From: Thuidium tamariscinum
Taxonomy: Eukaryota; Streptophyta; Bryopsida; Hypnales; Thuidiaceae
Direction: 5' to 3'
Length of the DNA stretch: 64,000 nucleotides
Assembly: GCA_947034885.2 (NCBI GenBank)
Contig: OX344756.2
Span: forward strand, 24,411,489 to 24,475,488
Shown: piece by piece, positions 1 through 64,000 of the stretch
Layout: the number at the start of each line of letters is the position of its first letter
Numbering within the stretch: position 1 is the stretch's first letter
Translations under genes and position numbers: made by a program
Notes under the pieces: generated by a model
What the model was told of the DNA's origin: nothing
Databases searched by the model: none
The model's input: only the letters and a program-made list of their open reading frames with translations

Positions 1-4
1 TGCC

Positions 5-250
5 GGGGGGTGGGGCAGGGAGAATTGACCCCCTTATTGCCCCAGTCAACAGAAGGTTGACTAAATTTCCCCCTATTTGGTGCCGTATATTACGGATTTT
101 CTTCACACCTCCTACCTAATTGAGGGCCTCTGATTCCATATATGTATTCAGAATTTGCAAAAAATAAAATTTACAAAAATAAAAAATTCCAGGGTTTGCC
201 CCGACGGGGCAATAAGGGGGTCAATTCACCCTGGCCCCCTCCCCTCCCCT
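5..250. mobile_element. MITE family I, inverted-repeat element
   Basis: The left end, GAATTGACCCCCTTATTGCC at 21-40, reappears as its complement at 199-226. Both arms extend outward into G-rich/C-rich runs. The AT-rich centre has no coding capacity. A lone fragment of one arm lies at 50813-50840. The outer limit is uncertain because the element reaches the window edge. Confidence 0.6.
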
Positions 251-412
251 TTGCCTGACGAGCTGCACATGGGAGACCCACAAACCGCAACTGGAGTATA
301 CCGCCAGGGAGGGGGAGGGGGGACACCTGGCAACTGAAGTGGGATCCTCTCGTTCGGACAAGAAGAAGCAGATAAGAGCTTTAGAGCATCCCCACGGCAA
401 CACGCCCAACGG

Positions 413-1648
413 CGCATACCCGGGGAGGACACTTCTTGTGTATTTGGAGGACCCACGTGCAGCAGTGGGGTATTTTTAGGGGGGCTATCAATTATTTTTA
501 GGGGGCCTATTTTATCATAAAGCGGAAAAATCAGCCATATTATCATCCCTATTTTATTTTTAAAACACTTTGCCTTTTTAACCCCTAAATGTATTTGACT
601 ATGTTTTGCCAAAAACACTCCAAAACTGCCACTTCTAGTACAGCACCAAAATATTTTTTTTTTAACATTTTAAGACAAATGTAACCGTAGGATCTTATAG
701 TAAACTAGTTTGAGAATATGTGAAAAAAAATTCAGAAATTTCCACCGTATAGATTGCAAGATAATAGTGTTTGAATTGTCAAAAATGCTTTTTTTGTCCC
801 TACGAAAATCCGGGCAGCTGCACTTCAGTAGCTCACTTTTGTATGAAAAAAAGTCCAAAATGATTGTTACTCTTTCGATTCATTCTTTTAGTCAAGTTAG
901 CTACATGCCTAAAAAATTTCAAATCATTTGGAGTTGTACAACATGTAGAAAACAATTAGTAAGTAGAAAGAGGTAGAAAATGAATCAAAATATTAAAATA
1001 GTAATAATTAATTTTTGAAATTGAAAATTTCCAATCCCAATGGTTGTAATGTTGTAATAGACAATCTTCACCTAATGTGTTTATTTTTTTTCAAAAATAT
1101 TAAAAATTGAGTAAAATAATGGACTTCAAAGTTTATTTTGGAGTAGAGATTCCATAACTTCCCACAAACTACCTTCAAACTAAAACTCCCATAACTTTCA
1201 TTTCACAAATCAAAATGGAATAATTAAAAGCTTTCCAAGTAGATAAAAATCTAAAGAACAAATTTCAAATTTCAAATTTTAGAAAAAGTGATTTTTGAAG
1301 AAGTTTTTTCAGTTGCCCGGGCTGCCCGCCGAGCAAAAGAAATCACATATCATGCAATAACTTTTTATTCATGTTGTCAAAAGTTATGAAAATTGTTGGG
1401 CCTTAAAGCTACTCCTCGGATACAAGTTGTGTGAAAATTTCAAAGAAAAAAAATAAAAACTCCATTCGTAGTGAGCTGCCCAAAATTGCTATGTTGCCAA
1501 AAAAACGCAGTTTGGGCGTTTAGGGGTTAATGTCCCCTATTTTATATATAAATTTCTTATAAATTTTACCCAAGATTATTTAAATGTACCCTATCTTCCA
1601 CCGCACGTAGGTTATTAAAAAACGGGAAGTGTCCTCCCCTAGGGCGCA
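413..1648. mobile_element. MITE family J, split by a TTAA element
   Basis: The left arm (GGGGAGGACACTTC at 422-435, then CACGTGCAGCAGTGGGGTA) is repeated inverted at 1569-1645. Element A1 sits inside at 578-1530, so J itself is only about 280 bp. A1 therefore inserted after J. There is no coding capacity. The GCGCATA next to both ends suggests the outer limit. Confidence 0.6.
578..1530 (+). mobile_element. TTAA element A1 (sub-family A)
   Basis: Non-coding 953-bp element starting TTAACCCCTAAA and ending TTTAGGGGTTAA. Sub-family A carries characteristic internal phrases: CTATGTTTT..CCAAAAAC near the left end, GGGCAGCTGCACTTCA about 240 bp in, and CTGCCCG..CTGCCCGCC near 1314-1330. TTAA at both ends is the presumed duplicated target. 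It is nested in MITE J. It has no transposase and must depend on one elsewhere, possibly piggyBac-like by target choice. Confidence 0.8.
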
Positions 1649-1650
1649 TA

Positions 1651-1695
1651 AGGTAGGTACACCCAAAATGGCACCTGACCTTAAAGCGCCATCTA
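1651..1695 (+). mobile_element. Family E terminal fragment
   Basis: A short E-type end, AGGTAGGTACACCC, followed by a tail ending at AGCGCCATCT. It matches the complement of the right end of the E copy at 46600-46636. It lies head-to-tail against the dimeric E copy and may mark an earlier insertion. Confidence 0.45.
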
Positions 1696-2181
1696 AGGTA
1701 GGTACACCTAAAAGCACCACTTATTCACACTGAGTCTAGTTCCTGCTATTAATTAGTTCAAATTTTTATGTAGTCTTGTTGGCAAGTGAAAGCATGTTCC
1801 AACGCACCAAAGAACATAGGATTTGGATACCATATGCAAAAGTTATTAACAGTCAAAGTCTGTTTCTGAAAGTGCCATCTACAGTCTGTGAACATGACTG
1901 ATTTCGAAAATGTATGCGCATTGTAGATGGCGCTTTTGGGTGTATCCACCTTACAATGTGCATACATTTCTGAAATGAGTCATGTAACCAGATTATAGAT
2001 GGCCATTTCAGAAACAGACTTTGACCGTTAATAATTTTTGCATACGGTATCCAAATCCTATGTTCTTTGGTGCGTTGGAACATGTTTTCACTTGCCAAAA
2101 AGACAATATCAAAATTTGAACAGCATGATGACAGGAACTAGGCATAGTAAGACTAAGTGGCCATTTTAGGTGTACCCACTT
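1696..2181. mobile_element. Family E snapback dimer, 486-bp near-palindrome
   Basis: Two E monomers are joined tail-to-tail. The 1696-1950 arm is repeated inverted in 1955-2181 with scattered differences; both share GGCAAGTGAAA, ATGTTCCAACGCACCAAAGA and GTCAAAGTCTGTTTCTGAAA. The ends are AGGTAGGTACACC and its imperfect complement, with TA outside each. Single-arm copies occur at 31429 and 46364. There is no coding capacity. Confidence 0.75.
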
Positions 2182-2189
2182 TAATGGCT

Positions 2190-2300
2190 ATTTGGCCGGG
2201 GCGGGCTGCCGGCACTTTCTCACGGCACGCACATTCAAACGCGTGAAGTGGCCGGGAGTGGCCAAATTTGGTGAGTAGACGGCCTAATAGAGAGCGAAAG
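2190..2300 (+). repeat. GC-rich TGGCC repeat (family K), copy 1
   Basis: Contains TGGCCAAATTTGGTGAGTA and a GAGAGCG..GGCCTGGC tail. Related sequence is at 2965-3100 and 22325-22455. The DNA between this and copy 2 holds one T element and otherwise unrecognised sequence. The nature of the family is unknown. Confidence 0.4.
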
Positions 2301-2573
2301 GCCTGGCACGCTATGTGCTATGGCGCTACATTCTATGTATGGTGCTCGTCCTCTGGCGCAATATTTTAGGCATAATGCGCTACGTGGCTTCTTGTGTTTC
2401 TTTGGGGGTACACCTGTCTCTTTTACTGCGTGTCTTTGAGCGAGTTGTGGTGAGGCACCCTGCCACCACACGCCCTAGCCGCATTGCAGAAACCTGCCAT
2501 GGAGACCCTTCATGGGCTTCTTGTCCAGTCAAGCCATGGAGTTGCTCTTAAGAGCTCATTTCAGACTTAACTT

Positions 2574-2800
2574 ACTAGTGTGCCTTGTGCCAATGGCACA
2601 ATCAGAATTAAAGTAAAAGTAATCTTTTAATTTTTGAGAACCATACAAACTTTGAAATTCAATATCTTTCACTTTGTAAATCTGAACACCACGAAACCAA
2701 GCCAGTGCACCCGTCCTCGCCAAGAGCTTTCCAATGGTACCAAGCACGCGACCAAGGGATGCATGGTCTGGAAGATCTCAACGTGACAAACAAACAAAAC
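2574..2800 (+). mobile_element. Family T element, copy 1 (Helitron-like start, one 147-bp-type unit)
   Basis: Begins TACTAGTGTGCC, followed by a perfect 8-bp hairpin (TTGTGCCA / TGGCACAA). Next comes one copy of the unit with TTCAATATCTTTCA, CACCCGTCCTCGCCAAGAG, CTTTCCAATGGTACC and GATCTCAACGTGAC. It ends in an (AAACA)n-like tract. Copies are at 39456 and 60395. The start resembles plant Helitron 5' ends (CCGTGC..GCACGG) as I remember them; that is inference. Confidence 0.45.
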
Positions 2801-2964
2801 AAAACAAAACAAACTGTTTGTCTTAAGGTATAGATTTGGACATCCTCAATCTCTTGAGCCCTGGACATGGAGGAAGTTAAGTTATCGGTGGAGGAACCTT
2901 ATTCCATTTCGGCGACTAGGAAAATGAAAAAAATGAAAAGCATCCCTATGCCTACATGGCCAAT

Positions 2965-3100
2965 GGCACAAACTGGGCATTTGGTTGGGCCAGGCCAAGT
3001 TTATTGCCCCACGGCATGGAAAATAAGGCTCAACAAATGGCTGGCTATGGCCAAATTTGCCAAGTAAATGGAGAAATGGAGAGTGCCTGGCTTGTCTTGG
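2965..3100 (+). repeat. GC-rich TGGCC repeat (family K), copy 2
   Basis: Shares GGCCAAATTTGCCAAGTAAA and the GAGAGTGCCTGGC tail with the stretch at 2190-2300, in direct orientation. No coding signal. Confidence 0.4.
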
Positions 3101-3429
3101 TATGTACTTTGGTGCAACTTCCAAGGTACAATTGATACGTGGGAGATCTTCTTTATAATGACAACTAGCAAAAGGGGCCTAGCCACCTCATTTTTGCATC
3201 ATGTTTGACAACAACAATGGAGTTGCATTGATGATAGCCCCACTATTATTTCTTGAACGTCGTATTTGTTGCCCTCACCGTATATAATTCACCAAGTCAA
3301 AGTGGGGCAAGACGCTTTGTTCAACTTCCTTCTGCACAGCAAACATGCCTTGGCTAGGCTTCTTCCCCTTGCCAGGTGTGGAGATACTCTATGATGGGTA
3401 ACAATACTAGGAACTCCCAATTTTAGGAA

Positions 3430-3710
3430 TTTCAACATTGTTGAAGACACCTTTTCTATTAAAAAAAAAAGCTTTGCAATACTTTGCAATTTGTAGTAGC
3501 AATTGGAAATCTTGAATTTTAATTTTTTTAATTTAAAAAAAATTAGATTAAATATCAAATTTCTATGAAATTTCAAAATAGAACTCCCTAGAGCACTTTA
3601 AAATCACACTCTAAAATCTACCTTGATTCTAAATCCAAAATGTAAAAATATCAAAGCTCACCAACCACAATTAAGCATGAAGATGGTTTTAAGGTATTTG
3701 GGGGGACACT
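3430..3710 (+). repeat. Dispersed repeat H, copy 1
   Basis: AT-rich sequence similar over its length to 15440-15690. Shared phrases include GTAGTAGCAATTG, ATCAAATTTCTATGAA, TAGAACTCCC and CACCAACCACAATTAAGCAT. Its match to copy 2 stops at the TTAA where element C1 begins, which makes copy 2 a natural pre-insertion site. Confidence 0.55.
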
Positions 3711-4655
3711 TTAACTCTTTATTGCTTAAGGCCAAAACGTGTTTAAATGAGTCTAAATGTTACTAAGGTATGAAAATTTCAACTATATAATCTTGTAGTA
3801 TGCATGTTTTAGTTGACATGAATCAAATTTGCAATCATTTGGCCACTTAGATTGGAAGATTATAATGTTTCAATGTTGAAAAAAGATGTTGAAATTTTCT
3901 TTAAAATACATTTGGAGGTGAAATTCGATTTCTAAACCTACTCAAATGAAAACAATTTAAAATATAAAGTGCTTCAAAACCAACATACAAACACATTGAT
4001 GAAAAAAAATGTCATTCAATTGATTCATTGTATCCACAAAATTGTTAAGAAATGTAAAAAAATAACAATAAAAAGTTGCAAAAAACACATTAATTTTGTG
4101 GCTATAACTCCCTCTACTAAAGTGCTTCTCAATCACTTACAACTTTGTAGAGTGATATGAAATTTCAATCTTACAAACTAGATTAGCATGTGCAACTTCT
4201 CTAAGAAAAATTTCATTGGAAATGGAAAGTGTATGAAGAAGAAATAAGCTATTGAAGTTCATTGTAATTCTAAAAATTTTGGATTTTAAATTTTGAATTG
4301 CTACCATAAAATCAAAACAGCTTGGATTGAGATGAAAATTTAACCACAGTAATTATACTTTGAGAGGAGTATGACCCCAATTTTTTATATTGAAAAATAT
4401 CATTAAACAAAAAAGATACAAGCCCCCAAAGTTGCAAACTTCAAAATATAATTTGGTGAACTCAAATTACATTTGAATGGCTTTCAAATGATCAGTGCAT
4501 CTTGAATTGACTTGAAAATATTACCACACAAATTAGACTAGTGTGCCCAAATTTTCCAAATTTTTTTTATTGAATTCAAACAATAGATGAAAACTTTACA
4601 ACATTTTGAAATGGATTGCCACACTATATGACAACACTTTTTGTTCCCTTAGGCA
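3711..4655 (+). mobile_element. TTAA element C1 (sub-family C)
   Basis: Non-coding element matching C2 and the complement of C3 through most of its length. Examples are CATTTGGCCACTTAGATTG, CTAAACCTACTCAAATG and GCTTCTCAATCACTTA. The left end is TTAACTCTTTATTG, a worn terminus. The right end near 4650 is degenerate. The left junction coincides with the TTAA of repeat H. Confidence 0.65.
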
Positions 4656-4859
4656 ATGAAGGACAAAAGGACTACTAGTGTCAAACAATGCATCACTAAT
4701 AGTTATGAGTGCTCCTACCTTGGATCCAATGCAAAATAGATAATCAAATTGTCAAATGAACTATTAGGCACTATTGAAGAAGCAGAGAAAAAAGATTCTA
4801 CATTAAACCCCTTGATGATGAAATGCATTGCCAATTGGTCAAATGCTATATATGAGTTG

Positions 4860-5680
4860 AATTTAGTCTATGAGATTGTGTTCAATATCAATTCTAAATT
4901 CTAATTACTTAAAATTATGATTTGTTTATCACCATTGAGGAATGCAATTGTTTTTGTGAAATTTTTTAATTGTTATCATTTTTCCTGCAAAAATTAAAAA
5001 GAAATAAGTTTGAATAACAAAAACAATCCAAATTATTTGAATTTTTTTCAAGTGGTACAAGTAGGAATTGAGACTATTAAAAAATTTCTATTGATTATTT
5101 TATTTCTTACATCCAAAGCAACCACAAAGGCACAAAAGACCTTGAAGTCAAATTTCACTATCAAACCAAATTTATCCTTTTATTCAATATATAGATAAAA
5201 TTTTGATAACTTTAATTAGTACAAAATTTTATTTTCTACTTATCCTATTTTTTTTCAAAAAAATTGATTTGAAAATCAAATTATCATGATTTTTTAAGTT
5301 AAAGGGGAAAATAAAACTACATCAGTTATTATAATGTATATTAGAATAATCTGAATTCTTACCATTAGTTAAGTTAGAATGGAAAATTCAATTTCATAAT
5401 TTATATTGAAAATCCATTTTAAAACGAAAAAATATATATGAATGAAATATACAACATATTTTGTTTTTTGGATTTAGACACATTGAGCATGCAATTGCAA
5501 TAATTTTTTCCAATTTTCCAATTTAAAAAAAAAAATTTAATATGAAGTAGAAGGAAAATATATCAAGCTTCATCTTCATTGTTTAAGTCACATACCAAAA
5601 ATGGTTACATTGAAAGTTAGAATCAAGGTTGACCAAGGCACATTTACATTTTGGATGCATGAACCTTTAGAAGTTAAAAT
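4860..5680 (+). repeat. Dispersed repeat S, copy 1 (uninterrupted)
   Basis: Similar to 7670-8411 plus 9315-9374. Shared phrases include TAATTGTTATCATTTTT, CAAAAACAATCCAAATTATT and GTTAGAATCAAGGTTGACCA. It has no insertion at the two points where copy 2 carries elements B1 and F. The corresponding sites here read TTGA at 5610-5613 and TTAA at 5674-5677. Confidence 0.65.
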
Positions 5681-6789
5681 TAATGCAAAAAAGTTGATTG
5701 GTGCACTCAACAATGTTTGAAAAAGGTTGACAATCAAAATGAATCATCCTATTATGAGCCAAGTTGTAGACCCTTCATATTTTGCCAACATGTTAAGTTT
5801 GGAAAGGAAAAATGGCAAGCCCATGAATAAATGAGAACAATACCAATTGCATTACGGAGTGTTTTTAGGAGTTAGTTGCCAATACAATTTGATGTTACTA
5901 TATTTGAAGCCAATTCCATTGCTAAAGTTCTTAATATTCACATAAAACTATCGGTACACAAGTAAAACTGTAGTATGTACATTGGTAACCATAATTATGT
6001 ACAACTTTCCTAGTGCAAATATATATCTTAAAGCAATCCCAAGACCTATAAAATGATGAAGTCCACTCTTGGGGGAAAAAAAATATGGAAACTATCCAAA
6101 ATGCTTAATCTAAATTACACTACTAAAATATAGAGGATTTAGCAATATTTGAAACATTCATAGATATATTATAGTAACACTTTGAAAGATGGTTTAACAA
6201 TGTTTTAGCAATGTTTAGAGCACTATGATAGCAATGATTTAGTCATTTCTTGGAAGATGTTTTATCGACATATGATTTAAAAAATATATATATATATATA
6301 TATATTTTGGAAACTACTTCATTAATCACAAGTTATTTTTCAACAAACATGTTCAAAGACATTCAAGTTTGCTTACATAGCAAAGTTGAATGTCAATTGC
6401 AAAATCAAGTTTTTATTTTTCAGTGTTCAAATGTTGCTACAAAAGTTATTTTGTGAAATAAATTATTGTAGTGAAAGTGATCATCTGAAGAAGGATATTT
6501 AAGTGGAGTTGGAGACCATTATAGGTGATAAGTGGATTATTTATGATGACATGGAGTTACTAGCTTTTGTAAGGGGGTGCTTTTTGCAATTGATAAAATT
6601 TGTTCAATTTAACATACTTCTCATTGGATAACATTTTGATACCATAAATGTCTTTTCCTTCATGTGTGTAAGATGGATTTTGGAATCATTTATCTTTTAC
6701 CAAGAGCATCAAGACAAAAAAGTAATCATCATCATCAAAATTTTACAATGAATCTATTGCACTTCCAACAATTACACAACCATGCATTT
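5681..6789. other. AT-rich intergenic DNA with a TA microsatellite
   Basis: No gene or element recognised. A (TA)n run lies at about 6286-6305. Confidence 0.6.
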
Positions 6790-7330
6790 ATAAGAGAGGG
6801 CTCTAAAACCAACCAAGCATTTTCAACCATCCAGTAGGAGCTGTGAAATGGACACTTGAACTGGGGGGAAATGAATTGTGGATTACAATAGAACTTGATT
6901 AGTTATGTCTTTACTTCTTCAATGGATGGTTTAAGAGCCACACTAGGTTCATTCCTAACTAAATGACTAGGTGTCTACTAATTTAATTCAAAATAAAATT
7001 TATTGTTCAACAACCTTCTTACAAGTACTAAAAAATCTAAAATAATGACTAATTCAAGCATTCATTTTAGATTTAGAAAGGGACACTTTTAGAAACCATT
7101 TCCATTGCTTTATACATTTTGCAATGATAGTTTTTGAACAAGGCCTAGTTTTTTTTTAAACTATGCATGGATGGGTTTCGAAGAGCCTATGATCACATAT
7201 AGGGACCTATAGCAAATTGTGTTTGAAAATTCATAACTAATTCAATAATGCTTCAAAAAATATGAAATGACTTGTGTTAGATTCCTCATCTATTCCTCTT
7301 TCACTAAAGAAACTAGAAATATTTCCATAT
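6790..7330 (+). mobile_element. Family L element, copy 1
   Basis: The left end is TAAGAGAGGGCTCTAAAACC. Matches to the complement of the 45508-46092 copy include CAACCATCCAGTAGGAG, GGGGAAATGAATT and TTCATAACTAATTCA..AATGCTTCAAAAAATATGAAA. The right end is diverged. No coding capacity. Confidence 0.55.
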
Positions 7331-7669
7331 CAGGAGATATAAAAAAAGAAAAGCACATCGGTGCTTAGATGGTTGCTTTTCGAGCCTCTTACCTTAGCAT
7401 AAGCAAATACCAATGTGCAAATTCTTCATTGTTTTCTTTTGCATTGCCGGTATCGACAGAAAAAAGAGTTTACAACTTGGTCGATATTGCCTTTAACTTA
7501 CGTAGTCCAAGGGCAACTCAGAAGAGTTTCTCAAAAAGAAAAAGAAAGAAAGACAAATGTTTCCCTCCTTTCCAACAACAAACTGAAGGCAACACAATAT
7601 TTAGCGAGGTCTGCTCTTTAACCCTTAAAGGACAAGATCCATTGCTATCTCGTCAAAAATAATGTCTTA
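7331..7669. other. Unassigned stretch with a lone TTAA-element-like end
   Basis: A 97-codon open frame (7369-7662) resembles nothing I know. TTAACCCTTAAAGGACAAG at 7618 looks like a sub-family terminus, but no matching right end was found, so it may be a remnant. Confidence 0.35.
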
Positions 7670-8411
7670 GGTAAATTTAGCAAATTAGATTGTGTTTAAA
7701 CATTAATCTTGTATTTATATTACTTAAAACTACAAATTATATATGATTAGGAAAAATTTCAATTGATTTTGTGAAAAATTCTAATTGTTATCATTTTTGT
7801 TGCAAAAATTAAAAATAAGTAAGTAAAAATAGCAAAAACAATCCAAATTATTTGAAATTTTTTCAAGATGTACAAGTAGCAATGAAGATAAGTGTTCAAA
7901 TTTTGCAAATGATTGTAATATTTTTTAAACCCAAAACTACCACAACAAAGACCTTAAAGTCAAATTTGACTATCAAACCAAATTTAATACTTTATTTAGT
8001 AAATGTATAAAATTTTGATATTTTTTATTTGTAGAAAATAGAGATTTCTACGTATTCTATTTTTTTCAAATTTTTTGATGAAAACTACAAATTTTTGTGA
8101 TTTTTTAAAGATAAAGGTTAAAAAAACTATGTCAATTATAATATATATTAGAATCATCTAAAATTTTCACCATTAATGAATATTATAATGGAAAACTTAA
8201 TTTTGTATTTTAAATTGAAAATCCAATTTTGAAGGAAAAAATATGAAGGAAAAACACAATATATTGCATTTTTAGGATTTTAACACATGGAGCTTGCAAT
8301 TGCAATAGTTTATTTAATTTTTTAATTCTTTCAAAATTTCAAGTTGAAGTAGAGAGAAAAATTATCAAACTTCATTTTCTTAATTTAAGTCAATTAGCAA
8401 AAATGGTTATA
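7670..8411 (+). repeat. Dispersed repeat S, copy 2 (interrupted)
   Basis: Homologous to 4860-5613. The repeat continues at 9315-9374 after element B1. It is then cut again by element F at the TTAA at 9375. Confidence 0.65.
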
Positions 8412-9314
8412 TTAACCCCTAAATGCCCATTGTCCCTTCAGAGGACAATTTCGAGTTTGGGCAGGTTCCATAGACCACAATTTTTAATGAATCTTCTTGA
8501 AACTTTTTCATGAGATAGTAAAACTGATTAGCTTTGTGGGAGTATAATTTTTGTTCCAATTGGTGCCTAGGAGCAAAAGTTATATCACAAAAAGCGTTGA
8601 TTTTAACTCAGCGGGCAGAAAAATAAATCTACGAAAATTTTTATTTTTTATTTTTTAATCTTATAGATTATATTTTTGTCTACGTGTGAAGCTTTGATTC
8701 ATTCCATTTGGACTAGTTATGTGAAAGTTATGAACAATCTTGTTTTCGGGCAATTTTTGAAAAAATAACTTATAGGATTCATTTCTAAATGCAATTTCAA
8801 CAATTTTTCAAAAAAAAATTCTTGATAAGGTTATATTTTTTTGCTAGAAAAATCTCACAATTGGAATAATTGTGTTTCAATTTCATCTTAGAGCTATTAA
8901 CAATTTAATTTTTCTTTCAATCTTGGACCTACCTCTACTTAATAATTTTTTAAAGAATGAAAATCAAGCATTTTTTTTAAAAAAAATTCCTAGACTTTCA
9001 ATTCAATTCTAAAACACAAAGTGAAAAAAATTTAAAGTCTATAGTGTAAAAAAATTCAACAAATGGCAATCAAAGTCATCTGAAATTACAAGACAATGTC
9101 TAAAAAAACTATGTTTTTGACTTTGAATGCTCATATCTTCCAATCTACACAGTCAAACTTCATGAAATTCTTACCACATGATCTCACACAAACAAAGTAG
9201 AAGATCCTTCAGTTAGATTCTATAAAAAAGCATTTTTTTTGTTCTTTTGGATGAATACAACAAAAATGACAGTTTTGAGTGGTTTGTGACAGAAAAGTGG
9301 CCTTGGGCCTTTAA
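8412..9314 (-). mobile_element. TTAA element B1 (sub-family B)
   Basis: 903 bp, non-coding, in the opposite orientation to B2. The left end is TTAACCCCTAAATGCCCATT. The right end (GGCCTTGGGCCTTTAA) has lost the AGGGGTT of the usual terminus. Internal matches to the complement of B2 include GACAGTTTTGAGTGGTTT and ATTCATTTTTAA-type runs. It sits inside repeat S copy 2 exactly where copy 1 reads TTGA. Confidence 0.75.
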
Positions 9315-9374
9315 AAGTTAGAATCAAAGTTGACCAAGGTGCATCCACTTTTTGGATGCATGCACCTTTAAGGG

Positions 9375-10948
9375 TTAATCCATAATGCCCAAGGCACCCA
9401 AATGTGGTGTCAAAGAAATTTTGAAGTTATATAAAACCTTAATAAATTTCTATTTTTAGTAGTTTATGTTTTTGGAAGATTCTTTTGAAGTCTAGTTTTA
9501 GCATCAATAATCTGATTTTGAAAATGAATGATTATGATTTTTCTATTCAAGATTTAGTGCAAGGATATCCATTGCAATCTTGACATTCTATAGTGTTAAG
9601 GACTCTTAGAAATGAGCCTCAAATACACTAGATTTTAGAGAAAAAATCACACTAAAAATTCATTTAAAAAAATTGTAGAGTAGATTTTGAACAACCATAA
9701 ATTGATTGGGGTTATGCTTGTTAGGCCCTTGAACCTCATTTTTTGGTGACCAACATTTTAGATTTGACATGCAAAAAGGGAGCTCCTAGATTTTCATTGT
9801 TTTTGCACCGTCATGATTAACCCCTAAAGTTCTTCGACTATGTTTTTACCAAAAACCCTCCAAAACTGCCATTTCTAACACAAGTATCAAATATTTGGAA
9901 AATATTTTTTTTGGACACATATAACCATAGGATCTTGTAGTATTCAAGTTTGAGAAGACGAGGAAAAAATTTCAAAATTTTTTACCACGTGGATTACAAG
10001 ATAGTAGTGTTTGAAGTTACAAAAATCCTTTTTTTACAACTGTAAAAATACGGGCAGCTGCACTTTACAAGCTCACATTTGCATGAAAAGAGTCCAAAAT
10101 GGTAGTGCTTCTTTGGATTCATTCTCCAAGGCAAGTTGGCTACATGGTTAAAAAATTTCAAATCATTTGGAATTGGACAACATATAGAAAAAAAATAGTA
10201 AGTAAAAAGAAGTAGAGAATGATTCAAAATACTAAATTGTTAAAAAAAATTTGTGAAATTGAAACTTGCCAATCCCAATGGTTCAAATGTTGTAATAAAC
10301 AACCTACACTCAATGTTTTCATTTTTTTCCAAATTATTTGAAAATTGAGTAAAATAAAGGACTTCAAAGTTTATTTTAGAGTAGGGAATCTATAAGACTA
10401 TAACTACCCGCAAACTAAAACTCTTCACAACTTTTGACTCATTAGTCCAAATGGAATGATTCAAAGCTTTCCACATATATATAAATCTATTAAACCAATT
10501 TCAAATTTTTATTTTCTAAAAAAGTGATTTTTTCTAATCTGCCCAAACTGCCCGAGTTGAGAAATAAACAACATATCATGCAATAACTTTTTAACGATGC
10601 AGTCAAAAGTCACGAAAATTGTTGGGCTTTGAAGATATTCCTCATCCACACCTTCTATTAAAATTTGGTCCCAAAATATGGAAATATCTAGCCACACGTA
10701 CCTGCCCGAAATAGTTATGTTGCCAAAAAAGACATGTTGGTCCTTTAGGGGTTAAACATTCTAATTTTTCAATTCATAAGTGATATTGTTGTGTATTATT
10801 TTCCTATGTCATCTCTAATATGTCTACTTTGAATTTTTACGGTTACAATTCAAAAAAATTGATTCAACTTATCAAAATGTTGGATTTTTGTTCAGTTTAG
10901 AATAGATTTCAAGAGGCTAAAAACAAGCCTTCGGCATTTAGGGGTTAA
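9375..10948. mobile_element. TTAA element F, split by A2
   Basis: The left end TTAATCCATAATGCCCAAGG pairs with the right end CCTTCGGCATTTAGGGGTTAA read on the other strand. Removing A2 (9817-10755) leaves about 0.63 kb. The left junction lies at the TTAA that repeat S copy 1 keeps uninterrupted at 5674. No coding capacity. Confidence 0.55.
9817..10755 (+). mobile_element. TTAA element A2 (sub-family A)
   Basis: 939 bp with complete TTAACCCCTAAAG and CTTTAGGGGTTAA ends and the A signature phrases (GGGCAGCTGCACTTTACAAG; CTGCCCAAACTGCCCGAG). It is nested in element F. Non-coding. Confidence 0.8.
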
Positions 10949-11220
10949 AGCAACCTTTGAAGAGGTGATTGCATTTGGGAGGAAGCTAAACTCTTTAAAT
11001 CAATTTTCAGTAAATTTTCATAGAAAGAAAAACGAAATTAACATCTAGCTCAAGTCATTTCATAAGTTTTGGACCTTCTTGGAATTGGTTATGAATTTTT
11101 GAAATTGAAATGTAATCGTCACTATAGCAAACACATCACTTCTAAAATGTACACTATAAGGATATTGAAGAAAGAAAAATATATCTCTATGTTAAAAGTC
11201 ACTTTTAGAGCACCCTACCT

Positions 11221-12151
11221 TAACCCCTAAAGGTCAGAGACTATGTCTTCACCAAAAACACACCAAAACTGCCATGTCTACTTCAAGCACCACATTTTTT
11301 TAAAAACACACTCTTAGAAATATGAAACTATAATATCTTATAGTACACTTGTGTGAAAAGATGTGGAAAAAATTTCAGAATTTTTCACCATATAGATTGC
11401 AAGATATTAGCATTTGAATTGACAAAACCCTTTTTTTGTCCCTTCAAAAAAGCGGGCAGCTGCACTTCACAAGGTCACATTTCTATGAAAAAATGTCTAA
11501 AATGGTGGTGCTTCTTTGGATTCAATCTTCACATTACGTTTTCTATATGCTCCAAAAATTTCGCATCATTTGGAATTGTACAACATATAGGAAAAAATTA
11601 ATAAGTAGAAAGAAGTAGAGAGTGATTCAAAATACTAAATTGTTAAAATTTTATTTATAGAATAAAAAATGTCAATCCCAATGGTTGTAATGTTGTGACA
11701 AACAATCAACATCCAAAGTTTTAATTTTTTTTCAAAATTATTTAAAATTGAGGAAAATAAAGGCTTTCAAGGTTTATTTTAGAGTAGAGAATCCATAACT
11801 GCTTGTAAACTAAATCTCTTTATAATTTTCATCTCATAAATCAAAATGGAGTGATTCAAAGATTTCTACATATACGTACATCTTGGAAAACCAATTTCAA
11901 ATTTTTAATTTTGAAAAAAAAGTTTTTTTAAGAAATTTTTGGGCTGCCCGCTACCCAATGAAAACTACATATCATGCAATAACTTTCTGACCATGTAGTC
12001 AAAAGTTATAAAAATTGTCAGGCCTTCAAGCTACTCCTTGGTCACATGTTGTGTGCAAAGTTCAATGAAAAAAAATAAAAACTCCATCTGTAGTGAGCTG
12101 CCAAAAATCGCTATGTTGCCAAAAAATGCAGTTTGGTCCTTTAGGGGTTAA
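11221..12151 (+). mobile_element. TTAA element A3 (sub-family A)
   Basis: 931 bp with intact termini and A signatures (GCGGGCAGCTGCACTTCACA; GGGCTGCCCGCTACCC). The left TTAA overlaps CCTACCTTAA, a sequence resembling the end of an L element. Non-coding. Confidence 0.8.
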
Positions 12152-12548
12152 CTCTAAAGTGTTGCAATGTTCAATTTCTAGGTGATTAACATATTGAAAC
12201 CCAAGTTTCATTCTCATTACTATTTGGGTGAAAGTCATCCTAATTAAAGTATCAAAATTTGTAATTCCAAAACTATATATATAGGTGGTAGCATTGGTGA
12301 ATTGAACCATGTGGATGAAATCTACAACCCAAAATCTATAACTTTATTTTTACGTCTCAATCCCAAAAATTCTACCAAATAGCACTTTTCGGAGAGGATG
12401 GATTCTCACTGGAAATACCTTATTCGTTATGTTTCCTTGCCCCGCTTGCCTGCCAAGGAGTAAGTTACATTAAGGGCAAAACACCCATTCCCGCACTTGT
12501 TCCTTGCAATGGACTGTAGATTCATCCAAATGCATGAGTAGACTTCCC

Positions 12549-13481
12549 TTAACCCCGAAAGGACCAAGGCCTTTTTTCTGTAAAAACCTCTCAAAACTGC
12601 CATTTCTGTTGCATTCATCTAAGAAAACAAATTTTTTTTTTTTTTTTTAATAATCTAACCGTAGGATCTTGTACTTAACTTGATTGAGATCAAGTGGTAA
12701 AAATTTCATGAAGTTTGACCGTAAAAATTGGAAGATATGAGCATTCAAAGTTGGAAATACAAGTTTTTTTGAACTGCGGTTTGCAATTTCAGATGACTTT
12801 GACTGGAATTTGTATAAAAAAATTGCACTATAGACTTTGAATTTATAATTTTTTGTATTAAGAAATTGAGTTGAGAGTCTAGGAAAAAAATTTCACACAA
12901 AAAACACTTGATTTTCATTCTTTAAAAAATTGTTAAGTAGATGTAGGTCCAAGATTGAAAGAAAAACTAAATGGTTAATAACTCTAAGATGGGATTGAAA
13001 TACAATATTCCCAATGGTGAGATTGTTCTAGAAAGTAAATATAACCTTGTCCAACAATTTTTTTGAAAAATTGTGAAAATTGCATTCAAAAATGAATCCT
13101 ATAAGTTATTTTTTCAAGAAATTGTTTAGATTGCCCGAAAAACAAGATTGTCGATAACTTTCTCATTATAAGTCCAAATAGAGTGAATCAAAGCTTCACA
13201 TGTAGGCAAAAATATATTATTTTAGAAAAAAAAATTAAATTTTTTTTTTTTAACTTTTTGCAAAAAAAAAAATTCTGCCCGCCGAATGAAAATTTGGGTT
13301 TTTTGTGGTATAACTTTTGCTCCTGGTCACCAATTGAAATAAAAATTACATTCCCATGAAGATAATCAGTTTTCCTATCTTATGAGAAAGTTTCAAAAAG
13401 ATTCATTAAAAATTGAGGTCTACGGAACTTGCCCGAACTCCAAATTGTCCCCCGAGGGGACAATGGTCCTTTAGGGGTTAA
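12549..13481 (+). mobile_element. TTAA element B2 (sub-family B)
   Basis: 933 bp from TTAACCCCGAAAGGACC to GGTCCTTTAGGGGTTAA. Shares the module starting GATAACTTTCTCATTATAAG with sub-family A, and CAAAACTGCCATTTCT near the left end. Near the right end it has CCCCCGAGGGGACAATGG, the complement of the left part of B1. Non-coding. Confidence 0.8.
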
Positions 13482-13837
13482 TGTATTCGCCACATGTATG
13501 ATTGTAATTTGCTGACACAACTGAAGGACACATAGGGAAATTTGGTTGGTTGAGTGCTGATTTTCGCAAGGTTCAATTTTGGGGGCACCTACAGGACGGT
13601 TCCACAAGTCTAGGGAGCCAACACTTTGAAAATTTGTAGAAATTACATACTATCTCCGAAAAATCTATTTTTTTATTTTTAAATTCATGATTTTCACTCA
13701 CTGATACTAGAAAAATATCATTTTTAGAAAACGTTGCCTCCAACTATGCTGAATTCCTTATTTGGACGGTTTTGGGTGTTTCCACTGTAAGGTATTCCTT
13801 TCAGTTGGTTCTGTGTCGGAACCTGTTCCTCACTCAA
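13482..13837. other. Unassigned intergenic DNA
   Basis: Nothing recognised. An open frame on the minus strand (13380-13607) straddles the edge of B2 and is not credible as a gene. Confidence 0.5.
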
Positions 13838-14262
13838 TGGAAATTGTCCATGTGTTTGAAAAAAAATTCCGTTTCCTGTGTTTCAAAAACAAACAAATTA
13901 ATTGACCCTCGGCTGAATCAATGAATAGTATCTGAACCCTCCGTCCGGCCAAGAAAAGGCAGCAGTGAGATCATATTGATATAATTGTCCCTTTACTAAT
14001 TGCAGATTCCATTGGCCAATCTAGTCAGTCACCTGCCTAAATTAATTTGTTGGGTCTTGATCCTCCGAACATGCACAAGTCTTGAAGCTTAGAGCAGGCC
14101 TCACTGGTGTAGTTAAATTGTCTGAATGCTCATTTGTTTAAAAATATTTTAAAAATATTTTAAAATAAAAAATGAAAATGGCCTTATAGCAAAAAAATTT
14201 AAACAAATGAAACGGAATCTTTTTATTTTTTTTAAACACATGGACAATTACCATTGATAGAG
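13838..14262. mobile_element. MITE family N, inverted-repeat element
   Basis: CAATGGAAATTGTCCATGTG at 13838-13857, with ATTCCGTTTC downstream, is mirrored by the complement at 14204-14257. Each arm is about 45 bp. The interior is AT-rich and non-coding. Confidence 0.55.
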
Positions 14263-14532
14263 GGAAAAGTACATGCGAAGCAAGGGACAAGCCCCAGCAA
14301 AAGAATTTTTTTGTATTTTCAATTTTCACAATCTAACTCACAACACCTCTCCTCTGTTAAACCTAACCACGAAGCCAGAAGGTCAGTTGACAGATCACTG
14401 CAAAGCACAATCCGAGCAACGAAGAAGGCCAGGAGCCACTGCTTCCGTGAAAGCCCCCAGTTTTGGATGGATGAGACTCCATCTCATCTGGAGATGGAGC
14501 CTTTGTCCAATGAAACGGAATTTCATTGCGGC

Positions 14533-14678
14533 CTAAGGGGTGTCTCACACTATGGCCGTCCAAGTCGAGAGGCCGTCAATTCCACCAATTAGATTTGAGA
14601 AACCATGATTTTCACCAATCAGATTTGAGAAAACCATGGCCTCTTGACTTGGATGGCCATAGTGTGAAACGCCCCTAA
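14533..14678. mobile_element. MITE family P, short hairpin element
   Basis: The left arm, TCACACTATGGCCGTCCAAG near 14543, is repeated inverted at 14638-14678. Almost the whole 146 bp can fold. The ends read CTAAGGGG and CCCCTAAA. A direct tandem TCAGATTTGAGAAA-type pair sits in the loop. Non-coding. Confidence 0.6.
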
Positions 14679-14779
14679 AAGCATTTTCTGCTCTTGGAAG
14701 CTGAAACCAACTGAAGGCTGGCTGCGTCTATCCGTCAGGACACTAAGGTAGAACCATCTAACTGAAACCCAACCACTTA

Positions 14780-15035
14780 AGGGAGAGACACCCAATGGCG
14801 CACCTGTACCCAATGCTGTCCATTTCTACAACACACAATCATTTCATGCTATAAATGTAGGTAGGTAGTACATGGCTTATTTCTTTTGACCTAAAACAAT
14901 AAGCAGTCTACAATCCCGCTACATTTCTATTCTAGAATGACTGACTGACTTAGAAATGGACGACATTGGGTGCAAGTGCGCCATTGGGTGCAAGTGCGCC
15001 ATTGGGTGCAAGTGCGCCATTGGGTGCCTCTGCCG
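14780..15035. mobile_element. MITE family Q with an 18-bp tandem inside one terminal repeat
   Basis: Ends are AGGGAGAGACACCCAATGGC and, on the other strand, CGGCAGAGGCACCCAATGGC, each with TA outside. The right arm holds three full 18-bp units (CATTGGGTGCAAGTGCGC at 14964, 14982 and 15000) and a partial fourth. The left arm carries the same motif twice in diverged form. The open frame through it is only a reading of the tandem repeat. Confidence 0.65.
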
Positions 15036-15439
15036 TAAGCAATTTTGGAATTGATCATGAGGAATATGAGGCTATACAAATTTTTACTATGTTGAAAGAT
15101 AGGAAATATGGGGATTGTAAATTTTTCATTATTTTATTTTCAAAATTGATATTACTATGATTTATGAAAGCCACAGAGTAAAATTTGTTCCAAACTTCAT
15201 TCAAATAATTTGGGATTTTTTGATAACAAATATGATGTCAAAATTTAAAGATAAAAAAATTATGTGCAAAAGATTAAAAATTCTTGGATTTTCCCCGAAG
15301 GTAAATTCACCTTGCCAGGCACACTCCAAATGGATGATTTAGTAGCCTCTATCCCTTAGAGCCTTGAGGTAAGGCTTAATTTAAGGTAACAACATCCATA
15401 ACCATCAGATTAAGAAATTCACTATAGTAAGAGGCAACT

Positions 15440-15690
15440 TTCCTTAGAAAAAATATTTTTGTAGTATTAGCAATTGAAAATCATGAATTTAAAAAAAAAA
15501 ATAGAATTTATGGATAAGGTATCAAATTTCTATGAATTTTCAAAGTAGAACTCCCTATGACACCCTAAACCACACTCTAATAAAGTTGCCTTGATTCTCA
15601 CACCAAAATCTTAAAAAGTTAGAGCCCACCAACCACAATTAAGCATTCGCATGGTTTTAAGGCACTTTTGGAAACACTTTAAAGTAACCC
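15440..15690 (+). repeat. Dispersed repeat H, copy 2
   Basis: Matches 3430-3710 and continues across CACTTTAAAGTAACCC without interruption. C1 is inserted at the TTAA of the equivalent point in copy 1. Confidence 0.55.
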
Positions 15691-17105
15691 TACTGTTAAT
15701 AATTGGGTGCACTCACAGTTATAGATGTTGCTACCTTAGTGAGTTTCCTTGAAGCTAGATCTTGCCAAGCAATGGATGCTAGATTGCTAGAAGTTGTGTT
15801 AGAATCATCTTCAATTAATGAATGAGAATAGTAGTAGTGGTAATGGTTCATGTAATTGTAGAGTCATCACATGGCAATTGAAGAAACTAAATGGTGGTAT
15901 CGGTCCTTCCTGTTAATTAATCTTGGTTACAGTATGTAGGTCTTGTTTCTAATTTGGTTTGTCTCTTTAGGGCCCTACTCTTGGCTTTATGCCATTTTTT
16001 TCTTGTTTTATCTTGGAATGAACTTAACATTTCAAAAAAATAGTTTAATTGAAGCTACCATGTTCATAAAATTTTGTATAAATTTTTTGTAATTACAATG
16101 AAATTCATATCAATTTTTTAAAATAAATAAATAAATAAATAAAATTTTGGATTGCAATCATATTTTAAAGAAAAATTCCTATAGCCTTCAAGCTAAACAA
16201 CAATACAATTGTGTATTGAAATGTATCAATATTTTGTCCAAATAGGAATGGATGCTTTTAAATTTATAGGAATACTTCGTAATTCTCTTTATGCGTATAA
16301 GATTATTGATTGAGTCTTACATCTCTTTTTAATCCCTAAAGGATTGAATGAACAATTGAGAACTTGAATAGCATTGTGTGAATTCAATTTGCAATGGATG
16401 TTATTGACATTTGAAATGAATATACATATGTAGACAAGTTTTTCCTTCTAAAAAAATTTAGATAGCAAGATCAAAAGATTTGTCCCTCTTAAGTTATTGA
16501 GCAACTTGGGTAGACCAAGATTCAATTGATTGTATACTATTTTAGTGAATAAGAATCATAGGTATTAGTTGGTTGGATTAGTTGGCCCTTTGAGTATAGT
16601 GGATAGGCACTATAGTTTTATTGCCATGAGGAGAATTTGAAGACATAGGTTTTGTCTTTGTCGTTGCCAAGAGGGTTTTTTTCCACATGTTGATATAGTC
16701 TCTTTATATTCTAGGTGCACCAATACAAACATGTTGATTCATAGAGCTTATTGACTTTGATTTTTGGATCACTTCAATTTTTGGATTCACAAACAAATTC
16801 AATTGAAATCTTTTCATCTTCAAATGTAAATCTTTGCACACTTACTTAAATTATATATTTTTTGAAACCATATCATAATATTCATGGTTCTTTGAAAGAT
16901 ACTACAATTTAATTACATACAAGGCTTTTGCAATTCTTGAATCCCTAACTTTAAGTTTGCTTCATTTATGCATGCATTTATGATTTTCTACAATGAATGT
17001 AGAGATCAAATTGCTATATCCATGCAATCCTATTTAAAGCTTCTAAATTGAAATTGCTTGCATCAATTGAATCCTTTAAGTGTAAAAATATTTGTAAAAC
17101 TAAAC
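15691..17105. other. AT-rich intergenic DNA
   Basis: No gene or element recognised. A short (AAAT)n run occurs at about 16120-16144. Confidence 0.6.
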
Positions 17106-18032
17106 TTAATCCCTAAAAGTTTTTGACTATATTTCCACCAAAATCACTCCAAAACTGTGATTCTAATACCAGTGCAATTTTTTTTAAACATTTTTTGGCA
17201 TATTTAACCATAGGATCTTGTAGTTAGGTGGTTTGAAAAGATGTGGAAAAAATTTCAAAAATTTCCACTATGTAGATTGCAAGATATTGACATTTGAACT
17301 AGCAAAAATCATTTTCTTAATCCTGCAAAAATCCGGGCAGCTGCTCTTCACAAAGTCACATTTGTATGAAAAAATACTCAAAATGATGGTTACTCTTTGA
17401 ATTCATTTTACAATTCAAGTTGGATATATGCTCAAAATTTTCAAATCATTTGGAATTGTATAACATATAGGAAAAAAATAGTTAGTAGAAAAAAGTAGAA
17501 AATGCTTGAAAATACTAAATTGTGAAAATTTTATTTATAAAAATTTAAAATATCAATCTCAAAGGTTAAAATATTGTAATAAACAATCTTCACCCAATTT
17601 TTTAGTTTTTTTTCAAAAATATTAAAAATTGAATTAAATACAGAATTTCAAACTTTTTTGTAAAGTAAAGATTCTATAACTACCCACAAATTACCCCAAA
17701 CTAAAATTCTTCATAACTTTTGACTCATTTATTGAAATGGAATGATTCAAAGCTTTCCACATAGATAAAAATCTAATAAACGAGATTCAAAATTTTATTT
17801 TTAGAAAAAATAATTTTTAAAGAAGTTTTTTTTGTTGCCTAGGTTGCTTGCAGTTTAAACAAAAGAGCATATCATGCCATGACTTTTTAACCATGTGGTC
17901 GAAAGTTATGAAAATTGTTGGGCCTTGAAGCAACTCTTCAAACACATGTTGTGTGAAAATTTTGAAGAGAAAAAAAAAATTCCATTCGTAGTGAGTTGCC
18001 AAAAAAATATAGTTTAGGGATTTAGGGGTTAA
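17106..18032 (+). mobile_element. TTAA element A4 (sub-family A)
   Basis: 927 bp. Left end TTAATCCCTAAAAG (one C changed to T), right end TTTAGGGGTTAA. A signatures are present (CCGGGCAGCTGCTCTTCACA; GGAATGATTCAAAGCTTTCC). Non-coding. Confidence 0.8.
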
Positions 18033-21000
18033 TGCACTTGACATGTCTTAATGAGGCAATCCATTTTTTTAGCTTCTAAATTCTTGCAATTTACTCATCT
18101 TCTAATCCACCCTTGGCATACACATATACAATAACACACTATAACTTAGAATAATGATTCAATCTAGTGAAGAAGGGACTAGTTAGTGGCAATAAAGAAA
18201 AGGTGAAAAATCATGTCTTTGGAGTTTGAAGAGCATAATTGTAGGCTCTAGAAGAAACTTGTGATCTTAGTGACATTAGACAAAAATGTAGTTTGTTTTT
18301 ATAGACAAAAGTACATTGAAGATTCAAAGCCTATGGGTAGCAAAATTTCACTACAAGATAATAGAGGGTTTTAAGTGAGTTTTTTTAATATAGTCCTAGG
18401 CATAAGATCATGAGAAGAAATTTGGGAGGATAGAAGCCTATGAATTCCTTGAAATTTCTCTTGAGTTCTTAGACTATTTTTGGATTATAGAAGCTTGCCA
18501 CATTAGCATAATGATGTAGCTAAGACCTTACCATGTCAAATTATATGAATTAATTGTTTTATTAATTGTTTTTTTAATTTAATCAAAAAAATTCTTAAAG
18601 TTAATCAATTTTCAATATTTGAATATTTTTCAAATTTTTGAAGAAAATAATATTTATATATTTCCAAAAATTCCAAAAATTAGATAGCGGAGGCTAGTTT
18701 GCAATTTCTAGATTAATAAAAGGGACAAATCCAAAATGGCCCTTTCTTGCCCTCAACTTTTATTGAATGTAGAAGTACAACCTTTAAAGAAAATTTCAAT
18801 AAAAATTTACTAGAAACATCTATGTTTCAAGTAAAATTTTACTCCAAATCTCCTAAAATTCATTACTTATAATCTAATATTTAGAGGTATATTTAACAAC
18901 TCACTTAAAACTTTTTATTCTTTTGAAGTGCTTTGGTAGATGTTGTAGAAAATGTAATTACTCTACATATGTCTATAAGGTTTTCTATATAGTATACAAA
19001 TTAATATGGTATGTTGTTGGTTTAATAAGACTTTTTATTCCTCTTTGGTACAAAGTGAAATGTTTTCTTTATTTTGTTTTATAAAAAAATATTGTATTCA
19101 AAAGTACATAAAAAAAAACACATCAAATGTGCTATTACCATTTCAAACATGTAATTTTCTTATTTCATTTTTCCTAGAGTTTTTGAAAATAATTGTATTC
19201 TTCATACATTCACATATATTGCATTCTTTGTAATCTATCCTCATTTTACATTTGTGTCTCAAATTATAATTTTCATTTTAATAATATATTTTCTTTAATC
19301 TCCTAATTTTGTAAGTTACATTTTATTCTATAATTCTGGTCTCTATTATGTTTTATAAGCTAATTCTTTTTTTAATTCCACTTTGAAATTATATTATATA
19401 ACAATAACTAAAATTTATAAATAATTTGAAGAAAACATTAATTAAAATTTTTAATATTTGATTTTAAAATATTATTGATTGAATAAGTTGAATACTTGTA
19501 ATAAATTTAGACAATTTCTAAAAAGATTAATTGAATTTCATATTATACCAAGATTTTTTTTTTAAATTTATTCCAAATTTTACTATTATGAAATCATACA
19601 AATTTCATAAAGTTTTAATTCATTATTATTATTATCATAATTGTCATTTCACTTTTTACTTTATTGTTGTGTAGTCATTTATTTCCAATGTAGGGTCATG
19701 TTGTAGAGCCTTTGGATTTAAGATATTTGACATCTTATAGGTTATGAAATTTAGAATGGATCATATACAATATGTGGAAAATTCTATGTTGAACATATTA
19801 TTCTATCATACTACATCAAAGTCTACATCATCAACAACATTGATTTCATAATTGTGACATCATCAATGAATTGTTTTCTTAAACATTATCATATAAGTTG
19901 AAAATGACATCCCAAACATCCATCATGACATCTAAGACAACAAATAAAATTTGTGAAAAATTCAGAATTTGTTGTAGTCAATATCTTATAGATGCTTGAT
20001 GTAATGATCATCTAATTTGATACTCCAAATGTTCTTTTGGATGTTTACAAGAGTGTGCAAAACAACATAACTGAAATACCTAGATGTTTTTTGAGACATC
20101 AATTTAGACAACATTGTATTCATCTTGATACCTATGTTTAAAAATTAATTATACTTTTCATATAATTCTTACATTTTACATATCCCCCATGGTTTGTCTT
20201 ACTTCCTACCACCTCACTTTTAAAAAGAGCTTATGCATGGTATATAGTATATTGTGTGTGAATGCATATTGTATGTTGTATTGCATATGTCATACTATGC
20301 ATGATATTAATGCATTGACAACATATCTCTTATAACATAGCACATTAATAATACAACAAATCCATGATTTGACGTCTTTTGTTATTAGGCTATTGTGTAT
20401 GATTGATATGTTTCATGTCTTTACAAATGTAATATAACATGTCCCAGAGGCTACATAACATTTGAAACAATGAATCTCATATCAATGTTGACATCTGAGA
20501 AAACTATGCATGTTATAAGAGATCTTTAAATAGATAGGATCTATTTGAACATCAAAATTTCCTCTTCAACATCATGCTCTATATCAACATGGATCTTGAT
20601 TAAAAAAATAAAAATTGCTCATGTAGCATTGCTCACTCCGTTGGCGCTAACATGGAAGCAAGGTAATAGCCATATAGCAACCTCTCATGACCTTGGAAGA
20701 CTATATTTTGCAAGACATCCTAAAAAATCTTTTTGAAATAAGATAATGTTTTTTTGTTTTTTGTTTTTTTTAACATTTTGGATCTTATTCATGATAATTT
20801 ATTTTAAAAAAATTCAAGTAGATACAGTCAACGTTCTAGAAAATGTATCTAGTACATTATAGGCTTGTTATAAAAAATATGTTTTTTTCTACTAAAGGAG
20901 CTACATTGTTGGATTTTACAACTTAATACATTAACTTTGCAAATCCAAACTCTAATAACATTATTGCTAGGCATTTATTTGTATTTTCTACTAGTTCCAA

Positions 21001-21400
21001 GTGACACAAGGAAGTGGTTCAAGCATTCCAAACTAGAAAAATAGTGGCACATGGACTAAGGTAACTCAACCTATAATAAGCACAACTTTAGACAAGCCTA
21101 ATGCAATCCTATTTATTCTTGTGCAATACATTTTACAAGACACATGTATACAACAAGATTTTTTGAACTTACAGTAGGCATATGTAGAGTTGTGCCTTTC
21201 ATAGGTTGAGTTATCTTATTGTCAAGTAGTGTGAGTATGTGTTAGGGTGTAGAAGTAAAAAACATATTGGCAGGAGAGTTTTTGAAGTTACTAGAAATTT
21301 TTAACTAGATTCTATACCTCTTTACATTACTATTTGCAAAAGTCCACTCCAAAAAAAAGTCATGTCCTAGGGTGGAAGGAAATGGTAAGTTTTGCATTGC
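18033..21400. other. AT-rich intergenic DNA
   Basis: About 3.4 kb with stops in all frames. The longest frames are AT-driven and match nothing known. No structured repeat recognised. Confidence 0.6.
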
Positions 21401-22300
21401 ATTAAGGTAGAAGGCTATGAATGTGCACACTTAAGGGAAATTAGGTCTTTGTAGGAAAATCAATGGGTGTTATTTTTTTCTTATAAATTTTCCTATAAAG
21501 AGAAGAAGAAAACAAAACAATATTGAGTAGAATCATAAATTTCCATAGCAGATTGAATTCACTACAAATTTTTGAAGTAGCAAGCCTGTAGGCTATTGTT
21601 TGTGCTCCTAGAGTGTGGAATATATCAACAAGTGCATTTGCCATAACGAGCAAGGAAAAGCAAAACTTGATTCATATGGTCATTAGTAAGTACATAGAAG
21701 ATATAGAACTGACCTTTAGAAGTTTAGAATGGCCTTAGCTACATTTTCTTGAAGCACCGGCAAATACCTATAAAACCATGCAATCACTTTTTAATATTGT
21801 ACCGTCCTTGTCTTTGTATTGAAAGTTCTACATGTCAAAATAGAAGCTGCAATTCCTTGGTCTTTACAAAAACATTCACTATGGTGGAGAGGGCGGGGGG
21901 GGGGGGGGGAAGGGGAGCAGGAAAGCAATAAACATGCAAGGATGTAAAAAAAAGGGACCAAGAGTGGTCCTACCTATAGTCATTAACTTAACCGTTTAAA
22001 TTTTCATTGACCATAATATGGTTGATCTATTTTAGAACAACCATTTCTATATTTAGAAATGTAAAAATTCACTTATTCTTAGTTACTTTCATTCTCAAGA
22101 AAATAATGTCAGTTTTGAAGTAGTATAATCAAATAAAGAAGAAGATTTAAAATAGAATTTATAAAATACTCCAAAGCATGGGGATTTGAATTCAAGAAGT
22201 TTTACCTTTCCAAAATTTGGTTGCAGCTTTTAGATGAGCAATTTATGGACGTCCTACCTTAGTGTCACTCTTGGTTTCAACTTATTTAGAGCATGGCCAT
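21401..22300. other. Intergenic DNA with a poly-G run
   Basis: AAGGTAGAAGGC near 21405 and CCTACCTTAG near 22252 resemble L-element ends, but I could not show that they belong together. A G-rich run (about 18 G with few breaks) lies at 21892-21914 and could form a G-quadruplex or be an assembly weak point. Confidence 0.4.
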
Positions 22301-22324
22301 TGCAATGCAAGATATGATACCAAA

Positions 22325-22455
22325 TGAATAAGTGTCCGCGCCTAGCCATTTTAATTGCTTGATGGCATGCAAAGCAAAGCCAGAAAAAAGGCCATGCCTA
22401 GCCAAATTTGATGATGGCTCGGCCAAATGGAGAGTCATGATCAAATGGAGAGTCG
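22325..22455. repeat. GC-rich TGGCC repeat (family K), copy 3
   Basis: GCCTAGCCAAATTTGATGATG followed by AATGGAGAGTC twice, related to 2965-3100. No coding signal. Confidence 0.35.
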
Positions 22456-22837
22456 ACTTGCTATGATTTTTTTTTTTTGGTATTTGATTTGAAGTTACAA
22501 GGCACTTTAGAATTGAAAAAGGTTTTGCTTTGTCATAATTTACTATGTGGCACCTCAAAATCTGAAGAAGTTTGCTTCCTTGTGCTTGTTGGCGGCTTTG
22601 GAGTGAGACAAATTTTTTTGGCTAGGCCCAAGCTTCTTTGAATCCACAACAAGTGGTCTTTGGCCAGGCCATTTAGCCGTGTGAGTTGTGGCCATGCTCT
22701 TACAAGTCTAATTTTCTTCTCAGGTTTCTATTTTCAACTAGCTTAACTCTTGTTGAGGGTTTGCTTGTTGCAACCTAGCATGATCTTGTTTTGCTACCTG
22801 CAATTAAAGGTTCTTTTATTCCATACAAGAGTTCTAA

Positions 22838-23085
22838 AATGGTCAATTTCGTTAAATGGTGGTATTCTGAGTGCCATTTTGACAAATTCTAGTGACAAAT
22901 TCCATGTGCCACTTTGACAAATTTCAAGTGTCATTTTGACATATTTTGTGTACCATTTTGACATAGAGGCTTAGTGGTAGAGGAAGAAAATGTGCCATTT
23001 TAACGAAATGTTGTGTCATTTTAATGGAATGTCATGCCATTTTATTGGAGTATCGCCATTTTAACAAACTTGACCATCAAAATGC
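22838..23085. mobile_element. Foldback minisatellite element U
   Basis: The outer ends are inverted: ATGGTCAATTTCGTTAAATGG at the left against TGGTCAAGTTTGTTAAAATGG read from the right. The interior is a degenerate tandem of GTGCCATTTTGACAAATT-like units of about 25 bp. Non-coding. Confidence 0.5.
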
Positions 23086-23589
23086 TCCAGAGTTGAAGAT
23101 TGTAAGTTATTAATTTGCAAGGATTTCCAAGACTCTTGGTGTAAGAATAAGATTTTTTCTCTGATAGTTTCCGCATACCCAAGTGGGTCTCTTAACACTA
23201 GTTGTTCTTAGACATCTAGAACATAACCTAAATCCAATCACAAGTAGACTCAATGAAGATATGTAGGGTTCTAGGAGTGACAAGTGAGGTTTCACGAAGT
23301 TGTCACTCTTCCAACAAATGGCCAATCTCTTGCACATGATTCAAGGTTAGAGTGTGTCACATTTGGGTGTTTCCATATCAACTTTGGTCTTAGTCTTGTG
23401 CTCACTGTAGGTGCTTCTACCTATTTGTTTTCAAAATTTTATATTATATTCATACAAGCTTGAAAAAATACAAAACCAATTTTGTTCTTTTTGTGAACCA
23501 CTTCCTAACAAATCCACATCATTTTATTTTGTAGCTACCCTCAAGATTTGTGAGTTTAAAACAAGTGTCACCTTTAGGTGCTTCTACCT

Positions 23590-24495
23590 TAAATGTCAAT
23601 AAAGGATGCTAATCTCAATGGTATAATCTTCTAGTGTATATATTGTAGATGATGTGTATCAAATTTACAGTCATTTGGTCACATAGATTGAGAGATTATA
23701 ATGTTTTTATAGTGGTGAAATAGGATGCTAAAATTTTCCTAGAAACACAATTTGGAAGTCAAATTTGATTTCTAAACGTATTCAAATGAAAAAACTTTGA
23801 GCTAAAAAGTGCTTCATATCCATTGTGCAAATGCATTGGTGAAAGAAAATATCATTCAATTGACTCATTTTGTCTTCAAAATGGCTTCAAAATGTTAAAA
23901 AATAGTTGCAAAAAACACACTAAGGCTAAACTTCCTTTTTCTAAAATGCTTTTCAATCACTCATAAATTCTTGCATTGATATGAAATTTATTCTACATAA
24001 ACTGGACTAATATGTGCATATATTTCAAAAGTGATTATTCAAAATTAACACTATGTAAAGAAGAAACAAGTTGCCAAAGTTCATTGTAGTCCAAAAACGT
24101 CTCGTTTTTGAATTTTGAATTGCTCCTCAACATTCAAAACAATTTGGATTCACTTGAAAATTTTATTGAAAAAATTAGACTTTTAGGAAAATGTAACCTA
24201 ATAGATTTTATTGAAAACAAACATTGGATGAAGGAGATACAAGTCTTCAAAGTTGCAAATATCAAATGTAATTGTTTGGTGAATTCAAATTGAATCTATA
24301 AACTTCAATTTGCTTTCACAAAATTATTATACCTTTGATCAATTTGAAAACTTTACTACACAAACTAGAAGAAAGAGCACAAATTTTTCAATAAATTTTA
24401 TTGAATTTGGACATCAGATGCAAAAGTCACAATAATTCAAATGGAACTTCTAGACTATGAGGACATTTTTGGTTCTTTGGGGTGTTTTGAAATTA
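23590..24495 (+). mobile_element. TTAA element C2 (sub-family C), worn ends
   Basis: Matches C1 and the complement of C3 (CATTTGGTCACATAGATTG; AACATTGGATGAAGGAGATAC; TTTTATTGAATTTGGACATC). Neither terminus is intact. The right limit is judged from the TTTTTGGTTCTTTGGGGTG stretch. Non-coding. Confidence 0.6.
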
Positions 24496-24642
24496 CCCCA
24501 CCTCTACCTCCACCCCAGTTATCTACCTCCCCCCCCGCTCCTGATTAGCCTTGTTTTCTATAATTTAATGCAATGGTCACCGTCTCTTTGAAAAAATTGC
24601 TCCAAAGCCCGGAATAAGACCCTAGCCTACTTGGATCTCTTT

Positions 24643-25318
24643 TAAGGTAGAAGGCTCAAAAACCATTCACCTAAGTGAAAGCAAGCCTCTATAGAGAAAT
24701 CTATATATTAAAATTTTATCCCCATTTTTCAGTAGGAAGAAAAATGGAAGATGGTGTATTACTGATTTTTGCAAAAAATTTGCAATCATAATGAATTAAT
24801 AGAAAATTATTAAAGACAGAGGTTTGTAGGTCCTTATTCATACTCATAGGATACCATGGTAATGAATGAAAAGAAGTGTCTAATTAATTGGATGCTTATA
24901 GTGTTTGTGCAAGCTGTGGAAGTGCACACTGAAAGTCTTGAATTATCCCATAGGCATCAAAATCATGTGCAATGTGCATGCTAACAATTTCAACTTTTAT
25001 TTAATGTTGTGGCACTCTAATAATTAGTCAGAGCACATCTTCTTTCAATTGATTCTTCATTGTAAATATTAATTTACTACATTGTAGTAATTGTACTTCA
25101 CTTTTAGCTTCTCCTTATTGATAACTTTTGTATAAGAAAATATCAAACATTCATGTCATGCCTTTCAACTGCTAAGATGGGTAAAATCAAGGACATATAA
25201 GTAGAATTTTATCACCACTTTCAATGTTTTTCATTTTCAAAATCCTTTGCAAGATTGTAGGTGCTTTTAGAGGGTGCTTTTTAATGATTGAGTGTTTTTT
25301 GAGCCTCCTTCTATACTC
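24643..25318. mobile_element. Family L-type element, copy 2
   Basis: Left end AAGGTAGAAGGCTCAAAAACC. The right end, on the other strand, reads TAGAAGGAGGCTCAAAAAACAC. The interior differs from the other L copies, so this may be a relative sharing only termini. Non-coding. Confidence 0.5.
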
Positions 25319-25365
25319 TACAAAAGGCCGGGAGTGGTCTAGCTAATGTGTTGCTTTGTGCAGTA

Positions 25366-26210
25366 TTAACTCCTAAAGGACTAGCTTACTAAATCTAGCA
25401 ATCTAGCAATTTCAAGCAAATATATGTCACTAGAGATTTCCATGTTTTGGGCCTAAAATTTAATAAAAATTAGGGACAACAAATATCTTTCATGTACATT
25501 CAAAATTAGGACATTTGGAAATATAAGTAAAAAGTTATAGCCTAATATATAACTTTTTTCCATAAAATAGGCAATTTGAATAGATTAAAAAATCACTTTT
25601 TGTAGAATCAATAATTTGAAAATGATTTTCTACATTAATATACACATGGAAAGCTTTGATCAATAAGTCCAAAATTATGAATAGTTTTTGTTTGCGGGCA
25701 TTCATAGACTTCCTACTCTCAAGTGAACTTTAAGTTCAAATATTCAATGCTTTTCAAAAAAGGATATTTCACAGGATGTAGATTGTTTATTACAACATCA
25801 CAACCATTGGAATTGTCATTTTTCAATTTTAAAACTAAATTCTTAACAATTTAGTATTTTAAATCATTCTGTACTTTTTTCTTTTTTTTATAAATTTTAT
25901 ATGTTGTACAATGTAGTGAAAGAAGCACCATCATTTTGAACTTTTTTTCATGCAAATATGAGCTTGTGAAGTGTAGTTGCATGGGCTTTTGTACATGTAG
26001 AAGTTTATTTTTTGTGAATTCAAATGTTGATATCTTGCAATCCATATGGTGGAAATTTGTGAATTTTTCCCACATGTTTTCAAGTCAATATACTACAAGA
26101 TCTTATGGTTAGATGTGTCTCAATTTTATATTTTTCCAATTTTTTTAGTACAAAAAATAATAATTTGGATATTTTTGGTAAAAACGTAGTAAAGGAACTT
26201 AAGGAGATAA
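25366..26210 (-). mobile_element. TTAA element A5 (sub-family A), shortened and worn
   Basis: 845 bp in reverse orientation. Left end TTAACTCCTAAAGGAC; right end eroded (AACTTAAGGAGATAA). Reverse A phrases include ATGCAAATATGAGCTTGTGAAGTG and CAACATCACAACCATTGG-like sequence. Non-coding. Confidence 0.65.
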
Positions 26211-26218
26211 TTTTTACT

Positions 26219-26500
26219 TAAGAGAGGAGGCTCAAAGTTTACTCAGGTTACAAAACCACCTACCTTTTGAAATGTACTTTGTTTGTACATGTTTTTTTTC
26301 ATTTTTATAGGAATGTATAAACAACATACATTTAAGGACATAGGTGGTCCTAGAGTCCTAGGCCATTTAGACTTCATAACTACTTGGATTAGATGCCCTT
26401 TCAATTGGAAATTTCTTGAAAAAAATTACAAGAAGTTTCACCATTCCAAAACTGAGTTTTACCTCATAGATAGGTGTTTTATGAACCTCCTCCCTTACCT
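26219..26500. mobile_element. Family L element, copy 3
   Basis: Left TAAGAGAGGAGGCTCAAAG; right CCTCCTCCCTTACCTTA. Shares GAAATGTACTTTGTTTGTACATG with the 40990-41310 copy. G1 starts immediately after it. Non-coding. Confidence 0.5.
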
Positions 26501-26502
26501 TA

Positions 26503-27244
26503 TTAACCCCAAAGCGACGCCAGCGCCATTCCGTGGCGTTTGGATGACTGTAGTGGGCCAAAAGAACAGCTGAACAATAGTTTTTTCATCTATATTTTTT
26601 TTAATGCCCTTGCATGTTGAGTTATGAAGAGTGTCCAACTGAGTTTTTAGTCTGGCTAATGTTTGATTTCATGTGGTTGAGAAGTAATTACCAAAAACGG
26701 ATGGTAGAATTTGTTGGTTTAGTATATTTTGAGAAATTGAGAAAATTGGAAATTTCTCCTTGAAAATGACATTTTCTAAATTTGAGCCCAACTGAAAAAA
26801 AATGAAGGTCCTTGCTTCTAGTTTCTACTCCAATTGGAATTTTGGAAAAATTCGTAAATTAAATCAAATGTTTTATAGCAATTTGAATTTGGGCTGCATT
26901 TTTAATGTCCACTACAGCCTAGAAATAGGTGTACACAGAAGTTGAGTTTACACCATAATGTTTCTCACTATAATGTACACACATGGTGAAATTTTCAGAT
27001 TTTTTGAGATTATTTTCTATTTTCTATTATTTTTTCTTCACTTTTTCTTCAAAAACTTTCATAAAAATCAATTTTTATCAAAAAAATCTGAAATTTTTGT
27101 GAAGTATAGAAGAGATGTACTTTCATCTCTGAAAAATAAAAATAAAAATTTTCAGGCATGACTGGTTCTAAAACGATAACAAATTGAGTAATGGGGGAGG
27201 AGTCTTCAAACCAGAGGTCATAGGCCCGTCATTTAGGGGTTAAA
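26503..27244 (+). mobile_element. TTAA element G1 (sub-family G)
   Basis: 742 bp from TTAACCCCAAAGCGACG to TCATTTAGGGGTTAA. Near the left end GCGCCATTCCGTGGCG can form a small hairpin, followed by TTTGGATGACTGTAG. A second copy is at 41339. Non-coding. Confidence 0.75.
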
Positions 27245-30200
27245 TTACTCTTGAATGTGAGCCAAGTGAGATTGTCCACTTCACTTCTTCCCCTCACCTG
27301 ACTTAGGGTATGTTTGTACAAGGCTTCTATAACTTTGGTTATTGAAGGATAATACCTTTGCACAAAGATGAGAGGGATTTATTTATTTATAGAAACATTG
27401 TTATTGTGTTGGTTTGGTGAAGTTTGAGTTCTCAAAAGTTATCTAGCATTCACATATTAGGCATTTGTACACTAAGTTAGACATTTTTGCACTTAAGAGG
27501 TGTGACATTGCACTTAACTTGTACACCATCAAAAGTCTACAGTTTCAAAATTGGCATGTGTTTGTGTGTGTTAGATTTTCAAAAACATCATTCGCTCATT
27601 GTAGTTTAATAAGTTGGTGAATATATGTCAAATTGCTCCAAGCTTTTCTACTGCTTTACAAAAATCTTGTATACTTTTCACTCTATACTAATTAAATGCA
27701 AAACAACTCTTTATCCTTTGAAATCTTCACTGTTAGAAATTGCAAAAAACAAATTGCACATAATTTAGTTCATGTTGTCATTGGGTTCAATAATCAGAGT
27801 TGCAATGTGAACTAACTTCAATATGAATGTAGTAGAGTGACAAGAAATGCTTGTAAAAGGTTAAACCTTGAAGTTTTTTGGCCATTTTCAAGATGTTTGG
27901 ATCTTGATTTTCAAAGTTACAAAGAGTTGGAGCTCTAAGTAAGATGAATAATTTTTAGGCAAGATTAATCATAGGATCTTGTAGAAATTCAAGTCCTTAT
28001 CATTTCTAAGAAGTTTGGTTTTTTTATCATTCAGGTTATAGATTGGAAGATTATAATATAAATTTTATCTTTATAGTGCTCCAGAGAAATCAATATTTTT
28101 TCATAACTAAAATTGTTCTTTAATTGACTTTGAAGGTTATATAAAAACATAAAAAATTGGTAATCTATACTTATTGTCAAGGCTACTAAATTCTTCAAGC
28201 ATAGAAACAAGTCTTGAATTTTTAGGACCAAAAATAAGTGAAAAAAATAGGCTTGTCATAAAGACTAAATTATTGTTAAATTTCAAAAACTATGAGATAA
28301 ATGGAAGATTTGTCATTAACCTAGATCCACAATTCAAGATAATACATAGCTAAATAGAAGAACATGAGGAAAAAAAACACAATAAGGAAAAAAATTGAAA
28401 AATGATTGAAATCCAAGTGGAAGATGTATATTATAGTATTTGTTGCTAAATACACACCAAGATGAGGTTAAAAACACATGCCTTCAATTCATTGACTAGA
28501 ATATCTTATGGATGATTTTTTTATTCTTCACCTCCTATTCACCTATGCTTTGGAAACTTTTGAAAATTCAATAGTGAATCTTTTTCTAAATCTGAATACA
28601 TTACTTTGTAGCTAATTTTTTCTCTTGAGAATGAGTCCAAATCCTAATGAATTTTTATATTTATAAGTCTAAGAAATGATCATTCAATAATGTGATTGAT
28701 CCATTTGGGATTGCTAAAAAAATTTAAGGTTGAAGATTGAATGTTGTGATTAGAAGTAATACAAATGAAATAGAGACTCTTGCAATTAAGGTAAATTGCC
28801 TCTTCTCTTCCATTGTTGAAAATCCAAAGGAAGTATATATACTATTAATGATAAAGAAATCTCAAATAAATTCTAAAATATTTGGAATCAATTATCAATC
28901 CCACTCCAAATCCTATGACATTGAAACTGAGAAATCTTTAAGTTAGACTATTGATACTCTACAAATAGCTTGTAAACTTTCACTGCCACAAAGATGGACA
29001 TTCTAACAATATATTTTGTAGTCAATAAATAAGACCCTATAATAATTATTATCACCATATGCCAAAATTTTCCATACTGGTAAGTTAGAGTAAAACATAA
29101 GCATCTGATTTTTGGTCAAGGATGTGATCCAAAAATATTATGGTATATCATCTCCACAATTCACATGCCTCTCTACAAATTACAAATTATAACTAGATCT
29201 TAACTCTTACATTGCCTCAGACCAAAAGATTGACAAACCTTATGCACAAGATATGCATTTGTTGCATTGTATTTGTCAGACGCATCATAATAATTTGCCA
29301 ATCCAATGGGCTCCAAATTAACCACCCAAGGACTTTGAGAGACAATGATGATTTTTGTATTTTTAATTTCTTTGTAAACATCTATAAATTGTACAAAATC
29401 AACATTCCCTTTTTTTTATAACTTTCATTGGTCTTATTAGAGCCATCCTCTATAATAGGATGACAAAAGCATCAATAGATAAGAATGCACTGAAATCCCT
29501 GAATTCTATGTTTTTAGAAGATTACCATGTCCTGGTTAGCAATGTTTTTGGTATTGATGGGTTTGAAACTACAAATATTAAATGGACATAACATTGTTTA
29601 TAGCTCAATGCCACATCACATGCCACTTAGGATTGAAGGATACAAAAGAGTGCAAGTCAAAATGCATGGCCAATTTACACTTCATTGTCCATTCTTAGCC
29701 ACTATACAACAATTCAATGCAGAGTATATATATATACTTTTGTCACTACCAACAAGGATTCGCACACACAATTATCGAATTTATGGATTAAAGAACCTTG
29801 AGTTAGTCCAATCAAATTGATGGAGTTGGATTCATTAGAATTGAATAAAGGAGGAAAACACTAATGCCTAGTTTACACCAAGACTAGACCCTATGATTAG
29901 TCAAATCTTATGCCATGTGATTGAAAGATAAATGAGAGGGTATCTAACTTTGGTTTATACAAGGCCATTGTCCAAGGAAAATTTGGTAAATGATGAGTCT
30001 ACATGGCATCCTACATGGACCTTAAAGATGTCTAATGGCACCATGGTTTTGAAGTGAGAGATTCTTGACCACTTCAGAAAATCAAGTCTAACAAATATCA
30101 CCCTAGACCATGACAAATATAAAATGAAAGCATTCATATATTATTGTTTTAGTAATGGTAATTTGAAAAAGAAAAAACAAGAACTCATTTGTCTTTGGGG

Positions 30201-31428
30201 GAAATGTAAATTTTTTTAATTTTCTACAATTTTTTCATTTTGCAAATTTTGAATTCATATTTGCAATCACAGACCTCAAATTACCTAGGCGGACTTCATT
30301 TCACATTTATTTTATAGCACCCAATATTCATCTTGTTGGGCCCACCTTTGATGGTAGGATTTCACATCCTGCAGTTAGTTCATACATGCAGCTTTTGAAT
30401 TGGTTGAAACCTCACAGAGTCACAAGCCCCCACAATTGTTTAAAAAAATAAAATAAACAATCTCAATCACCTGAGGGCTTTTTGGATATCAATTCAAAAT
30501 ATCGGAGTTGATGTCCTTGTTAATAACCTTGAGCATGGTCAAGAACAAAATTGAAAACGAGGCAACATTACTCTTGGTTGGCCAATTCATGCTCTGGCTA
30601 TATATTTTGATAGCTCGTATATTCAGCTCTCAGTCCTGATCCGTTTCTAATCAAAGCTAACCCAGCCCTGCCCCGGAAGGAGGCTTGGTGGCTAACTATG
30701 ACCCTGTAATAACACCAAAACTACAGCTAACACCAAGTGAGAACATGCTTCTTCTACTCTGAAGCTACTTTTCATTAGTATGAGTTGCCATCACCTAGAG
30801 AGCCTGGACAGAGTGAGAAGTGCCGAATTTGGAGCCAGCGTTGCAATTTAGAGTCGGAAGCCGGGTGTGAACTTGAGTTCAGCCTATTGGAGTCTGTTGC
30901 CAAGAAGGGTGACCACTGCAGATGAGTTTCCATCGGCAACTAAGCTAACTTGAGTGAGTTGAGAGCTTGAGGTTGCCTTGACTGTATGTTCCAGTGAGGT
31001 TGAGCTCTCATCTGAATTTGGGGGTGAGGTGGTGAATTGTGCCTCCCACCTCCTCCAGCATCAACTTCAAACTCCAAATGTGGGTCATCGGCACTAATAT
31101 ACCCAACTACTGTATCTCGCTGTGTTTTGGGAACTCCCAATGAATTTTGCTAAGTCTGCTTGGAGGTTCTCTCAAACCCCCAGTTGCTACTATCTTAGTT
31201 GGTGATAAAAGATGAATTTTTTGTATGTTTTTAAAAAAGGACCACTGGACATGGATGTCCAGGGATGTCAAACTAAAGCACATGATTTGCCCAGGGAGGC
31301 CAGCTACCGACCCAAAAAAACCCAGCAACGCGCCTGAAGCTTGTGCACTTGGGGATGTACTGGGCTGGGTACAGTAGCCGACTGGCTGGCTGCTACTGCT
31401 GCTGCTTGGCTGCCTAGCCACTAACTTA
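27245..31428. other. Intergenic DNA, no element assigned
   Basis: About 4.2 kb, AT-rich until 30.6 kb and somewhat GC-richer from 30.64 to 31.42 kb. Open frames at 28737, 29212, 29527 and 31107 match no family I recognise. No splice-bounded coding series was found. Confidence 0.5.
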
Positions 31429-31702
31429 AGGTAGGTACACCCAAAAGAGCCACTTATTCATACTGAGCCTAGTTACTTCTATTAATTAGTTCAAATTTTT
31501 ATGTAGTCTTGTTGGCAAGTGAAAGCATGTTCCAACGCACCAAAGAATGCAAGATTTGGATACTGCATGCAAAAGTTATTAACAGTCAAAGTCTGTTTCT
31601 GAAAGTGCCATCTACAGCCTGTGAACATGGCTGATTTCGAAAATGTATGTGCACTGTAGATGGCGCTTTTAGGAATAGGGCTTTTTTTGGGTGTACCTAC
31701 CT
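31429..31702 (+). mobile_element. Family E monomer, copy 2
   Basis: 274 bp, AGGTAGGTACACCC to GGGTGTACCTACCT, with TA on both sides as the presumed target duplication. It is nearly identical to the left arm of the 1696 dimer. An internal hairpin pairs GCCATCTACA with TGTAGATGGC. TA choice and size suggest a Tc1/mariner-type (Stowaway-like) MITE. Confidence 0.75.
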
Positions 31703-33481
31703 TACCTGGCTGCTGAATCTGGTTTTTTGGGGGGGGGATTACTTCCTACCAACCTTGGTTGTCACTCACCAAATTTTGGTGCTCAAGCCAAGTACTTGGG
31801 TCTCTGCATGGGGACCCCTTTATCAAAACACAAAATGGAAACTAGGATCGATGCTTTGCCATCTGGGGGGTTCAGGACCCAATTTTAAACAAGAACCACA
31901 AGTATGGATTGATACTCGACTTGAAAAATTAGAGAGAGGGATGAGGTTTTGCCGTTCGGCAGTTTAACGCCAAATTCTTTGCCAATATTTTGACACAACA
32001 AGTTAGCATAGACTCTTTGAGGTTTGGTTCCAACCCAAGCTCTTCCCAAGTGACCATGAATTTTTCCGTTATGATCCACTTATTTCCAACATCAAGATGC
32101 TAGGGGATATTGCAACAACGGGGGTTGTGAGTTCCCACATAAGACACTTGATTAGGAATGGTTCGTAGTTAAAAAAAACTTGACTCTAACAACAACAATC
32201 TTCTCGTCTATGCTTCAACAAAATCTTCTCCAACCAAAAGGTTAGAAGATCTCATGCAAAAGCTTGGCAAGGGGGGTTAGTACCAAAAGACCTTAAAAGT
32301 TCAAAAGCAAACAAAATTATTAGCGCATAACATTTAAAACTTTCATAACAAAGTAAAGCCCAAGCAAAGGAACCCCAATGTCCTTTGAATCAAGCTCAAA
32401 ACACAAGAAAAATAGTTGGAAGTACAAAATAAAGATCAAATTGAAGTCAAGCAATGAATTTTGGCAAAAGTACCAAAAATCCCAACAACGTGGCTATGTA
32501 TGGCACAAATAACAAATTGCAAAAAAGGGATGCAAAGTGAAAGGGGGGAGGCCTTTTATACATTTTAAGGCCTCATCCCCCTACAAATTACCGACAAAAA
32601 ATAAAAAACTAACTACCAAAAGTCTACCCCAGCTATTGTTGTGATCATTCTAACTTTTGGGGAAATGCTCCAATTACCAAAAGGACTTCACCATTCTCTT
32701 TATAAAACTCCAAATAGCATAGACTTTGCCCCCTACTATTGAGGCCAAAGTGTGCTTGAAAGCTAGTAAATCACAACCTAGTGAAAAAGGCCAAAATTCT
32801 AACTTTTGGAGTTCGTTTTTCTTCAAAGTTTTCACTAGCCAAGGTTATTGTTAAGGTCCAAAATAGTAAAAAATAAGAAGAAGTCTAAATTGACTCAAAT
32901 TAGACACCGTATGCTCCTCGGATGATGGTCAATTTGCAAGGAATTTGATAATATTGTTAAAAACCATTATTGCTTCTGGTTTTGGTACTTGTCGACGGAG
33001 TAATGTCTTGAAATTTAGCAAGGCCTTTATTTATGCTAAAATACAATATCCTAATTTTTAGTGGGATTTTAACATTAGGAGGAATTTTCTATAATTTTCC
33101 AAATGTTCATAAAAGCGGTTGATTTCCTATGGAGTCATCTTCTACAACTTAAAAAATTATGAAATTTTTTGGGCAACTTTTAAGAAGCTTCTTAGGCCTA
33201 AGTAAAAATATTTATGTCAAAATTATACTTTTTAAATAAGGTATTACATTAAGACCTATTATATTAATTCCTCTAGGGGGAAATCATTTTTGTATGAAGG
33301 AATCTTCGTGATCCAACTAGTATGTCATTGCGCTTCTAGCATGTTTTAAAGCTAAAAACACATCTCTTTTAACTTGAGATTGCAAATTCTCTATATCTAA
33401 GGGATTTCATCTACAAAATATGAGAAAATTCACTTTTTTCCTAATTCTTGCAAATGGGTTGATAGCCCCTACAAGGTCTAT
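31703..33481. other. Unassigned intergenic DNA
   Basis: A G run is at 31728-31736. A 64-codon minus-strand frame (31885-32079) looks more protein-like in composition than most here but I do not recognise it. No gene called. Confidence 0.45.
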
Positions 33482-34422
33482 TTAACCCCTAAATGCTCAA
33501 ACTGCATTTTTTGGCAATATAGCAATTTTAGGTAGCTTACTACGAATGAAGTTTTTCTTTTTTTTCTTTGTGATTTTCACACACTGTGTGTCCAAGTAGT
33601 AGCTTTAAGGCCCAAAAATTTTCATAACTTTTGACAACATGGATAAAAAGTTATTTCATGATATGTGATTTCTCTTACTTGGTAGGCAGCTCGGGCAGCT
33701 GAAAAAACTTCTTCAAGAATCACTTTTTATTATTGGAATTGGTTCTTTAGATTTTTATCTACTTGGAAAGCTTTTTATTATTCCATTTTGATTTATGAGA
33801 TGAAAATTATGGGAGTTTTAGTTTGAGGGTAGTTTGTAGGAAGTTATGAAATCTCTACTCCAAAATAAACTTTGAAGTCCTTTATTTTATTCAATTTTTA
33901 ATATTTTTGAAAAATAATAAAAATTTTAGGTGAAGATTTTCTATTAAAACATTACAACCATGAGGATTGGAAATTTTCAATTTTAAAAATTAATTATTAC
34001 TATTTTAGTATTTTGAATCGTTTTCTACCTCTTTCTACTTACTAATTTTTTTCTACGTGTTGTACAATTTCAAATGACTTGAAATTTTTTAGGCATGTAT
34101 ACAACTTGGCTAGAAGAATTAATCCAAAGAGTAACAACCACTTTGGACTTTTTTCAAACAAAAATGAGCTACTGAAGTGTAGCTGCCCAGATTTTTGCAA
34201 GGACAAAAATGGTTTTTTGACAATTCAAACACTATTATCTTGCAATCTTCATGGTGGTAGTTTTTGAAATTTTTTCCACATATTTTCAAACTAGTGTACT
34301 ATAAGATCCCATGGTTACAATTTTCTTAAAATGATTTCTTTTTTAAGATTTGGGTCTTGTACTAGAAGTGGCAATTTTGGAGTGTTTTTGGCAAAACATA
34401 GTCAAATACATTTAGAGGTCAA
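33482..34422 (-). mobile_element. TTAA element A6 (sub-family A)
   Basis: 941 bp, the reverse of A1. Left TTAACCCCTAAATGCTC; right end slightly worn (TTTAGAGGTCAA). The phrases GGCAGCTCGGGCAGCTG and GAAGTGTAGCTGCCCAG are A signatures read on the other strand. Non-coding. Confidence 0.8.
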
Positions 34423-34844
34423 CTAAGTTTTTAGGATTTATAGAGACAATTCTCACTTTGAATTACAAAGTCTTATCAATTATTTGTCTAACACTTCCAT
34501 TAGGAGGTTTTATGCCTTTCATGACATATATCAAGTATTATGGTCATCAAGCCTAATTCTCTCAAATCTCCTATTTGCCCTAACTAACATCTAATTTAGA
34601 CACTAGAATATGGAAATAGAAGTGCTTAATGTACTTCCCGTATTTTTAGGACTCATACACCACACTCGTAAGGACTTCTATTAAATAGAATGTAAACACA
34701 TTTTTACTATCATTTTCAATTAGAGTACTTATAAAATTGAGCCAAAAAAAATTTCTTTTTTGAGGCCTTAGTAACAACTATGGGGATCCAAGGTGCTAGC
34801 ATGCGAGCCTAAGATCTTGAGTCTAAGAGTTGAAGAATATAGGC

Positions 34845-35140
34845 ACCTTCCATAGTTATAAGATGTTTATATTAGAAATACCTATGTTGTTGGTACTTAT
34901 ATTATATGTACAAATATTGTAGGTCCTTATATTATAGGTGTTTATATTGTAGGCCTTTATATGATAGATATGTACCTATGTTATAAGCACCTTCTATAGT
35001 AATAGGATGTTTATATTATAGAAATCTATGTTGTTAGTATTTATATTGTAGGTCCTTATACTATAAGTACTTATGTTGTAGGACCTTATATTATAGATGC
35101 ATACCTATGTTATAAGCACCTTTCACGATTATAGAATATT
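34845..35140 (+). repeat. Minisatellite with a higher-order period near 130-140 bp
   Basis: Degenerate units around TTATATTGTAGGTCCTTATA of about 20-25 bp. The landmark GCACCTTCCATAGTTATA recurs at about 34848, 34988 and 35117, giving a higher-order unit of about 130-140 bp. Confidence 0.6.
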
Positions 35141-35699
35141 CTAAGTGAAATTCACCATGAAGCAAAATGCACTCCCAAAGTTGGGCCAAAGGGGACTGTG
35201 TAGGACCTCTAATCTAAAATGCCTACAAGCAATGGACTCTCTCAAAGTTTTGGTCAAATTTTCATAAATGAATTTAAATGAAGATGGGGAAGGATCCCAA
35301 AATCACTCAAAAATGGCCAATATCACCTACAAATATTCTAAAATTTGGCCTTAAAAATTATAGTATCCTCTTAGACAAAAATTGCAACAAAATGCCTCCA
35401 ATTAGGGCTCAAATTGGTAAAAAAAGAGGCCTACAAACTTGTTTCAATACATCTTTGTAAACTCATTTTTTTTTCATTTTTTTCATTTTGAAATTTTGGA
35501 CTAATAGACCAATTCTAAATAGAAACTATGTAGTAAACTAAGTCAAATAGGCTTAATAATGGGAATAGGACTATTAATCAAACGGAAGATAAGAAGTAGT
35601 TAGGCTAATAGTCAGGTTCGGTTAGTGAGAGTTGGTTACACCAAGAATACAAAGGCAAATCGACTTTTTCTTCTCTCTCTCCCTCTCACGGCGTTTGCA

Positions 35700-37500
35700 G
35701 GGATTGCTCGCCTTTGCATTTTGTAATCTTTACAATTTTTAATCGAATGCAATTTTGTCCATTAACTTGTGTAAGCTTTGTGATTTCGTGTAGCCAATGA
35801 TTGGCTTGGTGTTTTCTTTGTTTGGACAATTAGCCAGGGATTGGCATTGTTCATGTTCTTTCTTTTTGATAGTCTTTTGAAGTTACAGTCTAATAGCCAG
35901 TGATTGGTTTTGGAGTCTTTCTGGTTTCCTTGTGTTTCGTGCGGTTACAGTCAATTAGGCAGTGAGTGCTAGTTGAGTTCTGTTTTCACTTGTGTGTGTT
36001 TCTTGAGCTGAGGTTGGGACAATTTCTCTAAATTCATTTAATTACATTAAGGACAATTGGACAGTGAGTGTTCAGCACAAATGAGGAGTCAGTAGCCAGA
36101 GATTGGTGTTGTTTAGTTGCTTGAGTCGATTTGCCAGCGATTGGTTAAGTGAGATGTGGTACAGAAATCAGTGATTGGCTTTTATTTTCAATTCTTTATC
36201 AAGTCAATTAGCCGAGTGTGAGAGCTGATAATTGAGCTTGGTTTCCAAATTGAAAGTGGGTTAAACTAAATACAAAAACTTGAGATGTAATGAAGTAGTC
36301 AGGGAGTGGCTGCTTGTGTGTTTGCTTTATAATGGGGTAATTAGTGATAGTCAATTAGACGGTTTCTTAACGCGATTGGAGCAAGACTACTAAGCTGGAG
36401 AAAGAGCTGTGAAGAAATGGAAGGAGTTGTTGGAGAAATCCAAGCTGCAAGGCTGCAGAACCCCAAGCCTAATTGACGGTAAGTTCATATTATTCCAATA
36501 TGAATAACTGTTTCTTGTTTTGATAAACTTGACAAATTGACAGATTGTTGATGAAGTAGGGAATACTTCTGACTATTATCAAATGAATATTTTACTCTTA
36601 AATTACCAGTGATTGGTATGTCGAGTCGAATAGTCTAAAAGAAAGGGTGTTAAACCAGTGATTGGCAAGTTTCTTTCATTTTGTATTAGCAGTTTATTAG
36701 TCAGTGGGTGGGAAGCTAACTGATGCAAACTGGAATAGATAAGTCAAGTAGACAAAGCTTGGGTAATTTTATAAAGTAACTCTTCGAAAAATTCATATTA
36801 TAAAATTAATCATGCAAGGCGAATAGTCTGTGATCTGAACAAGGTGATGTACCAGAGGTTGAACATAACCCAATTCGGTTTACATACTGTTGAATGGTGA
36901 TGTGTTTTGTTATGTTTTAAGTCTAATAGTCATAATATACTTGGATGTAAACATGCTTATGAAATCTGGTGTTTAAAAGATGAAGTCCAATAGTCTGATA
37001 TAGATGGGATTACCGCAGGGAGTAACTCTGATGAAGTTATTTTGATATACTTAATAAAAATTCATTAATAAATTGATAAAACTGATCTTGTCTAATAGTC
37101 CTAGTAAAATGTCTAATAGTAAAGTGTGATGCAGCAAGGATCAAAGGAGGACAAATCAATTGCTAATACTTTGATTATATTAATTATAATGTTTGGATGT
37201 TCTTCCTATGTCAATTAGTCAATGTTTGCAAAGCTGGAATTATTAGAGCAACATAAGAATGAGTAATTAAATTTAGTAATTTATTAATTAATTAAAGAAC
37301 GGCTGGATGTCTAATTGTTTGGTAAGTGGAGATTATTATGTAAAAGGATCAAATTGACATTGTGTGCTAAGTTGTGTTTGCAGGGAAAAGAGGGAACCAA
37401 ATCTCTAATGCTAATAAGAAAATCTGTGAATATGGTTGTTGAGATCTTGTATGGAATTTGGACAAATTGACAATGTGTAGCAATTGTTAGAATCAGTTAT
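35700..37500 (+). repeat. Region with a scattered AGTGATTGG phrase
   Basis: The phrase (T)CAATTAGCCAGTGATTGGC and variants recurs roughly twenty times at irregular spacing, for example near 35835, 35893, 36090, 36168, 36605 and 36655. Later copies erode to TCTAATAGTC. A GTAAGTTC donor-like site follows a purine-rich, exon-like stretch at 36380-36480. No open frame persists. It could be the untranslated part of an old retroelement or transcript; not resolved. Confidence 0.4.
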
Positions 37501-39455
37501 TTGTTAGAATAGCAAGACCATTTGACTAAAGAATTTGATCATACCATTGTATATGGTTATGCTATGTTTGATTCTACTAACTTAATGTGTATGTTTCAGG
37601 AAGTCAAGTGACATGAATATTTGACCTATACATAAATTAAGAGTAATAATCTTTTGTGATTAAGTACTTATTGAATAGTGGACCAATTGACTAAATATTA
37701 AATTGAAGAAGTAATTAAAGAGAATACAATGGTGTATATGCACACCTCTATATTTAAATATAAATTGTGGGTTTGATTAAGTCTATAGAACAGGAGCCAA
37801 GAGTATTTGACACTCCTATGATTATTTGACACTAGAATCCTAATATAAGACTGTGACAGTAAGTCAAGGGTTAGTTCCATGGGAATTGGACGGAAATTAG
37901 AATAAGTTAAGACATGAAATACCTTTAGAAAACTAATTCTTTTAATTTTAATCTTTTATTTCCGAAAATGAGTGATAATCCTACATCAAAAGTGACTTTA
38001 GATACAAAACGATAGACTATTTGATTTTTCCCAAACGAAAGAACCACCACTAGGGGATTCCTTGGTTTTTTTTTCCTAAGTAATCCTAAGCTACAATCTT
38101 TACCTTCCCTAAGTACTTCCTAACATCCCTCAATCATCTAATTAAACAGTCCAATAGTTTAAGGTAGCTTCCAAGCAAAAATCTAACTCAAGTCTTGCCA
38201 TGAAAAGCCTAAAATAGCCTACATTGGGCCCTCGCCAACAAATCTAGCACACATCAATCAATTACAATATCCAAATTCAATATACAATTGATTTACGATA
38301 TAATTTATAACAATCTACAGTAAAAATTGCAATTGTTCAATTACAATTAGAAAAGACATACCACAAAATCTCAAATTGTACCTCCTTTTGGGGCAACAAA
38401 CCCTCTTCTACAAAAATTGTCACTATTTCTTTACATTTGCCTCAAATTTGATAAAGAATGATTACTTAAAAAGCTAATTTGATCATTTCCATCTTCTCAA
38501 AAATTTCAAATCAATTAACTCCTCTAATCTTTTGATAAAGCTTGCCAAAGTTGTTGCTCTCAATTTGCCACGGCAATAGACCTCTTTCCACAAAAACAAC
38601 CACCATTTCTTTCTATTAGCTTCAAATTGGTTGAATCTTAGCATTTTGAAAATCTAATTTGATTATCTCAATTCTACCAAAAGTTTAGATTGCTCTGACC
38701 CTCCAATTTTTTGATATAGCTCACCAAAATTGTTGCACCCAATTTGCAACAGCAAAAAAACTTTTTCCACAGAAACACCCACCATTTCCTTGAGCTACCT
38801 TCAAAGTGGTTGAATTTTAGCTTTTGAAAAAGCTAACTTGATTGTCTTGATCTACCCTAGAATTTTGATTGATCCAATCTAATATCCACCAACCATTGCT
38901 CCCAAAAGTTGGCAATTTCACAAGCAATTGTCAAAGCCTAATTTTTCTCCATGTTTTCTAACTCAGCCTTAAAGCTAACCTAAAAAACTCTATTTTTTTC
39001 ACCCATTTCCTTCCAAAATACTAATAACCTACTTGAAAAATTGCCTATGATCCTATTCTAATCCCTTGCAATCATTGTGTTTGTATTTTTTATTCATTTT
39101 CTCTCGCTTTTCATCCAACAACTCCTAAAGCACATGTGCATACAAAAAGCATGAGAGAGAAGAGCAAAAGAGACCTCTAAAACATAAAACATTCTAATCA
39201 AAAATCCAACAGAGTAGTTAACTTAATGACATTTGTCTACCTTTAAGTTAATATAAAAACACCATTTTTCAGTGAATGATGCCAAATTGGTACAAAACTA
39301 CATTAAATTGTTGTAGGACTCTCTTAATTACTATTTTTTTCATTCTAACTTCATAAAGACTTTCTATTTTTGCAAATCCCTCATTATTTTGATGATGTAC
39401 TAATTGTTTTACTTTGCTAACTTTTTTTGTGTATTTCATTTAAATTTAGTTTTAA
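37501..39455. other. AT-rich intergenic DNA
   Basis: No gene recognised. 38380-38950 has three similar sentences on plus-strand CAAAAA/CACCATTTC phrases (near 38415, 38600 and 38785), a weak tandem of about 185 bp. Confidence 0.4.
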
Positions 39456-39835
39456 TACTAGGGTGGCCCGTGCCGTTGCCACGGTCCGGAAAAACAACAG
39501 AATCAACAATTTTCTAATTTTTTTAATGTACAGAAACTTCAAAATTCAATAACTTTCATGCCATAGGTTGGAACACCATGAATCAAAGCCTGTGCACCCC
39601 TCCTCGCCGAGGGCTTTCCGACGGTACCAAACATGCACCCGGGGGACTTACGGTCCGGGAGATCTCAACGTAACATATAAAAACTTCAAAATTCAATAAC
39701 TTTCATGCCGTAGGTCGGAACACCATGAATCAAAGCCCGTGCACCCCTCCTCGCCGAGGGCTTTCCAACGGTACCAAACACGCACCCGGAGGACTCACGG
39801 TCCGGGAGATCTCAACGTAACAAACATCCAAACAT
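39456..39835 (+). mobile_element. Family T element, copy 2 (two tandem 147-bp units)
   Basis: Begins TACTAGGGTGGCCCGTGCCG followed by TTGCCACGG, a short hairpin. Two units follow, starting at 39534 and 39681, nearly identical across CACCCCTCCTCGCCGAGGGC and GGGAGATCTCAACGTAAC. It ends in CAAACATCC repeats. Non-coding. Confidence 0.5.
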
Positions 39836-40989
39836 CCAAACAAACAGCCTATCTTCATAGGAGGATAGTCTTTCTTCCTTTAGTTTCTTCTAATTGATTT
39901 CCCTAAACTTCCATGCTAAATTTCTAAAGCTCCAATCACCTTCTAATTGAACACTTTCTAATTTTTATTCTAAGTTTATTCACCAATTCTATTACTTTTT
40001 AATACATGTTTTTTTTTAAATGGTCATTTTTCCTAAATTAATGAGTGTGAACCAATATGGTGATTCGCAAGTACCTATGGTAAAGATATGTATATCCTAA
40101 GCACATTCAATGGTTGTAGAGGAACCATTAGACCTAGGCTTAAGGCTTGTAGGATTACATGCTATCAATATTGGTGTATGCTCATAGCATGGTAGCCATG
40201 GCTTTTGAATTCATGTCCAACAAAAAAAAATTATTGAATGATGTACATCTCCCTTTTATAACCTTATTTCAAAAACATGGAAGATAATGCTCTTTTGAAT
40301 TTTTTTTGTCTAATGAATATTTTAACTAAATCATTGAGCACCTAGTACAAACCCCAAAAGCAAGCTTTTAATTGCCACCCCAGTTGTCTCCACCAATTAA
40401 AAAATGAGATCCAAGAGACGTAGCCATTGAGAATGCAAGAAGGTTAAGGAAGGCAACTTTAAAGAAAATTGTAGAAGTTTTTACCATATGGCTTACAAAA
40501 TTATAATAGTCAAATGTCTCTTTAGAGGGGATTAAACTTGGAGCGCAAGAGTGCTTGTATTTAAATTTGAAGGCCAACTAACTTTGTTGTTTCATGCATA
40601 ATACAACTAACAAAATTACCCTTCAAAATGACATTTTAGCCTAGATGTAGCTTTTCTAAGAGTACAAGACATCAATAGTACTTATCTTTATCATTTTTTA
40701 TCAAGTTGGAAAATAAGAGAATGGACATATAAATTGAACAACTTGAATAAAAGTTTAATACAATCTAACATAATTCAATCCAATTCAATATCTTGTTTTA
40801 TATAGGTAGAGCCTTTTGATTTGTGCCTCCGTCCCAATACATTGAAGCTTCATTCCCAAGTATCCTAAGGATATGAAGGAAGTTTCAAATTAAAACTTCT
40901 CACTTTAAAGTAAAGGGTGTTGGCTTAGCTTGTGCTCATTTATTGATTTCATGTTTATTTTGTTGATGTTGGTTGGATAGATAGTATGA
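39836..40989. other. AT-rich intergenic DNA
   Basis: Nothing recognised. Confidence 0.5.
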
Positions 40990-41310
40990 CATTAAAGCAT
41001 GACAAACATAGGTGATGAATCCCTAGCTCAAGGTGAAATGTACACTATTTGTACATGTTGATTTTTTTGTAGCCTTCTATAATGTGTAAACAATGTACAT
41101 TTCAAGAGATGGGCAATTTCAAAGCCTTATGCCATTCCAACTTCACAATTCCATAACTAATTCTACAATGCTAAAAAAAAATGAAATAACTTGGTCACAT
41201 GCCAATTCTACTTGCCTTTGAAGGAAAATTTAGTGAAAAATATTTCAAGAAGTTTTCCCTCTTTAAAATTGAGTTTTACCTCTTGGATGAACAATTAATG
41301 GACCTTCTAC
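40990..41310 (+). mobile_element. Family L element, copy 4 (partial)
   Basis: Shares GAAATGTACACTATTTGTACATG with L3, and ACCTCTTGGATGAACAATTA..GGACCTTCTACC with the complement of the 50876 copy. The left end is not clear. Non-coding. Confidence 0.45.
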
Positions 41311-41338
41311 CATATTTACAGATTTGGATGGATGGAAG

Positions 41339-42078
41339 TTAACCTTGAATTGCCACCAATGCTATTCTATAGCGTTTGGATGACAGTTTGAGGTCCTAAG
41401 AAGAGATTAGAAGTGTTTTTTTCATCCACTTTTGTTTGATGACCTCTTCATATCTAGCTGCAAAGAATATCCAATTGAGTTTTTACTCTAACTAGTATTT
41501 GTTTTCATGTTGTTGAGAAATAAGTAGAAAAATGGATGGCAATTTTTTTTTAGTTTAATGTAATTTGAGAAGTTGTTGCTCCTTGCTCTAAATCTGAAAT
41601 TTCTCCACAAAAATGATATTTTCTTGAGTTTGAAACCACCATCAAAATGAAGGTCATCTAGTCTAATTTCTACTCCAATTGGAATTTTGGAAAATTCATA
41701 ATATTGAATATTTTTATTGCAATTTGAACTTTGGATGTATTTTCAATGTTAATTGTATCCTAATTGTAGAATGACACAAAAATTGAGTTTACACCATGAC
41801 CTTTTGTCATTGTAATGTATAGACATGGTGAAATTTTCAGATTTTTTGAAGTAATTTTTCTATTTGTTGTGATTTTTTTCACTTTTTCTTCAAAACTTCT
41901 CATAATAATCAATTTTCATAAGAAAAATATAATTTTTTTATGAAGTAGAGAAGACATATAATTTCATCTTCAAAAAGCAAGAATGAATTTTTTTCATACA
42001 TATCTATTCTCTGAATGGTAACAAAATGAGTGGTGAGCAATGAGGCTTGAAATTAGTGGCTATAGGTTTGTCCTTTAA
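41339..42078 (+). mobile_element. TTAA element G2 (sub-family G)
   Basis: 740 bp, homologous along its length to G1 (TAGCGTTTGGATGACAGT; CACCATGACCTTTTGTCA-type right half). Left TTAACCTTGAATTGCC. The right end lacks AGGGG but runs into TTAA at 42075-42078, where element D begins. Non-coding. Confidence 0.65.
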
Positions 42079-42175
42079 CCTCTAAACACCCAGGGTTGCT
42101 ATTTTGTGAGCTTGTGAGCCTACGAGCCTACACAATTTTTTGAAGATTCCATCTAAAACTTTTGGCCAAATTTGA

Positions 42176-43124
42176 TTAACCCCTAAAGCCCTGACTATGT
42201 TTTCACCAAAAAATGCTCCAAAACTGCCATTTCTAATACAAGTGCAATTTTTTTTAAACATATTTTTGACTCATGTAACCGTAGGATCTTATAGTAAGGT
42301 GGTTTGTAAACATGTGGAAAATATTTCAGAAATTTCCACCGTGTAGATTGCAAGATATAAGCATTTGAATTGACAAAAATTGTTTTTTTATCCCTGCGAA
42401 AATCTAGGCAGCTGCACTTCACAAGGTCACATTTGTGTGAAAAGAACTTCAAAATGGTGGTTACTCTTTGAATTCATACTTCAATGCAAGTTGGCTACAT
42501 TCTCAAAAAATTTCAAACCATTTGGAATTGTACAACATATAGGAAAAAATAAGTAAGTAGAAAGAAGTAAAAAATGAGCCAAAATACTAAATTGAGAACA
42601 TTTTATTCATGGAATTGAAAATTTTCAATCCCAATGGTTAAGATGTTGTAATAAACAATCTACACCTTATATTTTTATTTTTTTCCAAAAATATGAAAAA
42701 TTGAATTAAATGAAGAATTTCAAACTTTTTTTGGACTGTAGAGATTCTGTAACTGGCCACAAACCACCCAAAACTCAAAATCTTCATAACTTTTGACTCA
42801 TTGATCGGAATTAATTGATTCAAAGCTTCCCATGTCTGTATAAACCTAAAGAACCAATTTGAAATTTCACTTTTAAGAAAAAAGTTTTTTTGAAGAAGTT
42901 TTTTCAGCTGCCCGGGCTGCCCGCCGAGTAAAGGAAACAGCATATCCTGCTATAACTTTTTAACCGGGAAGTCAAAAGTTATGAAAATTGTCAGGCCTTA
43001 AAGCTACTCCTTGGGTACACATTGTATCAAAATTTCAAAGAAAAAAAATAAAAACTCCATCCGTAGTGAGCTACTCAAAAAATTTATAATCTCAAAAAAC
43101 GGGGTTCAGGGCTTTAGGGGTTAA
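42176..43124 (+). mobile_element. TTAA element A7 (sub-family A)
   Basis: 949 bp with intact TTAACCCCTAAAG and CTTTAGGGGTTAA ends and A signatures (GGCAGCTGCACTTCACAAGG; CTGCCCGGGCTGCCCGCCG). It lies in the left arm of D. The right arm of D has no insertion at the matching point. Non-coding. Confidence 0.8.
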
Positions 43125-43296
43125 CTTTGGTAAATTTTAGTGCCTATTACCGTGGAACTATTATCGTGGACCTATTATCGTGGTCCCTTGAATAACTTTG
43201 TTTTACCATTTATTGTACTTTGCTAGATTTTATGAAGAAAATAAATTAAAGACTAATTATAATTTTTTTGAAATCAAATGAGGTTATTTCACAAAT

Positions 43297-43568
43297 TTAG
43301 ATTTTTATGAACACTCTCCTTAGTCTTGCTTCTTAGTATCCCTTGGCACCAAAGGGAATCCCACAGCTCTAGTTTTTTTTTTAAAAATCCCCCCCGCAAT
43401 TCTGGGACTCCCCTCGGTGCCAAGGGGAGTCTCTCGGCCAAAAAAAAAAAACAAAAAAAAACATTTTTTTTTTTTTGTAATAATAATTTTATTGGAGCCA
43501 TGGGACTCTTCTTGGTGCCGAGGGGTACTAAGAAGCAAGACCAAGGAGAGTATTCACAAAAATCTAAA
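43297..43568. mobile_element. Foldback element R inside element D
   Basis: About 70-bp arms: ACTCTCCTTAGTCTTGCTTC at 43313 pairs with GAAGCAAGACCAAGGAGAGT ending near 43552. Both flanks are AGATTTTT..GAA. The loop contains a second CGGTGCCAAGGGGAGTC copy and long A/T runs. Non-coding; the open frames through it are by-products. Confidence 0.6.
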
Positions 43569-44494
43569 AAAGCTTGACAAGTATTGTTTTAAGATGATAA
43601 ATAAACAACCATTGCATCAAGAAAGAAGAAATGAATCCTTTTATTGGATGAACAAGAGGATAATGAGTCAACTAATCAATAATCTTGTGTAACAAAGTTA
43701 ATTCTTTACAAAAGTAATCCCTATCAATCAAAATTAAAAAAAAATCTTAACAAGTTCCATTATTGATACATTAAGACAAAATTGTAGGTGCCTACATTGG
43801 CTTTTGAGAAGACCTACACTACTATAAGATACTCATGAACAAAATGAAATTTGGTGCAACTAAGTTCTTTCCATATATAATGAAATCATACAAACAAATT
43901 TTTTTCTAAAATTTAAACAAGTCCATTGACTAGAAATTGAGAAGGAAAAAATTGATGCCCTCTTGTTGGCCTTGAGAAGATTTATAATGCTACAAGACAT
44001 GATCAACCAAAATAAAATTTAGTGTAGCAAAGATTTTTATCAACAAATTTTCTTTCTAAAATCTAAACAACTGTAATAATAATACATCAATAAAAATCAT
44101 TAGTACCTTTTCCTAAGCCTCAAAAAGATCTACATTACTATAGGATAATGATCAATTAATACTCTATATTAACTTAATTCCATCTTTATTCATCTTTCAT
44201 ATCAATTGAGTTCTTCATTTTTGTAATGAATACTTTTAAGTAAGATTGAAAATTAGAATCTTTATCGAATTTCAACACAACCACGGTAATAGGTCCACGG
44301 TAATAGGTCTACAAAATAGGTACTAAAATTTATTAGAAATAAAAAATTTTGATTCAAATTTTAAGATGGAATCAATTTTAATGAATTAAATTAAATTTTA
44401 TAATGCTTCTTCAAATTTTTAAACTCTGTGCCCACAGAATCCCTGCTCTACGCTCACAGGCTCATGCTCACAAGCTCACAAAATAGCACCGCTG

Positions 44495-45466
44495 CCTAAA
44501 CACCCAAGAGGACCAAAAGTATCCTCACATAGTTTCAAGTCCAGTTCAAAGTGCTATAACTTTTTCATCCAAGGTCCAAATTCAATAAAACTTGTTGGAA
44601 AAGTTGCACAATCTCTTCTAGTTTTTGTAGTAAAATTTCAAATCAATCCAAGATTTACTGAATTTTTGGAGGCCAATCAAAGCTTACAACTCAATTTGAA
44701 TTCACCAAACTACATATTAGGGCTACAACTTTGGGGGCTTTTATCTCCTTCATCTAATGTTTTTTTCCAATCAAATTTGTTGGGTTTCGTTTCAATTACT
44801 TTGTAGTCTACTTATTGTAATAAAATTTTCATGCCAATCCAAGTTGTTTTGAAGGTTTGTGTGCAATTCAAAGTTCAACATCTTGACATTTTTGAACTAC
44901 AATGAACTTTGGCCGCTTGTGTCTTCTTCATACACAATGTGTTTTCAAAATTTGTTTTTGGGAAAGTTGCGCATACTTGTATGTCTAAAATTTTTATATC
45001 AATCCAAGAAGAAATGAGTGATTGAGAAGCAATTTTGTAGAAGGAGGTTTAGCCGCTTGGATGGGTTCTTTTCAACTTTTCTTGCTATTTTTTTTGACAT
45101 TTCAGAATGGTTTTGTAGACACAATGAGTCAATTGAATTAAAAAAAATTCCCCATTGTGTTTTCATACTATTTTTGAATCACTCCATATTATAAAGTTTT
45201 TCCATTCAAGTAGGTTTAGAAATCAAACTTCACTTCCAAATATGTCTTTAGGAAAATACCAACATTCATTTTCAGCACTAAAACATTATAATCTTGCAAT
45301 CTATGTGGCCAAATGACTCCAAATTTTGTACATGTCATGTACAACATATACTCTAGAAGATTGTGCAGTTGAGATTTGTATAACTTCAAGACATTTAGAT
45401 CTATAAAGCTTCTAAAGGGATCATGATGTTTTTGAACCCCCAAATGCGTAGGCCTTTAGGGGTTAA
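44495..45466 (-). mobile_element. TTAA element C3 (sub-family C)
   Basis: About 970 bp, the reverse of C1. The right end is GGCCTTTAGGGGTTAA; the left end abuts D as CCTAAACACCC. It shows the tandem module most clearly: ATCAATCCAAG or a variant at about 44641, 44833 and 44998. Non-coding. Confidence 0.7.
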
Positions 45467-45507
45467 GGGTTAAGCCAATTCTACACTGGTGGAGCAAAGA
45501 AGGTAAG

Positions 45508-46092
45508 TTAAGGGAGGAGGCTCAGAAACCGCTCATTTAAGAGTTGATCTCCTTCTTTCATGTATTTCTTTTGATGCAAATATTTTGAACTTATTTTTTT
45601 TCAAAGAAAAATATTTTGAGAATCTAACACAAGTTGTTTCATATTTTTTGAAGCATTACTGAATTAGTTATGAATTTTCAAATACAGTCTGGCACTCTGG
45701 CACAGGGCCCTATTTGTGGTCAGCAGGCCTCACAAACTCATACATGCACAGTTTGGAAATAAATCTGGCTTTGTTCAAGAAGTAGCATTGCAACATGGAA
45801 AAAGTAATCAAGGTGGTTTCTAAATGTGTTCCTTCCTGAATGCTTGAATTAATCATTATTTCAGATTTTGTAACACTTGTAAGAAGGGGGTTCAACAACC
45901 AAGTCTTATTTTGTTCACTTAATTGAGAATGAAGCCACTGTGGCTCTGCAACCATCCATTGAAGAAGGAAAAACCAAACTCTTATCATGCTCCAATGTAA
46001 TTGGAAATTCATTTCCCCACAATCAAGTTCCATTTCACAGCCTCCTCCTGGATGGTTGCAAAAGCCTGGGCGATTTCAGAGCCCTCTCCTAA
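45508..46092 (-). mobile_element. Family L element, copy 5
   Basis: Left TTAAGGGAGGAGGCTCAGAA; right GAGCCCTCTCCTAAGTTAT. The complement of copy 1 runs through both halves. It contains a 107-codon minus-strand frame that I do not recognise and that is not conserved in copy 1. Treated as non-coding. Confidence 0.6.
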
Positions 46093-46363
46093 GTTATATT
46101 TGGAGACTGAATAGCTAATTTCAAACCAGTGTAACTTAGCTGATTATACCTGGCAAGGCTTCAGTTGCCCTGTGGATTGGTGGAATTTTTTTTTCTTTTC
46201 TTTGGGGTGGACTTCATGTGCTTGTGATGAAGCAATTTTCACAGCCAGGTGTCATCATCCCTCGTGACTGCAGCCAACTTGTCATTTTCCAAGGAAGCTG
46301 CAACAGTGGCTTGGCATCAATTGGGAGGGGAGGGGATGCCATGTACTTCCTCCGTGTAAGTTA

Positions 46364-46683
46364 CGGTAGGTACACCCAAAAGCGCCACTTATTCATACTG
46401 AGCCTAGTTCCTGCTATTAATTAGTTCAAATTTTTATGTAGTCTTGTTGGCAAGTGAAAGCATGTTCCAACGCACCAAAGAACGTAGGATTTGGATAGTG
46501 TATGCAAAAGTTATTAACAGTCAAAGTGTGTTTCTGAAAGCGCCATCTACAGTCTGAGTACATGACTGATTTTGAAAATGTATGTACATTGTACAGAGCG
46601 CTTTAAAGACAGGTGCCATTTTGGGTGTCCCTACCTTAGTTCATTCAATTTAAGGACAGGTGCCATTTTGGGTGTCCCTCCCT
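46364..46683 (+). mobile_element. Family E monomer, copy 3, with a duplicated right tail
   Basis: 273-bp E copy (46364-46636) from CGGTAGGTACACCC to GGGTGTCCCTACCT, with TA outside. Its last 45 bp or so (GACAGGTGCCATTTTGGGTG and following) are repeated in tandem up to 46683. The duplicated tail matches the fragment at 1651-1695. Confidence 0.7.
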
Positions 46684-46719
46684 TAGTTCATTCAAAATGG
46701 ACCATGGTAAGGTACCAGT

Positions 46720-47860
46720 TGTAAGTTAATGGGCAGCACGAGGAAGTGAAGTTAAGTATGATAAGTATCGCACAAGTCCCTCCCACTCATTGATTAGAAT
46801 AGCCTGCAGTAATGAACTGAAGTTCTCATCCTCATCCAGAGCTCATGAATGTGAAGTTTGAACTTCAGGTCACACTGGCTTGGGAACACCAGAATCTCTG
46901 CTGCTGCTGCTGGAGGACTGTAGTAGTTGCATCAAGTGATGTACCCCCATGGAAAAAGGACCAGGAATCAATGTCTGTGGAAGGCTGGCTCATGAAGCTG
47001 TTGGGTAACTTGGGTGAGACTGTGACTCTGCGGAGAGGTGCTGAACCGGAAACTGGTTTCATCTGTGCCCCAACCCCCCCGGAAGGAAAGAAAGCCCAGC
47101 GTGAACGCACCTTGCTGTGAACTCTCCGCCCTCATGACTTATTTCAGGAAGAAGTTTCAAACAGAAGCTGAGAACCAAGTTGTAGGCTGTGATAAGTATA
47201 GGGCAATGCCCGAGGAGGAGGGGATTACTGAAATTAAAGTGCCGACGAGGAGGGCGGAGCCCGACGAGGAGGCACTTCAATTTCAGTAATCCCCGACGAC
47301 GAGCGATCATTGTCCAGCATAAAGCACGATTAATTGGATGAAATCGCGGGATGAGAGTGCAAGTTCGATGAAGAACACGTAATCCCCGGTTACGGGAAAT
47401 ACCATCGCCACCTGAGCATTACGCAATCTTCCCGGGAAATGAATGGCGCACTTCTCGGGAGTGCTTTATGTTCTGGGATGGGAGTCCGCCATTTCATCAT
47501 CTCCACAGTGCAATTGGACCCAATCTGGTGGGTTCCGAGAATGGAATAAGCGGAATGATCTTCATGCCCAATTGACAACATGTGTTGATCTGGACAATGG
47601 AAGGGAGGGCCTGACTCCGGAGGAAGGTTGGATTTCATGGAGGCAGGAAAGAGGCATAAGTAGGTACCGTGGGCAAGTTTGAAACTCTCGACGACTCATT
47701 GCAAGCGAATTCAATGATGGCACAGTCATTGTGGACTCACTCAGAGAGCCCAATCATTGGGTAATTAAGGGAAGCCCCCTCCAACTGAAGCAACCCTTGA
47801 ATAGCCACATCACCATTCACTACTCATTGAAGAAGAGGAGACCAGTAGACCAAGATGGTA
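46720..47860 (+). other. GC-richer island of unknown nature with an inverted repeat
   Basis: Base composition rises well above the flanks. 47213-47298 is an inverted repeat (GGGGATTACTGAAAT / complement, with GAGGAGG in the loop). Overlapping open frames (46845-47310, 47443-47682) exist on both strands but resemble nothing known. It ends with AAGATG|GTAAGTT at 47857, a good splice donor, so it could be a first exon or an old gene fragment. Confidence 0.35.
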
Positions 47861-47936
47861 AGTTTTGAAAAATCATAAATGGATGGAAGGGACTTCATCG
47901 ATCTTTTTAATAAAAAAACAACTCTTCAGCACATTT

Positions 47937-48778
47937 TTTACCCCTACAGTATAGTACAAAGGCCATTTTCTTGTCAAAAAAAGGACTCTAACGTGCCATT
48001 TTTATTGGGTTCACCCTAGAAAGTGAAAAACATTTTCTTTTTACATAATCTAACCATAAGATCTTCCACTTCACTTGTTTGAGATCATGTGGTAAAAATT
48101 TTATGAAGCTTGACCATATGGATTGAAAGATACTACTCCGTAGTATTCAAAATTGGAAAATGAAGCATTTTTTAACAGTAACTTGCAATTTCAAATGACT
48201 TCAACTAGCATCTGTGAAAAAAAATTGCGCTACAAAATTTGAATTGAATTTATTTTCTATTGAAGAATCAAGTCAAAAGTTTGAGGAAAAAAATTCCATA
48301 AAAAGAACACTTGATTTTCATTCTTTAAAAAAGGTGTTTAGTAGAAGTAGGTCCAAGATTGAACAAGAAACTAAATCATTAATAGCTCTAAGATGAGATT
48401 CAAACACAATAATACCAACAATGAGATTCTTCCAATAAGCATATCAAACAATTATTCTGAAAAATTATAAAGAATGCATTCAAAAATGAAATCTATAAGT
48501 TATTTTTTCAAGAAGGTGCTCTAAGTGTATGAAAAACAAGATTGTCCATAACTTTCACATAACAAATCCAAATAGAATGAAGCAAGAGCTTCCTATGTGT
48601 ACCAAATTACAATCTATCAGAAACTACTAGAAGTTTAAAAAATTATATTTCTACAAACCTAATGTGTTGTCCTATCTTTATAGAAAGTTTTTAAAAATCT
48701 TGATAAATATTGGAACCATAGGGACTTGCCCAAAATCCATTTTATCTCCCAAGGGGACAATGGAACTTTAAAAATTAA
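47937..48778 (+). mobile_element. TTAA element B3 (sub-family B), worn
   Basis: 842 bp, diverged from B2. Left TTTACCCCTACAG; right CTTTAAAAATTAA. Retains CTCCCAAGGGGACAATGG, GATTTTCATTCTTTAAAAAA and ATAACTTTCACATAACAAA. The last TTAA element before the gene. Non-coding. Confidence 0.7.
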
Positions 48779-50875
48779 CCCTAGATAGACTAAGGTTGGA
48801 CCACCCATTCCCAACCAAAGCCCCATACTAACTTGTAGAGCAAATTATTTTCAACCAAGGTCAAAAAAGATTTTCCAACCGTAGCTTGGATTGATTCTTT
48901 TCATCTTTTCTAAAGGAAAAGGTAGTAAGTTCATATCTCATGTTTAAAGGTAAAGAGCAAGAAAGTAGGAAGTAATGAGTGGAATAGTGGTTCTTGAATG
49001 ATCAAATTTGAAAGAGTCTACATAGTGGCTATGAATTCGGAGCACTTTTTGCCTTTCAAAATTCATAGTAATTTCAATTAAAGTGATAAAAATTACCAAT
49101 TTTTTTTCAAATCCCATCATTTCTATCATTGAACCTCTAAAAAGATTTGCTTTGCTTTGCACTACTTTGAATCATGTCCAAAATTGTTTATTTAATCAAT
49201 TAGGGGCACAATTAGTTTTTTTTTCCCTCAAGTATTTGATAGGAGGATGGTCAAAATTTGGATAGGTGACAATGAATGAAGAGATAAATGAATGTTTATG
49301 AAAATCTAGGGACATTCACTTCTTTTGTAGAATTTCTTAAGAAAATAATTAGAGGCTTGAATCAAAATTCATGTTGTTCCAAAAAATCTAGAGAATTTTG
49401 TTGGTATTGTCATATTTTGCTACGTTCTTCATCTACTTCTAAAATTTGGCATGTGTGTATAATTAATATCATAATGATGTAATAAGCAATAAAAAAAGAA
49501 GATCAATTTCAATAGAAAAACACTCATTCCAAGAGAAGTCAAAAGTTTACTAACCTTGCCACCTAAGTTTGAAGAATACATTTTATTCTATTTACAAATG
49601 CTATTATCTAAAAATTTATGCTTTCAAATTCTGAAAATTTTCTACATATTTCAAGTGTGTTTGTCTCCGAATTTTTAGTTTATGAATTTTAAATACAATA
49701 TTTTCTTATTGCATGAAAAATCATCAAAAATCAACTAGCATATTACCATTGTATTTGACTCCCTTATACTGCAAAGTGACTTAGAGCGAGGTAGCCTATG
49801 ATTTGCTTCTAAAATTTAGCAAGAAAGAACCTAACAAGATGTATAGAGTACTAGTCAATGATGTAGAGATTCAGGTTTATTTATAATAAAATTTTTACTT
49901 TGAAAGGCTGGTTGAAGTAGTCTATTGCTCTAATCTCAAATGAATGAACTAAGTTTTTAGTTTTTACTTCAAGAGTTGTGATTTTTTCAATCTACATAGT
50001 CAAATCTTGTAAAACTTTTCCAACACATTTATAAAAAATAATAGTCTACTATGGTCTTGTGTGGTAGAAGTTCAATTTCTTTAAACTATAAATTTTTGGT
50101 CAATGGAACTAATTATACGAGGTAGTTTTTGACAATTTCACTTGAAAAATAGCCTAATCCTTTAAAAACTATACCACCCAAAAAGTGCAAAAAATCTTAA
50201 AAAGATGCCATTAAGAATATATATATATATATACCTAAAGTTTCATAGCATTGATTTCTTGTCAAAAATCTATTACTTTCACATGTTCTACTTTGCAATA
50301 GTTTTTCTTTGGTAGTTTTAGTTATGCTAAATATTCTTTCCTATTTGTCAAGAGATTACTACTATTAGAAAGATGCCGGTAGCTCTTGTTTTTTTGTTTA
50401 AAAAAAAATGCTCCCCCCGAATGCCATCAATTTCTCAAAAAATTGGAAGCCATTCATGTTAGATACAATCAAAAATATAAATATGACTACATATGTAAAG
50501 AATATATATACAAATACAAATACGATTCAAAATATGTATGCTGTATTTGGATGAACAAGATGCAAAGACAGATACAAATATGATACAAACTACATACATG
50601 GATATGGAGTTGTCCCATATTATTTGTAGTAAGTTAACTTTGCAAAAATTATGAGTAGGGGAAGGGGGGTGATTGAGTAATTAAAAAAACAATATTTTCA
50701 AAACATAGACCTCACTATGCCTATGCACTCAAAAGACAGTGCACAAAGAAATTACTACCATCTCAAGGAAAATGCCTAATTGTTACAACTAAACTTTGAG
50801 TTGGCTAGAGAAGATTACCCCTTTATTGCCCCAACCAAGGATAAATGTAAAAATTGCGCCTTATGCTCTGCTGCA
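48779..50875. other. AT-rich intergenic DNA
   Basis: No gene recognised. (AT)n at about 50217-50233. A fragment of family I (CCCCTTTATTGCCCCAACC) is at 50813-50840. Confidence 0.55.
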
Positions 50876-51182
50876 TAAGGTAGGAGGTCCATAAATTGAT
50901 CATCTAAGGGCTGGAACTGAATTTTGTGAAGGTGAAACACCTTGAAATTTTTTTCAATAAATTTTCCTTGAAAGACGAATGGAATAGGCTTCTAACCCAA
51001 GCTGTTTCATAATTTCAGAAGCTTTGTGGATTTAGTTACAACTATTTGAAGTAGAACAAAAGTGTTCATATGTGGTCATCAAAAGCGATCATTTCTTGAA
51101 ATGTGCAAATTTGGTACATTGAAAGAAAGCAAAATGTACCTCTGAGTTTTGATCCCTTCTAGTGCCTCGAGCCTCCTACCTT
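50876..51182. mobile_element. Family L element, copy 6, at the edge of the gene promoter
   Basis: 307 bp, left TAAGGTAGGAGGTCCATAAA, right GAGCCTCCTACCTTCC. The left half matches the complement of the 40990-41310 copy. Its right end is about 290 bp before the TATA-like site of the GATA gene, so it may bring regulatory sequence. Non-coding. Confidence 0.6.
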
Positions 51183-51480
51183 CCAATAAGAATTTTAAAG
51201 TGCATTTGGGGCCTTGGATTGCAGATCTGAATTGAGAACTTGCAAATTTCATCCTGGGTGTGGAATCCCAAAATTCCCGTGTTTTTCTTTTTCTTGTTCT
51301 TGAGGGGTAATAAAGCAGGGGGCGGTATCCTTCTTGTTCTCTGTTCCGAGTTGGCCCCCGCCCCCAACTGCGAACCGAATCCGCCTTCAGCCTTGCCATG
51401 AGTTGAGTTACGGCAGCCACTGAACTTTCTCCACTGAAGGGCTCCACTCATCTGCAGGAGTGCAGGGTGGATAAAAAGTG
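51183..51480 (+). promoter_or_regulatory. Putative promoter region of the GATA gene
   Basis: GC content rises sharply here from the AT-rich flank, directly after the end of an L element at 51182. A TATA-like GGATAAAAAGTG lies at 51469-51478, followed by GC-rich, CT-rich leader-like DNA. No transcription start can be fixed from sequence, and a later start near the pyrimidine patch at 52396-52440 is equally possible. The assignment rests on position and base composition only. Confidence 0.35.
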
Positions 51481-52883
51481 GGAGATGAAAGCATCAATCC
51501 CAGCATCATCCCTCGCTGCACTCCGTCCGTCCGGCCGCCTTTGCTGGCCGGGCACATCCGTCTTCCATCCCTTCACTGCAGCTGGGCTCAGCCAAGGCAG
51601 CTTAGCTGGGGTCAACCTTTTTCTCCCGAGTCCAGGCGGACGGGAGCATCAAAATATCGGTCCCCTCACTTAACTTACTGGTTTGAATTTCATGAGAAAC
51701 AGTGATCTCACTGCCCCTGCTCCCTTGCAGTCATCCGTCCCCCCTCCGTCAGAGGTGACGGAGCTCGTAGATGGCCGAGCCCGGAATCTAGGCCGCTCCA
51801 GGAGCCCTGCGCTGGAGGAGCCAGAGGGCAGTCAGGAGGTGGAAGACGGAGAGGAAGGGACTCATCCAAGGCGCCGGCAGCGAGGAACTTTCAGTTCACC
51901 AGGGCACTGGGCCGGGGGGAGGTACGACAGAACCGACTACTGTGCAGTACAGGCAGAATGGAGGCGAGCGAGGGAGGGTGTTGGTTGGGGAGTCAGTCGT
52001 GGAGGTCCTACTCTGGTCAGTCAGTGGGTTCTCGTTTTTAATTCTTTTTCCTTGGGAGCAACTCAATCGGTGGAGTGGGTGGGCAATGTTTTCATTCCAG
52101 TTGACGGAGTTCCATTTGGGGGGATGTGGCAGGGAAAACGGGGAAAAGGAGACGGAATTGAGCTGTTGGAATAACTTACAGGCCGAGGAACAGGGAAGGT
52201 TTTGATGGGCTGGGGGGCTGGGAGCGAGAAAGAAGTCTGTCTGGAAGGGGGAGTGAGAAGCCCGGAAATGAAGCAAGACCAGGTAAGCTAAGCTGAGAAG
52301 GGTCGCCATAGCCGTGACCTTCGTTGTGGGTGCTGCTGTTGTCCGTTCTCACTACGTTACTACGTTACGGCGTCGCCAGCTTGCCAGCCAGCCGGCTTTT
52401 CCTTTCCCTTCCCCTCCCTTTCCTCCCTTCTTTTCCCTCGTTCGCGAGCTTGCCACCCTGGTTCTCAATTGGGGCGCCTTCTGTCCCTGTCTCGGGTTCT
52501 GCAATTATCACTGAAGTGTAGTTTTTCACCCCGCCCGGCCTTCCCTTTCATACACACGGACTGGAGCGGTCCCCCTTGCCCTGCCTGACACCTGCCTGCC
52601 GCAACCCTTGCGACAATTCTTGTGGCGCTGCTGCGGCTTTCGGAAGAGGCCGCTCACGAGGAATTGGCCCCGATTTGGGTGGTTTCGCGGTAGTGCTTCT
52701 CCTCCACGCTGCGCCGACGAGCTCAGGGAAAGCTCTTCTAGTCCGCTCGGGCCGTGGTCATGTAGCGCGAGGGTTTCCGTTGCTCGTGTTGCCTGCTAAT
52801 TGACGAAGCAGCAAGGGCAAGGGCCCGCAGCGGCAGCACTGGCGGAATTAGGCCTTCCACTGTGAACCGCAATAAATGTTCTT
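51480..52883 (+). other. Putative 5' leader exon(s) of the GATA gene
   Basis: GC-rich stretch upstream of the gene. It contains a long pyrimidine tract at 52396-52440, the type of Y-patch often seen near plant transcription starts. Two good splice donors occur: CAG|GTAAGC near 52282 and CTT|GTAAGT with its GT at 52884. The second would end a leader exon at 52883. Open frames in this interval (for example 51683-52174) match no family I know and look like by-products of the GC-rich composition. If they are in the transcript, they would be upstream ORFs. Confidence 0.4.
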
Positions 52884-55047
52884 GTAAGTGGAGCTTTCCC
52901 CCGGGCTTATTCGCTCAGTGAGTGTTTACGTGGGTTGCTTAAGTCATCCTCTTCCATGGCCATCGAATTGTCCCTTTTGTGGCTTGTTTCCTCGTCGTTC
53001 TTGTCGTGATGTTCAAATGTTGCGACGGGCTTGACTGAGTCCTCTGCAGCAAGAACATCGAGTCTTGTCACGAGTGCCATGGTGTCCTGGGGCTTGTCCG
53101 TGCAATGTTGTAGGTCGGTATGGGTTTCTTTACCCTCTTAGGCCCAGATAGCATGCTGCATGTGGAATGTGACATGTCGTAGGACATGATTTCGCCTTCA
53201 TATCATTTCTGTCCTTGTGGAAGTTAAATATACATATACTGATATATTTAAATTTGCGTCTTTTTTCTTAGGTGATGAGTCACTTAGGTGAGTTGGCTTA
53301 GTGGAATTGGTGACGCGATGGGGTTTGTTGTTCCATGTGTACCTGGTTTGAATGTCGGCATTTTCCACCACTGAGCTTCGACTTTTTGCTTTTTGCTCTA
53401 ATAAAGTGGAATTTGGATTCCTTTTTTTGGTCCTGTGCAAGCGCTGAAAAGGAAATTGTCTATTGCAATAACGTAGTTAGTTAATTTAGGTTATGTTTCA
53501 GTATGTGTTTATGGTACGTGTCATTCAACAGTGTATCGAGCAAGGACTGCCTGAACGAGCAAGAACATGTTGCGCTACTACTAAACGAAGAACTAGCGGG
53601 TGATATTCTTTGATTTATTGCGAGTAATTGATGAAGGTATTTTTGGAGGCAGTTGCATTTTTGGGTTCGCGTTTTTTTTTAGTCTTTCGGCCTGCTTGTT
53701 GCAAGGACGTTCTCTCAGTGCTCACGAAATGCCTACAGAATCAATCTGCAAATCACATTAATATTAAAACGTAAGGTAATATTTTCGTCAGTTCCTCGAT
53801 GTCTTGAAAAGCTAGGTCTTTGCCTCAACAGCGTCAGAGTTGGCGCATTGATTGTCTTTCTTAAACTTAAACTTTAGGTTGGAGCTAAAATCATGTATTC
53901 CAGTTTGAAAGCTCTTCTGGAACATTTGCGCTTACATACACCAGGAGTCCTAGGTTGAGCTGGCTGCTTAGTACGTTGACTATTTCACTGTTTCTAGTGC
54001 AAATTTTGACTGTTCTGTGATGTCCACTCTTTCCTCCAGCCCCCACAATTAATAGCGTCGATGAACTCTTGACCTCTATATTCTCTTCCCCTCAGACGCC
54101 ACCTGGTTCTCTATATATGCAGTGACATTCTTGCTAGGCAGTTGGGGTCGTTACATTTGGCTAACTTCACGAGGAATGGACTTGCTTTGTGGTAGGAAGT
54201 GAGACGGTGTTGCCTAGAGATGTCACCAGAGGAGGTGTCGGCTTACGAAATATCCAACTCCTAGCTGGAGCTCACGTAGACCGACTTGGAAAAGGCCCGC
54301 GTTGAATGCATTCGATTTCAACGTTCAGTATATGTGGTTTTTTGGTGTCACTGTTTCGGTAATTTCTGGCACCATCTTGGTAGGGAAAGGGGGAGGTTAG
54401 CGGGGCTAGGGTTTTAGTTAGGTTTTAAGTTCGCTACCAAATGATTTTGGACTCGAAGGCTGTCAAACCAATTTAAGGCCTAAACTTCGGTGAGATGAAA
54501 TTCAGAACGTTACAAGTCGTTGAACATTTCGCTCTGTACATCTAGTTTCGTATTGGGAAAATTTGGGATTCTGAGTGAGTGTGCTCCTTTGCACGCTCCA
54601 CCTGTCCAATTGCCAACGTGACCAGTCGGGTGAAATCGTTTGGGTCGTGAATTGTGGAGAACCGAGCAGTATGTATCCTCGTCCTCCTCAGAAGTAACGT
54701 ATGATTGAATGGAATGGGTGTTCAGGGTCTGTCGTAGTTTAGGCACAGCCGAGGTGGTAGTGGACTGGTAAACTCGGTCCAGACAGCTTGCTCTTTGAAG
54801 AAGTAAGACACTTTCATTCCCTTATTGTATCGCCTTGTAACTTCTTCTGGTGTGTGAATGGTAACCAATAGTGTTTCAAAACGTGAGGATTTGAGAATCT
54901 GCATCTTGATTTTTCTCATCCCTGCCTCTCTTGGTGCCATTATTTTCAGTTTGGGCACAACATTGGAACCTGACCCTGACAGCAGCGAATGACGAGAGAC
55001 TGCATGGTGCTTGAAAACACAGGGGTTGCCCAAGACTACTTCTGCAG
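52884..55047 (+). other. Probable leader (5' UTR) intron of the GATA gene
   Basis: The stretch starts with a strong donor (GTAAGT) and ends with a good acceptor (TCTGCAG at 55041-55047). The acceptor lies 32 nt before the ATG at 55080. The interior, about 2.2 kb, has no recognised coding segment or transposable element and is less AT-rich than the intergenic DNA. A long intron just before the start codon is common in plant regulatory genes. The acceptor is well supported by its position; the donor is a best guess. Confidence 0.45.
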
Positions 55048-55079
55048 ATAGGTTGTTTCAACGAAGCCTCTAAAGGCGG

Positions 55080-58000
55080 ATGGGGAAGCAAGGACCTTGT
55101 GGCCATTGTGGCATTGCCAGTACGTTCTCTGTTCCGTCTTCATCTGCTGGCCCTCGTTGGATTATGATATGTGGCGCCGCGGGGGAGAATGGTGTCTCAT
55201 CATGTGGTCGTACTTACATTCAACTCTTGGAAGTACCTCGGCTACCGCTTACTTTTTTGACTGATTGCCCTCTCTCTGCAGCAACTCCTCTTTGGAGAAA
55301 TGGACCTCCAGAAAAGCCCGTCCTCTGCAACGCTTGTGGTTCCAGGTGGCGCACCAAAGGCACCCTGTCAAATTACATGCCTATGCATTCCGGTGGATTT
55401 GGAGGCTCCGTGTGTCCGGAAGGAGGTATCGTGCCGCGTGGGAGAAAGAATAGTAGGAAGCTCTTTTCTGAGCCTCGTTCTCATAAACGAAAAGAGCCTT
55501 CTGAGGGACATCAAGAGAGAGCTTCACTTCGGTCACACATGCGCTCATCAAAAGCTGCGGGAGATGACACCATCTCCACATCAAGTTTGAGTTCCAGTGT
55601 ATCAGGATTGGACGATGCAGCTTTCATCCCCAGCTCAAGTGCTCCTCATCCTGATGTCGCAGGTTGCCAACTCTCTTTTCTGCTTTCTGTGTTGGATTGT
55701 TGTGCAGTTCTACTATCAGGGTGCAAGCAGTTCGGCTTATGGGAGGGAGGGGGGCGTCTGTTTGGAAGTCAGTGTGGATTCTTGAGATGACTGGGGTTTT
55801 CTGTGAAGAGCAAGTTATATCATTCTGTGCCCGCATTGACTGCAGCCTCAAGCTCACTGTGGGAGGGTCTTATTCCTACACGGAAACGGACATCCATGTC
55901 GAGAGTTCCATGTACCTCAATTGATAAACTCAGTAAGCAATTCCAGCAAGCTCTGGGTGATTTCCCAGCGGCGGCCAGCTCGTCGATGATGCATGGGTTT
56001 TCAGATGATATACTGGTGGATAGCAAGCCCTCGACAATGGCTGATGAAATAGGCTTAGGCAGCGTATTCATTCGACAACCGATATTGGATGAGCACAAGA
56101 GTGATAGTCGCATGGCGGACGATCTCTACGAGACGCGTGTTCACAGACAAGGGGGTCCCCTTCAGCAGCTTCTCAATGGCGCGGAGCGTTTGCCATCAGT
56201 ACGTGGTAAGGAGAAGGCAAAGGAGAGCAAGAAGGTGGATATTGGAGCCCGCGGGCACTGTGACCAACATCTGAATGCCAATAATACACTCTTGTAAGTT
56301 GTGCAGACCTCTATCACCGTGGGTTTCCTGTATAGGTAGGAACTTACTGGAATATTCTGACTGTGAAACAGAGCCGTCGTTTCGGCACCCATAGCGAATT
56401 TCCTTTAAAATGTCGGTTCATAATTATTTTGCTTCTGAAAGAGCCAACTTGTGCGCAGAGAAAATTACCCTTACAACAAGCGGGATGTTCTCCAAAGCTG
56501 CCAGTCTCCTCTAGTTTTTCTTGAGTTAAAGGTACAATGATCGCATCCAGGTTCGAGTGAAAGTCTGAAGAGTAGTCAGAGCAGGCTCTCGCACCAGTTC
56601 TGCAAGATCTTATAGATAATGGTTGAATCCGTGGTACTTTGTTTGTTTGGTGGTTGACGATTTGTGTGGCAATTCTATTTTTTAACCCGAACATTATCTT
56701 CTCGCAGGACATCCTGAATTTTGACACATTTACGGGTCTTCTCACGGATCAAGAGCAGGGGCAGCTTATGAGATATTTGTCTACTGAGGATGTTTCCAAA
56801 GGTTCAGAAAGGTAAGACCAGTGCCCGGAATCTTCTTAAGAAGAGGTAGGCAATTTTTCAGTAGGGCTTTTGGGTAAGTTCCTCTGCAGACCATGTTGGA
56901 GTTGGGAAGGAATAGCAGGTACTGAAGTCTTAGATCAATGCAAGAGGGGAGTCAATCCTTGTTCTTACGCCCCTTAATTAGGGAAAGAGGATGGGTTCCT
57001 ACGTGTCCTCCTTTCTCGAAACAGAGAGCTTCAGTGTCTTGCAGTAAGACAGCTGGAGGCCCATTAGTGACCAGGAATTGTGGACCTTGCAGTTTGAAAC
57101 AAATGTTTACCAGTGCCGAATTTGAAGGATCTTTGACCAACTTTCAACAATTGCTTGAGGAGGGCATGTTTGAGTCGTCTATGCTGGGGGTGAACTCGCG
57201 TATCCTTCAGCACTTCCAGCAGCTTCTCAATTTTGTAGACCTTTCAAGCTCAGGCTGGATGGAGCAGTTCCTGCAACTTCAGAACCGCAGTAGGCGCAGG
57301 GGTGGATCAGCTGAATTTAACAAGGTAAAAATCTCGACTCCATTGCCCCAAATCTATGAATATATTCGAATGAAGGAATGCAATACTCTATTCTCAAAAG
57401 ACTGTACATATATTAGCTGGTGGCAGGTGTCCTCTAGTGATTATCGTCTAATGGAAATGCATTTTCATCATTGAAGATCGCTCTTACGTTCTCACAAGAG
57501 TGTAAATTGTGTGAAACTGTAAATTTTAAGCATTCTGACACTGAAAAGCTTTAAATGTATCGTGTTCGAGTTGAGCAATACGTGATACAAGTACATTTAG
57601 TAATGACTTCACTTTAATGACATCTGGCAATCTTAGGTGCAGATTAAAGAATTCAACAAAGAGAAAGTGAAGGTGCTCGGGTCGCAACATACCAAGAGCG
57701 CCCCTTCAAGCAACAAACGGTCCCCAGGCAGGTTTACAAGCCAGTCTGGGATAGTTGTACAAGAAGAGACTAGTATACATACTGGAGGGAAGCAAAGTGG
57801 AGGCCTCAGCAGTGCCAGTACCTTTGGAGGTGTTGGCTCTGGGAGAGCCTCAGAGGCTGTAAATTTCTTACAAGATATAGGGAATTCTTCAAACGACAAA
57901 GCTTTTGTGTTTGAGGCAGGAGGAGCCTGCTTCAACAATAATAGTTTGCTATCAGCGGAGCAAATGTGTGGCGTTAGCTCTATATCAGCAAATGATTTGC

Positions 58001-58406
58001 CAGATCTTCAAGCTCCAGGCTCAGATGAAACAGAGGCCGATCTGCTCTTCAACATGCCCACTAACATGATGGCCTTCCAGGACACACTCCTTCTGCAGCA
58101 GCCTGCGTGGTCTAAAATCAAAGAGAGTGACACTTACCAGGTACCAGTTCTGTTATTATTCTGCCTTGAAGCTTCTCGAGCCTAAATTTTGTTGACGCTT
58201 CTGATGTTGAAGATCATCCCTATTAATTAATGTTGCTGCACACCCGGTTGAAATTTTTTTGGACCGTCTGGTTGGTACAGGTAGAGATGGGCAGTCCCCT
58301 CACGAGTAATATGTGGCATATGGACAGCGCACCGTCCGAGCTATTTTGGAATCCGACATGTTCAGGACCGGGGCATGGTTTACCCAGCGGTTCCGTGCTT
58401 CTGTGA
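55080..58406 (+). CDS. GATA-type zinc-finger protein with C-terminal DEUBAD/ASXH region (GATA26/27-like), seven coding exons
   Basis: Likely nuclear DNA-binding regulator. Proposed coding exons: 55080-55119, 55282-55662, 55846-56198, 56708-56811, 57093-57324, 57637-58140, 58281-58406. Their lengths sum to 1740 nt, a 579-residue protein ending in TGA, with GT-AG introns. The start is MGKQGPC, as in plant GATA26/27. Joining exons 1 and 2 gives a perfect finger with cysteines 7, 10, 29 and 32 (C-X2-C-X18-C-X2-C) and [19 protein letters not shown]. Exon 3 has a basic RKRTSMSR stretch followed by IDKL, matching the KRRT...EKL block of the family. Exons 4-5 (about residues 259-370) match the DEUBAD/ASXH helices: DILNFDTF, then SLKQMF, FQQLL and GMFESS. 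Exon 6 ends with the conserved acidic-hydrophobic tail (EADLLFNMP). DEUBAD domains are known to bind UCH-type deubiquitinases; whether this one does is inference. The exon 3 end is uncertain: the stronger GTAAGT donor at 56294 breaks the frame into exon 4, while GTACGT at 56199 keeps it. No neighbouring gene was seen. Confidence 0.88.
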
Positions 58407-59110
58407 AGAGGAGAGGAGGTTCGTTCGAAGATAAACAATACTGTAAAAAACAGATACAATTTTTTCTTGCTATTTTGTGGTGTTTGGGTACGCGTACCAC
58501 AGTTGTCGCGGTTCGATTATTTTTTTTTTGCAGTTTGTTCACTTGAAACCCCTGTGCGAGAGGGGGCTTATAGTCCATACAATTCCCCTTCGAGAGTGTA
58601 TGATAGTCACATCAGGAGGTCATTCCGTACAATGTTGATGTTTGATAACCTCCAGTGTTCCCGGTTTACTACATTTTGGGCTTTTTGAGTCTTGTTCTCA
58701 ACTTCCCAAGGGCCCCATTGTTTTGTAATCATAGTTCTCATTTTTCATTTGCAACCATCTGTTCATGAGCAAGAGAGGAGACCGCCAAGGCATCTCGTTT
58801 CAGTCTGGTTTCCTCCTTGTGTGTCTCAACTAATGAAGGGTAGAGTTTTTCATGTTCCTCCAGGAGGTTGGGTCCTTGGTCATTCCTATTCCCTTTCTAT
58901 TTCGTGTTTGGATTCCTAGTTTTCATCGCATTGTTTTTGTGTATTTTGTGGTTGCCATTTGAGGAGTTTGCATACAGTAGACGTATGGTTTATTATTATG
59001 TTGAAATGCGTCTATCTTATTTCCTATGAGCTTGTAGCTGGACTTATGCTGGCCCCTGAAATTTGGTAACCTGAGTGTGCCACTGCCTTGCCTGGACGGA
59101 ATCTATATTA
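58407..59110 (+). other. 3' untranslated region and downstream flank of the GATA gene
   Basis: No continuing coding frame follows the TGA at 58404-58406. The stretch is T-rich with no perfect AATAAA, which is not unusual for plant 3' ends. A CCAG|GTGAGT-like junction near 59138 could be a 3' UTR splice site but may be chance. The transcript end cannot be placed. Confidence 0.3.
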
Positions 59111-60394
59111 CTTGAATCAAGTTGGGAAATAATTCCAGGTGAGTTATGGATCGAGCAGCCACTCTGCACTAAAAGCTTACAAGGGGTCATGGAGCACACT
59201 TGTGACACTGACTCTCTTGTTGAGTAACTTTCTCAGATCCGTACTTCAATCTCTGCAGCTTTTGTCGCCTGTACTTTGGTACAAGGAGCTCCACCTAATT
59301 GTCAGGTGCCACTTTCTAAAATTGAACTTTATTGAGCCTAGGGTGGATTTGGGTACATCAATTTTCAACTCTTTGAAAACATGTACTTTCCTAATACAAT
59401 GTCCAAAAATGTATGCTACAAAGAAATTAGATTTGACCTTCGATTCCCAATCAAATCCAACAAAAGCTCACACTTGGCTCTATTCTATAATATTGGCTCC
59501 TTTTATTTATTTTTAATTTGCCTTCAATTACTTGTTCCCTCTACTAAGACCCAATTTTAGGGTTGAAGATTTCTTTGTTTTTTGAAGTTAACTATTGAAA
59601 TGAAGCATAAAAAGCCCAGTTTGTTATCCTCTTCACAAATCATTTTTTTTCTTCAAAAAATCTATTATTTATAGCAAGTTGAAGTTGATTCAATCAAAGA
59701 CAAAAAGAAATCAAACTTTTCATTGACTCTATTCTCTATAAAGCCTATCTTCATTCATAAGTGGTATTATGTATGTATTGCATCTTTCTACTTTTTGATC
59801 TTTCCTTCATTGCAATTAGTAGCCATGTAAATTTCTTTGTTCTTTAGAAGATACATTCATTATAAAATCATTTGCTTGTAATATACATAAAAAACTATTG
59901 GCAAAATAATCCTTATTAATTTCATCACTATAAAAATAAAATAAAATTATAGGATGAAGGGAACATAATTTAATACTAAGATCCATAACATTGTAAATTG
60001 TAGAGATTTCTCCTCCCGGAACTTTAGGGAAAGAGATTATCTCTTTTTATAGGCCTTCATACTAATAAGACAAATAATTTAATTGTTTGTATGCTTTGTT
60101 TTGTTGATTAGGAATGTCAATGTACCTGAATAAGCAAGTTTCTTTGCATTTTCACCAATGGGACAAGAGATATTGAAGTTTGAAGTCTTATTGAATTTAT
60201 ATAAATATAATTGTTATTATGCCAAGGAATAGAAAATTGAATTAAAGTTATGAAATTGGTTGTAGGTAGCCATCAGCCATTTGGCTATTGTCGTTGGGCT
60301 TTAGAATATTTTAGGCATTATAACATTGAACAAATAGTATATTTCATTTCATTTCATTGTTTTGTTCATTTAATAATGTTTCTTTTAATCCCTT
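59111..60394. other. AT-rich intergenic DNA
   Basis: A 125-codon frame (59139-59516) follows a splice-like CCAG|GTGAGT but has no recognisable domain. Nothing else seen. Confidence 0.5.
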
Positions 60395-60625
60395 CCTAGT
60401 GTGCCTTATGCCATTGTGACAATTGAAATGAAAGTAAAGGTTATTTTCTAATTTCCAATTCATGAAAAATTTGAAATTCAATAACTTTCACATTATAAGT
60501 CACAAAACAAAGCCAATGCATTCCTCCTTGTAGAGAGCTTTCTAGAACTACCAAAAATACAAGTGATTGACACTCCATTCTAGAGATCTTACCATAACAA
60601 ATAAGAAAAACAAATAAACAAAAAA
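60395..60625 (+). mobile_element. Family T element, copy 3 (worn, one unit)
   Basis: CCTAGTGTGCCTTATGCC start, then TTCAATAACTTTCA, TTCCTCCTTGTAGAGAGCTT and GAGATCTTACCATAAC. It ends in AAACAAATAAACAAA. The clearest relative is copy 1. Non-coding. Confidence 0.45.
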
Positions 60626-62146
60626 TTAGTGTCATTTAAAGTGTTGACTATTATTGACATTTCATTTTTACCTTTACACTATTTTTTTAATTTAAAGTCA
60701 AAAATTTATTCTCCAATATTTTTTTAATTTTTGCATGCCAAACAAATTCAAAAAAGAAAAATTTAATGCAAAAATTGATTAGAAAATACATGATATTAAA
60801 TCTTAATACTACAAATGATTGGCATGTTTATAGGATTGGACATTAAGAGGGCTTTGTCATCACTTTTGTAGCAATTATAAATGATTTACTATGGGTTGCA
60901 ATAGGGATACAAAGCTTATTAGTTACAATAATAAAAATTTAATTTAGATGGTGGGAGACCTATATGTTGAGGAAGACAAAATGATTAATTTTTATAATAT
61001 TAGGATGAATGCTATTAAATTGATGGATGTTAAATTTAGAATTTAAATAATTTCACCACTAAGGTAGTTAGTCCTATGTAAGCTTTTTTTTTTAAGTTTT
61101 AAATTTGTTGTCAAAATTGGCTTGAGGATGTTTTGTAATTTTGTGAATTGTGATTCAATTCGATTATTGCAAGAAAGTGTAGTGTTTTGCATAATACTCA
61201 TTTTTTTTATTAAAGAATACTATATAATTAGTAACTTTTTTTAAAGTGAAAAATATGTTTGATTTATATACCCCTTAGGAAGAAGGTATCCTAGGAAGGA
61301 AAAGCATAGAAAAATTCTTTAAATAGGAGAACTAGAAAAGTGCGGAATTTCATGGAAATTGTAACCTTCACTATAGTTTCACATTTAAATTGTAAAAAAG
61401 ATAGGAAAACCAATTTTTATAAATTAAAAATTGTCCATTTAGGAAGACTTTGTAGTGAAGAGATTTCACCAAAATATTGATCTTGAAATCATTTTCAATG
61501 TTCAGAATTGTATATGCAAGGGAGCTCTATTTGCATGAAAATAGAAGACATAAAATAATATTTTTTAAAGTGACTTTTGGTAGGCATATGCTTATCTAAC
61601 ATGAAAATAGGCCCTAAAAATCTCATCTCTGTATCATTACTTCTAAGTACTTCTAAATCCAAAAAAAACCCTAAACTGCAAATTGTGACAAATTAGCTAA
61701 ATGAAATATTAAAGGCAAAATAATTTTTGAATTTTTTTGAAAAATAAGGGTTTTGATAACTATCAAGTTAGCAATCTCCATCAAAAAATTCAAATTCAAA
61801 GAGTTAATGCTTTAAGACTTATAGCACATGACAACTCCGTCACTCAAAGTGTGATGCAAAATAGTATAAGTGTTTCTTACCCAATTAGCCTTTAATTTTT
61901 GAAAACAATAGACCATTCTTCTTAACATTTTTAAGCCTTTCAAATAGAATGACTTTGGTGAATGGATTAGTTGAAGTTTGTATTTTTTTCTTGGTCTCTA
62001 TTTGGATAAAGTTAAACTCAAAATATCAAGACCTGTTGCGAAGGCACTTACCTAAAAATGATTTAATTTTTGAATCAATAGGTGCATTCTTCATTTAGCC
62101 TAAAATAATGCTAGAATTAATTCATTGACCTCTACATTCTCTTGGC
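60626..62146. other. AT-rich intergenic DNA
   Basis: Nothing recognised. Confidence 0.5.
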
Positions 62147-62630
62147 ATAAGAGGATTTTTAGCTGGTTTACAAGACTGCGAGTTCCCAAACGCTGGGAAC
62201 ACATTGGGAACTCTGGGAACACAATGCTGATGTGGTCGAGCAACTGCCACATCAGAAAATACTAATTAATTAATTAATTATTATTTTAAAAATATTTTAT
62301 TGAAAAAAATTAAAAATTAAAAGCATTTTCTTTCCTTTTTAAACATTCTGAAATTTTTTGGAAAAAAAAGTTTTTAATGCTTTCAATCTTGGATGCTTGT
62401 AATAGCAGAGGTGAAGATGTGGTGCATGAAAAACAAATAAATATTTCTATTTGTAGAAATTTCAACTAAAATTTTGTCTTACTATTTTCAAAATTTTCAT
62501 TCAATTTTAATATTTTTTTTTCAAAATTCAAAAATTCAGACCAACAGGGGGCTGGTCTGCAGCAGTGGGAACAATTTTTGGGAACACCCCTGAAACAGTC
62601 TTCTTGGGGGCCAGAAATCCTCTTATGGGT
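62147..62630. mobile_element. MITE family M
   Basis: CATAAGAGGATTTTTAGC at 62147 is mirrored by AGAAATCCTCTTATG ending at 62630. The arms contain repeated GGGAACAC phrases (CTGGGAACACATTGGGAAC; GGGAACAATTTTTGGGAACA). The centre is AT-rich. Target duplication is not clear. Non-coding. Confidence 0.55.
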
Positions 62631-64000
62631 TAAGGTTTGACAATTGTATGAAAATTTACTTCTCACCATTTATTGAAGGAACTAAATTTTATTGATGAAT
62701 ATATGAGTAGGGCAAAAACTTTAGACCTTTAAAGTATTAAAAGAATAATAGCATCATTAAAAGATACAAGTTGACAATAAGAATATAAAATTAATTACAT
62801 CCATATGTGATAATGGATTGAAAATGTCATTGTCAAAGTTTTTTTAAACCCTTAATGATCTAAATAGAACAAAAATTTAGGCTCTCAAAAAGTTGGTCCA
62901 AATAATACCATTTTATGGACTTTGTAAAAATGAAGAGTCTAGATGTCTAATTTGTTAGATATGTTCTTTGGGCAAAAACTATGGTATTGATTCTACATTG
63001 ACTTTGGTTTGTGAGAGTCCAAATCCTATCTACAACTACATTCACGTATCAAAATGCTCTCATTCACAATGTATTTAGGGTTTTGGAAGTAGGAATGCTA
63101 CAAAACAAAGTTAGTGCACTTAACTTAGTAACTAGCACCTCCATTAGATTTTGAAAAAGAAAGATTTTTTTTGTGTTAAATGGATAAATCTCACCTAGTC
63201 TACACAATGTAAAATGTTTAAGGTATCTAAGTTAAAGTTATATAAGAGTGACCTATGCAAGTTTAACCTATGTAGTCTCAAAAGTTATATAGGTCTAAGT
63301 TGTATAACTCTAACCTTTGTAAGCCTAACTTATTCACAAAACTTCACACAACTTGTAACTCTCTTGCTACTTGTAGTCCTTATACTTTGAAATTGCTGAC
63401 CAAAATTGAGTATTGTAAGTACATGAAAAAACATGGATGTCATGAACTAAGATTTTGTTATTTCTCATACAAATCTTTCCTTTGAAAATAGAACTATAAT
63501 ATAACAAATTAATCACAATGCAAATATGTTCAATCAAATATGAAAAAAAGAACAAAAAAGAAAGACTTGGTTTTAGAGGTTTTGGTACTATAATTCTTCA
63601 ATGCTAAAACTTGTAGAACTTCACAGTCAAAAATCTTGTTATGGAGGTGACCTTTGTCATAAAGTTGCACTACAACATTTTAATGGAAGTCATAGGTGTC
63701 TTAGCAAACAAAATTTATACTAACAATTGTGCAAAGAATCAAATCTGAATTTTGTTTTTGGCTTCAATTGTACATGAAGCCAAGGATGTCTATTGATACT
63801 CAAGAAATTTATTTTACTAAAGTCTCTTCATTGTACGAATGTATGAAAGCTTGTAGTAATATGTCATCACTCTTAAAGCCAACATGCTTTTCACCAAGCA
63901 AAATTAAAATTAAAAAAATTAGCATTTTAGTAGTTGGACAACCTTATCATGTTGCCAAGTTTTGGTGGAGGATGAATTTTATTCCAAAACTCTCATCAAT
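62631..64000. other. AT-rich intergenic DNA to the window end
   Basis: Nothing recognised. Confidence 0.5.

What the first reader, a model, noticed from the sequence alone, without database searches (positions are those of the whole stretch)
578..48778. A TTAA-targeting, non-autonomous transposon superfamily fills about a quarter of the window
Seventeen elements (A x7, B x3, C x3, D, F, G x2) share TTAACCCCTAAA-type ends and no coding capacity. At intact ends the base outside an inner TA is always T on the left and A on the right. That argues for a four-base TTAA target rather than a TA target. TTAA duplication with CCC-starting inverted ends is the hallmark of piggyBac-type transposases, which I know mainly from animals, fungi and some protists. 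An abundant piggyBac-like MITE set in a land plant would be unusual.
Basis: partly seen in the sequence, partly recalled or inferred. Interest (0 to 1): 0.72.

Follow-up and report, generated by a model that had tools for sequence, protein, structure and literature searches.

The report
piggyBac transposons thriving in a land plant
About a quarter of this stretch of plant DNA consists of short, protein-less copies of cut-and-paste jumping genes of the piggyBac type, and the same genome carries full-length elements with enzymes that could move them, which is unusual because piggyBac is known mainly from animals, fungi and protists.

Summary
TTAACCCCTAAA (up to one mismatch) occurs 22 times in the window against 0.87 expected. 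I outline 18 element copies covering 24.9% of it.

The piggyBac reading is supported. The window's own genome has at least 116 PF13843 matches. The catalytic aspartates are present in 40 of 40 fetched loci. In 14 of 20 loci with long flanks, similar TTAACC/GGTTAA ends enclose the transposase (my reading). A and B match full elements end for end: their right ends match the 5' ends of L043 and L031, their left ends the 3' end of L031. An exact A-type end lies 1.6-3.5 kb downstream of a transposase in 6 of 16 copies (0.021 expected).

The target is TTAA: A-type ends follow TTAA 2,029 times, VTAA 60, other flanks 244. Five of eight empty-site comparisons keep one TTAA; three do not. Nine copies of one element differ by at most 2 bases in 3,984, with unrelated flanks: recent activity.

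The mechanism is ordinary piggyBac. The scale in a land plant (NAC genes) is the surprise. The species is not identified.

The parts
578..1530 (+). A1, non-autonomous piggyBac element, 953 bp, TTAA both sides
   Evidence: exact ends; subterminal motif at 683; empty site with a single TTAA in L043 419-275
683..696 (+). conserved subterminal box AACCGTAGGATCTT about 105 bp inside the end that corresponds to the 3' end of full elements; shown here for A1
   Evidence: 10 window matches with up to 2 mismatches against 0.20 expected, 9 of 10 inside A or B elements (A3 has none); seen, with small changes, in 3' ends of L031, L043, L038, L040, L044, L033, L034
4804..5677 (+). D1, non-autonomous element, left end eroded; the relative without B1 for D2
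   Evidence: 74% to the left part of D2
7618..9378 (+). D2, ends TTAACCCTTAAAGG..CCTTTAAGGGTTAA, interrupted by B1
8412..9315 (-). B1, nested inside D2; right-hand end has lost its last bases
   Evidence: 79% to B2 in inverse orientation; motif at 9201-9214 minus
9375..10948 (+). F, split by A2; shares the terminal TTAA of D2
   Evidence: flanks of A2 joined match L005 and L008; ends
9817..10755 (+). A2, nested inside F
11220..12151 (+). A3
12549..13481 (+). B2; both ends match the transposase element L031
   Evidence: end scores 156 and 99 against shuffled maxima 34 and 39
17106..18032 (+). A4
25366..26213 (-). A5, older copy, one end eroded
   Evidence: about 61-65% to other A copies
33482..34422 (-). 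A6, 87% to A1, one end eroded
42176..43124 (+). A7
47937..48770 (+). B3, older copy, both ends eroded
   Evidence: 70-75% to B1 and B2; motif at 48052
3702..4690 (+). C1, borders approximate, ends eroded
   Evidence: 71% to C2 and C3
23540..24490 (+). C2, borders approximate, ends eroded
44490..45466 (-). C3, one intact TTAACCCCTAAA end at 45455-45466, other border approximate
26503..27243 (+). G1, 741 bp, TTAACCCC both ends
   Evidence: 79.5% to the G copy in L039 6060-6807, which has a clean empty site in L034
41330..42080 (+). G2, borders approximate, ends eroded
   Evidence: 70% to the G1 region

Best explanation
The window elements are non-autonomous (MITE-like) members of several piggyBac families in a land-plant genome. 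Shown by sequence: they have CCCC-starting inverted ends flanked by TTAA; full-length elements (five measured, 5.1-6.8 kb) have matching asymmetric ends and encode piggyBac transposases with the three catalytic aspartates, mostly with a C-terminal cysteine-rich tail; insertion is at TTAA; and one full-length family has moved very recently. Inferred: the transposase made by full-length elements binds the ends (perhaps including the subterminal AACCGTAGGATCTT box), cuts the short copies out and pastes them into TTAA by the usual piggyBac cut-and-paste route. Because every insertion leaves TTAA at both borders, old elements become targets for new ones, which yields the nested and abutting clusters seen here.
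For: PF13843 in the own genome: 116 matches, best E 5.7e-80; control genomes 0 of 14. Sequence matches to solved piggyBac transposases 6x67 (E 5.4e-25) and piggyBat 9c0f (E 1.3e-18), with aligned IDE, MDN and GVDxxD. The aspartates at these places are in 40 of 40 loci, themselves chosen among the best-scoring matches. Full cysteine-rich tail in 7 of 9 open frames read. Similar TTAACC..GGTTAA ends around the transposase in 14 of 20 loci. A and B ends match full elements asymmetrically. An exact A-type 26-mer end lies 1.6-3.5 kb 3' of a transposase in 6 of 16 copies (random 0.021), three of them with 951-codon open frames. The L043-type 5' end lies 2.9-5.0 kb upstream of a same-strand transposase in 13 of 40, L043 itself included (random 0.047). 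TTAA 2,029, VTAA 60, other 244 of 2,333. Empty sites in 5 of 8 comparisons. Near-identical copies L020-L028.
Against: Mobility was not tested. In 6 of 20 long loci no matching left end was seen. Three of eight empty-site comparisons do not keep TTAA (A2, A7 and L048), and D1 has TTGA at the B1 site. Most A, B and C copies of the window are 57-87% alike across pairs, so they are old and probably immobile.
Confidence: 0.95

Rival explanations
1. Tc1/mariner-like or Stowaway-like elements with a two-base TA target and an ACCCC.. end.
For: Filled and empty sites alone cannot separate TA plus a terminal A from TTAA.
Against: With TAA kept, the outer base is T in 2,029 of 2,089 A-type ends, where a TA target would leave it near base composition. 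The partners carry PF13843, and Pfam reports no other family at E up to 0.001 in 8 of 8 proteins scanned.
Confidence: 0.02
2. Another TTAA-targeting superfamily (Kolobok or Sola3, recalled from general knowledge).
For: They share the TTAA duplication (recalled).
Against: CCC-type ends, PF13843 domain, match to piggyBac and piggyBat structures, cysteine-rich tail.
Confidence: 0.02
3. The short elements are piggyBac-like by descent but are amplified passively, for example carried inside larger repeats, rather than by cross-mobilisation.
For: Window B2 and the full element L034 sit in the same flanking repeat (flanks 92-93%), so some copies could spread with their host repeat.
Against: The window's A copies have different bases outside their TTAA. 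B2 ends match L031 rather than L034, pointing to two separate insertions at one TTAA. Genome-wide flanks were not compared.
Confidence: 0.1
4. The transposase hits are contamination or an artefact of assembly.
For: None found.
Against: Hits lie on 10 contigs (C1-C10), near A, C and G copies, with a G copy nested in a transposase element.
Confidence: 0.01

Closest known systems
piggyBac of Trichoplusia ni (transposase 6x67/6x68)
   Same: TTAA target, inverted ends, DDD catalytic core aligned; CCC start and cysteine-rich tail of piggyBac are recalled
   Different: T. ni piggyBac is 2.4 kb (PMC2874221, passage); here five measured elements are 5.1-6.8 kb, with stop-to-stop frames often of 800-1,000 codons and N-terminal parts that Pfam does not name
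piggyBat (bat piggyBac, 9c0f)
   Same: transposase core similarity
   Different: animal host (recalled); shorter protein (578 residues)
Pokey and mPok MITEs of Daphnia (PMC4912750, PMC3849761; search listing and start of abstract only)
   Same: autonomous piggyBac elements with MITE groups
   Different: crustacean; rDNA site preference
piggyBac entries in plant repeat catalogues (PMC4438587, PMC6890710; passages seen)
   Same: the superfamily is listed for all groups studied, land plants among them; the fern Ceratopteris has 1,230 PiggyBac annotations covering 122,417 bases
   Different: those passages give no transposase, ends or MITEs; 0.00% of the fern assembly, against thousands of ends here

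Membership tests
piggyBac superfamily | DDE_Tnp_1_7 (PF13843) transposase in the autonomous element | tested here: met
piggyBac superfamily | three catalytic aspartates (plus the fourth in GVDxxDQ) | tested here: met
   40 of 40 loci, aligned to 6x67
piggyBac superfamily | C-terminal cysteine-rich zinc-binding region | tested here: met
   C-x2-C..C-x2-C..C..H in 7 of 9 open frames; L018 has a variant lacking one cysteine, and the L043 frame ends before it
piggyBac superfamily | TTAA target duplicated on insertion | tested here: met
   2,029 TTAA against 60 VTAA; 5 of 8 empty-site comparisons keep a single TTAA, 3 do not
piggyBac superfamily | terminal inverted repeats starting CCC | tested here: met
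piggyBac superfamily | seamless excision restoring TTAA | not testable with these tools
   needs a transposition assay or population data
MITEs of piggyBac (A, B) | short, no transposase, ends of an autonomous partner | tested here: met
MITEs of piggyBac (C, D, F, G) | ends of an identified autonomous partner | tested here: inconclusive
   TTAACCC-type ends present on some copies, partner not identified
Tc1/mariner, Stowaway | TA target with no constraint outside it | tested here: not met

The most novel reading that the evidence does not exclude
A bryophyte-grade land plant hosts a large, diverse and recently active piggyBac community: about nine transposase lineages among 40 loci, thousands of cross-mobilised MITEs, and a conserved subterminal AACCGTAGGATCTT box shared by divergent lineages that acts as a transposase-binding site. 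It would be the first endogenous, possibly functional piggyBac system described from plants.
Probability: 0.45. Interest if true: 0.72.

Novelty: new member of a known kind. Interest (0 to 1): 0.55.

Why it matters
piggyBac is a standard tool in animal genetics and is described mainly from animals, fungi and protists (recalled). The papers whose passages I saw mention plants in general lists or with a tiny repeat count. A land-plant genome with many lineages, near-identical recent copies and large MITE families gives a natural plant system to study, a possible source of plant-adapted piggyBac enzymes, and a test case for how the superfamily entered plants (old inheritance or horizontal transfer).

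Tried and rejected
Rfam at gathering thresholds found nothing in the window, and ARAGORN found no tRNA. Ten paper searches listed no title or abstract start reporting a plant piggyBac family with MITEs; some lists were capped (20 of 66 papers, 15 of 33). In the moss paper PMC10619864 the one 'piggyBac' passage shown, of two occurrences, is the word 'piggybacking'. A remembered review was not held. The idea that B2 is an internal deletion of the L034 element in the same flanks was set aside because B2's right end does not match L034's 5' end above shuffles (25 against 39). The shuffles were of one sequence, the first 200 bases of the L043 element. I could not name the species; about 14-15 NAC genes (my reading of 27 exon hits) suggests a bryophyte-like number, which is a recalled comparison. 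The transposase scan scored 116 of 659 candidates and 77 of 821, and the 5'-end search 40 of 1,268, so these counts are lower bounds. One search used 52 of the 79 rows; one search repeats it with 79 of 79 and is the one reported.
Full report
What is in the window. The end motif TTAACCCCTAAA (up to one mismatch) occurs 22 times in 64 kb against 0.87 expected. TTAA stands at both ends in 9 of 18 copies; the others have an eroded end or an approximate border. No outlined element has a stop-free frame over 104 codons, and 40 transposase domains found no match in the window by tblastn at E up to 1e-3.

Nesting. B1 lies inside D2, A2 lies inside F, and D2 and F abut at one shared TTAA. In locus L022 a full transposase element sits at the terminal TTAA of an A copy, because the DNA just beyond that TTAA matches A2 at 91%. 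The likely cause is simple: every insertion leaves two TTAA targets behind.

The genome. The window lies on contig C8 of a 363-Mb assembly. A PF13843 search scored 116 piggyBac-transposase matches out of 659 candidates, best E 5.7e-80, and rang in 0 of 14 control genomes. Twenty of these became loci at once (L009-L028, 1.5 kb flanks) and 20 more were fetched with 4.2 kb flanks (L029-L048). Their 32 distinct domains fall into about nine separated groups (my reading of a tree rooted at its midpoint for drawing only). The aspartates corresponding to the piggyBac triad, and the fourth in GVDxxDQ, are present in 40 of 40. The L041 protein matches the solved piggyBac (E 5.4e-25) and piggyBat (E 1.3e-18) transposases. 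Of nine open frames read, seven carry the full cysteine-rich tail, L018 has a variant of it and the L043 frame ends before it.

Linking short and full elements. In 14 of the 20 loci with long flanks (L029, L030, L031, L033-L037, L039, L041, L043, L045, L046, L048) similar TTAACC and GGTTAA ends enclose the transposase frame; in the other six only a right end was seen (my reading). Five were measured: L031 6,453 bp, L043 6,812, L034 5,543, L033 5,599, L029 5,090. The ends are asymmetric. The right ends of three A copies match the 5' end of L043 (scores 114, 97, 63 for A1, A3, A7; shuffled maxima 33-35). Their left ends match the 3' end of L031 (103, 98, 83) and, less strongly, that of L043 (60, 46, 49), against shuffled maxima of 37, 34 and 45; the 3' ends of L034 and L033 also score 34-73, so part of this end is shared between lineages. 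B2 matches L031 at both ends (156 and 99; shuffled maxima 34 and 39). The box AACCGTAGGATCTT lies about 105 bp inside the 3'-type end in A and B and, with small changes, in full elements of several groups. In the window it occurs 10 times with up to 2 mismatches against 0.20 expected, 9 of 10 inside A or B copies; A3 has none. An extended form occurs 1,853 times in the genome, its reversed control 0. The exact end TTAACCCCTAAAGTTCCTTGACTATG occurs 16 times, 6 of them 1.6-3.5 kb downstream of a transposase in the right orientation (0.021 by random shift, largest 1 in 1,000). Three of those six have 951-codon frames without a stop inside. The L043 5' end gave 40 scored relatives of 1,268 candidates, 13 of them (L043 itself included) 2.9-5.0 kb upstream of a same-strand transposase (0.047 by random shift, largest 2).

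Target. The A-type end CCCCTAAAN7GACTATG occurs 2,333 times: 2,029 after TTAA, 60 after VTAA, 244 after something else. The outer base is therefore nearly fixed, which a TA target does not predict. Of 128 TTAACC..GGTTAA spans tested for empty sites in the DNA in hand (many are not real elements), 8 had a relative spanning the join. Five keep a single TTAA there: a G copy in L039 against L034 (96.7% identity), A1 against L043, the L039 transposase element against L005, the A copy of L008 against L005, and, at only 66% identity, L034 against L002. Three do not: A2 (TCAA in L005 and L008), A7, and the L048 element. D1, the relative of D2 without B1, reads TTGA at the site.

Activity. Nine loci of one family (L020-L028) differ by at most 2 bases over 3,984 bp, up to and including the terminal TTAA, and have unrelated flanks immediately after it. 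That is recent transposition. Within families, window copies are mostly 61-87% alike and therefore older.

Abundance. A-type ends under the pattern: 2,422, reversed control 0. B-type ends TTAACCCCTAAAGGMCCAAGGCC: 587, control 0. The window is several-fold richer than the genome average by the strict A pattern, so 'a quarter' should not be extrapolated.

Host. NAC domains (27 exon hits, 0 of 14 controls) and a GATA zinc-finger exon at 55,074-55,790 support a land plant. The NAC number is low, as in bryophytes (recalled). The species is not identified.

Literature. Ten searches of the held library listed no title or abstract start describing a plant piggyBac family with MITEs; some lists were capped. 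Passages seen: general statements that piggyBac occurs in plants (PMC2874221, PMC10140906) or that it is one of the superfamilies by which plant DNA transposons are classed (PMC10794571), a table listing it in all groups studied (PMC4438587), and a fern repeat table with 0.00% (PMC6890710). The abstract start of PMC10813416 also names plants as a source of isolated piggyBac. Subscription papers and Repbase were not searched, so novelty is not proven.

Verdict. Observation confirmed and interpretation supported: piggyBac by every defining feature that could be tested. Mechanistically it is a new member of a known kind; the unusual points are the host and the scale.

Noticed in passing
window 12471-12548 and 13471-13791; L034 6860-6962 and 1034-1352: B2 in the window and a full transposase element of another lineage in L034 occupy the same site in copies of one flanking repeat (92-93% alike), suggesting two insertions at one TTAA.
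   Followed up: partly
window 1683-2193, 31422-31704, 46357-46638: A different repeat with long inverted arms (232-bp arms, 84% complementary, at 1694-2183) and two copies of about one arm; also seen beside L034 and L031.
   Followed up: no
window 55074-55790: Exon of a plant GATA zinc-finger gene (PF00320, E 3e-10); neighbouring open frames may be further exons.
   Followed up: partly
L029, L034, L039, L043 5' parts: Additional frames of 200-400 codons upstream of the transposase frame in several full elements: separate exons or a second gene, unexplained.
   Followed up: no
window 39534-39822 and 38521-38847: Tandem repeats of 147 bp (2 copies) and 179 bp (1.8 copies); the 147-bp unit has relatives near 2637 and 60461.
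   Followed up: no
element ends, window and genome: The CCCTAAA in the ends equals the plant telomere repeat unit (recalled); probably coincidence, as the ends are CCCCTAAA next to TTAA.
   Followed up: no
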